DNA of 64,000 nt, from contig NZ_VAWE01000001.1 of assembly GCF_005795905.1 (NCBI RefSeq), positions 1,426,001-1,490,000 on the forward strand, written 5' to 3'. The position numbers and the translations under genes are program-made. Each line of letters opens with the position of its first letter. Position 1 is the stretch's first letter. This DNA is from Streptomyces marianii (GTDB taxonomy: Bacteria > Actinomycetota > Actinomycetes > Streptomycetales > Streptomycetaceae). Of this stretch, positions 1 through 64,000 are shown one piece after another. Under the pieces are notes generated by a model. The model saw only the letters and a list, made by a program, of their open reading frames with translations, did no database searches and was not told the origin of the DNA.

Positions 1-65
1 GACGCTCCGACGACGACGATGCGCCCCTCGCGCTTGAGGCGTTCGAGATATCCGTCAGCGGGCAT
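1..65 (-). CDS. FAD-dependent ferredoxin reductase, N-terminal fragment
   Basis: Only the first 21 codons are in the window; the gene runs off the left edge. The minus-strand ATG at 63-65 opens a frame ending in a hydrophobic beta strand followed by G-A-S, the start of a Rossmann dinucleotide-binding fold (VVVGAS). It overlaps the 3' end of the ferredoxin gene by 11 bases, so the two are translationally coupled. A ferredoxin directly upstream of a Rossmann flavoprotein is the usual layout of a P450 redox-partner pair, so an NAD(P)H-dependent ferredoxin reductase is likely. The catalytic domain is not visible, so the call rests on a short stretch plus context. Confidence 0.6.
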   Translation of the reverse strand, partial: MPADGYLERLKREGRIVVVGA

Positions 66-285
66 CGGACGCCTCCCCCGCGGTCACGGCCTCGTCGGAC
101 CGGTCCAGGAGGATGGCCTGGACGGGACAGGCCGTCACGGCCCGGACCACGTCGTCCCGCCACGCCTCGTCAGGTCGGGGTTTGTACAGCAGCGCTTCCT
201 CGCCGTGTATTTCGAAGACGTCCGGAGCGAGGAAGGCGCACTGCGCGTACCCCTGGCACCGGTTGAGATCGACAACAACTCTCAC
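55..285 (-). CDS. [3Fe-4S] single-cluster ferredoxin
   Basis: This 76-residue acidic protein starts at GTG (283-285), with AAGGG about 10 bases upstream. Cysteines C10 and C16 and a late C53-Pro (ACP motif) form the three-cysteine pattern of actinobacterial [3Fe-4S] ferredoxins. These carry electrons from a flavin reductase to cytochromes P450. The residue between the first pair is Ala/Tyr rather than a fourth Cys, which fits a 3Fe cluster. It overlaps the reductase start by 11 bases. Two P450 genes lie in the window (4.2 kb and 18.7 kb), but neither is adjacent, so the client is unknown; it may lie beyond the left edge. Confidence 0.85.
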   Translation of the reverse strand: MRVVVDLNRCQGYAQCAFLAPDVFEIHGEEALLYKPRPDEAWRDDVVRAVTACPVQAILLDRSDEAVTAGEASDAR

Positions 286-496
286 CGCGGATCAGCCCTT
301 CCCGTGCCTCGTCACTCCCCCGGAACCAGCATGCGAGCGCCGGCGCGGTCCTGCTCGCCGTGGCGGGCCGAACGAGTGAGCAGGCGGAGGCGGACCGGGG
401 GAGAGCCCCGGCCGACCGGGTCATGCCGGCCCGGGCGGGCGGTCGCGGGGCAGGCGGGACGGGCAGCCGGCCCCGGAACGGCCGGACGCGACGGGG

Positions 497-1135
497 TCAG
501 ACCTTCTCCTCCGGCTGCGGCCGGGATCTCATCGGGACCCGCAGCAGATGCACGCCGATCATCGCGGACCAGGCCGGGAAGACCATTTCCGACCAGGGGA
601 AGCCGGGCCCCGCGAACAGCAGTACCAGGCCGGCCGCGTACCCGATGAGGACCATCGGGCGGGGGATCATGCCGAGCTGGCGGCCGATGGTCGAGGTCGC
701 GAAGATGAACACGGCGGCCATCCGCATCGAGTAGGTGGTCAGCAGCGTGTAGGCGAAGTCGCGACCGAAGTCCGAGGGCTGCTGGTCCTCGAGGAGGCTG
801 CCCGCGGCGGACGCGGCCCCGAAAATGGTCGCCACGAACACCAGACCGCTGCCGAGGAACACCGTCGCGACGAGCTTGTCCTCCCGCTCGCCGACCTGGG
901 TCCGCAGCGCGCCCGTGAACCACAGGAAGAAGATCCCGGCGAACGGGACCAGCTCCAGGGCCATGCGCACCGCCCTGCGGCGGTCGGGGCTGAGGGCGTC
1001 GCCACCCACGGGGGTGGCACCCTCGGGAATCGCCAGCCGCATCAGCACGATCGCGGCGGCCAGCAGCACCGCGAACACGATCCCGGCCAGTCCCGCGGCG
1101 CGGGGGGTGCGCAGTCGCTCCAGGTTCGGTTCCAT
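497..1135 (-). CDS. Four-helix integral membrane protein of unknown function
   Basis: A 212-residue protein starting at ATG 1133-1135 (Met-Glu-Pro-Asn). It has four clear hydrophobic segments, near residues 15-32, 60-80, 90-115 and 135-185, joined by short charged loops, and an acidic/basic C-terminal tail. I recognise no catalytic motif. It resembles small conserved actinomycete membrane proteins of unknown function. It lies downstream of the gamma-glutamyltranspeptidase gene on the same strand, but a strong hairpin at 1209-1236 separates them, so it probably has its own promoter. No function is claimed. Confidence 0.7.
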   Translation of the reverse strand: MEPNLERLRTPRAAGLAGIVFAVLLAAAIVLMRLAIPEGATPVGGDALSPDRRRAVRMALELVPFAGIFFLWFTGALRTQVGEREDKLVATVFLGSGLVFVATIFGAASAAGSLLEDQQPSDFGRDFAYTLLTTYSMRMAAVFIFATSTIGRQLGMIPRPMVLIGYAAGLVLLFAGPGFPWSEMVFPAWSAMIGVHLLRVPMRSRPQPEEKV

Positions 1136-1208
1136 GGGCTGCTCGCTTTCTGTCCCTACCAGCAAGCAGCGGGAGGGCTGCGGCGCGCCACCGGGGCCGC
1201 CCGTGAGA

Positions 1209-1236
1209 GTGACCCCGGCGCCCGAGCCGGGGTCAC
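1209..1236 (-). terminator. Hairpin terminator of the gamma-glutamyltranspeptidase gene
   Basis: A perfect 11-bp inverted repeat (GTGACCCCGGC / GCCGGGGTCAC) with a 6-base loop begins 12 bases past the transpeptidase stop codon. There is no T run, as is common for Streptomyces terminators. Confidence 0.7.
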
Positions 1237-1247
1237 CGGGCACGGCT

Positions 1248-3077
1248 CTACGGGGTGCCCGACGGGCGGACGACCATCGCCGAGCCGCCCCCACGGCGTT
1301 CCTTCTCCGCCGCGGCCAGCCAGCGGCCGTCCGGCAGTCGCTGCACCCCGGTCGCGGCGCCGATCTCCGGGTTCTGGCGGAAGGCGTGGCCCAGGGCCTG
1401 GAGCTCGGACCTGAGCGGGCTGTTCCACAGCCCCGGTTCGAGTTCGGTGGTGGCCTGGTTGCGCTGGCTGGCCCGCGGCGCGGCGATCGCGTCGACCAGG
1501 GGCAGGCCGCGGTCGACGACGCCGGTGAGCGTCTGCAGGACGGTGGTGATGATCGTCGCGCCGCCCGGGGAGCCGAGGGCCAGCACGGGACGGGCACGCT
1601 CGTCCAGGACGATCGTCGGGGACATCGAGGACCGCGGCCGCTTGCCGGGGCCCGGGAGGTTGGGATCGTGGACGGCCGGGTCGGCGGGGGCGAAGGAGAA
1701 GTCCGTCAGCTCGTTGTTCAGGAGGAAGCCCCGGCCGGGGACGGTGATACCGCTGCCGCCGGTCGACTCGATCGTCAGGGTGTAGGCGACGACGTTGCCC
1801 CACCTGTCGGCGACGGTGAGATGGGTGGTGTTCTCGCCCTCGTACGTCGTCGGCGCGGCCCTGCCCCCGGACACGCACGGCCTCGGGCTGCGCGGGTCAC
1901 CGGGCGCGAGCGGGCTGCTGAGGACGGCGTCGTCGCGGATGAGGCAGGCCCGGCTGTCCGCGTACCGCTGGGAGAGCAGCTCGCGCACCGGGACGTCCTC
2001 GAACGCCGGGTCGCCGACCCAGCGCCCCCGGTCGGCGAAGGCGATCCGGCTCGACTCGATGAAGCGGTGCAGGTACTTCGCCTCGGACAAGCCGGAGAGG
2101 TCGGTGCCCTCCAGGATGTTCAGCGCCTCGCCGACGCCGGTGCCGCCCGACGACGACGGGGCCATGCCGTAGACGTCGAGCCCCCGGTACGACACCTTCG
2201 TCGGGTGCCGGCGCACGGTCTCGTACGAGGCGAGGTCGCGCAGCGTCAGGTCGCCGGGGCGTACGACGCGGGTGGCGCCCTCGCGCAGCTCCGGGGCGCG
2301 CACGGTGCCGACGATGTCGCGGGCCACGGCGCCCCGGTACAGCACTCCGCTGCCCTTGCGCCCGATCTCGGCGTAGGTGCGGGCGAGATCGGGGTTCTTG
2401 AAGACCGAGCCGGGCTGCGGCAGCCGGCCGCCGGGCAGGAACAGCCGGGCGCTGGCCGGGAAGTCCCGGAACCGGGCCTCGTTCGCCCGAGTCTGGCTGC
2501 GGAAGGTCTCGTCGACGGTGAAGCCGTTCCTCGCCAGCCGCTCCGCGGGCTTCAGCAACTGCGCGAGCGGGCGGCTGCCCCAGGCGGCGAGTGCCGCGTC
2601 CCAGGTCGCGAGGGTGCCGGGGGTGCCGACGCCGAGACCGCTGGTGACGCCCTCCTCGAACGGGATGGGCTTGCCGTCCTCCTGGAACAGCGCGGCGTCC
2701 GCCGAGCGGGGCGCCGTCTCACGCCCGTCGATGGTGTGGACCCTGCGCTGCTTCGCGTCGTAGTGGACGAAGAAGCCGCCACCGCCGATGCCGGCCGAGT
2801 ACGGCTCGGTGACCCCGAGCGCCGCGGCCGTGGCGACGGCCGCGTCCACGGCGTTCCCGCCGCGCCTCAGCACCTCGACGCCCACCGCGGAGGCGTCCGC
2901 GTCGACGCTCGCGACCGCGCCCCCGTACCCGGCGGCCACGGGCTCCTTCACCGGTGCCGGCGCCCCCGGTGCCTGCTGCGTCGGCGGTGCGGCCGCACCG
3001 GCCGTGAGTACGGCCAGGGCGACGGTGACGGTGACGGTGACGGCGACTGGAGCGTGACGGACGACTCTGCGACGCAT
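1248..3077 (-). CDS. ggt: Secreted gamma-glutamyltranspeptidase
   Basis: Cleaves gamma-glutamyl bonds, for example in glutathione, and transfers the glutamyl group to water or an acceptor, outside the cell. The 609-residue protein starts at ATG 3075-3077. Its basic N-terminus and long hydrophobic stretch ending in Ala-Ala-Ala near residue 30 make a Sec signal peptide. The large-subunit motif RRGGNAVDAAVATAAALGV is at about 71-89. The autoprocessing/catalytic Thr is T417 in ENTTHLTVAD, which generates the small subunit. GGSG and NNELTDF motifs follow, as in the N-terminal nucleophile hydrolase fold. Length matches the family. The signal-peptide h-region is encoded by tandem GACGGT units, giving Thr-Val repeats. 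It is a single gene with a terminator hairpin just downstream. Confidence 0.93.
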   Translation of the reverse strand: MRRRVVRHAPVAVTVTVTVALAVLTAGAAAPPTQQAPGAPAPVKEPVAAGYGGAVASVDADASAVGVEVLRRGGNAVDAAVATAAALGVTEPYSAGIGGGGFFVHYDAKQRRVHTIDGRETAPRSADAALFQEDGKPIPFEEGVTSGLGVGTPGTLATWDAALAAWGSRPLAQLLKPAERLARNGFTVDETFRSQTRANEARFRDFPASARLFLPGGRLPQPGSVFKNPDLARTYAEIGRKGSGVLYRGAVARDIVGTVRAPELREGATRVVRPGDLTLRDLASYETVRRHPTKVSYRGLDVYGMAPSSSGGTGVGEALNILEGTDLSGLSEAKYLHRFIESSRIAFADRGRWVGDPAFEDVPVRELLSQRYADSRACLIRDDAVLSSPLAPGDPRSPRPCVSGGRAAPTTYEGENTTHLTVADRWGNVVAYTLTIESTGGSGITVPGRGFLLNNELTDFSFAPADPAVHDPNLPGPGKRPRSSMSPTIVLDERARPVLALGSPGGATIITTVLQTLTGVVDRGLPLVDAIAAPRASQRNQATTELEPGLWNSPLRSELQALGHAFRQNPEIGAATGVQRLPDGRWLAAAEKERRGGGSAMVVRPSGTP

Positions 3078-3203
3078 GCGTACCTCCATCCGGCGAACGT
3101 CCGCGCAGCGTAACGTCACCACGCGCTCACCGTCAGGAACACATCGGGACTGCTTCGGACCACTTCGAACATTTTTCCGCCCGGACCGCTAGCATGCGCG
3201 CCC

Positions 3204-3974
3204 ATGAACGAAGACCTCCGCAACATCGTGCTCGGTGTCGTGGCCGCCGGTGTCAGCGCCTTCCTCGGCTGGACGGTCCGGACCTACCTGTGGCGCCGCA
3301 AGCTCCGCCGCAAGCAGGCCTTCTTCGGTCTCCCCGGGAACTCCGAGTGCCTGCTCGTGGTCAACCGCGACGCCGGCACCGACGGCGCCGTGCACCGCTT
3401 CGACGTGTTCGCGCTGCTGGAGCTCTCCGCGCTCATCAAGGACTGCGGGGCGAACGCGCGGATACTCCAGCACGACGTCGCCCAGCAGGGTTTCGGCGAG
3501 CGCACCGAGTTCTGCGTCGGGGGGCCGGGCTCCAACCGCCGGATGGCCGCCCATCTGAGCAGTCTGCTGCCCGGGGTGAAGGTCAACACGGACGTGGAGG
3601 CGGGCCAGGACCGAGGTGCCTTCCAGATCGGTTCGGAGCGCTATCTGCTGGAGCCGGGCGCCACCGAGTACGTGCTCCTCGCGCGGCTGACCGCGGGTGA
3701 GGGCGGCCGGCCGGTGTTCCTCTTCTGCGGCCAGCGCGCCATCACCAACCAGGCGGCGACCCGCTATCTGGCCCGCCACCACGAGAAGCTCGCCCGCAAG
3801 CACGGCCCGAGCTCCTTCGTCCTGCTGCTGAAGGTGGTCAACACCCAGGCGTACGGCCCGGATGTCGTCGAGCTGGTCGCCGACGTGACCCGCGCGGCCC
3901 AGTCCCCGGCCCCGGCGGCCGCGCCGGAGCCTGCTCCGGCGCCGTCGCGCAAGTCCCACCGGGCGAAGAGCTAG
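3204..3974 (+). CDS. Conserved membrane-anchored protein of unknown function
   Basis: 256 residues starting at ATG 3204. A single N-terminal membrane segment (about 7-27) is followed by a basic stretch (RRKLRRK), so the rest should be cytoplasmic. The soluble part is an ordered domain of about 190 residues, and the tail is Ala/Pro-rich (APAPAAAPEPAPAPS) and ends in basic residues. Proteins of this layout are common in Streptomyces genomes, but I know of no established function. It is transcribed divergently from ggt, with about 125 bases between the starts. The stop codon lies inside a dispersed palindromic repeat unit (3971-4005) that also occurs at 57.8 kb. Confidence 0.75.
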   Translation: MNEDLRNIVLGVVAAGVSAFLGWTVRTYLWRRKLRRKQAFFGLPGNSECLLVVNRDAGTDGAVHRFDVFALLELSALIKDCGANARILQHDVAQQGFGERTEFCVGGPGSNRRMAAHLSSLLPGVKVNTDVEAGQDRGAFQIGSERYLLEPGATEYVLLARLTAGEGGRPVFLFCGQRAITNQAATRYLARHHEKLARKHGPSSFVLLLKVVNTQAYGPDVVELVADVTRAAQSPAPAAAPEPAPAPSRKSHRAKS

Positions 3975-4005
3975 TCCCGCGTCAGGTGAGGTTTGCCCGT
4001 CAAGG
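3971..4005 (+). repeat. Dispersed repeat unit, copy 1
   Basis: Matches the pattern CTAGTsCCGCGTCAGG followed by sGTTTGCCCGTC. The gene stop codon TAG (3972-3974) is part of the unit. Related copies lie at 4103-4140 and 4161-4195 (inverted) and as an inverted pair at 57750-57813. Confidence 0.6.
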
Positions 4006-4102
4006 AACGTCGTCCGGTGCGGTAAATCGCAAGGCGCCGGATCGACCTCGCAGTGGGCCTACTCGGTTGATTCGGCAACGCCGCGAGTCGCCGTGCCGGG
4101 CG

Positions 4103-4140
4103 CCGCGACGGGGCGAACGCCGCCTGACGCGGCACTAGTT
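4103..4140 (-). repeat. Dispersed repeat unit, copy 2
   Basis: Read on the minus strand it begins AACTAGTGCCGCGTCAGG and continues CGGCGTTCGCCCCGTCGCGG. It shares about 34 of 38 positions with the unit at 57750-57784. Confidence 0.6.
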
Positions 4141-4160
4141 GTTCTGTCCCGGGAGGGTCT

Positions 4161-4195
4161 GCCCGCAAGGGCGCACGTCGCCTGACGCGGTACCG
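4161..4195 (-). repeat. Dispersed repeat unit, copy 3 (diverged)
   Basis: Minus-strand reading GGTACCGCGTCAGGCGACGT followed by GCGCCC. It is in tandem with copy 2, in the same orientation and about 20 bases away. The region 3975-4242 holds no gene. Confidence 0.5.
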
Positions 4196-4242
4196 GCGAG
4201 CGCCGCGGTTCTGCGCGAGCGGAGGTGCGCCGCGGCCCCGCG

Positions 4243-5544
4243 TCACCCGTGCGCACCCGCCAGGGCCAGCGGCAGCGACTTCAGCCCGTTGATGAAGTTG
4301 GACACCAGCCGCCGGGGCTCCCCGGCCGGGGCGTAGGGCGGCAGCAGGGCCCTCGCCTCCTCGTGCAGCACCCGGAGCTGGAGGCGCGCGAAGTGGGCGC
4401 CGAGGCAGATGTGCGGGCCGTCGCCGAAGGAGACGTGGGGGTTGGGGGTGCGGGTCAGGTCAAGGCGGTGGGGGGCGCCGAAGACGCGGTCGTCGTAGTT
4501 GGCCGAGGCGTGGAGGACGACGACCTTGTCGCCGGCGCGGACGTCCTGGCCGGCGAGGGTCGTGTCGTGGGTCGCCGTGCGGCGGAACGAGAGTACGGGC
4601 GGGTGCCAGCGCAGCAGTTCCTCGACCGCGGTGTCCGGTGCCGCCTCGCCGGAGCGGAGGCGTCGCTGCTGGTCCGGGTGTTCGGCGAGGGCGAGGAACC
4701 CCCCGGGCGCGGCACTGCGGACGGTGTCGTTGCCGGCGACGGTCAGGAGGAAGAAGAACATCTCCAACTCGCCGTCGTGGAGTCCGCCGGCGGCGAGCGC
4801 GGTCATGACGTCGTCGCCGGGGTGGCGGCGCTTGTACGCCGCGAGTTCGCGGGCGTAGTCGAACATCTCCTTGAGCATCGCGGGCGAGCGCGGGTTGACG
4901 GGTCTGCCGTCCGCGTCGAGCACGGGTGGCTCGTCCGGGTCCTGGTAGCCGATGACGCGCTCCGTCCACGTCAGCAGCAGCTCCCGGTCGCCCTCAGGGA
5001 CGCCCAGCAGATCCGCGAGGTTGAGGAGCGCGTAGTCGTCGGTCACGGCGGTGACGAGGTCGACGACGGGTCCGGCCGCGCGGGCTGCGCCGAGCAGTTC
5101 CCGGGCCCGGGTACGGGCAGCGGAGGTGAAGCGGTCGACCCGGCCGGGAGTGAAGGCCCGGCCGACGAGCCGCCGCAGCCGGCCGTGGTCGGAACGGCCC
5201 TCCCCCGCCGCTCCGGCGACCGGCCCCGGTCCGGCCGTACGTCGGGGGCACGGGTCCTGGTTGAGCATCATGCGGCGGATGAAGGGCAGGTCGGCCGGGT
5301 CGGGGTCGCGGATCTGGGTGGCACCGGTCCAGGACGAGTACGTCCGCGGCTCCTTGAGGACGTGCACGACGTCGGCGTGCCGGGCGACGGCCCAGAAGCC
5401 GGGCCCCGGGGGCCAGCCCAGTACCCCGTACTCGTCCTGCCAGGAGACGGGGTGCCGGTCGCGCAGCTCGCGGAAGGCCGCGTGCGGCAGCCCGGCCGCG
5501 TACAGGCGCGGGTCGAAGACGTCCGGGACGGGCGCGGTGCTCAT
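4243..5544 (-). CDS. Cytochrome P450, CYP124/125-like
   Basis: A 433-residue haem monooxygenase starting at ATG 5542-5544. The start overlaps the stop of the upstream hydrolase gene (ATGA), so the pair is coupled. Visible motifs: I-helix AGNDT (270-274), ExxR E309-L-L-R312, and haem loop FGDGPHICLG with the cysteine ligand at C380. The phrases around YSSWTGATQI, MLNQDP and the RLRRLVGRAFTP helix resemble actinobacterial P450s acting on lipid or sterol-like substrates. It is odd in having about 20 extra Pro/Gly/Arg-rich residues (about 99-118) between NQDP and DHGRLRRLV, where relatives are contiguous. The substrate is unknown. It is 12 kb from the peptide cluster and probably unrelated to it. 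Confidence 0.88.
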   Translation of the reverse strand: MSTAPVPDVFDPRLYAAGLPHAAFRELRDRHPVSWQDEYGVLGWPPGPGFWAVARHADVVHVLKEPRTYSSWTGATQIRDPDPADLPFIRRMMLNQDPCPRRTAGPGPVAGAAGEGRSDHGRLRRLVGRAFTPGRVDRFTSAARTRARELLGAARAAGPVVDLVTAVTDDYALLNLADLLGVPEGDRELLLTWTERVIGYQDPDEPPVLDADGRPVNPRSPAMLKEMFDYARELAAYKRRHPGDDVMTALAAGGLHDGELEMFFFLLTVAGNDTVRSAAPGGFLALAEHPDQQRRLRSGEAAPDTAVEELLRWHPPVLSFRRTATHDTTLAGQDVRAGDKVVVLHASANYDDRVFGAPHRLDLTRTPNPHVSFGDGPHICLGAHFARLQLRVLHEEARALLPPYAPAGEPRRLVSNFINGLKSLPLALAGAHG

Positions 5545-6311
5545 ACGTCGGCCCGGAGGAAGTCCTCGACGATCCGGATCAGCTGCAGCGGCGTCTCGTC
5601 CATGGCGTAGTGCCCGGCGTGGGCCAGTTCGGCGAGCTCGCCCTGCGGGTACGAGCGCATCCAGGTGTCCCGCATCAGCCGGGCGTTGACGGCCGGGTCG
5701 AGGGTGCCGGTGACGGCGAGCGCGGGGACGGCGGAACCGTCCACCTCGGTGTGGAAGTCCTCGACGGCCCATGAGTCCAGCCAGGCGCGGACGGCCTTGG
5801 GGTCGCTGCGCTCCACGGATCGGCGGACCATGCGGTCCAGCCAGGCGGCGGGCCGCACCGAGCCGGTGGTGAGGTCGATGATGATCCGGCGGTTCTCCGG
5901 GCGTTCGGCGGCATCGGCGAAGAGCCCCCACTGCTCCGGCGGCATGGGCAGCCCGTTGGCCGGGACCGGGGAGACGCCGACGATCCGCCGTACCCGGTCC
6001 GGCGCGAGGGCCGCGGCGCGCTGCGCCACGGCCCCGCCCATCGAGTGCCCGACGAGCGAGAAGCGGTCCCAGCCGAGGCGCCCGGCGAGGGCGAGGACGT
6101 CGGCGGCGCCCTCGGTCGTGGTGTACCCGCCCGGTGTGCCCATGGCCTCGCCGTAGCCGCGCAGATCGACGAACGCGTAGGTGAACGACTCCAGGTCCAG
6201 GTCGGGGCGCACGGTGGCGTAGGCGTCGCGGTCCGCGAGCCAGCCGTGGACGGCGACGACCCGGTGCGGGCCGTCGCCGAGGAGCGTGTGCGGAAGCACG
6301 AAGGGTGTCAC
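5541..6311 (-). CDS. Alpha/beta-hydrolase
   Basis: 256 residues starting at GTG 6309-6311, with GGAGAAG close upstream. The fold signature is clear: oxyanion region HGWLAD near residue 22, nucleophile elbow GHSMGG, a late Asp in the GTLD strand and the catalytic His in HAGHYAMDE. Proteins of this type hydrolyse esters or epoxides; the substrate cannot be told from sequence. Its stop overlaps the start of the downstream P450 by four bases, so hydrolase and P450 probably act on the same compound or its product. It is divergent from the L,D-transpeptidase gene, with the promoters lying in the about 200 bases between. Confidence 0.82.
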   Translation of the reverse strand: MTPFVLPHTLLGDGPHRVVAVHGWLADRDAYATVRPDLDLESFTYAFVDLRGYGEAMGTPGGYTTTEGAADVLALAGRLGWDRFSLVGHSMGGAVAQRAAALAPDRVRRIVGVSPVPANGLPMPPEQWGLFADAAERPENRRIIIDLTTGSVRPAAWLDRMVRRSVERSDPKAVRAWLDSWAVEDFHTEVDGSAVPALAVTGTLDPAVNARLMRDTWMRSYPQGELAELAHAGHYAMDETPLQLIRIVEDFLRADV

Positions 6312-6516
6312 GTCTTCTCCGTTCGCGGGACAGCGGGTGGGCGCGGGCCGTACGCCATCACGGTGTACCGGTGCGCGCCGCGCCGCCAGGGTGCAGAACC
6401 GGCGCACCGTCGGACATGTCACACCCAGGGGGGACGGAAATTCCCGGTATGTACGCAACCGGCGCCCCCGCTCGTTGCTCTCTACCAGGGAGAAGAACGT
6501 CACGGAGGTCATCGAG

Positions 6517-7737
6517 TTGAGCCGCAGCCGCGTCCACACGTACCCGAGCGCCCCGCCCGCCCGGCCGCGCCACCGCCGGGGCCGGCGGGCCGCCGCAACC
6601 GCCGGGGCGGTGGCTCTGGCGGTGGCGCTGGCGGGGTGTTCGGGCTCCGCCCCGAAGGATCCGGGAGCGGACGGCAAGGGTCAGTCGCGGACGAGTATCA
6701 CGGTGAGCCTGCGGGGCAAGCAGGCCAAGGCCGGTGAACCCGTGCGGGTGACCCTGGAGTCGGGGCGGCTGGACCAGGTGACGGTTGTCGGCTCCGGTGG
6801 CGAGAAGCTGGACGGCACGGTCTCCGCCGACGGGCGGAGCTGGGCCTCGTTCCGGGTCGCCGCACCGGGCACGGCATACGCGGTCGAGGCGCGGGACGAC
6901 GAAGGCGGCACGGCCCGGGCGGAGTTCGCCACGGCCGCGGCGGAGAAGGTCAACAAGCTGGCGCTGGCGCCTGGCAGGGACTCCACCGTGGGCATCGCCC
7001 AGCCGCTGTCGATCGTTTTCGACCACCCGGTGCGGAACAAGGCCGCCGTGGAGCGGCAGCTCAAGGTCACCACGTCGGACGACACCCGGGGCTCGTGGGG
7101 CTGGATGCGGGACTGGTCGGGCAAGGACCGGGTGGACTGGCGGCCCAGGGAGTACTGGAAGCCGGGGACGAAGGTGACGCTCGACGCCCGGCTGAACGGT
7201 GTCGACTCGGGGGCGGACGGCGGCTGGTTCGTCCGCGACTACCGGACCGGCTTCACGGTGGGCAGGCAGCAGGTGGTGAAGGTCGACCTCGACAACCACC
7301 GGCTGCGGCTCTACCGGGACGGGGTCCGGGTCAAGGACGTGCCCATGTCCGCGGGCACACCGGGTGGCGAGAAGGCCTCGTGGCGCGGCACGGCGGTGCT
7401 GATGGCCAAGGAGGGCACGATCAACATGCGTTCGGAGACCGTCGGCCTCGGTGACGCCTACGACAAGATGGTCGACTTCTCGATGCGGCTGACCTGGTCC
7501 GGGATGTACGCGCACGCCGCCCCCTGGAACGCCGCCTACTTCGGGAGTGCGAACCGGAGTTCGGGCTGTGTGGGGATGAGCGACGCGGACGCCGCCTCAA
7601 TCTACGCGGAGGTCCGGGTCGGTGACCCGTTCGAGATCACCGGCGGCGACGCCAAGGGCACCGTGGCGGTCAACAACGGCTACGGCGCGTGGAATCTCGA
7701 CTGGACGGAGTGGCGGGCGAAGAGCGCCCTGCGCTGA
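6517..7737 (+). CDS. Lipoprotein L,D-transpeptidase
   Basis: A cell-wall enzyme making 3-3 peptidoglycan cross-links, anchored to the outer face of the membrane. The start is taken as TTG 6517-6519, because GGAGG lies 8 bases before it and it gives a clean signal sequence: Arg-rich n-region, Ala/Val h-region and lipobox LAGC with C41 as the lipidated residue. Two Ig-like domains cover about 55-260. The YkuD catalytic domain follows, with H333 (MYAHAAPWN) and SSGCVGM giving nucleophile C351. The tail contains the Trp-rich segment seen in actinobacterial Ldts. No 3' hairpin was identified with confidence. An in-frame ATG upstream at 6286 would remove the signal peptide and is rejected. Confidence 0.92.
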   Translation: MSRSRVHTYPSAPPARPRHRRGRRAAATAGAVALAVALAGCSGSAPKDPGADGKGQSRTSITVSLRGKQAKAGEPVRVTLESGRLDQVTVVGSGGEKLDGTVSADGRSWASFRVAAPGTAYAVEARDDEGGTARAEFATAAAEKVNKLALAPGRDSTVGIAQPLSIVFDHPVRNKAAVERQLKVTTSDDTRGSWGWMRDWSGKDRVDWRPREYWKPGTKVTLDARLNGVDSGADGGWFVRDYRTGFTVGRQQVVKVDLDNHRLRLYRDGVRVKDVPMSAGTPGGEKASWRGTAVLMAKEGTINMRSETVGLGDAYDKMVDFSMRLTWSGMYAHAAPWNAAYFGSANRSSGCVGMSDADAASIYAEVRVGDPFEITGGDAKGTVAVNNGYGAWNLDWTEWRAKSALR

Positions 7738-7795
7738 AAAGGCGTCAGCGCGCGTTTCCGGCCGCGAACGCTAGTCGATGTCATGTCCAACAATC

Positions 7796-7855
7796 GTTAC
7801 GCTCGCGTAACTTACCGGCTGGTTACCAGAGGTAAGGGCGGGAGGTTACCGTCGG
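7796..7855. promoter_or_regulatory. Cluster of GTTAC/TTACC palindromes upstream of the CocE hydrolase gene
   Basis: Within 60 bases there is a perfect hairpin-like palindrome GTTACG-CTCG-CGTAAC (7796-7811). It is followed by TTACC...GGTAA (7812-7835) enclosing CTGGTTACCAG, and then another GGTTACC. The spacing suits dimeric repressor sites over a promoter. The regulator is unknown; function is inferred only. Confidence 0.4.
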
Positions 7856-7903
7856 GTCACTTCAGGCTGGCACGAGTCAGCCGGCACGATTCAGGAGTGA
7901 GCG

Positions 7904-9490
7904 ATGGGACACCCCCACAAAGCCCTGCGCACCTCGACGACCGGCGCCGTCTCGGCGGCGCTGCTGGCCGGGGCCGCTTTCGGGCTCGCCCCGGCCGCTC
8001 CCGCGGCGGCCGCCAGCGCCTCGGCCGCACCGGGTGTGCGGTTCGTCGACATCCACGGTGACGGCGGCACCGTCCTCAAGGCCAACGTCGTCACCCCGGC
8101 CGGCGCCGGCGGCTCGCGCACGTACCCGGTGGTCGTCCTCCCCACCAGCTGGGCCACACCCCAGGCCGAGTACCTCGCGCAGGCCGCGAAGCTCGCCGGC
8201 TCCGGCTACGTCGTGGTCACCTACAACGTCCGCGGCTTCTGGCAGTCCGGCGGGAACATCGAGGTGGCGGGCCCGCCGGACATCGCCGACGCACGCAAGG
8301 TGATCGACTGGGCGCTCGCCAACACCCCGGCCGACCCGTCCAGGGTGGGCATGGCCGGCATGTCGTACGCGGCCGGCATCAGCCTTCTCGCCGCCGCCCA
8401 CGACGACCGGATCAAAGCCGTGGCGGCACTCAGCGGCTGGGCCGATCTCAACGACTCCATCTACAGCGGCCGCACCCAGCATCTCCAGGCCACCGGGCTG
8501 CTCATCGGCGCCGGCTACCTCACGGGCCGTCCCAGCCCCGAGCTCCGGCAGTTCACCAAGGACTTCCTCGGCTCGAACCTGGACAAGGAAGACGAGATGA
8601 TCGCGTGGGGGGAGAAGCGCTCCCCCTCCGCCTACGTCGACCGGATCAACCGGAACGGCGCTGCCATCATGCTGGGCAACGCCTGGGGCGACTCCGTCTT
8701 CCCGCCGAACCAGTACGCCGAGTTCTACGAGCGGTTGACCGTGCCCAAGCGGCTGGAGTTCCGCCCCGGCGACCACGCGACCGCCGAGGCGACGGGTCTG
8801 CTCGGCCTGCCCAACGACACCTGGACCAGCACCCGCCGCTGGCTCGACCACCACCTCAAGGGCGTGGACAACGGGGTGGACCGCGAGCAGCCGGTGCGCA
8901 TCAAGTCCCGCTCCGGCGGGACCTACGAGACCTACCCGGACTGGAAGTCGGTGGGCGCCGACGCCCGCAAGATCACCCTGGGCGGCACGAAGAGGATCCG
9001 CGCGAACATCGACTCGGGCGCCAACGGCGGCATCGTGATGCTCTCCGGCACCTTCGACCAGTTCCTGAAACTGCCCCCGGTCGCCTCGATGCCGCTGCTC
9101 CCCCGGCGCTTCGCCGCGGTCTGGCAGTCGGAGCGCCACCGTTCCCCGCAGCGGGTCAGGGGTACGGCGAAGCTCCACACCACGGTCACCAGCACCAAGG
9201 AGAGCGGCACCCTCGTCGCATACCTCTACGACGTGGGGCCGCTCGGCCTCGGCAAGCTGGTCAGCCATGCGCCGTACACGTTCCACGACCGGACGCCGGG
9301 CAAGCCGTTCCCCGTAGACCTGGAGCTGTTCTCCACCGCCTACGACGTCCCGGCCGGCCACCGTCTGGCCCTGGTCGTCGACACAGTCGACCCGCTCTAC
9401 ATCGAGCACAACCCGTCCGGCGCGCAGCTGACCTTCTCCTCGCCCGCGACCGACCCCTCGTACGTGTCGGTCCCGTTGCGCGAGCAGTGA
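7904..9490 (+). CDS. Secreted CocE/NonD-family (Xaa-Pro peptidase-like) hydrolase
   Basis: 528 residues starting at ATG 7904, with AGGAG just upstream. An Ala-rich signal peptide ends near AAAASA (about 40). The alpha/beta-hydrolase domain has nucleophile S154 in GMSYAAG, preceded by the YNVRGFWQS strand-turn. A jelly-roll domain in the last third, with the GTLVAYLYDVG and PAGHRLALVVDT strands, is diagnostic of the CocE / X-Pro dipeptidyl-peptidase C-terminal fold. Family members cleave esters, amides or Pro-containing peptides; the substrate here is not known. It is a single gene, possibly controlled by the palindromes 50-110 bases upstream. Confidence 0.85.
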   Translation: MGHPHKALRTSTTGAVSAALLAGAAFGLAPAAPAAAASASAAPGVRFVDIHGDGGTVLKANVVTPAGAGGSRTYPVVVLPTSWATPQAEYLAQAAKLAGSGYVVVTYNVRGFWQSGGNIEVAGPPDIADARKVIDWALANTPADPSRVGMAGMSYAAGISLLAAAHDDRIKAVAALSGWADLNDSIYSGRTQHLQATGLLIGAGYLTGRPSPELRQFTKDFLGSNLDKEDEMIAWGEKRSPSAYVDRINRNGAAIMLGNAWGDSVFPPNQYAEFYERLTVPKRLEFRPGDHATAEATGLLGLPNDTWTSTRRWLDHHLKGVDNGVDREQPVRIKSRSGGTYETYPDWKSVGADARKITLGGTKRIRANIDSGANGGIVMLSGTFDQFLKLPPVASMPLLPRRFAAVWQSERHRSPQRVRGTAKLHTTVTSTKESGTLVAYLYDVGPLGLGKLVSHAPYTFHDRTPGKPFPVDLELFSTAYDVPAGHRLALVVDTVDPLYIEHNPSGAQLTFSSPATDPSYVSVPLREQ

Positions 9491-9520
9491 TCTCCGGCCG
9501 ACGCCGAGCCGGGCACGGCT

Positions 9521-9706
9521 CTACGAGCTACTGCCCGGTTCCGGGGAACGCGCCTCGCACACGCGGTCCTTGTCGACGTCACTCAACTCGATCAGCAGGT
9601 CGACGGCCATACGCTGCTCTGCCCCAATCTCGGCGGTGTCGAGGTCAGCGCAAACTATCCAGCTCGGCAAGGCACTTCCCGTCCCGACACGCTTCGAGTA
9701 GGACAT
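9521..9706 (-). CDS. Possible small protein (61 aa), unrecognised
   Basis: A short minus-strand frame starting at ATG 9704-9706 in a 250-base gap between converging genes. The translation is acidic and contains an ordered-looking central segment (CADLDTAEIG, then MAVDLLIELSDVDKD). Composition is less GC-rich than its neighbours. No convincing ribosome binding site precedes the ATG, and I recognise no homologue. It may be a real small gene, a remnant of a transferred gene or chance. Confidence 0.3.
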   Translation of the reverse strand: MSYSKRVGTGSALPSWIVCADLDTAEIGAEQRMAVDLLIELSDVDKDRVCEARSPEPGSSS

Positions 9707-9742
9707 AAGCGGTAATAGCCATCTAAAGGGACGGGAGCCGGG

Positions 9743-10183
9743 TCAGGCCTCGGCGGCCTCCGCGTACACCTGGGACAGCTCGGGCGAGCCGTGCACCGCC
9801 CAGTCGAGTCCCGCCTCCACCACATTGACCTCACGCCCCGAGGCGAGCCGCACGACGGGGTGGCCGCCAGGCCAGACGTGCCAGGCGGCTCCCCGCACCG
9901 TGCGGACGATCACGGTGCCCAGATACAGCCCCGCGTCGTTCCCCAGCCAGGGCAGCTCCTCCGGGTCGTCCCGCCAGCGCGGGGGCAACTGGTCGAGCGC
10001 CTCCAACGAGGCAGGGGTGTCATCCAGATCGAGCCCTTGCTGCCCCACCCGTGCCCGCAGCAGCTCGCACTCGGACAGCAACTCCGCCACACCCTCCGGA
10101 TCGCCCCCGACGGTGGACGCCAGCGGCTGGCTCCGTGCGCTGTCGTGCCGTTTACGCCAGTTGTCCAAGAAAGGGATGTTCAT
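9743..10183 (-). CDS. DUF6278-family protein
   Basis: A 146-residue soluble acidic protein starting at ATG 10181-10183 (Met-Asn-Ile-Pro-Phe). The conserved core includes PEGVAELLSECELLRAR, PPRWRDDPEELPWLGNDAGLYLGT and SGREVNVVEAGLDWA. This matches my memory of a small conserved Streptomyces family (DUF6278) of unknown function. There are no membrane segments or catalytic motifs. It lies 89 bases downstream of the exonuclease III gene on the same strand, so they may be co-transcribed, but no functional link is known. Confidence 0.7.
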   Translation of the reverse strand: MNIPFLDNWRKRHDSARSQPLASTVGGDPEGVAELLSECELLRARVGQQGLDLDDTPASLEALDQLPPRWRDDPEELPWLGNDAGLYLGTVIVRTVRGAAWHVWPGGHPVVRLASGREVNVVEAGLDWAVHGSPELSQVYAEAAEA

Positions 10184-10272
10184 ATCGATCAGCCTCGCAT
10201 TCCCGTGGACGGGCGCACCACTGGGCGCGCGGGCACCGGCCGGAGAGCGCGGCCCGGGGGGCCGGAGATCGG

Positions 10273-11052
10273 TCAGAGATCGAGGTCGACCACGACGGGG
10301 GCATGGTCCGAGGCACCCTTGCCCTTGCGCTCCTCTCGGTCGACGTAGCCGTCCTTGACGGCCTGGGCGAACGGCTCGTTGCCGTACACCAGATCGATGC
10401 GCATCCCCCGGTTCTTGGGGAAGCACAGCTGACGGTAGTCCCAGTACGTGAACGGGCGGTCGTACTTCAGCGGGCGCGGCACCACGTCGGCAAGGCCCGC
10501 CTCGCGCAGTCCGGCCAGGGCGGCGCGCTCCGGCTCGGTCACATGGGTCATACCCTCGAAGAAGGCCGGATCCCACACGTCGTCGTCGGTCGGCGCGATG
10601 TTGTAGTCGCCGAGGACCGCGAACGGGCGGCCCCCCGCCGCGTCCTCCGCGACCGCGGCCTTCAGCGCCTCCAGCCAGGCCAGCTTGTACGCGTAGTGCT
10701 CATGGGTGACCTCCCGGCCGTTCGGCACGTACACCGACCAGACGCGGACCGGGCCGCAGGTGGCGCTCAGCGCGCGCGGCTCCTGCACGCCGCCGTACTC
10801 CGGGCCGCCGGGAAGGCCCTTCACGACGTCGTCCAGGCCCACCCGGGAGACCACCGCCACGCCGTTCCACCTGCCGTCGGCGTTGACCGCGGACTCGTAG
10901 CCGAGCTCCTTCAGGGCGTCCGCGGGGAACTGCTCGGCGGTGCACTTGGTCTCCTGGATGCACAGCACGTCCGTGCCGCTGCTCTCCAGCCAGGCGAGCA
11001 GCCGCGGGAGCCGGGCGGTGATCGAATTGACGTTGAAGGTGGCGATGCGCAT
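10273..11052 (-). CDS. xthA: Exodeoxyribonuclease III
   Basis: An AP endonuclease and 3'-5' exonuclease of base-excision repair. The 259-residue protein starts at ATG 11050-11052. All metal-dependent motifs of the exonuclease III/EEP fold are present: N7-V-N near the start (FNVNSI), catalytic E34 (IQETK), GDYNIAPTDDDVWD, GMRIDLVYG and terminal SDHAPVVVDL. Length and order are standard for the ExoA/XthA group. Confidence 0.95.
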   Translation of the reverse strand: MRIATFNVNSITARLPRLLAWLESSGTDVLCIQETKCTAEQFPADALKELGYESAVNADGRWNGVAVVSRVGLDDVVKGLPGGPEYGGVQEPRALSATCGPVRVWSVYVPNGREVTHEHYAYKLAWLEALKAAVAEDAAGGRPFAVLGDYNIAPTDDDVWDPAFFEGMTHVTEPERAALAGLREAGLADVVPRPLKYDRPFTYWDYRQLCFPKNRGMRIDLVYGNEPFAQAVKDGYVDREERKGKGASDHAPVVVDLDL

Positions 11053-11212
11053 GCCGCCAAGCCTAACCGCGGGGTCGGACGGTCACGGGCGGACCGGAGC
11101 ACCCGCCGGGGCCGACCGGAGCGGGCCACGGTCCCGGCCGTCGCCGGGCGGGTGACGCCGGCGGCAGCAGGGCGGGGCCCCGTCGGCCGTCCGGAGGGGG
11201 ACGGGACCGCCC

Positions 11213-11845
11213 TCAGAGCTCGGTGGACTCCCCCGAGGCGAGCCGGCGATGCTCGGCGCCGCCCAGGTTCCCGATGTGGGCGTCGTAGAGGGGGCGGGCG
11301 AGATCGGTGAGCAGGGCGTCGTGGATGTCGATCGCCAGGTGCGGCTTGACCTCGCGTACGTACTCGATGACCTCCGCGACCTTGTTCCACGGGGCCATCA
11401 CGGGGAGCATCAGCGTCTCCACCTGCTCGCCGGGGACCGTGAGGGCGTCGCCCGGGTGGAAGACCGATCCGTCCACGAGGAAGCCGACATTGGTGACCCT
11501 CGGCAGGTCCGGGTGGATCACGGCGTGCAGTTCGCCGTGCACCTGCACGTCGAAGCCGGCCGCGGTGAAGGCGTCGCCGTCGCCGACGGTGTGCACCCGG
11601 CCGGGGAAGCCGCCCGACAGCTGCTCGGCGACGCTGCGGAGGGTCCACACCTCGGTGGCGGGGTCGGCGTCGAGCGCGACGCGGAGCCGTTCCTCGCTGA
11701 AGTGGTCCGGGTGCTCGTGCGTGACGAGCAGCGCGTCGGCCCCGGCGGCCGCGTCGACCTCGCTGAAGACGCCGGGATCGACGACGAGGGTCCGGCCGCC
11801 CTTCTCCAGGCGGATGCAGGCGTGCGATTTCTTGGTGAGCTTCAC
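11213..11845 (-). CDS. Metallo-beta-lactamase-fold hydrolase
   Basis: 210 residues starting at GTG 11843-11845, with AGGAAGG upstream. The zinc-binding motif HEHPDH (H43, H45, D47, H48) is intact. Later metal ligands are provided by ELHAVIHPD and a conserved FHPGDALTVP strand. It resembles the UlaG-like/small MBL group, whose substrates are varied; the biological substrate is not evident. It is separated from the upstream pcaL gene by about 150 bases, including a hairpin. Confidence 0.85.
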   Translation of the reverse strand: MKLTKKSHACIRLEKGGRTLVVDPGVFSEVDAAAGADALLVTHEHPDHFSEERLRVALDADPATEVWTLRSVAEQLSGGFPGRVHTVGDGDAFTAAGFDVQVHGELHAVIHPDLPRVTNVGFLVDGSVFHPGDALTVPGEQVETLMLPVMAPWNKVAEVIEYVREVKPHLAIDIHDALLTDLARPLYDAHIGNLGGAEHRRLASGESTEL

Positions 11846-11947
11846 GGGGATGACCTTCCTCTCGCATCCGGGCCCCGCACAACGCGGCGCACCCCGTCCC
11901 CGAACAGATCTTTCCCCGGCAGGCCCCTGCCCGAACGAGGGGCACCC

Positions 11948-11969
11948 GCCCCCGGACCGCCCCGGGGGC
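11948..11969 (-). terminator. Hairpin downstream of pcaL
   Basis: GCCCCCGG and CCGGGGGC form an 8-bp perfect stem with a 6-base loop, about 30 bases after the pcaL stop. It is likely the transcription terminator. Confidence 0.55.
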
Positions 11970-11997
11970 AGGGAAGGGCGCGGCGTGCACCGCGTCC

Positions 11998-13284
11998 TCA
12001 GTCGCGCGGGGTCGTCTCCTCGCGGATCACCGACTGGGCGACCCGGAAGGCGGCGTTCGCCGCCGGAACGCCGCAGTAGACGCCCGCATGGATGAGGACC
12101 TCCCGGATCTCCGTGGGGGTGAGTCCGTTGCGGAGGGCGGCCCGGGTGTGGAAGGCCAGCTCGTCCAGGTGACCGCCCGCGACCAGGGCCGTGAGGGTGA
12201 CCGCGCTGCGGGTCCTGCGGTCCAGCCCCTCCCGGGTCCAGACCTCGCCCCACACATAGCGCGTGATCAGCTCCTGGAAGTCGGCGGTGAACTCGTCCGC
12301 CGCCGCGGTGGCCCAGTCGACGTGCGCGTCGCCGAGCACCGCGCGCCGGACCTTCATGCCCGCCTCGTACGGGTCGGGCCGCACCGCGCCCGAGGGGTGC
12401 GGCTGCTCGGCGGCCGGGGCGATCTCCGCGACGGGTGCCACGGGCGCGGAGACGGACGGGACGGAGGGGACGGACTGCGGCACGGGGATCGCGTGGAGAG
12501 TGTCCTGCCAGGCCAGGGAGAAGTGCCGCACCAGCAGGTCGGTCACCGCCGCCGGCTGCTCCACGGGCGCGAGGTGCGAGGCGCCGGGCACCAGGGCGAG
12601 CCGTGCGTCCGGTATCCCTGCGACCAGCGTGCGCGCCTCGGCGGGCCCGGTCAGCTGGTCGTCGGAACCCACCAGGACCAGCGTCGGCACGCCGACCCGG
12701 CCCAGGTCGGCCCGTACGTCGAAGGCCGCCAGCGCCTCGCAGGCGGCGATGTAGCAGCCGGGGTCGGTGGTGCGCACCATCTGCACGGCCCACTCCACGA
12801 TCGCCGGCTGCGCGGCCGCGAAGCCCGGGGTGAACCAGTGCTCGGGCGCCGTGCGCGCCATCGGGTCCAGACCGTTGGTACGGACGATCACCCCGCGCTG
12901 CCGGAACTCGTCGGCGGTGCCGAACCTCGGCGAGGAGGAGACCAGGGCGAGCGACGCGACCCGGTGCGGGACCCGCAGCGCCAGGTCGATGCCGACCGCG
13001 CCGCCGACGGAGCAGCCCGCGTAGCCGAACCGCTGGACGCCGAGCTCGTCGAGCGTGGCGACGAGGCGGTCGGCGAGTTCGGTCACCGACCCGGCCGGGT
13101 GGGCGGGGGCGCCGCCGTGGCCGGGCAGGTCGAAGCGCAGCACCCGCCACTGCCGTGCCAGTTCCGGCACCTGCCGGTCCCACATGTGCCATGTGGTACC
13201 CAGCGAGGGGCTCAGGATCAGGACAGGTGCGTCTTCTGGCCCGTCGAAGCGGTATTGCAGGGTGTTCGGTGGTGTCTCGCTCAC
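11998..13284 (-). CDS. pcaL: Fused 3-oxoadipate enol-lactonase / 4-carboxymuconolactone decarboxylase
   Basis: Catalyses two successive steps of the protocatechuate branch of the beta-ketoadipate pathway. The 428-residue fusion has an alpha/beta-hydrolase (PcaD) domain (about 8-265), with nucleophile S92 in GCSVGG and His in GASHLAPVEQP. A Ser/Pro/Val/Ala linker (about 270-310) joins it to a carboxymuconolactone decarboxylase (PcaC) domain (about 310-425) with the HLDELAFHTRAALRNG core. In Streptomyces pca operons pcaL is normally next to pcaG/H/B; here the upstream DNA is transposon debris, so the gene may have been separated from an operon. The Cys before the catalytic Ser is slightly unusual. 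Confidence 0.9.
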   Translation of the reverse strand: MSETPPNTLQYRFDGPEDAPVLILSPSLGTTWHMWDRQVPELARQWRVLRFDLPGHGGAPAHPAGSVTELADRLVATLDELGVQRFGYAGCSVGGAVGIDLALRVPHRVASLALVSSSPRFGTADEFRQRGVIVRTNGLDPMARTAPEHWFTPGFAAAQPAIVEWAVQMVRTTDPGCYIAACEALAAFDVRADLGRVGVPTLVLVGSDDQLTGPAEARTLVAGIPDARLALVPGASHLAPVEQPAAVTDLLVRHFSLAWQDTLHAIPVPQSVPSVPSVSAPVAPVAEIAPAAEQPHPSGAVRPDPYEAGMKVRRAVLGDAHVDWATAAADEFTADFQELITRYVWGEVWTREGLDRRTRSAVTLTALVAGGHLDELAFHTRAALRNGLTPTEIREVLIHAGVYCGVPAANAAFRVAQSVIREETTPRD

Positions 13285-13369
13285 CCGTCAGACCCTCTCA
13301 TCTCTCACGAGATCCCACATGGCCGGTCCCAACCTCGGGGCTCTTGCCCCTCCCACCACAACGGACCCG

Positions 13370-13481
13370 GCACTGCCGGAGAATGCGGGTCTGCACGATC
13401 GTTCGAGGCCAGACCGCCTGCAACCGCGTCCGGCAGACCCTTCGGTCCGTCACAGACGGGCATGAGGACGTCCTCGAAGCC
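13370..13481 (-). pseudogene. IS256-type (mutator) transposase remnant, distal piece
   Basis: The minus strand encodes DVLMPVCDGPKGLPDAV in one frame, then AVWPRTIVQT in the next. This reproduces the conserved IS256-family stretch (EDVL..CDGLKGLP..AVWP.TIVQTC) with a frameshift between. The preceding part lies on the other side of the IS4 element at 15300-15430. Confidence 0.65.
13472..13481. repeat. Target-site duplication, left copy
   Basis: CCTCGAAGCC abuts the left inverted repeat and is repeated exactly at 15300-15309. Ten bases is typical for IS4-family insertion. Confidence 0.9.
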
Positions 13482-13518
13482 CAATGCCACGGAGTTAAGT
13501 GTCCGCTGCGGTCGTCAA
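13482..13518 (+). repeat. Left terminal inverted repeat of the IS4-family element
   Basis: 37 bases, starting CAATGCCACGGAGTTAAGTG. Perfect inverted match to 15263-15299. Confidence 0.95.
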
Positions 13519-13609
13519 GAGGTTGATCTTCACTCAAGCTGCGGACATGGGAACGGGACCTCTGATACAGCGAGGGATCGACCAAGATCTACTTGCCGGA
13601 GAGGTCCCG

Positions 13610-15286
13610 TTGACCGACCAGTGTGCCACTGCTGTGCCTGAACGCCGCAGGCGACAGAATGAACTCCTTTTCGAGCCCGCCCACTTGGGAGATTTAACCC
13701 GCTATCTTCCCCCGGAGCTCGTCGACGGGGTGTTGGAGGAAGAACGTGCCGTCGAGCGACGGCTGCGTCGCCTGCCGTCCCGTGTTGGGGTGTACTTCGT
13801 CCTGGCGTTGTCCTTGTTCCCGTCACTGGGGTACGCGCGAGTGTGGGACAAGCTGACGGCCGGTATCTCGGGGCGAGGAGGGTCCCGTCCGAGCGAGAAG
13901 GCACTGCGTTGCCTGCGGCGGCGTCTTGGTCCCGGTCCGCTGAAGGCGCTGTTCGACGTTGCAGCCGGCCCTCTCGCCCAGCCCACCACGATGGGGGTGC
14001 GCTACCGGCGGTGGCGGACCGTGGCTTTCGACGGCTGCAGCGCCGTGAGAGTCCCCGATTCCGAACGGAACCGGGCCTGGCTGGGCAAGGTCCAGGCACG
14101 GCTCGGCTGGGCGGGGTATCCGATGCTGCGACTGATGACGTTGTGCGAGACGGGTACGCGCGGCCTGGTCGGTGCCGTCTTCGGTCCGACGAGCGAGTAC
14201 GAGACCACGTATGCCCGAAGGCTGCTGCCGCTGGTGGACGCCGGGATGCTCGTGCTGGCCGATCGCGGCTTCGACGCGGACGACTTCCTGTCCGAGACCG
14301 CGGCGACCGGAGCTCAGTTCGTGGTCCGAGTGACCGCCCGCCGCCGCCCGGCCATCTTGGCGGTGCTGCCGGACGGCTCGTATCTCACGCGGCTGGGGTC
14401 GCTGAAGGTACGCGTCATCGACTCGGCGGTCACGATGGTCACTGCGGACGGCACGACGATCCATGAGCAGTACCGGATTGCCACCACGCTGCTGGATCAC
14501 CGCAGGGACCCCGCCGAGACACTGGTGCGGCTCTACCACGAGCGATGGGAGGCCGAGTCGGCCTACTACGCCCTGCGCCACACCTTGCAGCAGGGGTTCG
14601 TACTCCGCTCGCAGGACCCTGCCGGTCTGGAACAGGAGCTGTGGGCTCAGCTGCTCGTCTACCAGCTCCTGCGGATGGCCATGGTCGATGCAGTGGAGTC
14701 CCGACCGGGCATCGACGCGGACCGCGCCAGCTTCACCGTGGCTCTGGAAGCGGCACGTGACCAGGTCATTCTCATCAGCGTGAACGATGCCACGACCGCA
14801 CAGGACGCCTTGGTCGGCCGCATCGGAACAGCTGTGCTCGAGGCCCTGCTGCCGCCACGACGTCCGCGCACCAGCGCCCGATCGGTGAAGTCCGGACGAA
14901 CGCGTTACCCCCTCCGCCCTGCCGAGCCCAGACCGCGCCAGAGCACAACGATCACCGGCTTGACGGTCACTCTCCGACCGGCCCCCGCAGCCCCGCCCAG
15001 CTCCGTGCACGATCGCCGGGAGGACCAGCGCAAGGCTGTCACCGGCTTCAGGCCGATGGGTTCGGGCAACAGGAACAGAGTGTTCCACCTGATGGCGGCC
15101 GATCCCGAACGCGCCTGGCGTCCCCGGGAAGTCACCATCGCTCTGGGGATTCATAGCGCGGCAAGCTTCGCGACCCAGATGAGTCAGTGGGCAGCCGAGG
15201 GCCTCCTGAAGAAGATCGCCTACGGGACCTACATGCTCGCTGACGAGTGGAAGACGACCAGATTGACGACCGCAGCGGACACTTAA
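13610..15286 (+). CDS. IS4-family transposase
   Basis: A DDE transposase that cuts and pastes the surrounding element. The TTG at 13610-13612 is chosen because GGAGAG lies 6 bases before it and the protein then opens as LTDQCATAVPERRRRQ, as relatives do. An ATG at 13547 is an alternative without a visible ribosome binding site. Catalytic acids are visible: first Asp in VAFDGCS, second in LADRGFDADD, and Glu in the YHERWEAES motif. The last about 75 residues look like a winged-helix DNA-binding domain. A TTA codon (GAT-TTA-ACC, about 13694) is present. The frame is intact, so the element may be functional. Confidence 0.9.
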   Translation: MTDQCATAVPERRRRQNELLFEPAHLGDLTRYLPPELVDGVLEEERAVERRLRRLPSRVGVYFVLALSLFPSLGYARVWDKLTAGISGRGGSRPSEKALRCLRRRLGPGPLKALFDVAAGPLAQPTTMGVRYRRWRTVAFDGCSAVRVPDSERNRAWLGKVQARLGWAGYPMLRLMTLCETGTRGLVGAVFGPTSEYETTYARRLLPLVDAGMLVLADRGFDADDFLSETAATGAQFVVRVTARRRPAILAVLPDGSYLTRLGSLKVRVIDSAVTMVTADGTTIHEQYRIATTLLDHRRDPAETLVRLYHERWEAESAYYALRHTLQQGFVLRSQDPAGLEQELWAQLLVYQLLRMAMVDAVESRPGIDADRASFTVALEAARDQVILISVNDATTAQDALVGRIGTAVLEALLPPRRPRTSARSVKSGRTRYPLRPAEPRPRQSTTITGLTVTLRPAPAAPPSSVHDRREDQRKAVTGFRPMGSGNRNRVFHLMAADPERAWRPREVTIALGIHSAASFATQMSQWAAEGLLKKIAYGTYMLADEWKTTRLTTAADT

Positions 15287-15299
15287 CTCCGTGGCATTG
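15263..15299 (-). repeat. Right terminal inverted repeat of the IS4-family element
   Basis: Exact reverse complement of 13482-13518. It starts 23 bases before the transposase stop codon, so the gene's 3' end overlaps the repeat. Confidence 0.95.
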
Positions 15300-15309
15300 C
15301 CTCGAAGCC
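15300..15309. repeat. Target-site duplication, right copy
   Basis: CCTCGAAGCC, identical to 13472-13481. Confidence 0.9.
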
Positions 15310-15430
15310 ACGGTTCTTCAGCTCGGTGAAGACCTGGAGCGGTGCTTGGCACCCCCGTCGCCGTCACCGGCCCGGATGCCGAGGATGTCGCGGGTGCCGA
15401 CATCACGTTGACGGCGTCCACGAAGGCCAC
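15300..15430 (-). pseudogene. IS256-type transposase remnant, proximal piece
   Basis: On the minus strand TRDILGIRAGDGDGGAKH continues, after a frame change, as QVFTELKNRGFE. This is the segment that precedes DVLMPVCDG in IS256-family transposases. Removing the IS4 element and one target copy rejoins NRGFE with DVLMPVCDG. Several frame changes show the gene was dead before the insertion. Confidence 0.65.
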
Positions 15431-15662
15431 CGGACAAGCGCGATCGAGCGGACGCGACTGCCGTTCCGCCGTGCCCAAGGCCCTCGGGGGACGGCGAGAG
15501 CGCCACCTCGAGAGCCGCGGCCCGCCCACCGGACTTCATGCCCTTCGGGTTGTCTCCCCGGGCCTCGACGGGCCAGGGCGCCTTGGAGCCGGTGGTGTAG
15601 TCGCCCGCGGTGGTCGTGGTGACGCCTTCGGGGTCGGCGACCGGTGTGACCGGACGGGGCCG
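15431..15662 (-). other. Gene-free stretch with an unrecognised coding-like remnant
   Basis: The minus strand holds an open stretch (about 15650-15490) reading VTPVADPEGVTTTTAGDY and continuing PVEARGDNPKGMKSGGRAAAL. It has no start or recognised family and merges into the transposon debris. It is probably a fragment of a lost gene. Confidence 0.3.
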
Positions 15663-16994
15663 TCAGCGCGGAACGGCCTGCAGGTGGGCCGGGGTGACCC
15701 GGTGCAGGTGGATCACGATGTCGTGGGACCGGGAGGGTGCGATGCGGTGGGGGAGGCCCGGGTAGTCCGTGCCGATACTGCGCGCGGGGCGGGGGGCGTC
15801 CAGCCAGGTGCGGGCCGCTTCCGGGGCGGTGCGGAGGTCGACGAGGTAGTTCCGGTGGCTCACCCGGTCGAGGAAGTGCTCGTTGCCGCCCTCCGCCGGA
15901 TCGCCCACGGTGTAGACGCGGGTGGTCCCGTCGGGACCGGTCGCGTTGAAGGAGCCGTGGCCAAAGGTCGTACCGACGCTCACGTAGTCATCACCGAGCC
16001 GCTCGTGCAGGAACGCGCCCTGCATGCGCGGATAGCGCGGATCGGAGGAGCGGTACGCGACGTGGTTGTTGTGGGCCGACAGCAGCACCTTGTGGCCCGT
16101 CCGCGCCTGCCACCAGGCGACGTTGTCCGCCATGAGCTCGTCGCGGTAGCCCATGGACGTCCTCAGCTGCTCCGGGTCGTCGAAGTCGAAGGCGTACCCC
16201 TGGGCGGTCTGTGCGATGGCCCTCGCGTGCTGCACCGTCCAGGCGTGGGCGTCCTCCGTCGCGCCCTCAGGGGTCGGCTGCCGGTCGAGCAGCGACAGGG
16301 CGGACGCGGTCCGGGCGGCCATGGCGCGGCGTTCGGCCAGGGGGCGGGTGAGGTAGGTCTTCATGTACGCACCGGCCGAGGTGGTGGGGCGCAGGCCCCG
16401 GTACAGCTCGATGAACCGGGGCAGCAGCCCGGGGCGGTACCGGGCCACGTACCGGAGCACCGTGTCGTAGAGCTCGGGCCCGGCGTACGCGAAATCGTCG
16501 CCCATGAAGCGCAGCTGGTCCTGCGGGTGGCGGACGTTGTACGCGCGCATCCACTCGATCAGGGCGAGGTACTCCTCCGTGTTCCACCACGCGTACGTGT
16601 CCTGGAACTCCTCCCGCATGATGCGCCGCGGATCGCCCTTGCCGGTACGCACGTACGCGTCCACCCGCAGGCCGCCGCTCCAGCTCGTCTCCAGCGCGAA
16701 GGTGCGGACGCCCTTGTGCTCCACCAGGTAGCGCAGGACGCGGTGCTTCATGGTGAAGAACTCGTGCGAGCTGTGCGTCGCCTCGCCCAGCCCCACCACC
16801 TTCGCGTCGCCCACCATCCGCCCGAGGGGCCTCAGGTCGCCCAGGTCCCCGGAAGGCTCCGTCGTGCGCAGCGGACGGGCGACACGTTCCAGGGCCCGGA
16901 GCGCCCGTTGCTCGGGTGGGGGAAGGGTGGCGGCGCTCAGAACGCCCAGGCAGAGCAGCAGTACGAGGACGAGTGCCGACCGGTTGCGAGTCAT
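15663..16994 (-). CDS. Secreted erythromycin-esterase-family protein
   Basis: 443 residues starting at ATG 16992-16994, with a clear signal peptide (hydrophobic 7-22). The family motif GLGEATHSSHEFFTMKHR gives the catalytic E71/H74 pair. DVLRYL, ALETSWSGG and the late HNNHVAYRS segment match the Ere/succinoglycan-biosynthesis-like esterase fold. True EreA/EreB hydrolyse macrolide lactones, but most chromosomal relatives have unknown substrates, and secretion argues against a classic resistance role. It is the last minus-strand gene beyond the type II thioesterase, 86 bases downstream, so it might be read with the peptide cluster; a role in opening a peptide lactone or inactivating product is only speculation. 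Confidence 0.82.
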   Translation of the reverse strand: MTRNRSALVLVLLLCLGVLSAATLPPPEQRALRALERVARPLRTTEPSGDLGDLRPLGRMVGDAKVVGLGEATHSSHEFFTMKHRVLRYLVEHKGVRTFALETSWSGGLRVDAYVRTGKGDPRRIMREEFQDTYAWWNTEEYLALIEWMRAYNVRHPQDQLRFMGDDFAYAGPELYDTVLRYVARYRPGLLPRFIELYRGLRPTTSAGAYMKTYLTRPLAERRAMAARTASALSLLDRQPTPEGATEDAHAWTVQHARAIAQTAQGYAFDFDDPEQLRTSMGYRDELMADNVAWWQARTGHKVLLSAHNNHVAYRSSDPRYPRMQGAFLHERLGDDYVSVGTTFGHGSFNATGPDGTTRVYTVGDPAEGGNEHFLDRVSHRNYLVDLRTAPEAARTWLDAPRPARSIGTDYPGLPHRIAPSRSHDIVIHLHRVTPAHLQAVPR

Positions 16995-17080
16995 ATGACG
17001 AGGTTCCGGTTCCGGCGCGTTTCACGACATCCGACGCGCCCCCGAATCCCCTGGTGGTTGCCCCGACCACGGGCATACGA

Positions 17081-17818
17081 CTAAACCGGAAGGGGCGGCG
17101 CCGCATCCATGGCCGTACGGGCGACCCGCTCGGCGGCCGGGACCAGGTAGAAGTGGTCTCCCTCGAAGACGGTGAGGGAGAAGGATCCCGAGGTCGTGGT
17201 GCGCCACCCCTCCGCGTCCCGCGGGGTGGCCCGGGCGTCCCGGTCGCCGGTGAAGGCGTGGACGTCGGCGCGCAGCGGCGGCGCGTCGTCGGCCCGGCGG
17301 TAGCCGTCGATGAGGTGGTAGTCGTTGCGGATGATCGGGAGGAGCATCTCCCGCAGGTCCGGGTCGGCGAAGACGGCCGCGTTGGTGCCGCCCAGGGACG
17401 TGACCTCCTCGACCACTTCCTCGTCCGTTCGTCCGGCCGCGCGCACATCAGCTTCGGGGCTCCGACCGGAGACGCACAGCCGGGTGACGTGGGTGGCGCC
17501 GGTCCGCTCGATGCGTAGCAGTGCCTCGTACGCGACGGCCGCGCCCATGCTGTGGCCGAAGAGCACGGTGGGCAGGGGCGACAGGGCCAGCAGCTCCTCG
17601 GCGACGGCCGATGCCAGGGGGTCCATCGTCGGGACCAGCGGCTCGCGGCAACGGTTCTCGCGGCCGGGGTACTGGACGGCCAGGAGCTCGACCGCGGGGT
17701 CGGTGTGCCGCGCCCAGCCGCGGTAGAAGCTCGCGGCGCCGCCCGCGTGCGGGAAGCACACCAGCCGCCGGGCCGGGTCGGCGGGTGCGGTGAGTCGGGT
17801 CAGGGAGGATGAGAGCAT
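17081..17818 (-). CDS. Type II thioesterase of the NRPS cluster
   Basis: A stand-alone editing thioesterase that clears wrong or stalled acyl groups from carrier-protein arms. 245 residues, starting at ATG 17816-17818. Opening strand CFPHAGGAAS (21-30), nucleophile S90 in GHSMG, and a catalytic His in FEGDHFYLVP (about H222) are the RifR/GrsT-type TEII signatures. It is the last gene of the co-directional cluster run, 17 bases after the ArsR-type regulator gene. It is not the product-releasing enzyme, which is more likely the PBP-type cyclase at 45.5 kb. Confidence 0.92.
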   Translation of the reverse strand: MLSSSLTRLTAPADPARRLVCFPHAGGAASFYRGWARHTDPAVELLAVQYPGRENRCREPLVPTMDPLASAVAEELLALSPLPTVLFGHSMGAAVAYEALLRIERTGATHVTRLCVSGRSPEADVRAAGRTDEEVVEEVTSLGGTNAAVFADPDLREMLLPIIRNDYHLIDGYRRADDAPPLRADVHAFTGDRDARATPRDAEGWRTTTSGSFSLTVFEGDHFYLVPAAERVARTAMDAAPPLPV

Positions 17819-17835
17819 GTCAGGGCTCCGATTCT

Positions 17836-18651
17836 TCAGCCGAGGATGGCCTCGCCCAGCGGGGTGAGGCTGTGAACCGCCGAGTTCTGCCGGCGTTCCG
17901 TGGTCACGAATCCGGCGCGGCGCAGGATGGTGAGGTGTTTGCTGGCGGAGGGACTGGATATCCGGAGGCGGTCGGCGACCTGTCCCGTGGACCTGGTCTC
18001 CCGTAAGGCCGCGAGGACGTCGGCGCGCGTGCGGCCGAGCAGGGCGCGCAGGGCCGATTCGCCTTCGTGACCCTGCCACAGCGAGGCGGCGGTCTCCGCG
18101 TCCGGGGTGATGTTGTAGACGAGGATGGGCAGACCCTGCCAGCCCATGCGGTCGTCGATCAGAATGGGGTGGGACGCGAAGAGCGAGGGCACGAGCGTCA
18201 TGCCACGGCCGTCCAGGGCGGTGCGCCGGACGGGCTGGGAGTTGACGATGCGGAGCACCGGGGCGTCCCACCGGATGGCGCTGTGCCTGGTGTTGAGGAC
18301 CTGCTCCATACCGCCCGCGAGCATCGCCCGGCCGCATGCGTCGCGTTCCGCTTTCAGCAGCCGGTGGATACGGTCCCAGTAGGGTTCGACGGCCACCGAG
18401 TGGAAGCCGTCCGTATCGCGCGGGAGGAGTGACGTCAGGGTTTCCACGAGCGACTGCGGGGGGTCCATCGCCAGATGCGCGGCGGAAAGTCTGCGCACCC
18501 GGTGCCGGGCCGTCCTGCGCCACTCGGAGAGGGCGTCGCGTTGCTGCTCCGCCAGCCGCCCCCAGGCCAGATGCGTTTCGAACGCCATGCCCAGGGTTCC
18601 GATGATGCGAATGCGAGCCAAGTCCTCAACGCTGAGGCACAGTTCCAGCAC
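17836..18651 (-). CDS. ArsR-family transcriptional regulator with N-terminal sensor domain
   Basis: 271 residues starting at GTG 18649-18651, with GGGGG nine bases upstream. The N-terminal about 170 residues form an unrecognised domain shared by a class of Streptomyces ArsR-like regulators. The C-terminal winged helix (about 185-265) includes ADVLAALRE, the recognition region RISSPSASKHLTILRRAG and the wing VTTERRQNSAVHSL. No cysteine metal site is apparent, so this is probably not a metal sensor. It sits between the P450 and type II thioesterase genes with short gaps (50 and 17 bases), so it is transcribed with the cluster. Confidence 0.82.
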   Translation of the reverse strand: MLELCLSVEDLARIRIIGTLGMAFETHLAWGRLAEQQRDALSEWRRTARHRVRRLSAAHLAMDPPQSLVETLTSLLPRDTDGFHSVAVEPYWDRIHRLLKAERDACGRAMLAGGMEQVLNTRHSAIRWDAPVLRIVNSQPVRRTALDGRGMTLVPSLFASHPILIDDRMGWQGLPILVYNITPDAETAASLWQGHEGESALRALLGRTRADVLAALRETRSTGQVADRLRISSPSASKHLTILRRAGFVTTERRQNSAVHSLTPLGEAILG

Positions 18652-18701
18652 GACGAGGCACCCCCAGTGGTCGCTTCGTGATCATATGAATGCCGGGACG
18701 C

Positions 18702-19880
18702 TCAGCGCCAATCGATCGAGACCTGCAGACTGCTGTAGCCCTGGACCAGGTTCGACCGCATCCAGCGGACCGTCCCTCGCGGCTCGACGCCCCGCGCTTC
18801 GGTCGCCAACTGGCTGAGCAGTTCGCGTAGTTCGAGCCGAGCCAGGGCGGCTCCGAGGCAATGGTGCGGCCCGGTGCCGAAGCCGAGGTGACGGTTGGGG
18901 GTTCGGCCCGGAACGAAGTGGTGCGGTTCGGGGAAGAGCCGCTCGTCGCGGTTGGCCGCCGACAGCCAGGCCACGACCGCCTGGCCCTCGCGGATCTCCT
19001 GACCGCCGATCTCGCAGTCCTCGGTGGCCACGCGCAGTACGTGCGCCGCCGGGGAGGTCCAGCGGACCACCTCCTCGACGGACCGGTCCGTCAGGGCCGG
19101 GTCGCAGCGCAGCGCGTCGAGTGTGCCGGGGAATGCCTGGAAGGCGTGGAAGGCGCCGGTGATCGAGTGCCGGGTGGTCTCGTTGCCGCCGATCAGCACG
19201 TTGTCGCAGTTGATCAGCACATCCTCCGTGCTCAGCCGGCCGTCGGCGAGGAGCGCGCTCACCAGGTCCGGACCGGGCTCCTTCTGGCGCCGCTCGATCA
19301 GTTCGTGGAAATAGAAGAGGATCTCCGCGTGCGCCACTGCCGGCGTCATCTTGTCGAAGCTGCTCTCCTCGCCGCCGAAGGCGTGGTTGGTCAGCTCGAT
19401 CAGCTGCTCCCGCTCACTGAGGGGTACGCCGAGGACCTCGCACACGACGGCGGCGGGGAGCCGTGGCCCGACGCCGAGTGCGATGTCGGTGGAGTCCTCC
19501 GACCTCAGCCGCTCAATGATCTCCTTGACCTCCTGCTGCAGCACCGATTGCAGTTCGGGGGCGCGAAGCCGGGAGAGGAACGGGCCGATGAGGCGCTTGA
19601 GAACGGAGTGCCAGCTTCCGTCACTCACCACCAGCATCCGACCGCCCGAGTTGTCCGGGTGCTCGGCGTCGAAGCCGAGCATCATGCCGTACTCGGAGGT
19701 GAAGGGAGCCTTGGGGGAAAGGACGGCGGAGACGTCGCTGTGGGAGAAGACCGACCAGAAACCGGACGGGGAGATCCCCGGCTCGCTCCAGACCTTTGCA
19801 TCCGACCGGATGTACTCCTGCCACATGTCGAAGCGGGCATCGGTGGTGTAGAGATCGGGGTTGGCCAGATCAATTGTCAT
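18702..19880 (-). CDS. Cytochrome P450, cluster tailoring enzyme
   Basis: A 392-residue haem monooxygenase starting at ATG 19878-19880. Motifs: I-helix GGNETT (231-236), E270-V-V-R273, haem loop FGTGPHHCLG with cysteine ligand C341, and start pattern typical of soluble bacterial P450s. The GGNETT.. I-helix with HSI following resembles P450s that oxidise carrier-bound amino acids or finished peptides in NRPS pathways. It lies 61 bases after the MFS exporter gene and is co-directional. The likely job is hydroxylation or cross-linking of a side chain in the hexapeptide; the exact site is unknown. Its redox partner is not encoded nearby. Confidence 0.9.
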   Translation of the reverse strand: MTIDLANPDLYTTDARFDMWQEYIRSDAKVWSEPGISPSGFWSVFSHSDVSAVLSPKAPFTSEYGMMLGFDAEHPDNSGGRMLVVSDGSWHSVLKRLIGPFLSRLRAPELQSVLQQEVKEIIERLRSEDSTDIALGVGPRLPAAVVCEVLGVPLSEREQLIELTNHAFGGEESSFDKMTPAVAHAEILFYFHELIERRQKEPGPDLVSALLADGRLSTEDVLINCDNVLIGGNETTRHSITGAFHAFQAFPGTLDALRCDPALTDRSVEEVVRWTSPAAHVLRVATEDCEIGGQEIREGQAVVAWLSAANRDERLFPEPHHFVPGRTPNRHLGFGTGPHHCLGAALARLELRELLSQLATEARGVEPRGTVRWMRSNLVQGYSSLQVSIDWR

Positions 19881-19941
19881 GGTGAGTTGTCTTTACCTGT
19901 CCGTAAGAAGCTGTGGGGTGGGGTGTGGCCCGGCGTGGGCG

Positions 19942-21213
19942 TCACGCCGTGGCCCTGTCCGGCTCCGGTTGGGTGTCCACCGGTGCTTGCGTGTGTTCGG
20001 GTTCCGGCACGTCGCGCATGGCAGGGCTCAGCGACATCAGCAGGGCGATGACCGCCATCACGGCCGTACAGCCCAGCAGTCCGGTGAACCGGCCGGTCAG
20101 GTCCAGCAGGATGCCGCCCGCCAGCGGGGCCAACGCGCCGCCCCCGCCGCTGGCGATGGCCGCGACGCTCACGACGCGCCCTCGGTGGCTGTCCGGGGTG
20201 AGCAGCAGCTGGTACGTGGTGAAGTACGCGTTCGCCGTGGGCGCGGCGAAGGCGATCGTCCCCAGCAGCACCCCCGGCGTCCAACCGCCCGGTAGCACCG
20301 CGATACCCACCGTGAGCAGTACGAACGCCCACAGCACAACGAGGATGGGCAGAGCGCCCGGGAGGACGCGCTGGAGCAGCGGCGCGGCCAGGGCGCCCAG
20401 CAGGCCGCCGACGCCCAGCAGTCCGGCCATCAACCCGATGAGTCCGGTGTGCATTCCGCTGGTCTGCGCGGAGGCGATGACGATGAAGTAGATGACGCCG
20501 AAGAAGAAGTTCGTCGCCGTCGCGCAGACCAGCCCGACGCGCAGGAACGGGTGGCGTGCGATCCAGCGGACCCCCTCCATCAGCCCCCGCCCGCTGATCT
20601 CCGGCCGGTCGGCGGCGGCGCCGGCCGGAGGCTGCCGCTTCAGGAACAGCAGCAGCACCAGCCCGGCGAGGTGTGCCAGGCACCCCACGACGAACGGGAA
20701 GGTGCTCTTCACCGCCAGCAGGACCCCGCCGGCGGACGTGCCCGCGAGCTGGCCCGCATACGTCCTCGCCGAGTTCATCGCCACCGCGTCGGAGAGCCGT
20801 TCCTCTTCCACCAGGCTCGGGATCATCGCCTCGCCCGTCGCCATCGTCACGGCGGTCGCCGCCCCGTTCACCAGGGCGAGCACTACCAGCGCGGGCAGGG
20901 AGACCGCGTCCGTCCACAGCAGAAGGGCGAGCGCGCCGAACACGGCGACCAGCGCAGCCTGGCACCAGAGCATCACGGTCCGGCGGTCGTACCGGTCGGC
21001 GACGGCACCGGCCGGCAGCCCGGCGAGGAGCATCGCGGCCGCGTCGACGAAGCCGATGATCCCCGCCTGCGAGGGGGAGCCGGTGAGGGCGAGGACGACC
21101 AACGGCAGCACTATCAGCGAGGTGCTGTAGGCGAACTCGCCGAACGCCGAACTCACCCACAGCAGCGTGAACCCGCGCCCGCCGCCGCCCCGCCCCCGGG
21201 CCTTGCGCGCCAT
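19942..21213 (-). CDS. MFS exporter, probably for the peptide product
   Basis: 423 residues with about 12 hydrophobic segments and the MFS loop motif GAVADRYDRRTVM between helices 2 and 3. The N-terminus is Arg/Gly-rich. The helix pattern and motif place it with the EntS/TetA-like drug and siderophore exporters. Its ATG overlaps the stop of the dioxygenase gene (TGATG), so the two are translationally coupled within the cluster operon. This context suggests export of the peptide. Confidence 0.88.
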   Translation of the reverse strand: MARKARGRGGGGRGFTLLWVSSAFGEFAYSTSLIVLPLVVLALTGSPSQAGIIGFVDAAAMLLAGLPAGAVADRYDRRTVMLWCQAALVAVFGALALLLWTDAVSLPALVVLALVNGAATAVTMATGEAMIPSLVEEERLSDAVAMNSARTYAGQLAGTSAGGVLLAVKSTFPFVVGCLAHLAGLVLLLFLKRQPPAGAAADRPEISGRGLMEGVRWIARHPFLRVGLVCATATNFFFGVIYFIVIASAQTSGMHTGLIGLMAGLLGVGGLLGALAAPLLQRVLPGALPILVVLWAFVLLTVGIAVLPGGWTPGVLLGTIAFAAPTANAYFTTYQLLLTPDSHRGRVVSVAAIASGGGGALAPLAGGILLDLTGRFTGLLGCTAVMAVIALLMSLSPAMRDVPEPEHTQAPVDTQPEPDRATA

Positions 21214-22193
21214 CAGCCGAGCAGCCGGGAGCGCGACTTCGTCCGCACGTAGGTGCGCCGCAGGTCGCGCACCAGGCTGGTGCGCTTCAGCCAGCGGTCG
21301 GTCCCGTCGTAGCGCGGCGTGAACGTGTCCCGGCCGTGGACGGCGCGGTAGTTGTCGATGAACACGGCCTCACCGGGGCTCAGGACGACCCGCTCGGCGG
21401 CGACGGCCAGCTGGTCGACGGCCTGGTTCATGGCCCGTTCGGCCTCGGCGTCGCCCGGCACCGGGCTGGTGAAGTCGGCGTCGATCCGCAGATAGGGCGT
21501 CTCCTCGGGGCCGAAGAGCACGGACGCCACCTCGTGCGGGCGCTCCTCCAGCGCCGAAGGGTTCTCCGCGGTGTGCTGCGGTACCACGTTGTGGGAGTCG
21601 TCCGGGAAGAACCGGAAGCGGTCCTGGTGCAGTACCTGCCGCATCGGCTCGGCGATGTCCACCGACTCGACCAGCGCCACCGTCGTACCCACCACGTCGG
21701 GGTTGCGCAGGCACATCAGGGCCACGTAGTCGCCGCGGCAGGAGTGGAACACGTCCTCCGTGTGGAGCGTGAGCTGCTGCTGACTGCTCGCGCTGGTCAG
21801 GGAGTTCTCGTGCCCCTTGGACGGGCAGACGTCGTGCACGAGCCGGCCGTTCTGCTGGTTGACCCAGCCGAAGGGGTCACCGAGCACGGACCCGATCAGC
21901 AGCAGCACCAGCTCCTCGCGTATCGCGGCACCCTCCTTCTCCGCGACCTGCCAGCTGGGGGGCGTCGGTACGAGGTTCTCGTCGAGCGGGAGGTTCGCCA
22001 CCACGATGACCGCGTCCTCCGCGCCGCGGGAGGCGACCAGGAAGCGGCGCACGCCCTCCGGCAGCCGCTCCGCCTCGAGGCGGATGCCGTCCGCGTCGTC
22101 CAGGGGTGCCCAGACGGGGTGTGCCGCGAGGTACTCGTCCGCGACCCGGGCCAGTTCGTTCTTCTCGTCGTCACTCAGTACGTAGCGAGCCAC
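21213..22193 (-). CDS. Fe(II)/2-oxoglutarate amino-acid beta-hydroxylase, AsnO/VioC-like
   Basis: Likely hydroxylates the beta-carbon of a free amino acid before loading on the synthetase. The 326-residue TauD/clavaminate-synthase-like fold has metal ligands H144-T-E146 (LTLHTEDVFH) and distal H286 (YRAVHGRDT). Arg at R300/R304 (DRWLKRTS) binds 2-oxoglutarate. The HTEDxFH context and length match AsnO (asparagine, CDA pathway), VioC (arginine, viomycin) and MppO (enduracididine). It starts 24 bases after NRPS-2 and overlaps the MFS gene. The module-4 adenylation pocket appears acidic and thus suited to a basic residue, so a hydroxylated basic amino acid is the favoured, unproven product. Confidence 0.88.
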   Translation of the reverse strand: MARYVLSDDEKNELARVADEYLAAHPVWAPLDDADGIRLEAERLPEGVRRFLVASRGAEDAVIVVANLPLDENLVPTPPSWQVAEKEGAAIREELVLLLIGSVLGDPFGWVNQQNGRLVHDVCPSKGHENSLTSASSQQQLTLHTEDVFHSCRGDYVALMCLRNPDVVGTTVALVESVDIAEPMRQVLHQDRFRFFPDDSHNVVPQHTAENPSALEERPHEVASVLFGPEETPYLRIDADFTSPVPGDAEAERAMNQAVDQLAVAAERVVLSPGEAVFIDNYRAVHGRDTFTPRYDGTDRWLKRTSLVRDLRRTYVRTKSRSRLLG

Positions 22194-22217
22194 AACAACA
22201 GCCTTTCGATAGGTCAG

Positions 22218-25200
22218 TCAGTTACCGGCCGCTGCGACGATCTGTCGCAGCGCGGTAGCGAAGCCGTCCACGAGCCGGCGGACGGTGATGGGGGTGTGGG
22301 CGGACGGCGCGTACATCCAGTCGATCCGCAGTTCGCCGTCGACGACGGCTGCGACGACGTCGATCAGGTGCGGGCGGGTCTGGCCGGGTGCCTGGTCGGC
22401 GCCGAGGCCGTCCAGCCGGTCCCGGATCAGTCCGCTGTCACTCGTGGTGCCGTCCCACTGGCCCAGGTAGTTGAAGCTGATCCGCGGGTGCGGGGCCGCC
22501 GCGAGGGCGGTGTGCGCATGGCTGCCGGGCTCGGACAGGTAGCGCAGGGCGCCGTAGCCGAGTCCCCGTCCGGGCAGCTTGCGCAGGGCCTTCTTCACTG
22601 CTTTCAGGGCCGTGTCCCAGGGGCCCTCGGGCACGTCGAGGGTGACGGGGTAGATGGTGGTGAACCAGCCGACCGTACGGGAGAGGTCCACGTCGTCGAA
22701 CAGCTCTTCGCGGCCGTGGCCTTCGAGGGCGACCGTGACGGGCGAGCCCGCCCACTGGTCCAGCACGCGTCCCAGCGCGGCCAGCAGCACGTCGTTGATC
22801 TGCGTGCGGAACGCGGCGGGCACCCGCTGCAGCAGTGCTGCCGTCTCCGACCGGTCCAGGACCGCGGACTCCACCGCGAGCTCGCCGTACGTGTTCGGCG
22901 CCGGGCCGTCGCACGGGATGTCCACGACGCCGGACGAGGCCTTGCGCCAGTACGCCGTCTCATGGTCGAGGCCGCCGGAGCGGACGAGTTCGGTGAGCCG
23001 CCGCGCCCACTGCTGGTAGCTGCTGGACTTGGCGCCCAGATCGGCCTTGCGGCCGTCGGAGAGCTGCCCGTACACGGTGGCAAGGTCCTCCAGGACGACG
23101 CGCCAGGACACCCCGTCCATCACCAGGTGATGCACTGCCAGGAACAGCCGGGGCGGGGCCGCCGCGTCCGGCATGCGCAGGAAGACGCCCTTCACCAGAC
23201 GGCCGCCCCGCAAGTCCAGCGCGTGCTGGGCTTCCAGCGCGGCGGCGTGCAACGCCTGCTCCGGGTGGGGTGCGGCCGCCACATCCCGCACGGTGAGCAG
23301 ACCGGTGGGGCGCTCGCCGTACTCCTGGGTCCAGTGGCCCGTTCCGTCGTCCGCGTACCGCATACGCAGGGCGTCGTGGTGGGCGACGACCGCCCCCAGG
23401 GCACGCTCCAGCACCGCGGGGTCGGTGTCCGGCGCCAGGGTGACGTGGACGGACATCGCGTACTGGTCGGGGTGGGCGGTGTGCTTGTCGAAGAACCACC
23501 GCTGGATGGGTGTGAGTTCGACCGCGCCGGACGCCTCGGCCGCGTCATCGCCGTCGGTCCCGCCGGCGTCGGCACGCTGGACGACGGAGGCCAGCTCGGC
23601 GACCGTCTGGTGGACGAACATGAGCTTGGTGGTCAGCCGGAGTCCCGCTCGGCGTGCGTGGGAGGTGATCTGGATGGAGAGGATGGAGTCGCCGCCGAGT
23701 TCGAAGAAGTTGTCGTGGACACCGACCCTCTCCGCTCCGAGGACGTCGGCCCAGATCGCGGCCAGTGCCTCTTCGGTGTCGTTGCGGGGCGCGGTATACA
23801 CGGTGCCGGGCCGCTGGGCCCGCACCTCCGGCTCCGGCAGCGAACGGCGGTCGACCTTGCCGCTCGGCGTCAACGGCAACCGCTCCAGCGCCACGAACAC
23901 GGCAGGGACCATATAGTCGGGCAACAACCCGGACAGGTGAGCACGCAACTCGACGACCGGCAGCTCACCATCGGCCACCACATAGGCGACCAGACGACGG
24001 TGACCGTCCGCACCCTCATGCGCGACCACAACACACTCGCGCACCCGATCATGCCCCACGAGCACGGTCTCGATCTCACCGAGCTCGATACGGAAACCAC
24101 GGACCTTCACCTGCTCATCCGCACGACCCAGATACTCCAACGTGCCATCAGCCCGCCACCGGGCCACATCACCCGAGCGATACATCCGCTCCCCCGGCGC
24201 CCCGAACGAGCTGACCGGGAACCGCTCCGCCGTCAAACCCGGACGATGCAGATAACCACGGGCCACACCACCACCGGCGACATGGATCTCACCCGCCACC
24301 CCGACGGGCACCGGCTCACCCCGCTCATCGAGCAGAAACACCCGATAACCCGGAAGCGGACGCCCCACCGGCAGACGCCCCCCGGCCGCCACATGCCCGG
24401 CACCGATCTCCTGGAACGTCACATGCACCGTCGTCTCGGTGATGCCATACATGTTCACCAAACGCGTCCCGGCCGACGCATACCGCCCGAACCACCCCGA
24501 CACATGCTTCGGCTCCAACGCCTCCCCACCGAACACCACCCACCGAAGATCCGGCAGAACCGGAGCCGACGACCCAGCCGCCTCCTCCACCAACTCCCGG
24601 AACATCGACGGCGTCTGACTCAGAACCGTCACCCGCTCACGACGCAACAGATCCCACATCGCCTCGGGACTACGCGCAGTGTCACCACCCACCACGACCA
24701 CACGCCCACCAGTCGCCAACGCACCCCACAACTCCCACACGGAGAAGTCGAACGCATACGAATGGAACACCGTCCACACATCGTCCACACCGAAGCCGTA
24801 CAACGGCTGACAATTGGCCAGCAGATGCAACACCGAACGATGCTCCACCGCAACACCCTTCGGACGACCCGTCGAACCCGACGTATAGATCACATACGCC
24901 AGATCCGAAGCCGACACCGACACCTCCGGAGCAGACACCGGAAGACCGGCAACAACCTCCCCCTCGGCATCCAGATCCACCACCCGCACACCCGCGACCG
25001 GCAAACCCGACCCCAAACCCCCATGGGTGACCAACAACCCGGCACCCGAGTCCTCCAACATGAACGCCAACCGCTCCGCCGGATACGCCGGATCCAACGG
25101 CACATACGCCGCACCCGACTTCAGAATCCCAAGCAGACCCACAACCATCTGCAGACCCCGCTCCACCGACAACGCCACCAGACGCCCCGGACCAGCACCC

Positions 25201-26720
25201 AACCCCACCAAATGCCAAGCCAGCCGATTCGCCGACTCCTCCAACTCCCGATACGTCAGCGACCCACCCTCAAACACCACAGCCACCGCATCCGGCGACA
25301 ACACAGCACGCTCAGCCACCCACCCATGAACCGTGCCCTCCCACGCACCCACACCACCCACACCGGACCACTCACCCACCACCCGCTCCCACTCCCCCAC
25401 CGCAAACATGGGGAGCGCGGAGACGGGCCGGCCGGGGTCGTTCACGGCGGCGCCGAGCAGCGTGTTGAGGTGGTCGCCGAAGCGCGCGATGGTCGACGCG
25501 TCGAACAGCTCGCCGCTGTACTCGACGAGGGCCCGCAGTCCTCCCTCGTGCTCCTCGAACTCGATGGTGAGGTCGAACAGCGCGGTGTCCCGCTCCAGCG
25601 GGTATTCGCTGACGCGGACGTCGCCGAGGCCGGGGTGCATGCCGGGTGCGTTCTGGAGCACAACCATTGCCTGGACGAGTGGCGTGCGGCTGGTGTCGCG
25701 CTGCGGCTGCACGGCCTCCACCAGGCGCTCGAACGGCACGTCCTCGCGGGCGAACGCGTCGAGCACCGTCGACTTCACCTGTCCGAGGAGGGTGTCGAAG
25801 GACGCCTCGGGGTCGACTTCCGAGCGCAGCACGACCGTGTTGACCAGGAAGCCGACCAGCTGCTCCAGGCCCCCGCCGCTCCGGCCGGCGGACGCCGTGC
25901 CGACGGCGATGTCGCGCTGTCCGGTGTAGCGGGCGAAGACGGCCTTGACGGCCGCGGTCAGCGCCATGAAGAGGCTCGCGTCGTGAGCACTCGCCAGCTT
26001 CCTGAGACCCTCGACGGTGGCGGCCGGTACCTCGAAGCCGAGGACCGCGCCCTTGGACGAGCGCACCGCCGGGCGCGGCCGGTCGGTGGGCAGTTCGAGC
26101 GGTGTGATGCCGTCGAGGCGTTCACGCCACCAGTCGAGCTGCTCCTCCAGGAGGCCGCCGTCCTCCAGCCGCCCGCGCTGCCAGGCGGCGAAGTCCGGGT
26201 ACTGGACGGCCACGCGGGGCAGGGCGGACCCGCGGCCCTCGGCGCGGGCCGCGTACAGCTCGCCGAGCTCCCGGGAGGCGACGCCCATGGACCAGCCGTC
26301 GGTGACGATGTGATGCATCCCCAGGACGCAAACGTGTTCGTCCGAGCCGAGCCGGACCAGGAGTACGCGGACGAGTGGGCCGTTCCGCAGGTCGTACGGG
26401 CGGGCCAGTTCCTCCTGGGCGAGTGCGCGCAGCCGCTGCTCGCTCGTGGCCTCCCCGGCACGCCACTCGGGCTCCAGCACGGGGTGGACGATCTGTACGC
26501 CGCGGCCGTCGACCACGTCGAAGGTCGTACGCAGCGCCTCGTGGCGCGCCACCAGGTCGCCGACCGCAGCGCGGAGCGCGTCCGCGTCGAGGGGACCGGA
26601 CAGCCGCATGCCCACGGCGGAGTGGTATTCGGTGCCGCCCTCGTTGAAGTCCTCCAGGAACCACAGACGCTGCTGGCCGAAGGACATGGGCAGCAGGCCG
26701 TCGCGCGGCACGGCCGGGAT
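22218..26720 (-). other. NRPS module 6: C(LCL)-A(Thr-like)-T-E
   Basis: C6 starts at about 26700, A6 occupies about 25411-23830, T6 lies near 23700 and E6 fills the C-terminus from about 23530. By-eye alignment to the GrsA pocket positions gives D-F-W-S-V-G-M-V-H-K, close to the threonine code (DFWNIGMVHK). The E domain (TPIQRWFF; HHLVMDGVSW; EGHGREELFDD; NYLGQWD) should set the last residue to D, which is the configuration PBP-type cyclases require at the acyl donor. Confidence 0.8.
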
Positions 26721-29700
26721 CGCCGGGCCGTCGGCCGGCTCGTCCGGCACGACGGCGGCCGCGAGTTCGGCGACCGTCGGGGCCTCGAAGAGCAGCCGTG
26801 GCGAGAGACGCGTGCCGAGCGCTCGGCGTGCGTGGGAGGTGATCTGGATGGAGAGGATGGAGTCGCCGCCGAGTTCGAAGAAGTTGTCGTGGACACCGAC
26901 CCTCTCCGCTCCGAGGACGTCGGCCCAGATCGCGGCCAGTGCCTCTTCGGTGTCGTTGCGGGGCGCGGTGTACACGGTGCCGGGCCGCTGGGCCCGCACC
27001 TCCGGCTCCGGCAGCGAACGGCGGTCGACCTTGCCGCTCGGCGTCAACGGCAACCGCTCCAGCGCCACGAACACGGCAGGGACCATATAGTCGGGCAACA
27101 ACCCGGACAGGTGAGCACGCAACTCGACGACCGGCAGCTCACCATCGGCCACCACATAGGCGACCAGACGACGGTGACCGTCCGCACCCTCATGCGCGAC
27201 CACAACACACTCGCGCACCCGATCATGCCCCACGAGCACGGTCTCGATCTCACCGAGCTCGATACGGAAACCACGGACCTTCACCTGCTCATCCGCACGA
27301 CCCAGATACTCCAACGTGCCATCAGCCCGCCACCGGGCCACATCACCCGAGCGATACATCCGCTCCCCCGGCGCCCCGAACGAGCTGACCGGGAACCGCT
27401 CCGCCGTCAAACCCGGACGATGCAGATAACCACGGGCCACACCACCACCGGCGACATGGATCTCACCCGCCACCCCGACGGGCACCGGCTCACCCCGCTC
27501 ATCGAGCAGAAACACCCGATAACCCGGAAGCGGACGCCCCACCGGCAGACGCCCCCCGGCCGCCACATGCCCGGCACCGATCTCCTGGAACGTCACATGC
27601 ACCGTCGTCTCGGTGATGCCATACATGTTCACCAAACGCGTCCCGGCCGACGCATACCGCCCGAACCACCCCGACACATGCTTCGGCTCCAACGCCTCCC
27701 CACCGAACACCACCCACCGAAGATCCGGCAGAACCGGAGCCGACGACCCAGCCGCCTCCTCCACCAACTCCCGGAACATCGACGGCGTCTGACTCAGAAC
27801 CGTCACCCGCTCACGACGCAACAGATCCCACATCGCCTCGGGACTACGCGCAGTGTCACCACCCACCACGACCACACGCCCACCAGTCGCCAACGCACCC
27901 CACAACTCCCACACGGAGAAGTCGAACGCATACGAATGGAACACCGTCCACACATCGTCCACACCGAAGCCGTACAACGGCTGACAATTGGCCAGCAGAT
28001 GCAACACCGAACGATGCTCCACCGCAACACCCTTCGGACGACCCGTCGAACCCGACGTATAGATCACATACGCCAGATCCGAAGCCGACACCGACACCTC
28101 CGGAGCAGACACCGGAAGACCGGCAACAACCTCCCCCTCGGCATCCAGATCCACCACCCGCACACCCGCGACCGGCAAACCCGACCCCAAACCCCCATGG
28201 GTGACCAACAACCCGGCACCCGAGTCCTCCAACATGAACGCCAACCGCTCCGCCGGATACGCCGGATCCAACGGCACATACGCCGCACCCGACTTCAGAA
28301 TCCCAAGCAGACCCACAACCATCTGCAGACCCCGCTCCACCGACAACGCCACCAGACGCCCCGGACCAGCACCCAACCCCACCAAATGCCAAGCCAGCCG
28401 ATTCGCCGACTCCTCCAACTCCCGATACGTCAGCGACCCACCCTCAAACACCACAGCCACCGCATCCGGCGACAACACAGCACGCTCAGCCACCCACCCA
28501 TGAACCGTGCCCTCCCACGCACCCACACCACCCACACCGGACCACTCACCCACCACCCGCTCCCACTCCCCCACCGCAAACATGGAAACGGCCGACACCG
28601 GCTGCTCGGGTGCCTCGGCCATGCCGGTGAGCACGGCGTTCAGGTGCGCGGCGATGCGCTCGACGGTGGACGCGTCGAACAGCTCGGGGTCGTAGGCGAG
28701 GGCGTACGCGAGTTCCTCGCCGGCGTAGGCGACGAGGTTCAGGGGGAAGTTGGTGACGTCGGCGCCTTCGAGGCCGTGCAGACGGACGCCGTCGTCGGCG
28801 TGTCCGGTGTCCCCGTCGACGGGGAAGTTCTCGAAGGCGACCAGGCTGTCGAAGAGGTTGGTGCCGCGCTCGACGGGGCTCCAGCCCTGGATGCGGGGCA
28901 GCGGCACGTACTCGTACTGCCGTGCCTCGACCTGGGCCTGCTGCACGCGGGCGAGCCACTCGCCGACCGGCGCGTCACCGTCGATCCCGACGCGCACCGG
29001 GAGGGTGTTGATGAGCATGCCGACCATGGAGTCCCCGCCCGGCAGGTCGGCGGGGCGCCCGGAGACGGTGGCCCCGAACACGACGTCGTGTTCACCCGCG
29101 TACCGGGACAGCAGCAGGGCCCAGGCGCCCTGCACCACCGCGTTGACGGTCAGCCGATGGGCGCGGGCGAATCCGTAGAGCCGTCGCGAGGCATCGGCGG
29201 AGAGCCGGGTCACCAGCCGCTCGGCGGACTGCGCGCGGTGCGTGGCGGTGGGACGGCGGTCGTAGGGAAGCGCCGTCGGCTCGTCGAAACCGTCGAGCAG
29301 GGCGCGCCAGTACGCCTCCGCCTCGGTCAGGTCCTGTCGTTCCAGCCACTCCACGTAGGCGCTGAAGGGGCGCCGCGCGGGCAGGGCTGGCTGCTCGCCG
29401 GCGAGCACCGCCCGGTAGGCCGTGGTCAGCTCGTCGAGCATCTGGAAAGTGCTCCAGCCGTCCAGCACCACGTGGTGGGAGGTACGCACCACCCGAACGG
29501 AGGTGTCGGACGTACGGGCGATGGCGATCCGCATCAGCGGGGCGGCGGACAGATCGATGCCGCGTGCCCGGTCCTCCGCCAGGTGGCGCTCCAGCGCGCG
29601 GGCCTGCCCGTCGGCGGTCAGGTCGCGCCAGTCGAGGTGGACGACCGGCGGCTCGGCGTGTGTGCGCACCACCAGCAGCGGGCGGTCCACCTGCTCCCAC

Positions 29701-32700
29701 ACGACGGCGCCGCGCAGGATCTCCAGGTGGTCGGTGACGTGCTGCCACGCCCGTTCCAGGAGCTCCGGTTCCCTGACTCCGTCCAGGACGAAGCTCGTCT
29801 GCTCGAAGTAGGCGCCGGACCCGGGCTCGGCGAGGGTGTGGAAGAGCATGCCGCTCTGCATGGGCGTGAGCGGGTAGACGTCCTCGACGTCCCGGCCGTC
29901 ACCGGCGATCCGGTCCACCGCGGCCTGGTCCAGGCCGGCGAGCGGGAAGTCGGACGGCGTCGCACCACCGCTGGCCGGGTCCTGGCAGTGCTCCAACAGG
30001 GCGCGCAGCGCCGTCAGATGCTCGTGCGCCACCCGCTCCACGGTGGACCGGTCGAAGACCTCGCCGGAGAAGATCCATGTGAAGCCGAGGCTGCCGTCCT
30101 CCACCATGCCGACGACGTCGAGGAGGTACGGGCGGGGCTCGTCCGGGGCGTGGTCGTGGCCGAGGGCGGGGAGGCGGTCGCGGATCAGGCCGTCCCGGGT
30201 GGTGGTGCCGTCCCACTGGCCGAGGTAGTTGAAGCTGATCGGCGGCAGCCGGTCGTCGCGCAGCGCGTGGCCCGGGGTGCCGGCCGGGGAGAGGAACCGC
30301 AGGGCGTCGTAGCCGAGGCCGCGCCCAGGGACGGCACGCAGCTGCTCCTTGACGGACTTGACCGTCTCGCCCCAGGCCCGTCCGGCGGGGAGGGTGAGGG
30401 CGACCGGGAAGTGGGTGGTGTACCAGCCGACGGTGCGGGACAGGTCGAGGTCGTCGAAGATCTCCTCGCGGCCGTGTCCCTCCAGGCCGAGGACCAGGCG
30501 GTCAGCGCCGGTCCAGTCGGCGAGGGTGCGGCTGAGTGCGGTGACGAGGACGTCGTTGATCTGGGTGCGGTACACCGACGGGACGCGGTGGAGCAGCGCC
30601 GCGGTCTCCTCGTGGCCCAGGCGTACCTCGACGGTCTGCTCGGCGGCGGTGACGTTGCGGCCGGCCGGGTGGTCCACGGGGAGGGCCGGTGCGTTGTCGG
30701 GGTCGACGGAGCGCCAGTGGTCGACCTCGTGGTCGAGGCCGCCGTCGCGGACGTGCGCGGTGAGGTGCTGGGCCCACTGCTGGTAGCTGCTGGTCTTCGC
30801 ACCGAGGTCGGCGGGGCGGCCGTGGGCGAGCTGCTCGTAGGCGGTGGCCAGGTCCTCCAGGACGACGCGCCAGGACACCCCGTCCATGACGATGTGGTGG
30901 ACTGCCAGGAACAGGCGGGAGGTCTCGCCGTCGCCGAACCGGATGTGAACACCCTTGACCAGGGTTCCGGTGGACAGGTCGAGGGAGCGCTGGGCGTCCA
31001 GGGCTGCGTCGTTCAGGGCCCGGTCGACGTCTTCGGCGTCTGTGATGTCGCGGACGGTGAGGAGGCCGGTGGGCCGGTCGCCGTACTCCTGGATCCACTC
31101 GGTGCCCTGGCGGGTGTAGCGCATACGCAGGGCGTCGTGGTGGGTGACCACCGCGTCGAGCGCCCTCTCCAGCAGCGCGGTGTCCGTGCCGGGGGCGAGC
31201 CCGAGGTGCACCGACATCGCGTAGTGGTGGGGGTCGACGGTGTGTTCGGTGAAGAACCAGTTCTGGATCGGTGTCAGTTCGGCACGTCCCGAGACCTCCG
31301 CCGGTGCGGCGGCGGAGGGCCGCTCGGCAGTGTCCACGACTCCCGCGAGGGCGGCGATGCTCTGGTGGAGGAACAGCAGTTTCGAGGTGAGGTGGAGTCC
31401 GGCCCGGCGGGCACGGGAGACGACCTGGATGGACAGGATCGAGTCCCCGCCCAGGTCGAAGAAGTTGTCGTGGACACCGACCTTCTCCACCCCGAGGACG
31501 TCCGCCCAGACGGCGGCGAGGATCTCCTCCGTCCCGTCGCGCGGCGCGGTGTAATCCGAACCGGGCCCACCCGCCCGGACCTCGGGCTCGGGCAGGGCCC
31601 GCCGGTCCACCTTGCCGCTCGGAGTGAGCGGCAGCCCCTCCAGCGACACGAACAACGCGGGCACCATGTAGTCCGGCAGCGTGCCGGCGAGGTGGGAGCG
31701 CAGGTCGGAGGTCCGTGCCTCGGCCCCGGCGCCATCGGTCACAACGTACGCCACCAGGCGCCGCCGGCCGGAGTCCTCCTGCCGGGCCAGGACCACCGCG
31801 TCCCGCACGTCCGGGTGGGTGAGAAGGGCGCTCTCCACCTCGCCGAGCTCGATGCGGAAGCCGCGGATCTTCACCTGGTCGTCTGCACGACCCAGGAACT
31901 CCAGTTCCCCGCCGGCCGGCCTTCGGGCCCGGTCGCCGGTGCGGTACAGCCGGTCACCGGGCACGAAGGGGCTGTCGACGAACCGCTCGGCGGTCAGGTC
32001 GGGCCGCCCGTGGTAGCCGCGGGCGACGCCGTCGCCGCCGATCCAGATCTCGCCCGGCACGCCCGGCGGGACAAGGTTCATGTGCGTGTCCAGGACGTAG
32101 ACGCGGGTGTTGGGCAGCGGGCGGCCGATGGGCACGTACACGCTTCCGCCCAGGTTCTCCTCGTTCGGCACGAAGACGGTCGAGTCGATGGTGGCCTCGG
32201 TGCCGCCGTAGGCGTTGACGACGACGCAGTCGCGCCGGATCCGGCGCAGCAGCGTACGGCAGTCCTCGACACGCCAGCCCTCGGAGCCCACGGAGATCAG
32301 CCGCAGCGGCGGGAAGTCCTCGCCGCGGCGCTCGACTTCCTGCAGGACTGCGTTGAGCAGCGACGGGACGATCTCCAGGCCGGTGGCGCCGGTTTCGGCG
32401 ATCAGGTCGAGCAGCGCCGGGGGTTCCGTCGTGACGTCCTTCGACGCGATGATCAGCGCCCCGCCGAAAGGCAGGGAGCGGATGAGGTCGGCGAAGAAGA
32501 GGTCGACGGAGAGGCTGGACACCGACAGGAAGCGCGGCTTCAGGTCCTCGAGACCGTACCGCTCGTCCCAGGCGGCGAGGATGTGCCGAACGTTGCGGTG
32601 CTCGACGGCGACACCCTTGGGGTTGCCCGTGGAACCCGAGGTGTAGATGACGTACGCCAGGTCGTGCGGGGCGACGGTGGTCGACGGCGGGCTGACGGGC

Positions 32701-34601
32701 ATCCGTCCGATCGCGTCCCGCTCCGTGTCCAGTTCCACGATCCGCAGGCCGTCGGCGGCAGGCAGGCGGTCGCGGACCGCGGACTCGCCGACGACGATCC
32801 GGGCGCCTGAGTCCGCCAGCATGTACGCGAGCCGGTCGTCCGGGAAGGACGGGTCGAGCGGGACGTAGGCGGCGCCCGTCCGGAGGATGCCGAGGAGGCC
32901 GACCGCCATGGCGGAGCCGCGCTCGACGCTCAGGCCGACCAGGGAGCCGGGGCCGGCGCCCAGGGCGACCAGGTGGTGGGCGAGCCGGTTGGCGCGCTCG
33001 TTCAGCTCCCCGTGGGTGAGTGTGGCGTCGTCGGCGATCACCGCGACCGCGTCGGGCGTACGGGCGGCCTGGGCGGCCAGCCGCTCGTGAATGAGCGTGT
33101 CGTCGCCGGAGGTCAGTTCGGTGGCATTCCACTCGGTGGCGACCAGCCGGTGCTCGTCCTCGGTGAGCAGCGGGAGCGTGGCCACGGCCCGGTCCGGGTC
33201 GGCGATCGCGCCGGCGAGCAGGACGCCCAGGTGGCCGCTCATCCTGGCGACGGTGCGCTCGTCGAAGAGTTCGGTGGCGTACTCGACCAGGCCGTGCAGG
33301 CGCCCGTCCCGCTCCTCGAACTCGAAGGTGAGGTCGAACAGCGAGGCGTCCCGGTCGAGTGGGTACGGGGAGACGGTCGCGCCGGACAGCGCCAGGGTGT
33401 CGGCCGGCGTGTTCTGCAGGACGACCATGGCCTGGACGAGCGCGGTGCGGCTGGGGTCGCGCTCCGGCTGGACGGCCTCGACGAGCTTGTCGAAGGGAAC
33501 GTCCTCGTGGGCGAACGCGTCGAGGACGGTGTCCTTGACCCGGGCCAGCAGCTCGGTGAAGGTCAGCCCGGGGGCTGCCTGGGTGCGCAGGACGACGGTG
33601 TTGACGAGGAAGCCGACGAGCTGTTCCAGGTCCTTGTGGCCGCGCGCGGCGGACGAGGTGCCGACGGCGATGTCCTCCTGGTCCGACCAGCGGGCGAAGA
33701 CCGCCTTCACGGCCGCGGTCAGCACCATGAAGAGCGTCGCGCCCTGCTCGCGGGCCAGCTTCTTGACGCCTGCGAGGATGTCGGCGGGCAGTTCGAAGCC
33801 GTACACCGCTCCGGCGGAGGAGCGCGCGGCGGGCCGGGGCCGGTCGGTGGGCAGCTCCAGCGGGGTGATCCCCTTCAGCCGATCCCGCCACCAGGCGAGC
33901 TGCCGGTCGAGCAGTTCGCCGTCCTCCAGCCGCCCGCGCTGCCAGGCCGCGAAGTCCGGGTACTGGACGGCGACCTCGGGCAGGCGGGCCGGGCGCCCCT
34001 CGGTCCGGGCCGTGTACAGCTCGCCCAACTCGCGGGCGATGACGCCCATGGACCAGCCGTCGGTGACGATGTGATGCATCCCCAGGACGCAGACGTGCTC
34101 GTCGTCGGTGAGGCGGACGAGCAGGACACGGACCAGCGGGCCCGTCGTCAGGTCGTACGGGCGCGCCATCTCCGCCCGTACGGCGTCCCTGACGTCGTCC
34201 TCGCCGTCGGCGTCGGCCGTCACCCAGTCGGGGTCGAGCCGGTCGTGGACGATCTGCACGCCCACGCCGTCCAGGGAGCCGAACGTCGTCCGCAGCGCCT
34301 CATGGCGGGCGGTCAGGTCCCGGACGGCGGCGCGCAGCACGTCCGCGTCGAGCGGCCCGCTGATCCGCACGGGCAGCGCCGAGTGGTAGTCGGCGCTCTC
34401 CGGCTCGAAGTCCTCCAGGAACCACAGGCGCTGCTGCCCGAAGGACATCAGCAGGTCGCCGTCGCGCGCGACCGCGGGCACCAGGGGCGCGGCGGTGGCC
34501 GTGGCGGCTCCGCCCCGGCCGGCCAGGCGCTCGGCGAGCACCTCTCGGAGTCGTTCGGGCAGGGCGGCTGTCCGGTCCGCGCGGGAAGACGGCGTGTTCA
34601 T
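22218..34601 (-). CDS. Non-ribosomal peptide synthetase, modules 4-6 (NRPS-2)
   Basis: A 4127-residue synthetase starting at ATG 34599-34601; order C-A-T-E / C-A-T / C-A-T-E. All condensation and epimerisation domains keep HHxxxDG (HHIVTDG, HHIVMDG, HHVVLDG, HHIVTDG, HHLVMDG). Three T domains carry LGGDS with the phosphopantetheine serine. C4 and C6 begin MSFGQQRLWFLEDF (LCL type). C5 begins PLTPMQSGMLFHTL (DCL type), as needed after an epimerase. The last domain is E; there is no TE, so release must be in trans. A5-T5 and A6-T6 are near-identical in DNA (see repeats). It follows the mbtH gene after 258 bases and precedes the dioxygenase by 24 bases. Confidence 0.95.
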   Translation of the reverse strand: MNTPSSRADRTAALPERLREVLAERLAGRGGAATATAAPLVPAVARDGDLLMSFGQQRLWFLEDFEPESADYHSALPVRISGPLDADVLRAAVRDLTARHEALRTTFGSLDGVGVQIVHDRLDPDWVTADADGEDDVRDAVRAEMARPYDLTTGPLVRVLLVRLTDDEHVCVLGMHHIVTDGWSMGVIARELGELYTARTEGRPARLPEVAVQYPDFAAWQRGRLEDGELLDRQLAWWRDRLKGITPLELPTDRPRPAARSSAGAVYGFELPADILAGVKKLAREQGATLFMVLTAAVKAVFARWSDQEDIAVGTSSAARGHKDLEQLVGFLVNTVVLRTQAAPGLTFTELLARVKDTVLDAFAHEDVPFDKLVEAVQPERDPSRTALVQAMVVLQNTPADTLALSGATVSPYPLDRDASLFDLTFEFEERDGRLHGLVEYATELFDERTVARMSGHLGVLLAGAIADPDRAVATLPLLTEDEHRLVATEWNATELTSGDDTLIHERLAAQAARTPDAVAVIADDATLTHGELNERANRLAHHLVALGAGPGSLVGLSVERGSAMAVGLLGILRTGAAYVPLDPSFPDDRLAYMLADSGARIVVGESAVRDRLPAADGLRIVELDTERDAIGRMPVSPPSTTVAPHDLAYVIYTSGSTGNPKGVAVEHRNVRHILAAWDERYGLEDLKPRFLSVSSLSVDLFFADLIRSLPFGGALIIASKDVTTEPPALLDLIAETGATGLEIVPSLLNAVLQEVERRGEDFPPLRLISVGSEGWRVEDCRTLLRRIRRDCVVVNAYGGTEATIDSTVFVPNEENLGGSVYVPIGRPLPNTRVYVLDTHMNLVPPGVPGEIWIGGDGVARGYHGRPDLTAERFVDSPFVPGDRLYRTGDRARRPAGGELEFLGRADDQVKIRGFRIELGEVESALLTHPDVRDAVVLARQEDSGRRRLVAYVVTDGAGAEARTSDLRSHLAGTLPDYMVPALFVSLEGLPLTPSGKVDRRALPEPEVRAGGPGSDYTAPRDGTEEILAAVWADVLGVEKVGVHDNFFDLGGDSILSIQVVSRARRAGLHLTSKLLFLHQSIAALAGVVDTAERPSAAAPAEVSGRAELTPIQNWFFTEHTVDPHHYAMSVHLGLAPGTDTALLERALDAVVTHHDALRMRYTRQGTEWIQEYGDRPTGLLTVRDITDAEDVDRALNDAALDAQRSLDLSTGTLVKGVHIRFGDGETSRLFLAVHHIVMDGVSWRVVLEDLATAYEQLAHGRPADLGAKTSSYQQWAQHLTAHVRDGGLDHEVDHWRSVDPDNAPALPVDHPAGRNVTAAEQTVEVRLGHEETAALLHRVPSVYRTQINDVLVTALSRTLADWTGADRLVLGLEGHGREEIFDDLDLSRTVGWYTTHFPVALTLPAGRAWGETVKSVKEQLRAVPGRGLGYDALRFLSPAGTPGHALRDDRLPPISFNYLGQWDGTTTRDGLIRDRLPALGHDHAPDEPRPYLLDVVGMVEDGSLGFTWIFSGEVFDRSTVERVAHEHLTALRALLEHCQDPASGGATPSDFPLAGLDQAAVDRIAGDGRDVEDVYPLTPMQSGMLFHTLAEPGSGAYFEQTSFVLDGVREPELLERAWQHVTDHLEILRGAVVWEQVDRPLLVVRTHAEPPVVHLDWRDLTADGQARALERHLAEDRARGIDLSAAPLMRIAIARTSDTSVRVVRTSHHVVLDGWSTFQMLDELTTAYRAVLAGEQPALPARRPFSAYVEWLERQDLTEAEAYWRALLDGFDEPTALPYDRRPTATHRAQSAERLVTRLSADASRRLYGFARAHRLTVNAVVQGAWALLLSRYAGEHDVVFGATVSGRPADLPGGDSMVGMLINTLPVRVGIDGDAPVGEWLARVQQAQVEARQYEYVPLPRIQGWSPVERGTNLFDSLVAFENFPVDGDTGHADDGVRLHGLEGADVTNFPLNLVAYAGEELAYALAYDPELFDASTVERIAAHLNAVLTGMAEAPEQPVSAVSMFAVGEWERVVGEWSGVGGVGAWEGTVHGWVAERAVLSPDAVAVVFEGGSLTYRELEESANRLAWHLVGLGAGPGRLVALSVERGLQMVVGLLGILKSGAAYVPLDPAYPAERLAFMLEDSGAGLLVTHGGLGSGLPVAGVRVVDLDAEGEVVAGLPVSAPEVSVSASDLAYVIYTSGSTGRPKGVAVEHRSVLHLLANCQPLYGFGVDDVWTVFHSYAFDFSVWELWGALATGGRVVVVGGDTARSPEAMWDLLRRERVTVLSQTPSMFRELVEEAAGSSAPVLPDLRWVVFGGEALEPKHVSGWFGRYASAGTRLVNMYGITETTVHVTFQEIGAGHVAAGGRLPVGRPLPGYRVFLLDERGEPVPVGVAGEIHVAGGGVARGYLHRPGLTAERFPVSSFGAPGERMYRSGDVARWRADGTLEYLGRADEQVKVRGFRIELGEIETVLVGHDRVRECVVVAHEGADGHRRLVAYVVADGELPVVELRAHLSGLLPDYMVPAVFVALERLPLTPSGKVDRRSLPEPEVRAQRPGTVYTAPRNDTEEALAAIWADVLGAERVGVHDNFFELGGDSILSIQITSHARRALGTRLSPRLLFEAPTVAELAAAVVPDEPADGPAIPAVPRDGLLPMSFGQQRLWFLEDFNEGGTEYHSAVGMRLSGPLDADALRAAVGDLVARHEALRTTFDVVDGRGVQIVHPVLEPEWRAGEATSEQRLRALAQEELARPYDLRNGPLVRVLLVRLGSDEHVCVLGMHHIVTDGWSMGVASRELGELYAARAEGRGSALPRVAVQYPDFAAWQRGRLEDGGLLEEQLDWWRERLDGITPLELPTDRPRPAVRSSKGAVLGFEVPAATVEGLRKLASAHDASLFMALTAAVKAVFARYTGQRDIAVGTASAGRSGGGLEQLVGFLVNTVVLRSEVDPEASFDTLLGQVKSTVLDAFAREDVPFERLVEAVQPQRDTSRTPLVQAMVVLQNAPGMHPGLGDVRVSEYPLERDTALFDLTIEFEEHEGGLRALVEYSGELFDASTIARFGDHLNTLLGAAVNDPGRPVSALPMFAVGEWERVVGEWSGVGGVGAWEGTVHGWVAERAVLSPDAVAVVFEGGSLTYRELEESANRLAWHLVGLGAGPGRLVALSVERGLQMVVGLLGILKSGAAYVPLDPAYPAERLAFMLEDSGAGLLVTHGGLGSGLPVAGVRVVDLDAEGEVVAGLPVSAPEVSVSASDLAYVIYTSGSTGRPKGVAVEHRSVLHLLANCQPLYGFGVDDVWTVFHSYAFDFSVWELWGALATGGRVVVVGGDTARSPEAMWDLLRRERVTVLSQTPSMFRELVEEAAGSSAPVLPDLRWVVFGGEALEPKHVSGWFGRYASAGTRLVNMYGITETTVHVTFQEIGAGHVAAGGRLPVGRPLPGYRVFLLDERGEPVPVGVAGEIHVAGGGVARGYLHRPGLTAERFPVSSFGAPGERMYRSGDVARWRADGTLEYLGRADEQVKVRGFRIELGEIETVLVGHDRVRECVVVAHEGADGHRRLVAYVVADGELPVVELRAHLSGLLPDYMVPAVFVALERLPLTPSGKVDRRSLPEPEVRAQRPGTVYTAPRNDTEEALAAIWADVLGAERVGVHDNFFELGGDSILSIQITSHARRAGLRLTTKLMFVHQTVAELASVVQRADAGGTDGDDAAEASGAVELTPIQRWFFDKHTAHPDQYAMSVHVTLAPDTDPAVLERALGAVVAHHDALRMRYADDGTGHWTQEYGERPTGLLTVRDVAAAPHPEQALHAAALEAQHALDLRGGRLVKGVFLRMPDAAAPPRLFLAVHHLVMDGVSWRVVLEDLATVYGQLSDGRKADLGAKSSSYQQWARRLTELVRSGGLDHETAYWRKASSGVVDIPCDGPAPNTYGELAVESAVLDRSETAALLQRVPAAFRTQINDVLLAALGRVLDQWAGSPVTVALEGHGREELFDDVDLSRTVGWFTTIYPVTLDVPEGPWDTALKAVKKALRKLPGRGLGYGALRYLSEPGSHAHTALAAAPHPRISFNYLGQWDGTTSDSGLIRDRLDGLGADQAPGQTRPHLIDVVAAVVDGELRIDWMYAPSAHTPITVRRLVDGFATALRQIVAAAGN
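23646..25411 (-). repeat. A-T didomain duplication, module 6 copy (1766 bp)
   Basis: Direct repeat of 26820-28585 with an offset of 3174 bases. I found a single difference, A at 23796 versus G at 26970, which is silent. The unit runs from the C/A linker (MFAVGEWERVV) through the T domain helix (SHARRA). Confidence 0.95.
26780..29890 (-). other. NRPS module 5: C(DCL)-A(Thr-like)-T
   Basis: C5 begins near 29880 (PLTPMQSGMLFHTL) and has HHVVLDGWS near 29470, the DCL form expected after an epimerising module. A5 is the twin of A6, with the same D-F-W-S-V-G-M-V-H-K pocket, so the same amino acid (Thr-like) is expected. No E domain follows T5, so this residue stays L. The next C domain (C6) is LCL, which agrees. 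Confidence 0.8.
26820..28585 (-). repeat. A-T didomain duplication, module 5 copy (1766 bp)
   Basis: Twin of 23646-25411. Flanks differ at both ends: LGTRL follows in the module-5 copy and GLRLT in the module-6 copy. Confidence 0.95.
29930..34480 (-). other. NRPS module 4: C(LCL)-A(basic residue?)-T-E
   Basis: C4 starts near 34450, A4 spans about 33180-31560, T4 is near 31450 and E4 is about 31280-29930. The core-A4 region reads SVDLFFADL in place of the usual FDxSxxE. Aligned to GrsA the pocket is D-L-A-E-I-V-A-I-D-K. Acidic residues at positions 278 (E) and 331 (D) are seen in Orn- and Arg-activating domains (Orn code DVGEIGSIDK), suggesting a basic substrate. E4 predicts a D residue in the product. 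Confidence 0.65.
31300..31700 (-). repeat. 401-bp perfect repeat, module 4 copy (A-T linker and T domain)
   Basis: Identical by eye to 39674-40074 (offset 8374). It covers the end of A (PDYMVPALF... through PSGKVDRR), all of the T domain and the linker to E. A further about 70 bases near 31111-31183 also match 39485-39557 almost perfectly. Confidence 0.9.
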
Positions 34602-34859
34602 TGGAAGGATCCCCCAGGGGAGTGCGTTCGGCGGGTCGGGGAGACGTCCCCCGGCGGTGGTGTCCGGAGCGGTTGCTGCCCGGTCGGTGGTGACGGGACG
34701 CCGGCACCGGGTCGATGACGACCGCGTGCTCCCTGGCCGGCGCCCGGGCGCCGGGACGGCCGAGGCCGGAGCGTCTCCACGCCGGGGAGTGCGGCCGACG
34801 TACCGGCGCCGGAACGCCATGGTCGGAGCGTCCGTGGCCGGGGTGGCGGCGTGGTGGCG
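34602..34859 (-). other. 258-base gap between mbtH and NRPS-2
   Basis: No open frame or hairpin I can support. It is long for an operon spacer, so an internal promoter for NRPS-2 and downstream genes is possible. Confidence 0.4.
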
Positions 34860-35066
34860 TCAGTCGGCGGTGGCGCGCAGGCTCCGAGGGCGCATGTCGG
34901 TCCAGTTGGCCTCGACGTACGCGAGGCACTCCTCGCGGGCCCGGTCGGTGAGGACGGCCGTCCAGCCGTCCGGGACGGCGGTGCCGGTGGGCCACAGCGA
35001 GTGCTGGCCCTCCTCGTTGACGAGGACGTCGTAGGAACGGTCGGTCTTCTCAAAGGGGTTGGACAC
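34860..35066 (-). CDS. MbtH-like protein
   Basis: A small chaperone that binds adenylation domains and is needed for folding or activity of many NRPSs. 68 residues starting at GTG 35064-35066, with AAAGG upstream. The full signature is present: NPFEKTDRSYDVLVNEEGQH, SLWPTG, VPDGW, and the closing YVEANWTDMRPRSL. It lies 37 bases after NRPS-1, between the two synthetase genes. At least one A domain here presumably depends on it. Confidence 0.95.
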   Translation of the reverse strand: MSNPFEKTDRSYDVLVNEEGQHSLWPTGTAVPDGWTAVLTDRAREECLAYVEANWTDMRPRSLRATAD

Positions 35067-35103
35067 GATGGACCTTTCTGAAGGAAGGGGGGAGCGAGGT
35101 GGG

Positions 35104-38100
35104 TCAGGGGGTTCGGGCAGCCGCTTCCAGCTCGGCAAGGATCAGCTCCTCGACACCCTCGGCGGTCTCGGCGACCGTCGGCTGGTCGAAGAGCGCCCTG
35201 GGGGTCAAGTCGGTCCCGAAGAGGTCGTTGATCCGCGACGCCGTGCGCAGGGCGAGCAGTGAATCGCCGCCGAGCTCGAAGAAGTTGTCGTGGACGCCGA
35301 CCCGTTCGACACCCAGCAGCTCCTGCCATGCCTCGGCGATCAACTGCTCGGTGGACGTCGCCGGGGCCTCGTACCGTGTGCCGGTGGCGAGCCGCTGCTC
35401 CGGGGCGGGCAGCGCCTTCCGGTCGACCTTTCCGTTGGCGGTCAGGGGCAGTGCGTCCAGGGTGGTGAACGCCGCCGGGAGCATGTGCTCAGGCAGCGAT
35501 GCCGCCAGGTGGGCGCGCAGCTCCGCAGCTCCGGGCAACAGTGTGGAGCCGGCCGGGACCAGGTGGCCGACCAGGACTGTGCGACCCGACCCGGGGTCGG
35601 TGTGGGGGACGACGGCTGCGTCGCCGACGGCCCGGTGGGCCACGAGCGCCGCCTCGATCTCGCCCGTCTCGACGCGGAAGCCGCGGATCTTGACCTGGCC
35701 GTCCGTGCGGCCGAGGAAATCCAGCGTGCCGTCCGGCCGCCAGGCCACCAGGTCCCCGGAGCGGTACATCCGCGCACCGGGGGCGCCCAACGGGTCGGCG
35801 ACGAAGCGTTCCGCCGTCATCCCGGCCCGGCCGAGATAGCCGCGGGCCAACCCCTCGCCGGCGATGTACAGCTCGCCCGATACGCCGACGGGGGCTGGTT
35901 CGAGCGCCTCGGTCAGGACGTACACACGGGTGTTGGCGAGCGGGGAGCCCAGCGGCACGGAGCCGGTGCCCAGGGCGCCGCGCAGATCGTGCGTCGTGGT
36001 GAACGTGGTGGCCTCGGTGGGGCCGTACCCGTTGGTGAGCCGCAGGGCGGGGAGGGCGTCCAGGACTCGGGCACAGTGCTCCGGCGAGAGCCGATCGCCG
36101 CCCGCGACGAGCTGGCGCAGGTCCCGCAGGACATCGATGTCGTCGTCGACGATCTGGTGGAACAGGCCTGCGGTGAGCCAGAGATGGGTGACACCGTGCT
36201 CCTTGAGGAACCGGCCCAGCTCGGCCGTCGTGGGCAGCTGCGGCGGGTGCACGGCCAGCCGCGCTCCGCGCAACAGTGCAGCCCACAGTTCGAACGTCGA
36301 CGCGTCGAAGGACAGTGAGGCGAACTGCGCCATCGTGTCCCCCCTGCCGATGTCGGTGTACACCGTCCCGTGGACCAGCCGGACGACGGCCCGGTGCGGA
36401 GTGAGCACGCCCTTGGGGTGGCCGGTCGAACCGGAGGTGTAGAGGACGTAGGCGAGCTGGTCCGGCGCCGGGGACGCCGGCGCCGTGTCTGCGGGCCTGG
36501 CGGAGATCGCCGTCGCGTCCCGGTCCAGGTCGACGATCCGGACCTCGCACGAGGGCAGACCGTCGCGCAGCTTCGCCTCGGTGACCAGCAGCTTCACCCC
36601 GGCGTTGCCCATCATGTACGCCAGCCGTTCGGCCGGGTGATCCGGGTCCAGCGGAACGTACGCGGCCCCCGCCTTGAGGACGGCGAGCAGCGCGACGACC
36701 GCGTGCGCTCCGCGCTCCAGGCATATGCCCACGAGGTCTTCCGGGCCGGTGCCGAGGGAAGTGAGGTGGTGGGCCAGCCGGTTGGCCCGCTCGTCCAGCT
36801 CCCGGTACGTCAGGTCCTCTCCCGCGTAGGTGAGGGCGACGTCGTCGGGTTGCTCGGCGGCCCGGGCCGCGAACAGCTCCGGAAGGGACGCCTCGGGCAG
36901 CTCGTGAGCGGTGTCGTTCCAGGTGCGCACGGTCAGCTCGGCCTCGGCCCCGCTGAGCATCGGCACTGCGGACACCCTCAGGTCTCCGTCGGCGGGGAGG
37001 GAGGTGAGCAGGGTCTCCAGGTGGCCGCAGAGCCGGGCGGCGGCCACCTCGTCGTACAGCTCCGCGTCGTACGCGAGGGTGTAGGCCAACTCGTCGCCCG
37101 CGTAGGCGACCAGGTTGAGGGGGTAGTTGGTGGCCTCGGTGCCGGCGAGGCCGCGGACACGCAACCCGTGGGCGGCGGCGGCCTCGTCGTCCATCGGGTA
37201 GTTCTCGAAGACGACCAGGCTGCGGAAGAGGTCGTCGCCGCGCTTGACGGCACTGCACGCCTGGATGCGCGGCAGCGGTACGTACTCGTAGTGGCGTGCC
37301 TCGACCTGGGCGCGCTGGATCTCCGCCAGCCATGCGGTCACCGGGGCCGTGTCGTCGACGCGGACCCGGACCGGGAGGGTGTTGATGAGCATGCCGATCA
37401 TCGAGTCGGCGCCCGGGAGATCGGCCGGGCGGCCCGAGACGGTGGCGCCGAAGACCACGTCCCGCTCCCCCGCGTGCCGGGCCAGCAGCAGCGCCCAGGC
37501 GCCCTGAAGCACGGTGTTGACGGTGAGCCGGTGCCTGCGGGCGAAATCGAACAGTTCGCGGGATGCCTCCGGCGCAAGGCGCCGCACGATCCGCCCGGTG
37601 GTGCCGGTGCGGTGGCCGGACGCGCCGTGCCGGACCGTGGGCAGCGGCGTCGGCGCGTCGAACCCGTCGAGGGTCTCGCGCCAGTACGCCTCGGCCTCGT
37701 CCAGGTCCTGCCGCTCCAGCCAGTCCACGTAGGCCCGGAAGGGCCTGCGGGCGGGCAACGCGGGTTCCCGGCCGGCGGCGAGGTCCGCGTACGCGGTGTG
37801 GGTCTGGGCCAGAACGTCGAAGGCGGACCAGCCGTCGAGGAGGACATGGTGGAAGGCGCACACCAGCCGGACGGAGGTGTCCGTCAGCCGGATGAGGGTG
37901 AGCCGCATCAGCGGAGCGCTGGTCAGGTCGACGGGCCGTGCGCGGTCCTCGGCGAGGAAGCGGCGTACCGCCTCGTCCCGCTCACCGGCAGGCACGTCAC
38001 GCCAGTCGAGGTGGGTGACGGGCATGTCGGCCCGGCGCCGGACCACCATCAGCGGACGCTCGACGTCCTGCCACTCCAGGGCGGCACGCAGCACGCCGAC

Positions 38101-38270
38101 GTGGTCGGCGACCCGCTGCCAGGCACGGGCGAGGAGGGCGGGGTCGGTGACGCCGTCGAGCTCGAAGGTCATCTGCTCGGAGTAGGTGCCCGAGTCCGAC
38201 AGGGTGTGGAAGAGCATGCCGCTCTGCATGGGCGTGAGCGGGTGGATGTCCTCGATGTCGCGTCCGGTTC
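35104..38270 (-). other. NRPS module 3: C(DCL)-A(Val)-T
   Basis: C3 starts near 38260, A3 is about 36960-35380 and T3 is near 35270. The pocket aligned to GrsA reads D-A-F-W-V-G-G-T-F-K, one conservative change from the valine code DAFWIGGTFK. There is no E domain, so L-Val is predicted. C4 of the next protein is LCL type, which agrees. Confidence 0.85.
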
Positions 38271-41200
38271 CGGCGATCCGGTCCACGGCTGCCTGGTCGA
38301 GCCGGGCCAGCGGGAAGTCGGACGGTGTCACGCCGCCGCTCTCGGGGCGCAGGCAGTGCTCCACCACGCCGCGCAGGGCGGCGAGGAACGCGTCGGCGAG
38401 CTGCTGGACGGTGTCGGTGCGGTGGACGCCGGGGGCGTGGATCCAGTCGATGCGCAGTTCACCGTCGCCGACGTCGGCAACGATGTCGATGAGGTGCGGG
38501 CGGGGCTGCTCGGGGGCCTGGTCGGTGCCGAGCGGCGCAAGGCGGGCGCGCACCAGACCGCTGTCGCTGGTGATGCCGTCCCACTGGCCAAGGTAGTTGA
38601 AGCTGATCTCGGGGGGCGGAGCGGTGGCGAGGGCGGTGTGCGCGGGACTGCCCGGCTCCGACAGGTGGCGCAGGGCTCCGTGGCCGATGCCGCGGCCCGG
38701 GACGGCCCGCAGCTGCTCCTTCAGGGACTTCAGAGCCTGCCCCCAGTCGCCGTCGGGGACGTCCAGGGTGACGGGGTGGATGGTGGTGAACCAGCCGACG
38801 GTGCGGGACAGGTCGATGTCGTCGAAGAGTTCCTCGCGGCCGTGGCCTTCGAGGGCGATGGTGACGGGGGCGCCCGTCCAGTCGCGCAGAACGCGGCCGA
38901 GGGCGGTCAGCAGGACGTCGTTGATGTGGGTGCGATATGCGGCGGGTACGCGCTGCAGCAGGGCCTCGGTCTCGGCGCGGCTGAGGCGTACGGAGGCGCT
39001 GGCCGCGTCCCCGAAGGTGTTGGCTCTGATGTCGTGGCCGTCGCGGGGCAGCGGACGGACGGCGCCGGACGTCTCCTGCCAGTGGGGGATCTCGTCGTCG
39101 AGGGCGCCGGAGCGGACGTGTGCGGCCAGGCGCCGCGCCCACTGCTGACAGCTGCTCGACTTGACGCCGAGGTCGACGGTCCGCCCCTCTGCCAGTTGTG
39201 CGTACGCGGTGGCCAGGTCCTCCAGGACGACGCGCCAGGACACCCCGTCCATCACCAGGTGGTGCACCGTCAGGAACAGACGGGGCAGCCGGGACGGGCC
39301 GAGGCGGAAGAACACCCCCTTGGCCAGAACTCCGCTCATCAGGTCGAGCGAGCGCTGCGCCGCGAGGGCGGCATCGTGCAGGGCGGCGTCCCGCTCCTCG
39401 TCCGCGAGGGCGGAGAGGTCTCGCACGGTCAGCGGCTGCGCGGGGGCGCCGCCGCCGTACTCCTGGATCCACTCGGTGCCCTGGCGCGTGTAGCGCATAC
39501 GCAGGGCGTCGTGGTGGGTGACCACCGCGTCGAGCGCCCTCTCCAGCAGCGCGGTGTCGGTCTCCGGGGCCAGTTCGACCTGTACCGACATGCCGTAGTG
39601 GTGGGGGTTGACGGTGTGTTCGGTGAAGAACCAGTCCTGGATGGGGGTGAGGGCGACCTCGCCCGCGGCATCGGCCGGTGCGGCGGCGGAGGGCCGCTCG
39701 GCAGTGTCCACGACTCCCGCGAGGGCGGCGATGCTCTGGTGGAGGAACAGCAGTTTCGAGGTGAGGTGGAGTCCGGCCCGGCGGGCACGGGAGACGACCT
39801 GGATGGACAGGATCGAGTCCCCGCCCAGGTCGAAGAAGTTGTCGTGGACACCGACCTTCTCCACCCCGAGGACGTCCGCCCAGACGGCGGCGAGGATCTC
39901 CTCCGTCCCGTCGCGCGGCGCGGTGTAATCCGAACCGGGCCCACCCGCCCGGACCTCGGGCTCGGGCAGGGCCCGCCGGTCCACCTTGCCGCTCGGAGTG
40001 AGCGGCAGCCCCTCCAGCGACACGAACAACGCGGGCACCATGTAGTCCGGCAGCGTGCCGGCGAGGTGGGAGCGGAGCTCACCGGTGGTGAGGTCGTGGT
40101 CGGTCACCAGGTAGCCGACCAGGCGCGCCCGGCCGGCCTCGTCGCGGTGGACGGCCACCACCGCGTCCCGCACGTCCGGGTGGCGGCCCAGGGCGGTCTC
40201 GATCTCGCCGAGCTCGATGCGGAAGCCGCGGACCTTGACCTGGTCGTCGGCGCGCCCCAGGTACTCGAGGCTGCCGTCGGCCCGCCAGCGGGCCACGTCA
40301 CCCGAGCGGTACATGCGCTCGCCCGGCGCGCCGTACGGGTCGGCCGTGAAGCGCTCGGCAGTCAGGCCGGGCCGCCCGTGGTAGCCGCGGGCCAGGTGCG
40401 GGCCGGCGATGTACAGCTCGCCCGGCACGCCGACGGGCACGGGCTGGAGCGCCGCGTCGAGCAGCCGGATGCTGGTGTTGGGCAGCGGGGTGCCGATGGG
40501 GGGCACCGCCCCGCCGGTGAGCGGCGCGCTCATGGTGGCGACGACGGTGGACTCGGTGGGCCCGTAGGCGTTGATCATCCGCCGGCCGGCCGACCAGCGG
40601 GCCACCAGGTCGCCTGTGCTGGCCTCGCCGCCCACGACCAGGGTGCGCAGTCCGTCGAGGCCCTCGGGCGTCAGGGTGGCCACGGCGGAGGGAGCCAGCA
40701 GGGTGTGGGTGATGCGGCGTTCGCGCAGGAAGGTGTGGAGCGCCTCGCCGACGAGCGGCCCGTGCGGCGGCAGGACGAGCGTGGCGCCCGCCGGCAGGGC
40801 CATCAGGACTTCCATGACGGCGCCGTCGAACGAGGAGGAGGCGAACTGCAGGACTCGGCTGTCCTCCGTGACCTCCAGCCGCGCGATCTCGGCGGCGGCG
40901 AGGTTGCCGATCCCGCGGTGCGGGACGAGGACGCCCTTGGGGGTGCCGGTGGAGCCCGAGGTGTAGATGACGTACGCGAGGTCATCGGCACGCGGGGCCG
41001 GCTCGGGTGCGGCGGTGGGGAGCGCGGCGAGCTTCCCGGCGTCCCGGGCGAGGTCCACGACGTCCGCGCCGGTGTCCGGCAGGCGCCGTACGAGCTCGGT
41101 GCGGGTGACGACGATCCGGGCGCCGGAGTCCCGGAGCATGAAGGCCAGCCGGTCCGCCGGGTAGCCGGGGTCCAGGGGCAGGTAGGCGGCACCGGCCTTC

Positions 41201-44200
41201 ATGATGCCGAGCAGGCCGACGATCGCCTCCACGCCGCGCTCGGCGAACAGGCCGACGAACGTGCCGGGTCCGGCGCCGAGGGACCGGAGGTGGTGGGCGA
41301 GCCGGTTGGCCCGCTCGTCCAGTTCGCGGTAGCTGAGGACGGTGTCCGTGTCCTCCACGGCGGGCGCGTCGGGACGGCGGCGCGCGCTCGCCTCGACCAG
41401 CTGCGGGAACGTCCCGGTGGGAACGTCGGTGCGAGCACCGTTCCACTCGCGTACGACCTGCTCGTACTCGCCCTCCGTCAGCATCGGCAGGGTGGCGAGT
41501 GCGCGGTCGGGCTCGGCCGCGGCGGCGGACAGCACGGTGGACAGGTGCCCCGCGAAGCGGGCGACGGTGGCCTCGTCGAACAGGGCGGTGCTGTAGCCCA
41601 CCTGGGCGGTGAGCCCGTCGTCGGTCTCGAAGAACTCGACGGTCAGGTCGAACGGCGCGGCCTCGCGGTGCACCGGGTAGCCGGCGGCGCGGACGCCGGG
41701 CAGGCCGACGCGGTCGCTCGGCGCGTTCTGCAGGACGACCATGGCCTGGACGAGGGGGGTGCGACTGGTGTCGCGGGCGGCGCCGACTGCGTCGACCAGT
41801 CGTTCGAAGGGCACGTCCTCGTGGGCGAAGGCCTCCAGGACGGTCTCCTTGAGCTGCGCCAGCAGGTCCCCGTACGACATGTCGGGATCGACGTGGGAGC
41901 GCAGCACGACCGTGTTGACCAGGAAGCCGACGAGGTTCTCCAGGTCACCGTGGTTGCGACCGGAGGAGGCGGTGCCGACGGCGACGTCCGCCTGGCCCGA
42001 CCAGCGGGCCAGGACCGCCTTCACCGCCGCGGTCAGTGCCATGAAGAGGGTGGCGCCCTGCCGTTGCGCGAGGTCTCTGAGGGCTGTGGTGGTGGCAGCG
42101 GGGACGGGGAAGGTGTACGTGGCGCCGGCGGAGGAGCGTATGGCAGGGCGGGGCCGGTCCGTGGGCAGTTCCAGCGGCGCGATGCCGTCGAGGCGCTCGC
42201 GCCACCAGTCCAGGTGCCGGTCGAGGAGGCCGCCGCCTTCGAGACGGCCGCGTTGCCAGGCGGCGAAGTCGGGATACTGCACGGGGGTGTCGCCGAGGCG
42301 GGACTCGCGGCCCTCGGTGTGCGCGGCGTACAGCTCGCCCAGCTCGCGGGTGACGATGCCCATGGACCAGCCGTCGGTGACGATGTGATGCATCCCCAGG
42401 ACGCACACGTGCTCGTCGTCGGTGAGGCGGACGAGCAGGACGCGGACCAGGGGGCCGGTCGTCAGGTCGTACGGGCGGGTCGTCTCGGCGCGTACGAGAT
42501 CCCGCAGCCGGTCTTCGCGCAGCGCGGGTGCGACGCCTGTGAGGTTCTCGGTGCGCCACTCGGGAGCGAGCCGCGGGTGGACCACCTGGACGCCGCGGCC
42601 GCCGACGACGCCGAAGGTCGTGCGCAGCGACTCGTGGCGGGCGGTCAGGTCGTGGACGGCGGCGCGCAACGCGTCGGCGTCGAGGGCGCCGGTGAGCCGC
42701 ATGCCCGTGGCGGTGTGGTACTCGGCGCTGCCTGGGTCGAAGTCCTCCAGGAACCAGAGGCGCTGCTGGCCGTACGACATGGGCAGGGCGCCGTCGCGGG
42801 GGACGGAGGGGATGGAGGAGTCCTCGACGGACTCCTCGGGTGCGACGAACGCGGCGAGTTCGGCGATGGTCCGGGTGTCGAAGAGGACGCGGGGCGGCAG
42901 CCTGACGCCCAGCGCCGCGCGCATCCGGGAGACGGCTCGGACGGAGAGGATGGAGTTGCCGCCGAGGGCGAAGAAGTCGTCGTGGACGCCGATGCCGTCG
43001 ATGCCGAGGACCTCGGACCAGACGCCGGCGAGGGTCTCCTCGACGGGGTTGCGGGGGGCGGCGCGGTCGGTGCCGCCGCTCTCCTGGACGGTGGCGGGGT
43101 CGGGCAGGGCCTTGCGGTCCACCTTTCCGTTCGGGGTGAGCGGCAGGGTGTCGAGCACGACGATCGTCGAGGGGATCATGTGCTCGGGCAGACCGTCGGC
43201 GAGGTGGGCGCGCAGGTCGTCGGGGGTGGGGCGGCGCTCGCCGGAGGGTGAGACGTAGGCCAGCAGGTTGGTGTTGTGGGTGACGACCACGGCCTGTGCG
43301 ATGGCGGGGTGGAGCGCGAGGGCGCTCTCGATCTCGCCGAGTTCGATGCGGAAACCGCGGACCTTGACCTGGTCGTCGGCGCGCCCCAGGTACTCCATGG
43401 TGCCGTCGGCGTTCCAGCGGGCCACGTCGCCGGAGCGGTACATGCGCTCGCCGGGGGCGCCGTAGGGGTTGGCGACGAAGCGCTCGGCGGTGAGGCCGGG
43501 CCGTCCGTGGTAGCCGCGGGCCAGACCTGCGCCGGCGATGTACAGCTCCCCGCGTACACCGACGGGGACCGGGCGCAGGGCGTCGTCGAGGACATACACC
43601 CGGAAGTTGGCGATGGGGGTGCCGATCGGTGGGACGGTCGCACCGCTGAGCGGGCCGCTCATGGTGGCGCAGACGGTGGTCTCGGTCGGGCCGTAGGCGT
43701 TGATCATCCGGCGGCCGCGGGACCAGCGGGCGACCAGGTCGGCGGTGCTGGCCTCGCCGGCGACGACGAGCGTGGCACCGTCCGGCAGGCCGCGGCCCTC
43801 GGGGAGGACGGCCACGGTCGCCGGGGTGAGGGTGGCATGGGTGACACCGTGTTCGGCGGCGTAGGCGGCGAGGGGCTCGCCGGGTGCGAGGGTCTCCTTG
43901 GAGCCCATGACCAGGGCGGCGCCGGTCAACAGGCCCATGCACACCTCCCAGAACGCCGCGTCGAAACTGGCCGAGGCGAACTGGAGGACGCGGCTGTCGG
44001 GGGTGACGTCGAACGCGTCGGCCTGGACGGCGGCCAGGTTGCCGATGCCGGTGTGGGAGACGAGCACGCCCTTGGGGCGGCCGGTGGAGCCGGAGGTGTA
44101 GATGGCGTAGGCGAGGTCCCCGGGCTCGAGCGTCACCTCGGGGGCGGTGGCCGGGTGGGCGTCCAGCGCGGTCCGGTCGTCGGTGAGGTCCACCAGCACG

Positions 44201-45312
44201 GCGCCGGCTTCCGGCAGCCGGTCGCGCAGTTCGCGCTGGGTGACGACGATGTGGGCGCCGGAGTCCTGGAGCATGTACGCGAGCCGGTCGGCCGGGTAGG
44301 CGGGGTCGAGCGGCAGGTAGGCCGCGCCGGCCTTCATGATGCCGAGCAGGCCGGCGGCCATGGCGGCGCCGCGCTCGACGCAGAGGCCGACCAACCGATC
44401 ACGGCCGGCGCCCCGTTCGATCAGGTGGTGGGCGATCCGGTTTGCCCGCTCGTCCAGTTCGCGGTAGGTGACGGGGCCGTGTTCGTCGATGACTGCGGTC
44501 GCTTCGGGGCGGGCGGCGACCTGGGCGGCGTACAGCTCGGGGAACGTACCGGTGGGGACCTCGCGCGCGGTGTCGTTCCAGGCGCGTACGACCTGCTCGA
44601 ACTCGCCGTCGGTGAGCAGGGGCAGAGCGGGGAGCGGCAGGGACGGGTCGGCCGCAGCGCCGGTGAGCAGTACGGCGAGGTGTCCGGCGAGGCGGGCGGC
44701 GGTCGTCTCGTCGAAGAGGGCGGTGCTGTGGCGGACGCGTATACGCGACCCGGCGGCGGCGATCTCCACGGACAGGTCCAGCGGATCGAAGTCCTGTCGT
44801 CCGGACGGAAGTTCGTCGAGAACGGCGACCATGGCCTGGACGTAGGGGGTGATGCTGGTGTCGCGCTGGGGGGCGAGGGCGTCGACGAGTTCGGCGAAGG
44901 GGACGCCGTCGTGGGCGAGGGCGTCGCTCAGGCCGCGAGCCGTGTGGCGCAGCAGGGTGGCGAAGGGCGCCGTGACGTCGACGTCGGTACGCAGGACGAC
45001 GGTGTGCCCGGTGCCCGGGGAGACGGTGCCGAGGGCGATGTCCTCCTGCCCGGAGTAGCGGGCGAGCAGGGCCGTGACGGCGGCCGCGAGGACCGCGGTG
45101 GGGGTGGTGTCGTGACCGTGCGCCAGCTCCGTCAGCGCCGCGGCGGCGGGGGCGGGGAGCTCGCAGTCGTGGGTGGCGATGCCGGTCGACCGGACGACCG
45201 GACGTGGCCGGTCGGCCGGCAGCTCCAGGGGCGGAACGCCGTCCAGTCGGCTCCGCCAGAACTCGGTCTGGGCGGGGAGTGCCCGGTTCACCGGCACGTC
45301 GGCGCGAGCCAC
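35104..45312 (-). CDS. Non-ribosomal peptide synthetase, modules 1-3 (NRPS-1)
   Basis: A 3402-residue initiating synthetase starting at GTG 45310-45312, with GGAGG seven bases upstream. Order: truncated C, A-T / C-A-T-E / C-A-T. The N-terminus begins in the middle of a condensation fold (AQTEFWRSRLDG...) and lacks the HHxxxDG half, so the first domain cannot condense and the protein should start the chain. C2 (MSYGQQRLWFLEDF, HHIVTDG) is LCL. C3 (PLTPMQSGMLFHTL, HHVLLDG) is DCL after E2. T domains show LGGNS (T1) and LGGDS (T2, T3). It ends just after T3, passing the chain to NRPS-2. It lies 150 bases after the cyclase gene. Confidence 0.95.
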   Translation of the reverse strand: MARADVPVNRALPAQTEFWRSRLDGVPPLELPADRPRPVVRSTGIATHDCELPAPAAAALTELAHGHDTTPTAVLAAAVTALLARYSGQEDIALGTVSPGTGHTVVLRTDVDVTAPFATLLRHTARGLSDALAHDGVPFAELVDALAPQRDTSITPYVQAMVAVLDELPSGRQDFDPLDLSVEIAAAGSRIRVRHSTALFDETTAARLAGHLAVLLTGAAADPSLPLPALPLLTDGEFEQVVRAWNDTAREVPTGTFPELYAAQVAARPEATAVIDEHGPVTYRELDERANRIAHHLIERGAGRDRLVGLCVERGAAMAAGLLGIMKAGAAYLPLDPAYPADRLAYMLQDSGAHIVVTQRELRDRLPEAGAVLVDLTDDRTALDAHPATAPEVTLEPGDLAYAIYTSGSTGRPKGVLVSHTGIGNLAAVQADAFDVTPDSRVLQFASASFDAAFWEVCMGLLTGAALVMGSKETLAPGEPLAAYAAEHGVTHATLTPATVAVLPEGRGLPDGATLVVAGEASTADLVARWSRGRRMINAYGPTETTVCATMSGPLSGATVPPIGTPIANFRVYVLDDALRPVPVGVRGELYIAGAGLARGYHGRPGLTAERFVANPYGAPGERMYRSGDVARWNADGTMEYLGRADDQVKVRGFRIELGEIESALALHPAIAQAVVVTHNTNLLAYVSPSGERRPTPDDLRAHLADGLPEHMIPSTIVVLDTLPLTPNGKVDRKALPDPATVQESGGTDRAAPRNPVEETLAGVWSEVLGIDGIGVHDDFFALGGNSILSVRAVSRMRAALGVRLPPRVLFDTRTIAELAAFVAPEESVEDSSIPSVPRDGALPMSYGQQRLWFLEDFDPGSAEYHTATGMRLTGALDADALRAAVHDLTARHESLRTTFGVVGGRGVQVVHPRLAPEWRTENLTGVAPALREDRLRDLVRAETTRPYDLTTGPLVRVLLVRLTDDEHVCVLGMHHIVTDGWSMGIVTRELGELYAAHTEGRESRLGDTPVQYPDFAAWQRGRLEGGGLLDRHLDWWRERLDGIAPLELPTDRPRPAIRSSAGATYTFPVPAATTTALRDLAQRQGATLFMALTAAVKAVLARWSGQADVAVGTASSGRNHGDLENLVGFLVNTVVLRSHVDPDMSYGDLLAQLKETVLEAFAHEDVPFERLVDAVGAARDTSRTPLVQAMVVLQNAPSDRVGLPGVRAAGYPVHREAAPFDLTVEFFETDDGLTAQVGYSTALFDEATVARFAGHLSTVLSAAAAEPDRALATLPMLTEGEYEQVVREWNGARTDVPTGTFPQLVEASARRRPDAPAVEDTDTVLSYRELDERANRLAHHLRSLGAGPGTFVGLFAERGVEAIVGLLGIMKAGAAYLPLDPGYPADRLAFMLRDSGARIVVTRTELVRRLPDTGADVVDLARDAGKLAALPTAAPEPAPRADDLAYVIYTSGSTGTPKGVLVPHRGIGNLAAAEIARLEVTEDSRVLQFASSSFDGAVMEVLMALPAGATLVLPPHGPLVGEALHTFLRERRITHTLLAPSAVATLTPEGLDGLRTLVVGGEASTGDLVARWSAGRRMINAYGPTESTVVATMSAPLTGGAVPPIGTPLPNTSIRLLDAALQPVPVGVPGELYIAGPHLARGYHGRPGLTAERFTADPYGAPGERMYRSGDVARWRADGSLEYLGRADDQVKVRGFRIELGEIETALGRHPDVRDAVVAVHRDEAGRARLVGYLVTDHDLTTGELRSHLAGTLPDYMVPALFVSLEGLPLTPSGKVDRRALPEPEVRAGGPGSDYTAPRDGTEEILAAVWADVLGVEKVGVHDNFFDLGGDSILSIQVVSRARRAGLHLTSKLLFLHQSIAALAGVVDTAERPSAAAPADAAGEVALTPIQDWFFTEHTVNPHHYGMSVQVELAPETDTALLERALDAVVTHHDALRMRYTRQGTEWIQEYGGGAPAQPLTVRDLSALADEERDAALHDAALAAQRSLDLMSGVLAKGVFFRLGPSRLPRLFLTVHHLVMDGVSWRVVLEDLATAYAQLAEGRTVDLGVKSSSCQQWARRLAAHVRSGALDDEIPHWQETSGAVRPLPRDGHDIRANTFGDAASASVRLSRAETEALLQRVPAAYRTHINDVLLTALGRVLRDWTGAPVTIALEGHGREELFDDIDLSRTVGWFTTIHPVTLDVPDGDWGQALKSLKEQLRAVPGRGIGHGALRHLSEPGSPAHTALATAPPPEISFNYLGQWDGITSDSGLVRARLAPLGTDQAPEQPRPHLIDIVADVGDGELRIDWIHAPGVHRTDTVQQLADAFLAALRGVVEHCLRPESGGVTPSDFPLARLDQAAVDRIAGTGRDIEDIHPLTPMQSGMLFHTLSDSGTYSEQMTFELDGVTDPALLARAWQRVADHVGVLRAALEWQDVERPLMVVRRRADMPVTHLDWRDVPAGERDEAVRRFLAEDRARPVDLTSAPLMRLTLIRLTDTSVRLVCAFHHVLLDGWSAFDVLAQTHTAYADLAAGREPALPARRPFRAYVDWLERQDLDEAEAYWRETLDGFDAPTPLPTVRHGASGHRTGTTGRIVRRLAPEASRELFDFARRHRLTVNTVLQGAWALLLARHAGERDVVFGATVSGRPADLPGADSMIGMLINTLPVRVRVDDTAPVTAWLAEIQRAQVEARHYEYVPLPRIQACSAVKRGDDLFRSLVVFENYPMDDEAAAAHGLRVRGLAGTEATNYPLNLVAYAGDELAYTLAYDAELYDEVAAARLCGHLETLLTSLPADGDLRVSAVPMLSGAEAELTVRTWNDTAHELPEASLPELFAARAAEQPDDVALTYAGEDLTYRELDERANRLAHHLTSLGTGPEDLVGICLERGAHAVVALLAVLKAGAAYVPLDPDHPAERLAYMMGNAGVKLLVTEAKLRDGLPSCEVRIVDLDRDATAISARPADTAPASPAPDQLAYVLYTSGSTGHPKGVLTPHRAVVRLVHGTVYTDIGRGDTMAQFASLSFDASTFELWAALLRGARLAVHPPQLPTTAELGRFLKEHGVTHLWLTAGLFHQIVDDDIDVLRDLRQLVAGGDRLSPEHCARVLDALPALRLTNGYGPTEATTFTTTHDLRGALGTGSVPLGSPLANTRVYVLTEALEPAPVGVSGELYIAGEGLARGYLGRAGMTAERFVADPLGAPGARMYRSGDLVAWRPDGTLDFLGRTDGQVKIRGFRVETGEIEAALVAHRAVGDAAVVPHTDPGSGRTVLVGHLVPAGSTLLPGAAELRAHLAASLPEHMLPAAFTTLDALPLTANGKVDRKALPAPEQRLATGTRYEAPATSTEQLIAEAWQELLGVERVGVHDNFFELGGDSLLALRTASRINDLFGTDLTPRALFDQPTVAETAEGVEELILAELEAAARTP
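38290..42800 (-). other. NRPS module 2: C(LCL)-A(hydrophobic, unassigned)-T-E
   Basis: C2 begins near 42780, A2 is about 41480-39900, T2 is near 39820 and E2 is about 39670-38290. The pocket reads D-G-M-L-V-G-A-V-V-K. Apart from the invariant Asp and Lys it is entirely apolar, so a neutral hydrophobic residue is expected, but I cannot assign it with confidence. E2 (TPIQDWFF, HHLVMDGVSW, NYLGQWD) predicts D configuration. Confidence 0.7.
39674..40074 (-). repeat. 401-bp perfect repeat, module 2 copy
   Basis: Twin of 31300-31700. The flanking A-domain cores are unrelated (different pockets), so only the A-terminal/T/linker portion has been shared. Confidence 0.9.
42830..45312 (-). other. NRPS module 1: (partial C)-A(Phe)-T, loading
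   Basis: The C remnant occupies about 45312-44640, A1 about 44640-43060 and T1 is near 42970. The pocket reads D-A-W-T-V-A-A-V-C-K, two conservative changes from the GrsA phenylalanine code DAWTIAAICK. There is no E domain and the next C is LCL, so L-Phe (or a close aromatic) should be the first residue and the N-terminal nucleophile for cyclisation. Confidence 0.85.
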
Positions 45313-45462
45313 GTTTGTACCTCCAGGGAATTCGGCTTCAGGGCGTGGGGTGCCAGGGCAGGGGCCCGGAAGCCGGTGGGGAATGTCGGAAAGGTGAGGC
45401 GAAGGGGCCCGCCGTCCGGGCCGGCCGGGGCGTGATGACCGGGGCGTGGCGGGTGGGTGCGG

Positions 45463-46845
45463 TTACGCGGTCGTCGCCCGCCGGGCGGAACGGCCGCCCA
45501 GCTGCATGAGGGTGACGTCGCCGGTGGCGGGGTCCGTGACGAACCGGCCGGTGTAGGAGCCGGCCCGGGTGTCGGTCCGCCGGGCGGTGAAGACCAGGTC
45601 GTCGTGGAGGGTCACGTCGGCGGCGAGCCCGGTGCTGTCCGTCAGCAGCAGGCCGCCGCCCCGGTGGGCGCGGACGACGAAGGAGGTGTCGCCGTTGCGG
45701 TAGTCACCGGTGAAACGGTCGAGGCCTGACGTCAGGGACGGTGCCGTGGGGATACCGGCGCGGTGGTCGCCGACGGGCACGCCCAGTTCGTGCAGCGAGT
45801 CGACGAGCTCCGCCCACATCTGGGTTCCGGTGGTGGCGTTGGTGGTCAGGGCGACTGCGGTGCCACTGTCCGGGTGGAACCTCAGGTGGGCGGTACCGCC
45901 GTCGACGGTGCCGTCGTGGCCGTACCAGTGCCCGTCAGCCGAGGCGTAGTGCGCCAGGCCCAGTCCCCAGCCGTCGGCCATGCCGAAGGCGTCGGCGGCG
46001 GACACCCGCGCTCCCATCTCGGCCCGCTGCTCCTCGGGCAGCAGGGTGCCGGATTCGGGGTGCGTGCCCAGGTGCAGCCCGGCGAGGGCGACCAGGTCGT
46101 CGGCGCTGCCGGCGAGTCCGCTCGCCGGCGCCCAGCTCAGCGGGAGGAAGAGGCCGACGGGGCGGGCAGTGCGCTGCCGTCCCGGCTGGACCGCGTGGCC
46201 GTCGGCCAGGGGGCGCTGCCCGGTCGGGGAGCCGTTCACGAACACCGGGTCGATGCCGAGTGGCCGGAGAAGCACATTCTCCATGACGGCCTGCCACTTC
46301 ATGTCTGTGACGGCCTCGATGACCCGGCCCAGAATGTTGTAACCGGAATTCGAGTACGAGAAGCAGTGGCCCGGTTCGTGCAGGCTGCGGGTGGTCGCGA
46401 CACTCGCCGTGTAACGGGCGAGAGAGGCCTCTTCGACATCGTCCAGTTCATGATCGGCGACCAGTCCGGCGGTGTGGCTGAGCAGGTTCCGCAGCGTGAC
46501 GGAGGAAATCGCCTCGTCCACCGCGCCGTCCCACTCCGCCAGGTACTCACCGACCGGGTCGTCCCATTCGAGGTCTCCGTCGGAGACTAACTGAGCCACC
46601 AGGGTGGCCGTGAACGCCTTGGTCACCGAGCCGAATGCGAAAGCCGTCCCCGTGGTCACCGGGTCGGCCGTGCCGGCACGTGTCACACCGGTGGCCAGGG
46701 ACAGGCTTCCCCCCGCATGACGGACCGTCAACTGTGCGCCGGGAACCGAGTGCTCGTGCGCGAGCTCGCATAGTCGGTCCGCCGCAAGGTGCGCTTCCAC
46801 GTCTCCCCTCTCATCGAACTCCGCTGGTACGGCCAGCCGCACCAT
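45463..46845 (-). CDS. PBP-type stand-alone thioesterase / peptide cyclase
   Basis: Releases and head-to-tail cyclises NRPS-bound peptides in trans, as SurE does for surugamides and its relatives in desotamide, ulleungmycin and mannopeptimycin pathways. The ATG at 46843-46845 gives 460 residues, the family's usual size. GTG 46798-46800, preceded by AGGGGAG, is an alternative start. The class C beta-lactamase/PBP fold has S73-V-T-K76, Y164-S-N166 and a late HDGT. A lipocalin-like C-terminal domain (about 365-460) is characteristic of these cyclases. The synthetase lacks a TE and ends in an E domain, exactly the partner arrangement expected. Leu86 is encoded by TTA (46588-46590), the rare bldA-dependent codon. 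Confidence 0.93.
   Translation of the reverse strand: MVRLAVPAEFDERGDVEAHLAADRLCELAHEHSVPGAQLTVRHAGGSLSLATGVTRAGTADPVTTGTAFAFGSVTKAFTATLVAQLVSDGDLEWDDPVGEYLAEWDGAVDEAISSVTLRNLLSHTAGLVADHELDDVEEASLARYTASVATTRSLHEPGHCFSYSNSGYNILGRVIEAVTDMKWQAVMENVLLRPLGIDPVFVNGSPTGQRPLADGHAVQPGRQRTARPVGLFLPLSWAPASGLAGSADDLVALAGLHLGTHPESGTLLPEEQRAEMGARVSAADAFGMADGWGLGLAHYASADGHWYGHDGTVDGGTAHLRFHPDSGTAVALTTNATTGTQMWAELVDSLHELGVPVGDHRAGIPTAPSLTSGLDRFTGDYRNGDTSFVVRAHRGGGLLLTDSTGLAADVTLHDDLVFTARRTDTRAGSYTGRFVTDPATGDVTLMQLGGRSARRATTA
46588..46590 (-). promoter_or_regulatory. TTA (bldA-dependent) leucine codon in the cyclase gene
   Basis: In-frame codon 86 (GCT-CAG-TTA-GTC). In Streptomyces, TTA codons need the bldA leucyl-tRNA that accumulates late in growth. 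I saw no other in-frame TTA among the cluster genes I checked, so the cyclase alone may be gated. Confidence 0.85.
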
Positions 46846-46930
46846 GGGGGGTGTGGGTAGCCGTACCACGCATTCTCGATCAGCTGTTCACCGAACGGCA
46901 AGAGCTTTCGACATAAGGAAAAAACGCAGG

Positions 46931-48328
46931 TCAGACCGTATGCGCCGACCAGGGCAAGGTGGCGCTCACCTTCGTCGGTCCACCGGGCGGGCTACTGACG
47001 TCCAACCGCCCACCGAGCGCGGCGGCCCGGTCCTCCAGCCCGCGCAGCCCCGTGCCGGCCGCCGGGGAGGCCCCACCGGTGCCGTCGTCCGTCACCGAGA
47101 CGACCAGGTGGTTGTCGTGTTCTTCCAGGGTGATGTGAATGCGGGTCGCGGAGGCGTGCTTGACGGTGTTGGCCAGACACTCGGCGACGATGTAGTACGC
47201 GGTCGACTCCACGCTCACGTCCGGGCGCCGGTCGAGACCGCTGGTCACCGCCACGGGCACGTGGAAGCGCTCCGTCAACGCCGTCACGGCCGCGTCCAGA
47301 CCACGGTCGCTCAGAATGGGCGGCTGGATTCCCCGCACCAGATCGCGTATCTCGTCGAGCGCCTTACCGATTTCCTCGTGGGTTTCCTCGATGAGCGTGC
47401 TCAGATACTCCACGTCATCGCTGCGGCGGTGTCTTGCACGCGAAAGATGCATGAGCAGCACTGCCAGCCGGGCCTGCGCCCCGTCGTGCAGATCCCTTTC
47501 GAGGCGGCGGTAGTCGGCGTCATTCACCCGCAACGCCGCGATGCGCTGGCGTTCCGCCGCCTCTTCCCTTCGCTGCGATTCCGCCTCGTCGATACGGCTC
47601 AGAATGCGGCGCACCATCCGGGCCCGCAGCTTGCCCATCCAGAACAACAGCCCCAGCAACGCCGAGAAGAGCACTACGGAAGCGACGGCGACCAACACGC
47701 GCGTGACCGGTCCGGCCACCACCAGCGTGTTGCCGGGGCCGAAGGCCAGTTGCTCGGGCGGCCCGATGGGCAGGGAGACGACGAACGCGACCACGGGGAA
47801 GGCGAGGGCGGCCAGCGGCAGCAGCCACACCGTGCCGAGCAGCAGCAGACCGAGGTACCCGATGTCGTCCCAGCTCGCCTCCGCGGAGCGGTGCTCGCGT
47901 TCGCGTTCCTGCACGGCGGTACGGTGCGGAGCGTCCCCCGGCCCCGGATCGCCGACGACGGAGTGGGCGAGCAGCCGCTCGAGATCGGCGACGGCCCGCA
48001 GCAGAGGCAGGCTGAACGACAGGCCGTCACGCAGGAACGCCATCCGGGCGGGCAGCTGCCGCAACACCTCGCGCAGCGGGTTGTCCGGCCGGGGCAGCGG
48101 CCGCCCCCTCGTTCCCGGCGCCCACTGCACCACGGCTGCCACGGCGCGTACGCCGAGCACCACCGTCATCGGCAGGCCGACGAGCAGGAGCCACGAAGCG
48201 GCGCGCAGCGCCAGCGAGACCACGAGCAGCGGGGCCAGCAACAGGCCCACCAGGCTGCCGACGGAGAGGTAGATGAGACCGGCCGCCACGCGGTAAGGAG
48301 TCGGAAATGTCACGGGACTACAGACCAC
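46931..48328 (-). CDS. Sensor histidine kinase, HisKA_3 type
   Basis: 465 residues starting at GTG 48326-48328, or possibly GTG five codons later. Four to six membrane segments lie in the N-terminal half (about 15-65 and 155-232). The dimerisation helix has phospho-acceptor H281 in LERDLHDGAQARL. The ATPase domain has the N box ECLANTVKHA, DDGTGG and GLRGLEDRAAALGG. This is the NarX/DesK-like family paired with LuxR-type regulators. It follows its response regulator gene by 15 bases and precedes the cyclase gene by 85, so it is transcribed toward the NRPS genes and may control them. Confidence 0.9.
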   Translation of the reverse strand: MVCSPVTFPTPYRVAAGLIYLSVGSLVGLLLAPLLVVSLALRAASWLLLVGLPMTVVLGVRAVAAVVQWAPGTRGRPLPRPDNPLREVLRQLPARMAFLRDGLSFSLPLLRAVADLERLLAHSVVGDPGPGDAPHRTAVQEREREHRSAEASWDDIGYLGLLLLGTVWLLPLAALAFPVVAFVVSLPIGPPEQLAFGPGNTLVVAGPVTRVLVAVASVVLFSALLGLLFWMGKLRARMVRRILSRIDEAESQRREEAAERQRIAALRVNDADYRRLERDLHDGAQARLAVLLMHLSRARHRRSDDVEYLSTLIEETHEEIGKALDEIRDLVRGIQPPILSDRGLDAAVTALTERFHVPVAVTSGLDRRPDVSVESTAYYIVAECLANTVKHASATRIHITLEEHDNHLVVSVTDDGTGGASPAAGTGLRGLEDRAAALGGRLDVSSPPGGPTKVSATLPWSAHTV

Positions 48329-48343
48329 CGTGCGTCACTCGGC

Positions 48344-49006
48344 TCAGCCCTGGAGCCTTTCCATTCCCCGCAGATAATCCAGTACCGCCAGCACCCGCCG
48401 ATGGTTCTCCCCCGAGTTCGGAATCCTCAACTTTCCGAGTATCGAGGTTACATGTTTCTCCACGGCCCGTTCGGATATACCGAGGCGGTTGACGATACCG
48501 CTGTTCGTCAATCCGGTCGCCATGAGCTCCAGCACCTGGCGTTCGCGCGGGGTCAGCAACTCGGTGGCGCGTTTCTCACGCGGACTGCCGACGAACTGCT
48601 TGAAGATGTCGGAGTCGAGGACGGTTTCCCCGCGCCGGACCCGGTGCAGGGCGGAGAGGAACTCCTCGAAGTCGCCCACGCGCTGCTTGAGCAGATAGCC
48701 CGCCCCGGCCGGAGCGTCCCGAACCAGCTCCTGCGCGTACGTGGGCTCCACGTACTGGGAGAGGAGCAGGACTGCCGTGTCGGTGCCGAGTTTCTGGACC
48801 TCAAGAGCGGCACGAATGCCCTCGTCCGTGTGAGTGGGCGGCATACGGACATCCATAATCACCACGTGCGGCCGGGCGCTGAGCACCACTTGAACCACGT
48901 CGGTGGTGTCACCCAGCGAAGCGACGACCTCGATTCCTTCGTCCGCCAGCAGCCTCGCCATTCCCGCTCGCAAGAGCGCGGAATCCTCGGCGATCGCGAC
49001 GCGCAT
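48344..49006 (-). CDS. Response regulator, NarL/LuxR family
   Basis: 220 residues starting at ATG 49004-49006. The receiver has acidic pocket E7-D8, phospho-acceptor D52 (IMDVRMP), Ser in LLLSQY and Lys in YLLKQ. The C-terminal LuxR helix-turn-helix reads LTPRERQVLELMATGLTNSGIVNRLGISERAVEKHVTSI. It is the cognate partner of the kinase immediately downstream. It lies 154 bases beyond the ABC permease gene on the same strand, so it may be read with the exporter or from its own promoter. It is paralogous to the regulator at 53.3 kb. Confidence 0.92.
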   Translation of the reverse strand: MRVAIAEDSALLRAGMARLLADEGIEVVASLGDTTDVVQVVLSARPHVVIMDVRMPPTHTDEGIRAALEVQKLGTDTAVLLLSQYVEPTYAQELVRDAPAGAGYLLKQRVGDFEEFLSALHRVRRGETVLDSDIFKQFVGSPREKRATELLTPRERQVLELMATGLTNSGIVNRLGISERAVEKHVTSILGKLRIPNSGENHRRVLAVLDYLRGMERLQG

Positions 49007-49160
49007 GGAGACTCCTGCTCGCTAGGATCGTGCCAACCAACTGCCGGACAAGCCGCAGAATGGTGAAGGGAAAGTTGAGCGGTGTGGGGGCCATCAGCAT
49101 AGGCGCGGCGGGATGGCTGACGCTACGCCGACCGTCATGTGTCCGGGGTGAGAAGGGTCG

Positions 49161-51158
49161 CTACTGGCGCGACGTCACCGTCGCCACGCTCACTTGCCGG
49201 AGCAAACGTCCGGTCGCCGAGAGGCTCACCACAACACCCACGAGCACACACGCCGCAGTGAGCATTCCGAGCATTCCCCAGGGCACGCTCAGCGGTGTCT
49301 CGCCACCGAACACGGTCAGCGCTCCCCGGTAGGCACGGGCGCCGACCGTCACCACCGCGGCCGCCATCAGCACCCCCAGCAGCGTGGTGGACAACGTCTC
49401 CCACAGCGCCATCCGGCGCACCTGTCCCGCGCTGACCCCGATCATCCGCATGCCCGCGATCTCCCGGCCGCGTCGGCTGTACGACATGACCAGGGTGCTC
49501 GCCACCGCGATCAGTGCGTACAGCGACGCGGGCACGGCCAGCACGGCCAGTACCAGCCGGTTGAGCCGGTCCTGGTCGGTCGCCGCCCGCCCGAACCAGT
49601 CCGCGGTCGGGGTGATCCGCACCCGGTCCGCACCCAGCCGTTCGGTCAGCTCCGCGGCCACCGCAGGGACCGAGCCCGCGGACTTCTCGTCGAGCAGCAC
49701 GGCCGCGTGCTCCGGCTCCGGGGCGGGGGAGGCGGCCCGGGTGCCGGAGGGCAGCAGCAACGGGGGCACGGCGGACCCGCCGTCCAGCACCGCGGTCACC
49801 CGTGCCTTGACCGGGTCGCCGCCGAACAGGCCGTACGTGAGCGTGGAGCCCGCGCGGTGCCCGTACCAGTCGGCGAACTCCCGGGAAACCGCCACCGCTC
49901 CGGGCCCGAGCGGGCCGAGGGTCCCGTCCACCACGGTGATCCGGTGCGTACGGGCCAGCGCCACCGGGTCGACGACCGCGGCCTGCTCCTTCCACGCCGA
50001 GTGCGGTCCCGCGACCGCGACCTCCACCGGGGCGGTCGCCGAGACCGCCGCCACCCGCGGGTCGGCCCGCAACTCCGCGACGGCCTCCCGACTCAACGTG
50101 GCGCCCGCGGCAGGCTCGACGACCAACTGCCCGGCGGTACGCGCCCGGTCGTCCGCCTCGGTCGCCGCACCCGTGGTGGAGAGCACCGTGGTGAAGACAC
50201 CGACAATCGCGAGGATGGCCAGCACCGGCCCGACCAGGGACGCCGTGCGCCGTCGCGAAGTGCTCACCGACTCCGCGGCGAGCCGCCCGGCCACCGGGTC
50301 CGCCCAGCGCAGCGGCAGCGTCATCAGCCGCAGCAGCGGCGGCAGGTACAGCGGCCCGAACAGGGTGGCCGCAACGGCCAGCGCCATCGTGCCGAACAGC
50401 GCCAGCGGAGTGGCCGCCTCCGTACCGGCGCCGGGTGCGAGCGCCACCATCACCGCTCCGGCGACGCATGTCAGCACCCCCATCACGGCACGCCCCGCGG
50501 TGATCGTCCGCGCGTCCAGGTCCGCCTCGCGCAGCGCCTCCGTGGGCCGCACCCGGGCCGCCCGCTTCGAGGCGGCCAGCATGCCCGACACGGCGATGAC
50601 CAGGCCACTGCCCGCGGCGAACACCAGCGGCCACAGCAGCGGTCCCGGTCGCAAATCGACCGGCGACAGACCGGTCCCGTTCAGCGACTCCAGAGCGACC
50701 GGAGCCGCCGCCGCCGCGACGACGCAGCCGGCCAGTGCGGCGGGCACCGCCACCGCCAGCGACTCGCCCAGCACCATCCGACGCACCTGCGGCCCGCCCG
50801 CGCCGACCAGACGCAGCAGCCCCATGTCGCGGCGGCGCAGCGCGATACCGAAGGCGAAGGTCCCGGCGATCACGAAGACCGTGACGAACGCCGACACCAC
50901 CCCGGCCATCGCCAGCACGCTCTGCACGCCGCCCATGTCCAGGTCACCGCTGGAGAGGGTGCGTTCCGCGCCCGTGCCGTCGGTGAGGGTCACCGACAGG
51001 TTCCGGTTCGCGGCGCCCGGGGACACGGGCACCGCCCAGGTGGCGGCGAGCGCCGAAGCGGACACCCCGATCAGCGCCACACCGAGCGACAGCGCCACGA
51101 ACGTACCGGCGAACAGGGCCCAGTAATGGCGCACCGACCGCACCGAGAGGCGCCACAT
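49161..51158 (-). CDS. ABC transporter permease, FtsX/MacB-like
   Basis: 665 residues starting at ATG 51156-51158, overlapping the ATPase stop (ATGA). It has an N-terminal helix plus two FtsX domains with about ten membrane segments in total: one domain around 85-200 and one around 540-660. Between them is an extracytoplasmic region of about 180 residues (about 350-520). Each FtsX domain has the amphipathic R-R-x-M-G-x-x-R/I-x-x-G motif (RRRDMGLLRLVGAGG, RGREIAGMRMIGVSAG). Such permeases move lipophilic peptides or antibiotics outward. With the ATPase it is a candidate self-resistance pump for the cyclic peptide. Confidence 0.9.
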   Translation of the reverse strand: MWRLSVRSVRHYWALFAGTFVALSLGVALIGVSASALAATWAVPVSPGAANRNLSVTLTDGTGAERTLSSGDLDMGGVQSVLAMAGVVSAFVTVFVIAGTFAFGIALRRRDMGLLRLVGAGGPQVRRMVLGESLAVAVPAALAGCVVAAAAAPVALESLNGTGLSPVDLRPGPLLWPLVFAAGSGLVIAVSGMLAASKRAARVRPTEALREADLDARTITAGRAVMGVLTCVAGAVMVALAPGAGTEAATPLALFGTMALAVAATLFGPLYLPPLLRLMTLPLRWADPVAGRLAAESVSTSRRRTASLVGPVLAILAIVGVFTTVLSTTGAATEADDRARTAGQLVVEPAAGATLSREAVAELRADPRVAAVSATAPVEVAVAGPHSAWKEQAAVVDPVALARTHRITVVDGTLGPLGPGAVAVSREFADWYGHRAGSTLTYGLFGGDPVKARVTAVLDGGSAVPPLLLPSGTRAASPAPEPEHAAVLLDEKSAGSVPAVAAELTERLGADRVRITPTADWFGRAATDQDRLNRLVLAVLAVPASLYALIAVASTLVMSYSRRGREIAGMRMIGVSAGQVRRMALWETLSTTLLGVLMAAAVVTVGARAYRGALTVFGGETPLSVPWGMLGMLTAACVLVGVVVSLSATGRLLRQVSVATVTSRQ

Positions 51159-51904
51159 CACCCCTCCCACAGACTCAGCTGGTGGGCGACCGCGTCGGCC
51201 GTCGGGTGGTCGAGCCGCCCGACGACCTTGCCGTCCGACAGGAACACCACGCGGTCCGCGCACGCGGCGGCGGCCGGGTCGTGGGTGACCATCACCACCG
51301 TGCGGCCCACCCGGTCGACCGTGTCGCGCAGCAGGTCCATGATCTGCCGGCCGCTGCGCCGGTCCAGGGAACCGGTCGGCTCGTCGGCGAAGACGATCGC
51401 CGGCTCGGCCACCAAGGTCCGCGCGATCGCGACCCGCTGCTGCTGGCCGCCGGAGAGTTGCGCGGGCCGCCGGTTCGCCTCGTGCTCCAGCCCCACCCGG
51501 CGCAGCGCCTCCATGACCCGGTCCCGCTTGACCCGCCCGCCCCGCAGACGCAGTGGCAGTGCCACGTTCTCGTACGCGGTCAGCATCGGCAGCAGGTTGA
51601 ACTGCTGGAAGACGAACCCGATGCGGCTGCGGCGCACCGTGGTCAGCTCCCGCTCGTCACACGCCGCGAGGTCGGTGTCGCCCAGGATCACCTTGCCGCT
51701 GTCGGGTTTGTCCAGTCCGGCAGCGCAGTTCAGCAGGGTGGTCTTGCCGGAGCCGGAGGGGCCCATCACCGCGGTCAGCGCCCGCTGCGGAAAACCCAGG
51801 CTGACCTCGCGGAGCACGGGGACGGGGCCCGCGGCGCACGGGTAGCTCTTGGAGACGGCGGCCAGTTGGACGGCGGGGAGCCGAATGTCGGTGAGCAGTG
51901 ACAT
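51158..51904 (-). CDS. ABC transporter ATP-binding protein, MacB/LolD-like
   Basis: 248 residues starting at ATG 51902-51904. Walker A is GPSGSGKTT (48-56), the Q-loop is VFQQFNLL, the signature is LSGGQQQR, Walker B is AIVFADEPTG and the switch His is in VTHD. The LDRRSG and NVALPLRL segments place it with ATPases of FtsX-type exporters. It is coupled to its permease by a 4-base overlap. The promoter should lie in the 151 bases shared with the divergent sensor kinase gene. Confidence 0.94.
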   Translation of the reverse strand: MSLLTDIRLPAVQLAAVSKSYPCAAGPVPVLREVSLGFPQRALTAVMGPSGSGKTTLLNCAAGLDKPDSGKVILGDTDLAACDERELTTVRRSRIGFVFQQFNLLPMLTAYENVALPLRLRGGRVKRDRVMEALRRVGLEHEANRRPAQLSGGQQQRVAIARTLVAEPAIVFADEPTGSLDRRSGRQIMDLLRDTVDRVGRTVVMVTHDPAAAACADRVVFLSDGKVVGRLDHPTADAVAHQLSLWEG

Positions 51905-52055
51905 GTTCCCAGTCCACCAGAACGGGCCGTCCTCGTCAGTGGGCCTGTGAGGAGTCCTGAAGGGAGGGTTTTCCCTACCATCGTCCGGGCCCGCCGAACG
52001 GTTAGAGTTCCTGGTGGACCAGCCAGCGCCACGGCCTTCCGGAGGGACACGCACC

Positions 52056-53333
52056 ATGACCGTCGCCGTCTGGGAGGCCATGCGGCGACGCCCGTTGCGC
52101 TTCGCGCTGTCCGCCTGGCCGCTGCGCTCCTGGGCGTTCCTGCTGAGCGGCACCGTCCTGGGCTTCGTGGTGCTGTTGCTCTTCGCCGCCCTGCTCCTCG
52201 TCGGCGTCGGCCTTTCGGTGGTGGGCATCGGCCTCGTCATCCTCATGGCGAGTGCCGTGTTCGGTGTTCCGGTCGCCGCCCTGGAGCGCCGCCGGCTACG
52301 GCTCGTCGAACCGGACCACCTCCTCGACCCGCACGGCTCCCTGCCCGGGACGGGTGCCCTGCCGTGGCTGCGCACCCGGCTGCGGGAGCGGGCGACCTGG
52401 CGGGAACTGGCGTACACGCTGATCCTGGGGGTCGTCTTCACGGCCACGGGAATCGGCTTCATCGCCCTGCTGGGGCTGTCGGTGATCCTGGCCGCGACGC
52501 CCGTCATCGTGTGGGCGATCGCTCCCGACACGGTGATGCTGGTGCCCGGGCAGCCGATCTCCGACCCGGTCGCGGCCCTGCCGGGCAGCGCCACGGGGCT
52601 GTTCGGGCTGCTGGTCTCGGCGTACGCGGGCGGGCTGCTGGCGGGTGCGCAGGTGCGGATCGCGCAGTTCCTGCTGTCGGCCCGTGACGAGGACCTCAGC
52701 AGCCGGGTCATCGAACTCACCCGGTCCCGGGCCCGGTTGGTCGACGCCTTCGAGGCGGAGCGGCGCCGAATCGAGCGCGATCTGCACGACGGCGCCCAAC
52801 AGCAGCTGGTGGCGCTCACCATGACGCTGGGTCTGGCCGAACTCGAGCTGCGCGGCCAGGACTCAACGGCCGCCCCGCTGATCGCCCGGGCCCGCACCGA
52901 GGCCCGCCAGGCGCTGGGTCAACTGCGCTCCCTGGTGCGCGGCATCCACCCCCAGGTCCTCACCGACCACGGGCTGCCCGCGGCGGTCGCCGAACTCGCC
53001 CTGCGCAACCCGATCCCGGTGACCGTCGACATCGATCTCCCGGACCGGCTGCCGTCGGCGGTCGAGGCGACGGCGTACTTCACCGTCACCGAGGCGCTGA
53101 CGAACGCCTCCAAGCACAGCGGCGCCGACGAGGTGGCCGTCGTCGGCGGGCTCACGGACGACAAGCTCGTCCTGCTCATCACCGACAACGGGCACGGCGG
53201 AGCCGATCCTGCCGCCGGTGCCGGTCTGCAAGGATTGGCGGACCGCGTGGCCATTCTGAAAGGCAGGCTCATCGTGACCAGTCCCGTCGGCGGACCGACA
53301 CAGCTGCGCGTGGAGGTGCCGTGCTCCGCGTAG
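52056..53333 (+). CDS. Sensor histidine kinase, HisKA_3 type (divergent to the ABC exporter)
   Basis: 425 residues starting at ATG 52056, with GGAGGG nine bases upstream. An upstream in-frame start is less likely. Membrane segments lie at about 26-75 and 118-205. The phospho-acceptor is H244 in IERDLHDGAQQQL. ATPase motifs are ALTNASKHSGA, DNGHGG and GLQGLADRVAILKG. It overlaps its response regulator by 13 bases. A kinase-regulator pair divergent from an FtsX-type exporter often senses the exported peptide or antibiotic, which is the likely role. It is similar in plan to the kinase at 46.9 kb. Confidence 0.92.
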   Translation: MTVAVWEAMRRRPLRFALSAWPLRSWAFLLSGTVLGFVVLLLFAALLLVGVGLSVVGIGLVILMASAVFGVPVAALERRRLRLVEPDHLLDPHGSLPGTGALPWLRTRLRERATWRELAYTLILGVVFTATGIGFIALLGLSVILAATPVIVWAIAPDTVMLVPGQPISDPVAALPGSATGLFGLLVSAYAGGLLAGAQVRIAQFLLSARDEDLSSRVIELTRSRARLVDAFEAERRRIERDLHDGAQQQLVALTMTLGLAELELRGQDSTAAPLIARARTEARQALGQLRSLVRGIHPQVLTDHGLPAAVAELALRNPIPVTVDIDLPDRLPSAVEATAYFTVTEALTNASKHSGADEVAVVGGLTDDKLVLLITDNGHGGADPAAGAGLQGLADRVAILKGRLIVTSPVGGPTQLRVEVPCSA

Positions 53334-53989
53334 TGCTCGCCGAGGACGCCGTCCTGTTGCGCGCCGGTCTGGTGGAGCTGCTGTCCCGCACGGGCCACGA
53401 AGTGACCGCCGCCGTCGGCGATGCCGAGGAGTTGGCGCGCGCCGTGGACGCCGACCGGCCGGACGTGGTCATCACCGACGTCCGGATGCCGCCCGGCTTC
53501 CGCGACGAGGGACTGAAGGCGGCGCTGGAACTGCGCGGCCGGTACCCGGGCCTGCCGGTGCTGGTGCTGTCGCAGTACGTCGCCACGGCGTACGCGACCC
53601 AGCTCCTCAGCGGCGGTTCGTCGGCCGAGGGAGGGCTCGGGTACCTGTTGAAGGACCGGGTCGGCGAGGTCGCGGACTTCCTCGACGCGCTGGACCGGGT
53701 CGCCTGCGGGCAGACCGTCATCGACCCGGAGGTGGTCCGGGTACTGCTCCAGCAGCGGACGGCGGACGAGCCGCTGCAGCGGCTCACGCCCCGGGAGCGG
53801 GAGGTGCTCGCCCTGATGGCGGAGGGGCTCAACAACCAGGCCGTCGCGCAACGGCTGACCATCACGGAGGCATCGGTGGTGAAGCACTCGAGCAACATCT
53901 TCATGAAGCTGGAGCTCGACCCGGCCGAGGGCAACCGCCGTGTCCTCGCGGTCCTGGCCCACCTCCGCCGCGAGACCCCACCGTCCTGA
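53321..53989 (+). CDS. Response regulator, NarL/LuxR family
   Basis: 222 residues starting at GTG 53321, inside the kinase's last codons. The receiver has E8-D9, phospho-acceptor D53 (ITDVRMP) and YLLKD. The LuxR helix-turn-helix contains LTPREREVLALMAEGLNNQAVAQRLTITEASVVKH. It probably activates the divergent ABC exporter operon. It is closely related to the regulator at 48.3 kb (shared LRAGx, DVRMPP, DEGxxAALE and LSQYV blocks), so the two pairs probably arose by duplication. Confidence 0.92.
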   Translation: MLRVVLAEDAVLLRAGLVELLSRTGHEVTAAVGDAEELARAVDADRPDVVITDVRMPPGFRDEGLKAALELRGRYPGLPVLVLSQYVATAYATQLLSGGSSAEGGLGYLLKDRVGEVADFLDALDRVACGQTVIDPEVVRVLLQQRTADEPLQRLTPREREVLALMAEGLNNQAVAQRLTITEASVVKHSSNIFMKLELDPAEGNRRVLAVLAHLRRETPPS

Positions 53990-54069
53990 CACCGCGGGCG
54001 GCTTCGCGGAGCCGCCGGCCGCCGGCGCTCCTCGCCCGTACCGTCGGCCGCCGTACGTCGGGGTGCCCG

Positions 54070-55230
54070 TCAGCCTCCCCGCTTCGGGGTGACGGGCCGC
54101 CGGTCCGCGTCCGGGGTGAGCAGCCGGGTCAGCCGTTCCGCCGACGCGTCCCAGGACCACTGCTCCGCCACCCATGCGCGGCCCGCCCCGCCCATCGCCG
54201 CGGCCCGCTCCGGGTCGCGCAGGAGTGCCGCCACGGCATGCGCCACGCCCCGCACGTCCGTGCCGTCGACCACCGTGCCCGTCACACCGTCGACGACCGT
54301 GTCCGGTGCACCGCCCGAGTCGCCGACGACGACGGGGAGGCCGCTGGCGGCCGCCTCCAGGAACACGATGCCCAGCCCCTCCGCCTCCAGCCCCGCCTTC
54401 CGCGTACGGCACGGCATGGCGAACACGTCGGCCGCCGCGTAGTAGGGCGCCGTCGAGGCGTGGTCGAGGCTGCCCGCGAACACCACGTGCCCGTCGGCGT
54501 ACTTGCTCGCGAACGCGCGCAGCCGCGCCTCGTCCGGGCCGCCGCCCACGATCACCAGCACCGCGTCCGGCACGGTCCGCCGGATGGCCGGGAGCGCCCG
54601 GATCAGTGTGTCCTGTCCCTTGCGGGTGACCAGCCGCGAAACGCACAGGACGACCTTGCGGCCCACGATGCCGTGCCGTTCACGGATCTGCCCGGCCTGG
54701 TCGGGCTTGGGCCGGAAAGCCGCCGCGTCCACGCCCGGCACCAGCCGCACCAGCTCGGCGCGGGGCCCCAGCGCCGAGGCGATGCGGCGCCGGGTGTACT
54801 CGCCCAGGTACGTGACGACGTCGACGTGGTCACCGATGCGCCGCATCACCTGACGGGCGCCCGGGGTGCGGGCCCACCAGATCTCGTGACCGTGCGTGGT
54901 GGCGACCATGCGCCGTATCCCGCCGCGCCGCAGCGCCGGCGCCATGGCGGCGAGCGGCGCGGCGGCTCCGAACCAGGCCCGGTCGCAGCCGTACCTCCGG
55001 GCTATCGCGAGGGCGCGGCGGGTGACGCGGGGCGTGGGCAGCAGCATGCGGCTGGGGTCCCGGATCACCGGGAAGGGCAGCGTGGCGTCGTACGCGGCGG
55101 CGCCCGGCTCGCTCGACGTGTAGACGACCAGGTCGTCGCCGGGAACGCGGGTCGCCATGGCGTGGACGAACGTCTCGATGCCGCCCTGGCGGGGCGGGAA
55201 GTCGTTGGTGACGATCAGGGTGGTGCTCAT
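54070..55230 (-). CDS. Glycosyltransferase family 4, PimB-like mannosyltransferase
   Basis: 386 residues starting at ATG 55228-55230. The GT-B fold has the N-terminal signature TNDFPPRQGGIETFVH. The donor-binding half has VSRLVTRKGQDTLIRA, VGGGPDEARL and the EX7E motif EAEGLGIVFLEAAASG. Closest in style are actinobacterial phosphatidylinositol mannosyltransferases of the PimB' type, which use GDP-mannose at the membrane. Cytoplasmic, no signal peptide. It is followed upstream in the same direction by an FkbM methyltransferase and a polytopic glycosyltransferase, suggesting a cell-envelope glycolipid or glycoconjugate locus. Confidence 0.87.
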   Translation of the reverse strand: MSTTLIVTNDFPPRQGGIETFVHAMATRVPGDDLVVYTSSEPGAAAYDATLPFPVIRDPSRMLLPTPRVTRRALAIARRYGCDRAWFGAAAPLAAMAPALRRGGIRRMVATTHGHEIWWARTPGARQVMRRIGDHVDVVTYLGEYTRRRIASALGPRAELVRLVPGVDAAAFRPKPDQAGQIRERHGIVGRKVVLCVSRLVTRKGQDTLIRALPAIRRTVPDAVLVIVGGGPDEARLRAFASKYADGHVVFAGSLDHASTAPYYAAADVFAMPCRTRKAGLEAEGLGIVFLEAAASGLPVVVGDSGGAPDTVVDGVTGTVVDGTDVRGVAHAVAALLRDPERAAAMGGAGRAWVAEQWSWDASAERLTRLLTPDADRRPVTPKRGG

Positions 55231-55259
55231 GTGTGATCGCTGCCTTACGTAGGGGGTGG

Positions 55260-55991
55260 TCAGGCGGTGAAGACGTAGTTGCGGCAGTCGTCGGTGATGC
55301 GTGGCACGGGTGTCCAGCGGCCGTGCAGCCGGCGGTGGGCGCGGTAGCCGTAGTCCCGCAGGTGCCGCAGCACGTCGGCGGGGTGGGCGCCGTACTTCTC
55401 CAGGTGCCGGCGCTCGATCTCCAGGAGCAGTGTGGGGCGGTGGCGCCGCAGGGTGTCCGATCCGCCCCGGAGCACGGCGAGTTCGGCGCCCTCGACGTCG
55501 GCCTTGACGAAGGCGAGCCGCTCCAGGCCCGCCTCGTGGGCGAGTTGGTCGAGGGTGCGGACGGGGGCGTTCACACTGCGCGCGGTGCGGAACTCGGCGT
55601 TCGGGCCGGGGCCGTCGGCCCCGTCGGTGAGGTAGGCCCGCCCGTGCACCGGCAGTCCGCGCCGCATCGGCAGGCTCAGGGTCCCGTGCCCGGGCCGGGC
55701 CCCGAAGGCGGTGCGGTGGACGGTCACGTTGCGGGCGCCGAGGAGGCGTACCGCGGCGCGCAGCCAGCGGTTGGGGCCGGGCAGCGGCTCCACGCTGTGG
55801 ACGCGGCCGGTTGGTCCGGCGAGCGCGGACAGCACCCAGGTGTACAGCCCGTATTCGGCTCCTATGTCCACGCATGTAGCGCCCGGACGCACGAGGTCAC
55901 GGAGGCCCGCGACCTCGTCCTCGACGAACGGGAACCGGTGAGCGCCCCAGCGCAGCGCGGCAGCCACCGCGTGCGTGCGCAGGGCGCTCAC
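55260..55991 (-). CDS. FkbM-family SAM-dependent methyltransferase
   Basis: 243 residues starting at GTG 55989-55991, overlapping the stop of the upstream gene (GTGA). The SAM-binding motif VDIGAEYGLYTWVLS, the acidic SVEP strand end, and the FkbM core VRTLDQL...FVKADVEGAELAVLRGG are all present. FkbM enzymes O-methylate sugars or polyketide hydroxyls. Lying between two glycosyltransferase genes, it probably methylates a glycan. The acceptor is unknown. Confidence 0.85.
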   Translation of the reverse strand: MSALRTHAVAAALRWGAHRFPFVEDEVAGLRDLVRPGATCVDIGAEYGLYTWVLSALAGPTGRVHSVEPLPGPNRWLRAAVRLLGARNVTVHRTAFGARPGHGTLSLPMRRGLPVHGRAYLTDGADGPGPNAEFRTARSVNAPVRTLDQLAHEAGLERLAFVKADVEGAELAVLRGGSDTLRRHRPTLLLEIERRHLEKYGAHPADVLRHLRDYGYRAHRRLHGRWTPVPRITDDCRNYVFTA

Positions 55992-57214
55992 CGGGCACCT
56001 CCGACCGGAACCGGGCGGGGGTTCTCGGAGGTGCGTACGAGGCGGCTCCGCACGGGCACAGCCCGGGGGACGCCGCGGACCATCCGGCTCCACATGACGA
56101 GGAGGACCGGCAGGGCGAGGTAGCCGAACCGCCCGGCGGGCGCCAGGAGGAAGGCCAGGCAGAGACCGAGGGCGAGCCGGTCGGCGGCCGAAACCAGGTC
56201 GTGGGGCGGACGTAGGACCAGGGACACGGCGACGGCCGATCCGCCGGCCAGCAGCAGCGCCACCGCCGCGTACCAGCCGGCCGGGCCAAGGGCGGCGAGC
56301 AGCCGGCCGGGCAGCGGGCTGGCGGCCGGAGTCTCCCAATCGCTGAGGCCCATGGGGAAGGCGAACACCTGCTGGACCAGGGGCCCGGGCGACAGCAGCG
56401 CGCTCGGCAGGACGAGGACCACGGTGCCCGCCACGGCAACGGCGGCGGCGCGCACGGCGGCCCGCAGCCCCGCACGGTGGGCGAGGAGCGACACGGCGAC
56501 CGCGACAGCGGGCCAGGCCGTCCATTTGAGAGAGCAGGCGGCGGCGAGCGCGAGCCCGGCGGCGAGGGGGCGCCGCCGGGCCGCATACGCCAGCGCCAGA
56601 CACAGCAGCCCGGTCAGCGGCAGGTCCACGCCGCTGACGCAGAGCGGCAGCGCCACGACCGGCGAGGCGACGAGCGCGCCGAGGGGCACCCCGCCTCCGA
56701 CGGCCCGCTTTGTCGCACGGCGCGCCCCCCACAGGCACCCGAGGAACGCCGCCGTGCACCAGAGCCGGGCGTCGCCGAGCAGTTGGGGCAGCCAGCCGCT
56801 GTCGCCGAGCACCGCCCGGGGCAGCCCGAACACCGCCATCCCGGGCAGGTACGGGGTGACCTCGACCACCGTGCGGGGGTCGGCCAGGTACGGGGTGGCC
56901 TGATCCAGCGTCAGCGCCCCGGACCGCTCGATGACGCCGACCTCGCTCTGCGCCCCGCCGGTCACCAGCAGCACCAGCAGCGGTACGACCACGGCGCCGC
57001 CGACGGCGACCCCGACGGAAACGCTCCGGCCACGGGACCAGAGCGCTGCGCACGCGGCACAGAGATAGCCGGCACCCGCGATCGCCCCCCAGACCCGGTG
57101 CGGCTGGGGCGCCGCGAGGAACGGGAACACGCCGGCCCACACGGCGGCCACGAGCCAGCCGCCGCACCACAACAGCCTTTGTTTTCCTAGGGGTTGAGCC
57201 TGGAAGGTAAGCAC
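55988..57214 (-). CDS. Polytopic membrane glycosyltransferase, GT87/mannosyltransferase-like
   Basis: 408 residues starting at GTG 57212-57214; the ribosome site is weak and a start a few codons later is possible. About ten to twelve hydrophobic helices cover the protein. A loop after helix 3 contains TPYLADPRTVVEVTPYLPG, the place where GT-C enzymes carry their acidic catalytic residue. The SLKWTAWP segment is typical of actinobacterial GT87 mannosyltransferases that use polyprenyl-phosphate-mannose. It is coupled by overlap to the FkbM gene. The N-terminal boundary is the least certain part. Confidence 0.78.
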   Translation of the reverse strand: MLTFQAQPLGKQRLLWCGGWLVAAVWAGVFPFLAAPQPHRVWGAIAGAGYLCAACAALWSRGRSVSVGVAVGGAVVVPLLVLLVTGGAQSEVGVIERSGALTLDQATPYLADPRTVVEVTPYLPGMAVFGLPRAVLGDSGWLPQLLGDARLWCTAAFLGCLWGARRATKRAVGGGVPLGALVASPVVALPLCVSGVDLPLTGLLCLALAYAARRRPLAAGLALAAACSLKWTAWPAVAVAVSLLAHRAGLRAAVRAAAVAVAGTVVLVLPSALLSPGPLVQQVFAFPMGLSDWETPAASPLPGRLLAALGPAGWYAAVALLLAGGSAVAVSLVLRPPHDLVSAADRLALGLCLAFLLAPAGRFGYLALPVLLVMWSRMVRGVPRAVPVRSRLVRTSENPRPVPVGGAR

Positions 57215-57749
57215 CCGTCCATCACATCGGGCCCCTGCCGCTGCGTCATGACGGCCAGGTCGAGACCTGATGGTCGGGTTTCCCCTACCGCTCGCCTGTG
57301 GGGCACCGGCCGGGGCGCCGCAACCCGCACACGGGCCCGGAGCGTTCCCGGCGGTCGCGATGCCGGCGGCCGGGCTCTGGGCGCGGTCCAGACCGGGGCC
57401 GGGGCCCCGTCGAAGAACCCCGGCTCCCGGCCCCGGGCGGCTCCGTGCGTCAGGCCACGGCCACGAGGCCCGCGCAGTCGTCGCTCGACCGTCCTCCGCA
57501 CCGTCGCGCAACATGACGACGAGGTCCCGCCGACTGTCCGGACCATGAGGCGCTGACCCGGCGTTGCGCGCCTGTCCTGGATCGGCAGGACCCCCTGGGC
57601 AACCGCTGCGACCTGCGCCAGGTCGTACCGAGGGACGGCACGAGGAGGGGGACGGGCGTGTCGTCCGCACCGTCGTTCCGCTGCCGCGGGGTCTTCGGGG
57701 GCGTCGTGCGTCCGCTCGCTCACCCGCCCCACAGCGGCGAGCGGAACAG
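57215..57749 (-). other. Gene-free region of about 535 bases
   Basis: Open frames exist on both strands, but none has a ribosome site, family resemblance or conserved-looking segments. It ends in the palindromic repeat pair at 57750-57813. Confidence 0.5.
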
Positions 57750-57813
57750 CTGGTGCCGCATCAGGCAACGTTCGCCCCGTCGCGGCGCAACCTTGCCTGA
57801 CGCGGCACTAGTT
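57750..57813. repeat. Head-to-head pair of the dispersed repeat (64-base palindrome)
   Basis: GTGCCGCATCAGGCAA on the left pairs with TTGCCTGACGCGGCAC on the right (15 of 16). The inner CGTTCGCC...GGCGCAACC is also partly self-complementary, so a long hairpin can form. It lies 5 bases beyond the stop of the adjacent minus-strand gene and so could terminate its transcription. The same unit occurs at 3971-4195. Confidence 0.75.
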
Positions 57814-57818
57814 CCGGA

Positions 57819-58397
57819 TCAGGGGGTCGCGGTCGAGACCACGAACACCATGGGTGCGGACGGATCGGTCAGATCCACGGCGATGTCCTGGCTGGGACGC
57901 GGATCGCGCTGCTTGTGCGAGGTCCCGGCCCACGCGGCCTCGGACCGGAAGACCCAGCCGACGGTGTGCGCGTCGCGCTCGCCGATGGTGACCTCGCCGG
58001 TCTTCAGCCGCGCACGACTGGTGCCGACGTCGTTGAGGAACGCGTCGAGCCCGCCGGCGGTCGTACGGAACTTGACGTACAGCCGGCTCGACTTCCAGTT
58101 GCTGGTCTCGTAGTAGGCGACCTCGGTGGAGCGGGCCGGGATCGGCACCTCGAAGACACGGCGCTTCATCTTGGACGGCCAGTTCTCGCGCAGCCCGGTC
58201 GCCGACGACTCGGCCTCCTTGTCCCGGCCGCTGTCCCTGCTCTGCTCCGCGGAGATCACCAGGTAGCCGGCGGGGATGCCGATGAGCAGCACGATGACGA
58301 CCGCGGTCAGCACACGGCGCCAGATCATGTGCCGCCGGTCCTCGGGGGTACGCACGTGCTCTTCCACAGGCGGGGTCTGTCGGTGCAGGGTCTTCAC
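57819..58397 (-). CDS. Membrane-anchored conserved protein of unknown function
   Basis: 192 residues starting at GTG 58395-58397, overlapping the glucokinase stop (GTGA). A cytoplasmic N-terminal about 25 residues (HRQTPPVEEH, RTPEDRR) is followed by one membrane helix (about 28-46) and an extracytoplasmic domain of about 145 residues. That domain has no cysteine pairs or catalytic motif I recognise. Translational coupling to a ROK-type glucokinase gene is the only hint. It ends beside the palindromic repeat. Confidence 0.75.
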   Translation of the reverse strand: MKTLHRQTPPVEEHVRTPEDRRHMIWRRVLTAVVIVLLIGIPAGYLVISAEQSRDSGRDKEAESSATGLRENWPSKMKRRVFEVPIPARSTEVAYYETSNWKSSRLYVKFRTTAGGLDAFLNDVGTSRARLKTGEVTIGERDAHTVGWVFRSEAAWAGTSHKQRDPRPSQDIAVDLTDPSAPMVFVVSTATP

Positions 58398-59581
58398 TCG
58401 GGGTCCTGGGGTGTGGGGCGGGCACTGTCGCCGGTGTCGCCGAGCCCTCCGGCGCTGCGGAGGGCCTGGGCGTAGCGCTCGTATCTCTCGTACCGCTCGA
58501 CACGGCGCCGCTTGGCGCGGCGGAACCGGCGGGCGACGAGCCGCGCGAGGTCGGCCGCGCCGACCATACCGGCCTCGGGACCGAGCTGGGCCTTGGCGAT
58601 ACGGGCCTCGGGCCGGTAGCCGCGGCCGGTGAGATGGCGCCGGAAGGCGTCCCGGGCGGGCCCGATGAGCAGGTCGTCGGCGGCGCTGACGCCACCGCCG
58701 ATGACGAAGCACGACGGGTCGAGGGCGGCGGCGAGATTGGCGATGCCGACGCCCAGCCACTGCCCGATGTCCTGGAGGAGCTCGACGCACATGGCGTCGC
58801 CCTCCCGGGCCAGCTCGGTGATCAGCGGGCCGGTGATGTCGGGGACGTTTCCCTTGACCCGCTCGATGATGTTGTACGCGACCGGCGAGTCCGCGGCTGC
58901 CAGCTCGCGCGCCTCGCGGACCAGGGCGTTGCCGGAGCTGTACTGCTCCCAGCAGCCGCGGTTGCCGCACGGGCAGCGGTGTCCGCCGGGCACGACCTGC
59001 ATATGGCCGAACTCGCCGGCGACGCCGTACTTGCCGCGCTTGACGCGGCCGTCCTCCAGGATCGCGCCGCCGATGCCGGTGCCGAGCGTGATCATGACCA
59101 GATGGTCCTCACCGCGGCCGGCACCGAAGCGCCACTCGGCCCAGGCGGCGGTGTTGGCGTCGTTGTCGACCATGACCGGGACGGCGAGACGGTTCTGCAG
59201 CGAGTCCCGCAGCGGCTCGTTGCGCCAGGCCAGGTGCGGGGCGAACAGCACCTTGGAGCGGTCGGCGTCCACCCAGCCGGCCGCGCCGATGCCGACGGCG
59301 TGTACGTCGTGCCGGTCGGAGAGGTCGAGGACCAGCTCCACGATGGTGTCCTCGACGACCTTGGGGCTCTTGGACTTGTCCGGGGTCTCCGTGCGGAGCC
59401 TCTCCAGGATGACCCCGTCGGCGTCGACGACACCGGCCATCACCTTCGTGCCGCCGATGTCGATGCCCACGGTGGGGACACGGGGCGCGGTGAGGTGCGA
59501 GCGCCGCTCCCGGGTGCCGACGGTCCGCAGGACGGTGGCGCGGGCGGAACCCCGGTGGGCGAAGTCGCGGTACGTGCTCAA
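58394..59581 (-). CDS. ROK-family glucokinase
   Basis: Phosphorylates glucose (or a related sugar) with ATP. The TTG at 59579-59581, preceded by AGGGA, gives 395 residues. After about 35 extra N-terminal residues comes the ROK core: ATP site GIDIGGTKVMAGVVD, catalytic Asp in VDNDANTAAWAEW, ITLGTGIGG, and the zinc motif GHxxCxCGxxGCxE (GHRCPCGNRGCWEQ). The C-terminal about 55 residues are an extension rich in Arg, Glu and Tyr, with an ERYERYERY triple repeat, not seen in the classic about 317-residue Streptomyces GlkA. It is therefore probably a paralogue rather than GlkA itself. Confidence 0.88.
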   Translation of the reverse strand: MSTYRDFAHRGSARATVLRTVGTRERRSHLTAPRVPTVGIDIGGTKVMAGVVDADGVILERLRTETPDKSKSPKVVEDTIVELVLDLSDRHDVHAVGIGAAGWVDADRSKVLFAPHLAWRNEPLRDSLQNRLAVPVMVDNDANTAAWAEWRFGAGRGEDHLVMITLGTGIGGAILEDGRVKRGKYGVAGEFGHMQVVPGGHRCPCGNRGCWEQYSSGNALVREARELAAADSPVAYNIIERVKGNVPDITGPLITELAREGDAMCVELLQDIGQWLGVGIANLAAALDPSCFVIGGGVSAADDLLIGPARDAFRRHLTGRGYRPEARIAKAQLGPEAGMVGAADLARLVARRFRRAKRRRVERYERYERYAQALRSAGGLGDTGDSARPTPQDPE

Positions 59582-59886
59582 GGCGTCCCTGCGGGTCGTG
59601 GGGGGCGGGTCCGGGTCACCGGAGGCGGGCGGCGCCCGCCGTGCCCGATTGTGCCATCCGGGGGCCGCCCCGGCCCTGAGCGCCCGCGGCGCGGACCGCC
59701 CGCCCCGCCACACGGTGTGGGGCCGCGGGCGTGTCGCCCGGGACGGGAGGCGTGCGTGATGTCACATCACGGTCACCGGTCGTGACCGCCCGGGTAGGCG
59801 ACCGCGCGGCCCGCCGGAGCCCCCTTGGCCGCCCCCCGTCGCTCCCCGGCCCGCCGGAGCTCCGTCCCACCCCGCCGCACCCCCGG
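59582..59886. other. Gene-free region between the glucokinase and DUF2254 genes
   Basis: About 305 bases with no supported gene. A perfect GGCGGGC-GGC-GCCCGCC palindrome lies at 59624-59640, about 45 bases upstream of the glucokinase start, and might be a regulatory or structural element. Confidence 0.4.
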
Positions 59887-61224
59887 TCAGGCCCGCGGTC
59901 GGGCGCCTCCCCCGATGCCCTGGCGGTCGGGGGTCAGCGCGGTGGCCCGGCGGACCGGGTCGGGGTACCTGCGGTCGACCGCCTCGTCCAGGAGCCGCAG
60001 CTCGGTGCGTACCGCCGTCCGGTGCCGCTCGGGCAGTCCGGCGTCCAGGAGCCCGTCGAACAGCGCCCGCAGTCGCCGGCAGACCTGCAGGGATCCGGCG
60101 CCGTACTCGCGGATCTCCGTGACCGCGAGCTGCAGGAAGTCGTCCCAGGAGCGGCCGGGGACCTCGAGCCGGGGCACGCCGTGGGCGTCGTGGAGGGTGT
60201 ATCGCCCACCGAGTTCCGCACGGCCGATGGTGTGCAGGAACGCCTCGATGTGGTTCAGGACCTGCACCGCCGTGGTGGGGTCGTTCACCGCCGGGGACAG
60301 CGCCCTGATGGCGATGTCCACCAGGATGCGCATCCCGAAGGCGGGATCCTGCTCGATGGTCCGTTCGACCCCGAGGGCGACCAGCCCGGTCAGCTTGGCG
60401 GACGGGGGCGGCGCGGCGCCGTGCAGCTCGAAGAGCGTCGCACCGGGCGGTACGAAGTCGCCCACCGGGTGGGTGAGGACCACGAAGCAGTCGTACCGTT
60501 CGGCGAGGGCCACCAGCCGCTCCGGGTGGAACCCCTGGAGCGCCCCGCCCGTCGCGCAGGGCACCGATGTCACCGGTCCTGGGGGCGGTGCCCTCGTCGC
60601 GTCCGCCGCCCGCAGGGTGCCGCGCGCGGCGAGCAGCGTCCCCCGGTCGAGCACCCGTCGCCCCGTCCGCGCGACCAGCGCCGCGATGGCGACGGGCCGC
60701 AGGTTGTGGATGAAACGGTTCAGGTACATCAGCAGCAGCAGCAGGCTCACGGCCACCGCCGCCCCCGCGAGGGTGACACCGATGTCCGGCACGAAGTCCG
60801 TCTCGATCCTGCGCAGCAGCGAGAACGAGAAGGCGAAGGTCCCGGAGAAGGTCGCGAGCACGGCCTTCTGGAGCCGGTCCCGGTACCAGAGCCGCATGTA
60901 GCGCGGCGACAGGGTCCCGGTGGCCTGCTGGACCACGAGGATGCCGATGGTCACGACGAAGCCGAGCAGGGCGACCATCGCGCCGACGATGGAGCTGAGG
61001 ACGCTGCTGGCGGTGGACGTGGAGTACTGCCACCCCTGCGGCACCCGGACGGCTCCGTCGAGCGCCACGGCGGCGTCCGCGAGCAGCGAGCCGAGGACGA
61101 TCCCGATCAGCGGCGCGATCCAGAGGCTCGCCATGACGTACTGGCGCAGCGCGAACGCCGTCGCCCAGGACAGGGGCGCACGGACCCGGCGGCTCGTCTC
61201 CCGGTGCGCGGTTGTCGCCTCCAC
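59887..61224 (-). CDS. DUF2254-family membrane protein
   Basis: 445 residues starting at GTG 61222-61224, with AAGGG upstream. Four hydrophobic helices lie in the first 200 residues (about 30-50, 70-100, 130-150, 155-180). A soluble cytoplasmic domain carries the family hallmark ALSPAVNDPTTAVQVLNHIE and later GSLQVCRRLRALF. DUF2254 proteins are widespread bacterial membrane proteins of unknown function. It is transcribed divergently from the GH15 enzyme gene, with 114 bases between the starts. Confidence 0.85.
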   Translation of the reverse strand: MEATTAHRETSRRVRAPLSWATAFALRQYVMASLWIAPLIGIVLGSLLADAAVALDGAVRVPQGWQYSTSTASSVLSSIVGAMVALLGFVVTIGILVVQQATGTLSPRYMRLWYRDRLQKAVLATFSGTFAFSFSLLRRIETDFVPDIGVTLAGAAVAVSLLLLLMYLNRFIHNLRPVAIAALVARTGRRVLDRGTLLAARGTLRAADATRAPPPGPVTSVPCATGGALQGFHPERLVALAERYDCFVVLTHPVGDFVPPGATLFELHGAAPPPSAKLTGLVALGVERTIEQDPAFGMRILVDIAIRALSPAVNDPTTAVQVLNHIEAFLHTIGRAELGGRYTLHDAHGVPRLEVPGRSWDDFLQLAVTEIREYGAGSLQVCRRLRALFDGLLDAGLPERHRTAVRTELRLLDEAVDRRYPDPVRRATALTPDRQGIGGGARPRA

Positions 61225-61338
61225 ACTGGAGCCCTTCCCCCGCACCCCGGCGCTCCCTCCCGAAAAGCCCGGAATGCACCTATTACCTAAGCTGATGGGG
61301 CGGCATCCGCTCGCGACCCAGGGCGAAAGGGGCTCGGG

Positions 61339-63216
61339 ATGGGCGACTACCCCCTCATCGAGGACCACGGGCTGATCGGTGACCTGCAGACCGCGGCACT
61401 GGTCAGCACGCAAGGGACGATCGACTGGTACTGCACCCCGCGGTTCGACTCGCCGAGCATCTTCGGCTCGCTGCTCGACAGCGAGAAGGGCGGGTACTTC
61501 AAGGTCGCTCCCGTGGACCGGACGTACGCCACCAAACAGCTGTACCTTCCCGACACCGCGGTCCTGATCACCCGCTTCATGACCGAGGCGGGCGCGGGCG
61601 AGGTCGTCGACTTCATGCCGGTCACGGGCTCCACGGCCACCCAGCGGCACCGCCTGGTGCGGATGCTGCGCTGCGTCCGCGGCAGCCTCACCTTCAAGGT
61701 CGACATCGTTCCGCGGTTCAACCACGGCCGGTCCCCGCACAAGCTGCTCTACACCGAGCGCGGGGCGGTGTTCGTCGCCGACGGCCTGGAGCTGACGGTG
61801 CACTCGGTCCGTGAGCCGAAGGACGTCCGGTTGGCCCCCCTCGACCTGGGCGACAACGACATGCACTTCACCCTCACCCTGGAGGCCGGCCAGGAGCGCG
61901 GGGTGGTGCTGGAGACCTTCGCCGACGGCCCGCCGCGGCACGTCCACCACGCCGAGTTCATGCAGCTCTTCGACGACACCGTGCGTTTCTGGCGCGACTG
62001 GCTCGGCCAGTCCCGCTACTCGGGCCGCTGGCGGGAGGCGGTCGAGCGGTCGGCGATCACGCTGAAACTGATGACGTACGCCCCGACCGGGGCGATCGTG
62101 GCGGCGCCGACGGCCGGGCTCCCCGAACAACTCGGCGGCGAGCGGAACTGGGACTACCGGTTCACCTGGATCCGCGACGCGTCGTTCTCCGTGTACGCCC
62201 TGCTGGGCCTCGGTTTCACCGACGAGGCCCAGGCCTTCATCGGCTGGCTGCGCGACCGCGTCCACGAGAAGGCGGGCTCCGACGGCGACTCGGGACCGCT
62301 GAACATCATGTACCGGGTCGACGGCTCCTCCGACCTGGAGGAGGAGGTCCTCGACGGCTGGGAGGGCTACGAGGGCTCCAGACCCGTCCGGATCGGGAAC
62401 GGCGCCGCGTCCCAGCTCCAGCTCGACATCTACGGCGAGGCGCTGGACAGCATCTTCTTCGCGCACGAGCGGGGCATCCAGCTCGACCACCGCGGCTGGA
62501 CCTCGCTGCGCACGCTCCTCGACTGGCTCACCGACCACTGGGACCAGCCCGACGAGGGACTCTGGGAGACCAGGGGCGGGCGCAAGGACTTCACGTACGG
62601 ACGGGTGATGTCGTGGGTCGCCTTCGACCGGGCGCTGCGGCTCGCGGCCGCGAGCGGCCGGCCGGCCTCGCTCGAACGCTGGTCCCATGCCCGGGACAGG
62701 CTGTACCACCAGGTACTCTCCCGCGGCTGGAGCGAGCAGCGGCAGGCGTTCGTGCAGCACTACGACACGCACGTGCTCGACTCGTCGCTCGTACGGATGT
62801 CCACGGTGGGGTTCATCACCCCCGACGACCCGATGTGGACCGCCACGCTTGACGCCATGGATCGCGAACTGGTGAACGACAGCCTCGTCTACCGGTACAA
62901 CCCCGAGGCCTCCCCCGACGGTCTGGCCGGCTCCGAGGGCACCTTCTCGCTGTGTACGTTCATGTACGTCGACGCGCTGGCGCGGGCGGGCAGGCTGAAC
63001 CAGTCGAGGCTCGTGCTGGAGAAGATGCTCACGTACGCCAACCACCTCGGCCTCTACTCCGAGGAGATCGCCCTGACCGGACGACAACTGGGCAACTTCC
63101 CACAGGCGTTCACCCATCTGGCGTTCATCGACACGGCGATCACGCTGGACGGGGAGCTCAACCGTGTACAGGGGGAGGCCCGCAGGCGGACCGCCCCGGC
63201 GGAGTCCAATCTCTGA
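61339..63216 (+). CDS. Glycoside hydrolase family 15 protein (glucoamylase/trehalase-like)
   Basis: A 625-residue cytoplasmic enzyme starting at ATG 61339, with AAAGGGG upstream. The N-terminal beta-sandwich domain (about 1-220) opens with PLIEDHGLIGDLQTAALVS and IDWYCTPRFDSPS. The (alpha/alpha)6 barrel has the conserved NWDYRFTWIRDASFS, GWEGYEGSRPVRIGN and GLWETRGGRKDFTYGRVMSWVAFDRA. Members hydrolyse alpha-glucosidic bonds; several actinobacterial ones with this N-terminus are trehalases. Substrate (trehalose or oligosaccharide) cannot be fixed from sequence. A ROK glucokinase 2 kb away would suit the released glucose. Confidence 0.9.
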   Translation: MGDYPLIEDHGLIGDLQTAALVSTQGTIDWYCTPRFDSPSIFGSLLDSEKGGYFKVAPVDRTYATKQLYLPDTAVLITRFMTEAGAGEVVDFMPVTGSTATQRHRLVRMLRCVRGSLTFKVDIVPRFNHGRSPHKLLYTERGAVFVADGLELTVHSVREPKDVRLAPLDLGDNDMHFTLTLEAGQERGVVLETFADGPPRHVHHAEFMQLFDDTVRFWRDWLGQSRYSGRWREAVERSAITLKLMTYAPTGAIVAAPTAGLPEQLGGERNWDYRFTWIRDASFSVYALLGLGFTDEAQAFIGWLRDRVHEKAGSDGDSGPLNIMYRVDGSSDLEEEVLDGWEGYEGSRPVRIGNGAASQLQLDIYGEALDSIFFAHERGIQLDHRGWTSLRTLLDWLTDHWDQPDEGLWETRGGRKDFTYGRVMSWVAFDRALRLAAASGRPASLERWSHARDRLYHQVLSRGWSEQRQAFVQHYDTHVLDSSLVRMSTVGFITPDDPMWTATLDAMDRELVNDSLVYRYNPEASPDGLAGSEGTFSLCTFMYVDALARAGRLNQSRLVLEKMLTYANHLGLYSEEIALTGRQLGNFPQAFTHLAFIDTAITLDGELNRVQGEARRRTAPAESNL

Positions 63217-63229
63217 ACGGCCCCGCCGC

Positions 63230-64000
63230 TCACCGGCCCCCGGCGGGCGAACCCTCCGCGGGCCGCCCGTCCGGGCCGGGGCCCAGCAGCACGACCCTGT
63301 CCCCGGGGCCCGGCCGCGCGGGCCGTTCCTCGGTGACCGGGTCCAGACGGCCGTCGGCCCGCAGGACGAACAGCGCGTCGTGACCGGGCGGCGGGGGTTC
63401 GCCCGGCGCGCCCACCGTGAACGGGGCGCCCCGCGCGTGACGGGCCGCCAGCTCGTCCCGTCCCAGGCCCGGGCCGAAGAGCACGTCCGGGCCGGTGCGG
63501 GTCGCGACCGCGCCCGTGCCGTCCGGCGGCGGTCCGACGCGGTGGACCGGTCCGTCGACGCTGTCCCGTGCGACGACGGAGACGAGCGCGTTGAAGTCGT
63601 CGTCGTCGGTGAGCAGGAGCACGGCGGTGACGCCCTCGAGGCGCCCGGAGGGGTCGGTGGCCGTGGCCAGCAGATCGCCCGGGGCCTGCTCGATCCCGGC
63701 CCGCCGGACGCGCTGCCGCTGTTCCTCCGTCGCGGTCCACATCGCGACGTCCAGCCCGGCGGACTTCAGGCACCGGGCCAGTTCGACCGACCACGGCCGC
63801 CCGCCCACGATCAGCGGCCGGGCGCGGACCGACCGGTTGATGCCCAGCGCGGCGGCGACCGGTGCCGCGGTCAGCCCGTAGACCAGGACGGTCCCCACGA
63901 TCACCAGGAACGTGACCGGAAGGATCTTGTCCGCGCCGGACAGCCCCGCGCCGGACAGGGTGGCGGCGAAGGCGGACGCCGTGGACGCGGCGACGATGCC
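63230..64000 (-). CDS. Na+/H+ antiporter (CPA family) with C-terminal nucleotide-binding domain, 3' part
   Basis: The gene enters from the right edge; 256 codons are present. The visible N-terminal part ends the membrane domain (IVAASTASAFAATLSG, ADKILPVTFLVIVGTVLVYGLTAAPVA). The cytoplasmic remainder is TrkA-N-like, starting PLIVGGRPWSVELARCLKSAG, followed by LLLTDDDDFNALVS and a small TrkA-C-like end. This fusion is common in actinobacterial proton antiporters. It converges on the GH15 gene, with 13 bases between the stop codons. Confidence 0.82.
   Translation of the reverse strand, partial: GIVAASTASAFAATLSGAGLSGADKILPVTFLVIVGTVLVYGLTAAPVAAALGINRSVRARPLIVGGRPWSVELARCLKSAGLDVAMWTATEEQRQRVRRAGIEQAPGDLLATATDPSGRLEGVTAVLLLTDDDDFNALVSVVARDSVDGPVHRVGPPPDGTGAVATRTGPDVLFGPGLGRDELAARHARGAPFTVGAPGEPPPPGHDALFVLRADGRLDPVTEERPARPGPGDRVVLLGPGPDGRPAEGSPAGGR

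Follow-up and report, generated by a model that had tools for sequence, protein, structure and literature searches.

What does the NRPS assembly line in this Streptomyces marianii DNA make? An earlier note on the 64,000-nucleotide stretch analysed here (the window) supposed a new cyclic hexapeptide with alternating L and D residues. Domain order, specificity codes, gene neighbourhood and conservation in relatives indicate instead that the window very probably holds a Streptomyces copy of the flk/fau cluster, whose product would be cyclofaulknamycin or a close congener. The flk system is already known: it is a published Streptomyces pathway, and cyclofaulknamycin has been isolated before. In S. 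albus J1074 the flk cluster yields a ring of L-threo-phenylserine, D-Leu, L-Val, D-capreomycidine, L-Thr and D-allo-Thr; product, stereochemistry and loss of the product in a cluster-deleted strain are established, and the published panel was negative for activity at up to 64 ug/mL (Horbal et al. 2021, PMC8399532).

Domain order and gene neighbourhood

The features of the cluster are collected in Table 1. According to Pfam each NRPS protein has three A and three T domains, and the Condensation-family stretches (C and E together) number four in NRPS A and five in NRPS B. Mapping with profiles made from the window's own domains gives the following order along the minus strand: C-remnant-A1-T1 / LCL-A2-T2-E / DCL-A3-T3 // LCL-A4-T4-E / DCL-A5-T5 / LCL-A6-T6-E. 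Here LCL, DCL and E were called by active-site motif (HHIVTDGWS, HHV[VL]LDGWS and HH[LI]VMDGVS, respectively), without an outside C-domain reference set. Only the C-terminal part of the C domain is left in module 1 (Pfam positions 193-454), and the earliest active-site motif detected in NRPS A lies at residue 975. The order proposed earlier, (partial C)AT-CATE-CAT-CATE-CAT-CATE, is recovered, and the C types fit the neighbouring modules as had been claimed, the LCL/DCL calls agreeing at every junction. The statement that there is no TE stands for the NRPS proteins, which have no such domain in Pfam, but a stand-alone type II thioesterase is encoded nearby (Table 1).

Table 1. Features of the cluster in the window, with strand and basis of assignment
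Feature	Position	Strand	Basis
Erythromycin-esterase-family protein, membership uncertain	15663..16994	-	PF05139 E 1.5e-80
Type II thioesterase (FlkX-like), start by eye	17081..17818	-	PF00975 E 2.2e-47
ArsR-type regulator (FlkW-like)	17836..18651	-	HTH_20 E 3.7e-11, family only
Cytochrome P450, candidate Phe to phenylserine beta-hydroxylase of residue 1	18702..19880	-	PF00067 E 1.3e-26, family only
MFS transporter (FlkU-like)	19942..21213	-	TIGR00900 E 3.1e-32, under its cut-off
Fe(II)/alpha-ketoglutarate hydroxylase, VioC/GntD kind (FlkT-like)	21213..22193	-	NCBIfam models, structure matches
NRPS B (FlkS-like), C-A(Arg/capreomycidine)-T-E, C-A(Thr)-T, C-A(Thr)-T-E	22218..34820	-	Pfam, window profiles, codes
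1766-base direct repeat, copy 1 (A6 and most of T6)	23646..25411	-	One mismatch between copies
1766-base direct repeat, copy 2 (A5 and most of T5)	26820..28585		
MbtH-like protein (FlkR-like)	34860..35138	-	PF03621 E 6.9e-24
NRPS A (FlkP-like), C-remnant-A(Phe)-T, C-A(Leu)-T-E, C-A(Val)-T	35104..45312	-	Pfam, window profiles, codes agreeing with Table 3 of PMC8399532
PBP-type thioesterase/cyclase (FlkO-like), predicted releasing and ring-closing enzyme for the hexapeptide	45463..46869	-	Structure matches
Sensor histidine kinase, pair 1	46931..48328	-	
LuxR-family response regulator, pair 1	48344..49006	-	
ABC transporter permease (FtsX family)	49161..51263	-	PF02687 E 2e-23
ABC transporter ATPase, start by eye	51158..51904	-	PF00005 E 1.7e-33 and translation
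Sensor histidine kinase, pair 2	52014..53333	+	
LuxR-family response regulator, pair 2	53321..53989	+	

Two NRPS genes, six modules, E domains in modules 2, 4 and 6 and an MbtH gene between the NRPS genes also make up the flk/fau arrangement as given in the text of PMC8399532. The likeness to flk extends to its neighbours described there: the MppK-type hydrolase FlkO, FlkR, the VioC homologue FlkT, the type II thioesterase FlkX and the ArsR regulator FlkW have counterparts of the same kind in the window, and so do the MFS transporter FlkU, the ABC transporter FlkK/L and the two two-component pairs. The flk cluster also has methyl- and mannosyltransferase genes, flkG and flkH; the proteins scanned gave no methyltransferase match, and two genes of glycosyltransferase families lie at 54070-57670. 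Identity at the gene level is available through proxies only: the hydroxylase shares 84% identity with a database protein labelled S. albidoflavus (P0188), and the cyclase shares 72% with one labelled Streptomyces sp. FR-008 (P0017, 80 member sequences). We take both S. albus J1074 and FR-008 to be members of the S. albidoflavus group.

The faulknamycin cluster fau (Tryon et al. 2020), as summarised in PMC8399532, has the same predicted residues and likewise no VioD. In that summary only a linear compound is reported for fau, its phenylserine is assigned as D-threo against L-threo in S. albus, and FauE/FauG have no clear loading module.

Some minor observations concern the extent of the genes. 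The span given in the earlier note omits the cluster-associated genes at 15663-22193 and 46931-53989, and the erythromycin-esterase-family gene adjoins the cluster in six of the 12 hydroxylase loci of relatives. The database copy of NRPS B has a later start (4127 aa). When part of this protein was used as a query, the best 120 of 1380 matches were mostly long multi-module proteins, while a PDB search with the A1 domain gave nothing informative.

Specificity codes and the predicted residues

The codes read DAWTVAAVCK (module 1), DGMLVGAVVK (module 2), DAFWVGGTFK (module 3), DLAESGAIDK (module 4) and, for both modules 5 and 6, DFWSVGMVHK. Compared with the codes printed by Horbal et al. (PMC8399532, Table 3), 58 of the 60 positions are equal: modules 1, 2, 5 and 6 are identical, module 3 has V for L and module 4 has I for V. 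The residues and the alternating ring that had been predicted from the modules match published cyclofaulknamycin. The earlier note had recognised no compound with this sequence and had said that a characterised cluster with the same module codes would remove the novelty; flk is such a cluster, and we rule out an unknown compound on the code match. An unrelated new alternating D,L hexapeptide, for which only the module logic speaks, is hardly credible given that codes and gene set both match a characterised cluster. The module logic itself was sound, and the link to a characterised product means that searching here for a new compound is unnecessary.

Mannopeptimycin contains Ser, Gly, beta-methyl-Phe, D-Tyr and two beta-hydroxyenduracididines, and a product of this type was ruled out since the residues differ. 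To our knowledge, the clusters of the desotamide family and surugamide have no VioC-type gene; the desotamide/ulleungmycin family was ruled out on its residues and genes. What the mannopeptimycin cluster (mpp) has in common with flk is an MppK-type hydrolase, a hexapeptide ring that includes a cyclic guanidine residue, and mannosyltransferases (PMC8399532). The desotamide family and surugamide (SurE) resemble the cluster in the window in having a stand-alone PBP-type cyclase that acts on a C-terminal D residue (PMC11735501), whereas their residues are others.

In the proposed pathway, NRPS A would load Phe (or phenylserine), then Leu, which would be epimerised to D, and then Val. NRPS B would add an arginine-derived residue that ends as D-capreomycidine, then Thr, and a second Thr epimerised to D-allo-Thr. 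Beta-hydroxylation of residue 1, which gives phenylserine, is probably the work of the P450. The term P450 is absent from the main text of PMC8399532, so this gene is left without a matched flk counterpart.

The VioC-type enzyme would hydroxylate Arg at C-beta, after which the guanidine would close to capreomycidine. Against the NCBIfam models this hydroxylase scores 334.4 bits for GntD, the enduracididine hydroxylase (cut-off 345), and 285 bits for VioC (cut-off 418.6); as neither cut-off is passed we name it only as of the VioC/GntD kind. Among solved structures VioC is the best match, and in the alignment to 2WBQ the metal-binding HxE...H and the guanidine-binding DxD are conserved by eye, the roles being those that we take these residues to have in VioC. 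No VioD above the cut-off was found in the own genome: the best of 22 matches reaches 222 bits against 390.9, and none of the 22 lies within the window.

These observations bear on whether the strain makes a congener, that is, the same scaffold carrying beta-hydroxyarginine, Arg or a different cyclic arginine in place of capreomycidine, or Phe in place of phenylserine, or a sugar attached by the glycosyltransferases encoded at 54070-57670. Such an outcome is unlikely, though it deserves some weight: a classical VioD is missing from the genome, the GntD model fits the hydroxylase better than the VioC model does, the module 4 code is one residue off that of S. albus, and genes of glycosyltransferase families lie at 54070-55875 and 55988-57670. 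However, flk has a VioC-type hydroxylase and no VioD, just as the window does, and still yields capreomycidine (PMC8399532), which in the faulknamycin pathway can form on the NRPS according to PMC10367076. Similarly, flk has a mannosyltransferase gene and the isolated product is sugar-free (PMC8399532). We infer that the S. marianii strain would make the same compound as S. albus, with an expected structure of cyclo(L-threo-phenylserine, D-Leu, L-Val, D-capreomycidine, L-Thr, D-allo-Thr), of formula C34H53N9O9 and mass 731.39 Da, or of a close congener.

Release and cyclisation

An adjoining PBP-type cyclase gene had been noted, and its product indeed matches SurE (6KSU, E 2.2e-96) and Ulm16 (8FEK, E 1e-68). 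It is a stand-alone two-domain protein in which residues 34-464, aligned to 6KSU, keep the SxxK, YSN and HDG motifs by eye; these we take to be the motifs that define a PBP-type thioesterase. The gene sits beside an NRPS ending in E, and the enzyme would take the hexapeptide thioester and form the head-to-tail bond from L-residue 1 to D-residue 6. A trans-acting PBP cyclase working on the D terminus of an alternating L/D hexapeptide, as proposed in the earlier note, is also what the published flk/cyclofaulknamycin system has. In PMC11735501, FlkO is reported to take C-terminal D-allo-Thr, D-Thr and D-Ala, in agreement with the module 6 prediction.

A linear product had been named as evidence against cyclisation. 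A linear form is in print, but the ring was isolated as well: S. albus gave both the cyclic form and the linear Thr-phenylserine-Leu-Val-capreomycidine-Thr (PMC8399532). Hydrolytic release with a linear main product would agree with the statement, relayed by Horbal et al. (PMC8399532), that Tryon et al. 2020 never detected a cyclic form. We nevertheless consider it very improbable: the ring was isolated, and the linear sequence is the assembly order circularly permuted, which is easier to reconcile with a ring opened between the two Thr residues than with direct release.

Relatives and the repeat in the Thr modules

In the five gap-free six-module copies compared (the window and four relatives), modules 2, 4 and 6 are the ones with E. 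In CC228A and NRRL S-118 the line may have five modules or may reflect a collapsed repeat across modules 5-6. Two relatives, in S. mashuensis and one further genome, share the codes of modules 1, 4 and 6 with the window, give or take one residue, and differ in modules 2, 3 and 5, within the same L/D-alternating frame. The comparative use of the cluster remains: it occurs in a number of Streptomyces, and the relatives with changed codes could make new compounds. That the strain itself makes an undescribed flk-type congener (with another arginine-derived residue or glycosylated) and that the family built on the flk scaffold is diversifying is, taken together, possible but on balance doubtful.

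XNR_1347, described in print as an 'aminotransferase', may be a cysteine desulfurase. An XNR_1347 primer, used to look for S. albus J1074, matched one of 392 genomes, which at 9.6 Mb is too large for J1074. A degenerate DNA pattern for MAYLDH had no match in the own genome, though a protein with that start exists. The other XNR_1347 primer implies a neighbour ending in RERA; none was found at six loci (L039-L044), so synteny gives no support to the idea.

Finally, the direct repeat in the two Thr modules (Table 1) shows odd codon usage.

The cluster and its assembly line

The window holds another copy of a cluster type already in the literature: flk, described for cyclofaulknamycin in S. albus J1074. 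The earlier note's observation of six modules with E domains in modules 2, 4 and 6 is confirmed by Pfam and by profiles built from the window's own domains. The latter give C-remnant-A1-T1 / LCL-A2-T2-E / DCL-A3-T3 for NRPS A and LCL-A4-T4-E / DCL-A5-T5 / LCL-A6-T6-E for NRPS B, the C remnant of module 1 spanning Pfam model positions 193-454 only. According to the flk publication (PMC8399532), FlkP is A(Phe)-PCP-C-A(Leu)-PCP-E-C-A(Val)-PCP and FlkS is C-A(Arg)-PCP-E-C-A(Thr)-PCP-C-A(Thr)-PCP-E. These are accompanied by FlkO, MbtH FlkR, VioC homologue FlkT, type II thioesterase (TEII) FlkX, ArsR FlkW, MFS FlkU, ABC FlkK/L and two two-component pairs.

Features of the window (C and E domains are counted together as Condensation-family stretches)
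Feature	Position	Strand	Remarks
IS4-type transposase frame	13499-15286	+	left end of cluster neighbourhood; PF13006 E 2.5e-26, PF01609 E 3e-13
Hydroxylase gene (VioC/GntD kind, FlkT-like)	21213-22193		
NRPS B (FlkS-like)	22218-34820	-	4200 aa; Pfam: 3 A, 3 T, 5 Condensation-family
Direct repeat, copy 1	23646-25411	-	A6 and most of T6
Direct repeat, copy 2	26820-28585 (offset +3174)	-	A5 and most of T5
MbtH gene	34860-35138	-	between both NRPS genes
NRPS A (FlkP-like)	35104-45312	-	3402 aa; Pfam: 3 A, 3 T, 4 Condensation-family
PBP-type cyclase gene (FlkO-like)	45463-46869		
Glycos_transf_1 and GT87 family genes	54070-55875; 55988-57670	-	adjoin regulators

Specificity codes were extracted by alignment to a GrsA fragment, in GrsA numbering. 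They read DAWTVAAVCK, DGMLVGAVVK and DAFWVGGTFK for modules 1 to 3, DLAESGAIDK for module 4 and DFWSVGMVHK for both modules 5 and 6. Table 3 of the flk publication lists DAWTVAAVCK (A1), DGMLVGAVVK (A2), DAFWLGGTFK (A3), DLAESGAVDK (A4) and DFWSVGMVHK (A5 and A6), so that 58 of 60 positions are equal (PMC8399532). The biosynthetic logic of the earlier note, an alternating L/D cyclic hexapeptide, was right, but the suggested novelty fails against a characterised cluster with near-identical codes. The isolated ring has a mass of 731.39 Da and contains L-threo-phenylserine, D-Leu, L-Val, D-capreomycidine, L-Thr and D-allo-Thr. The ions of the compound are gone in the cluster-deleted strain of S. 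albus J1074, and it showed no activity at 0.03-64 ug/mL against the tested panel (PMC8399532).

For release, the cyclase gene matches SurE (6KSU, E 2.2e-96) and Ulm16 (8FEK, E 1e-68). Such PBP-type thioesterases join an N-terminal L residue to a C-terminal D residue; for FlkO this is natively D-allo-Thr, with D-Ala and D-Thr accepted too (a review, PMC11735501). The two glycosyltransferase-family genes are possibly part of the cluster, on its flkH side, or else unrelated.

Capreomycidine formation

The window hydroxylase is nearer to the GntD model than to the VioC model, scoring below both cut-offs; its best match among solved structures is VioC. In a VioD profile search of the S. marianii genome nothing reached the family cut-off of 390.9 bits; C1:379632-380681 came closest with 222 bits, and it is about equally near to GntC, PRK07324 and VioD, all below cut-off (NCBIfam).

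In the flk system, ring closure is assigned to XNR_1347, whose deletion lowers production 5- to 12-fold; the deletion primer XNR_1347R (ATG GCC TAC CTC GAC CAC) encodes MAYLDH (PMC8399532), taken here as the start of the gene. A gene of the S. marianii genome has a start, MAYLDHAATTP..., resembling the one encoded by this primer. It is a class V aminotransferase-family gene (PF00266) at C1:2456329-2457432, starting MAYLDHAATTPMLPEA. Cysteine desulfurases, IscS for example, typically open in this way. This suggests that the published capreomycidine "aminotransferase" XNR_1347 may be a cysteine desulfurase, in which case its deletion may have acted on production indirectly. What speaks against this reading is that the neighbour implied by the other XNR_1347 primer was not found beside the S. 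marianii gene. For the faulknamycin and muraymycin pathways, the NRPS is described as a possible site of capreomycidine formation, through dehydrogenation and Michael addition (PMC10367076).

The repeated threonine modules

The two copies of the direct repeat (1,766 bases) differ by one mismatch. Codon usage in A5/A6 deviates strongly: third positions are 58% G, 26% T and 15% C, and only 6% of the Gly codons are GGC, where A1-A4 have 61-75%. In the Thr A domains of relatives, GGC accounts for 33% and 40% (L015), 42% and 65% (L032) and 24% (the longer of two L011 fragments; 64% in the short one), but for 69% in L014, 76% in L021, 62% in L034 and 88% in L036. Repeat and codon usage would fit recent gene conversion between both Thr modules together with a separate lineage of A domains that has a codon preference of its own. 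Such a repeat could collapse assemblies or let cells lose a module.

Related clusters

When named genomes were scanned for the cyclase gene, 10 Streptomycetaceae loci came up. The C remnant of module 1 also scored in nine of them, L005 stopping short of its position. The hydroxylase is present in all nine genomes searched behind these loci (70-87% identity; L004 left out), adjoining an NRPS E domain in each. Of 392 sampled genomes of the genus, eight (S. marianii included) have it at E <= 1e-100, three of them new. Twelve hydroxylase loci of relatives were annotated (L011, L014, L015, L017-L022, L032, L034, L036): TEII was seen in 10, with none found in L022 (a 3.3-kb contig) or L036, and P450 likewise in 10, with none found in L022 or in L034, where it was looked for between MFS and ArsR. 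An erythromycin-esterase-like gene is present in six.

All five copies traced whole and free of N (the window, S. cyaneus L015/L016, L032/L033, L034/L035 and L036/L037) consist of six modules, the second, fourth and sixth of them with an E domain. This layout is not visible in MP113-05, where modules 5-6 are interrupted by an N gap (1,797 N in L011). A single C-A-T-E follows the E domain of module 4 in Streptomyces sp. CC228A (L013/L014) and NRRL S-118 (L021, 786 N), so either the line has five modules or a repeat has collapsed; for CC228A we take the five-module form as unproven because its PBP, FtsX and A-domain genes have broken frames. The other six loci of the scan, not traced through NRPS B or broken there, fall outside this count.

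In L034/L035 (G063) and L036/L037 (G044) the codes are conserved for modules 1 (apart from a single V replaced by I in L035), 4 (DLAESGAVDK) and 6, but differ in modules 2 (DALA[IV]GGSLK), 3 (DVWC[IV]A[MQ]VYK) and 5 (DVWQFGKIQK, DVWDLGLIQK). Judged from these codes, the two flk-type clusters possibly make new hexapeptides.
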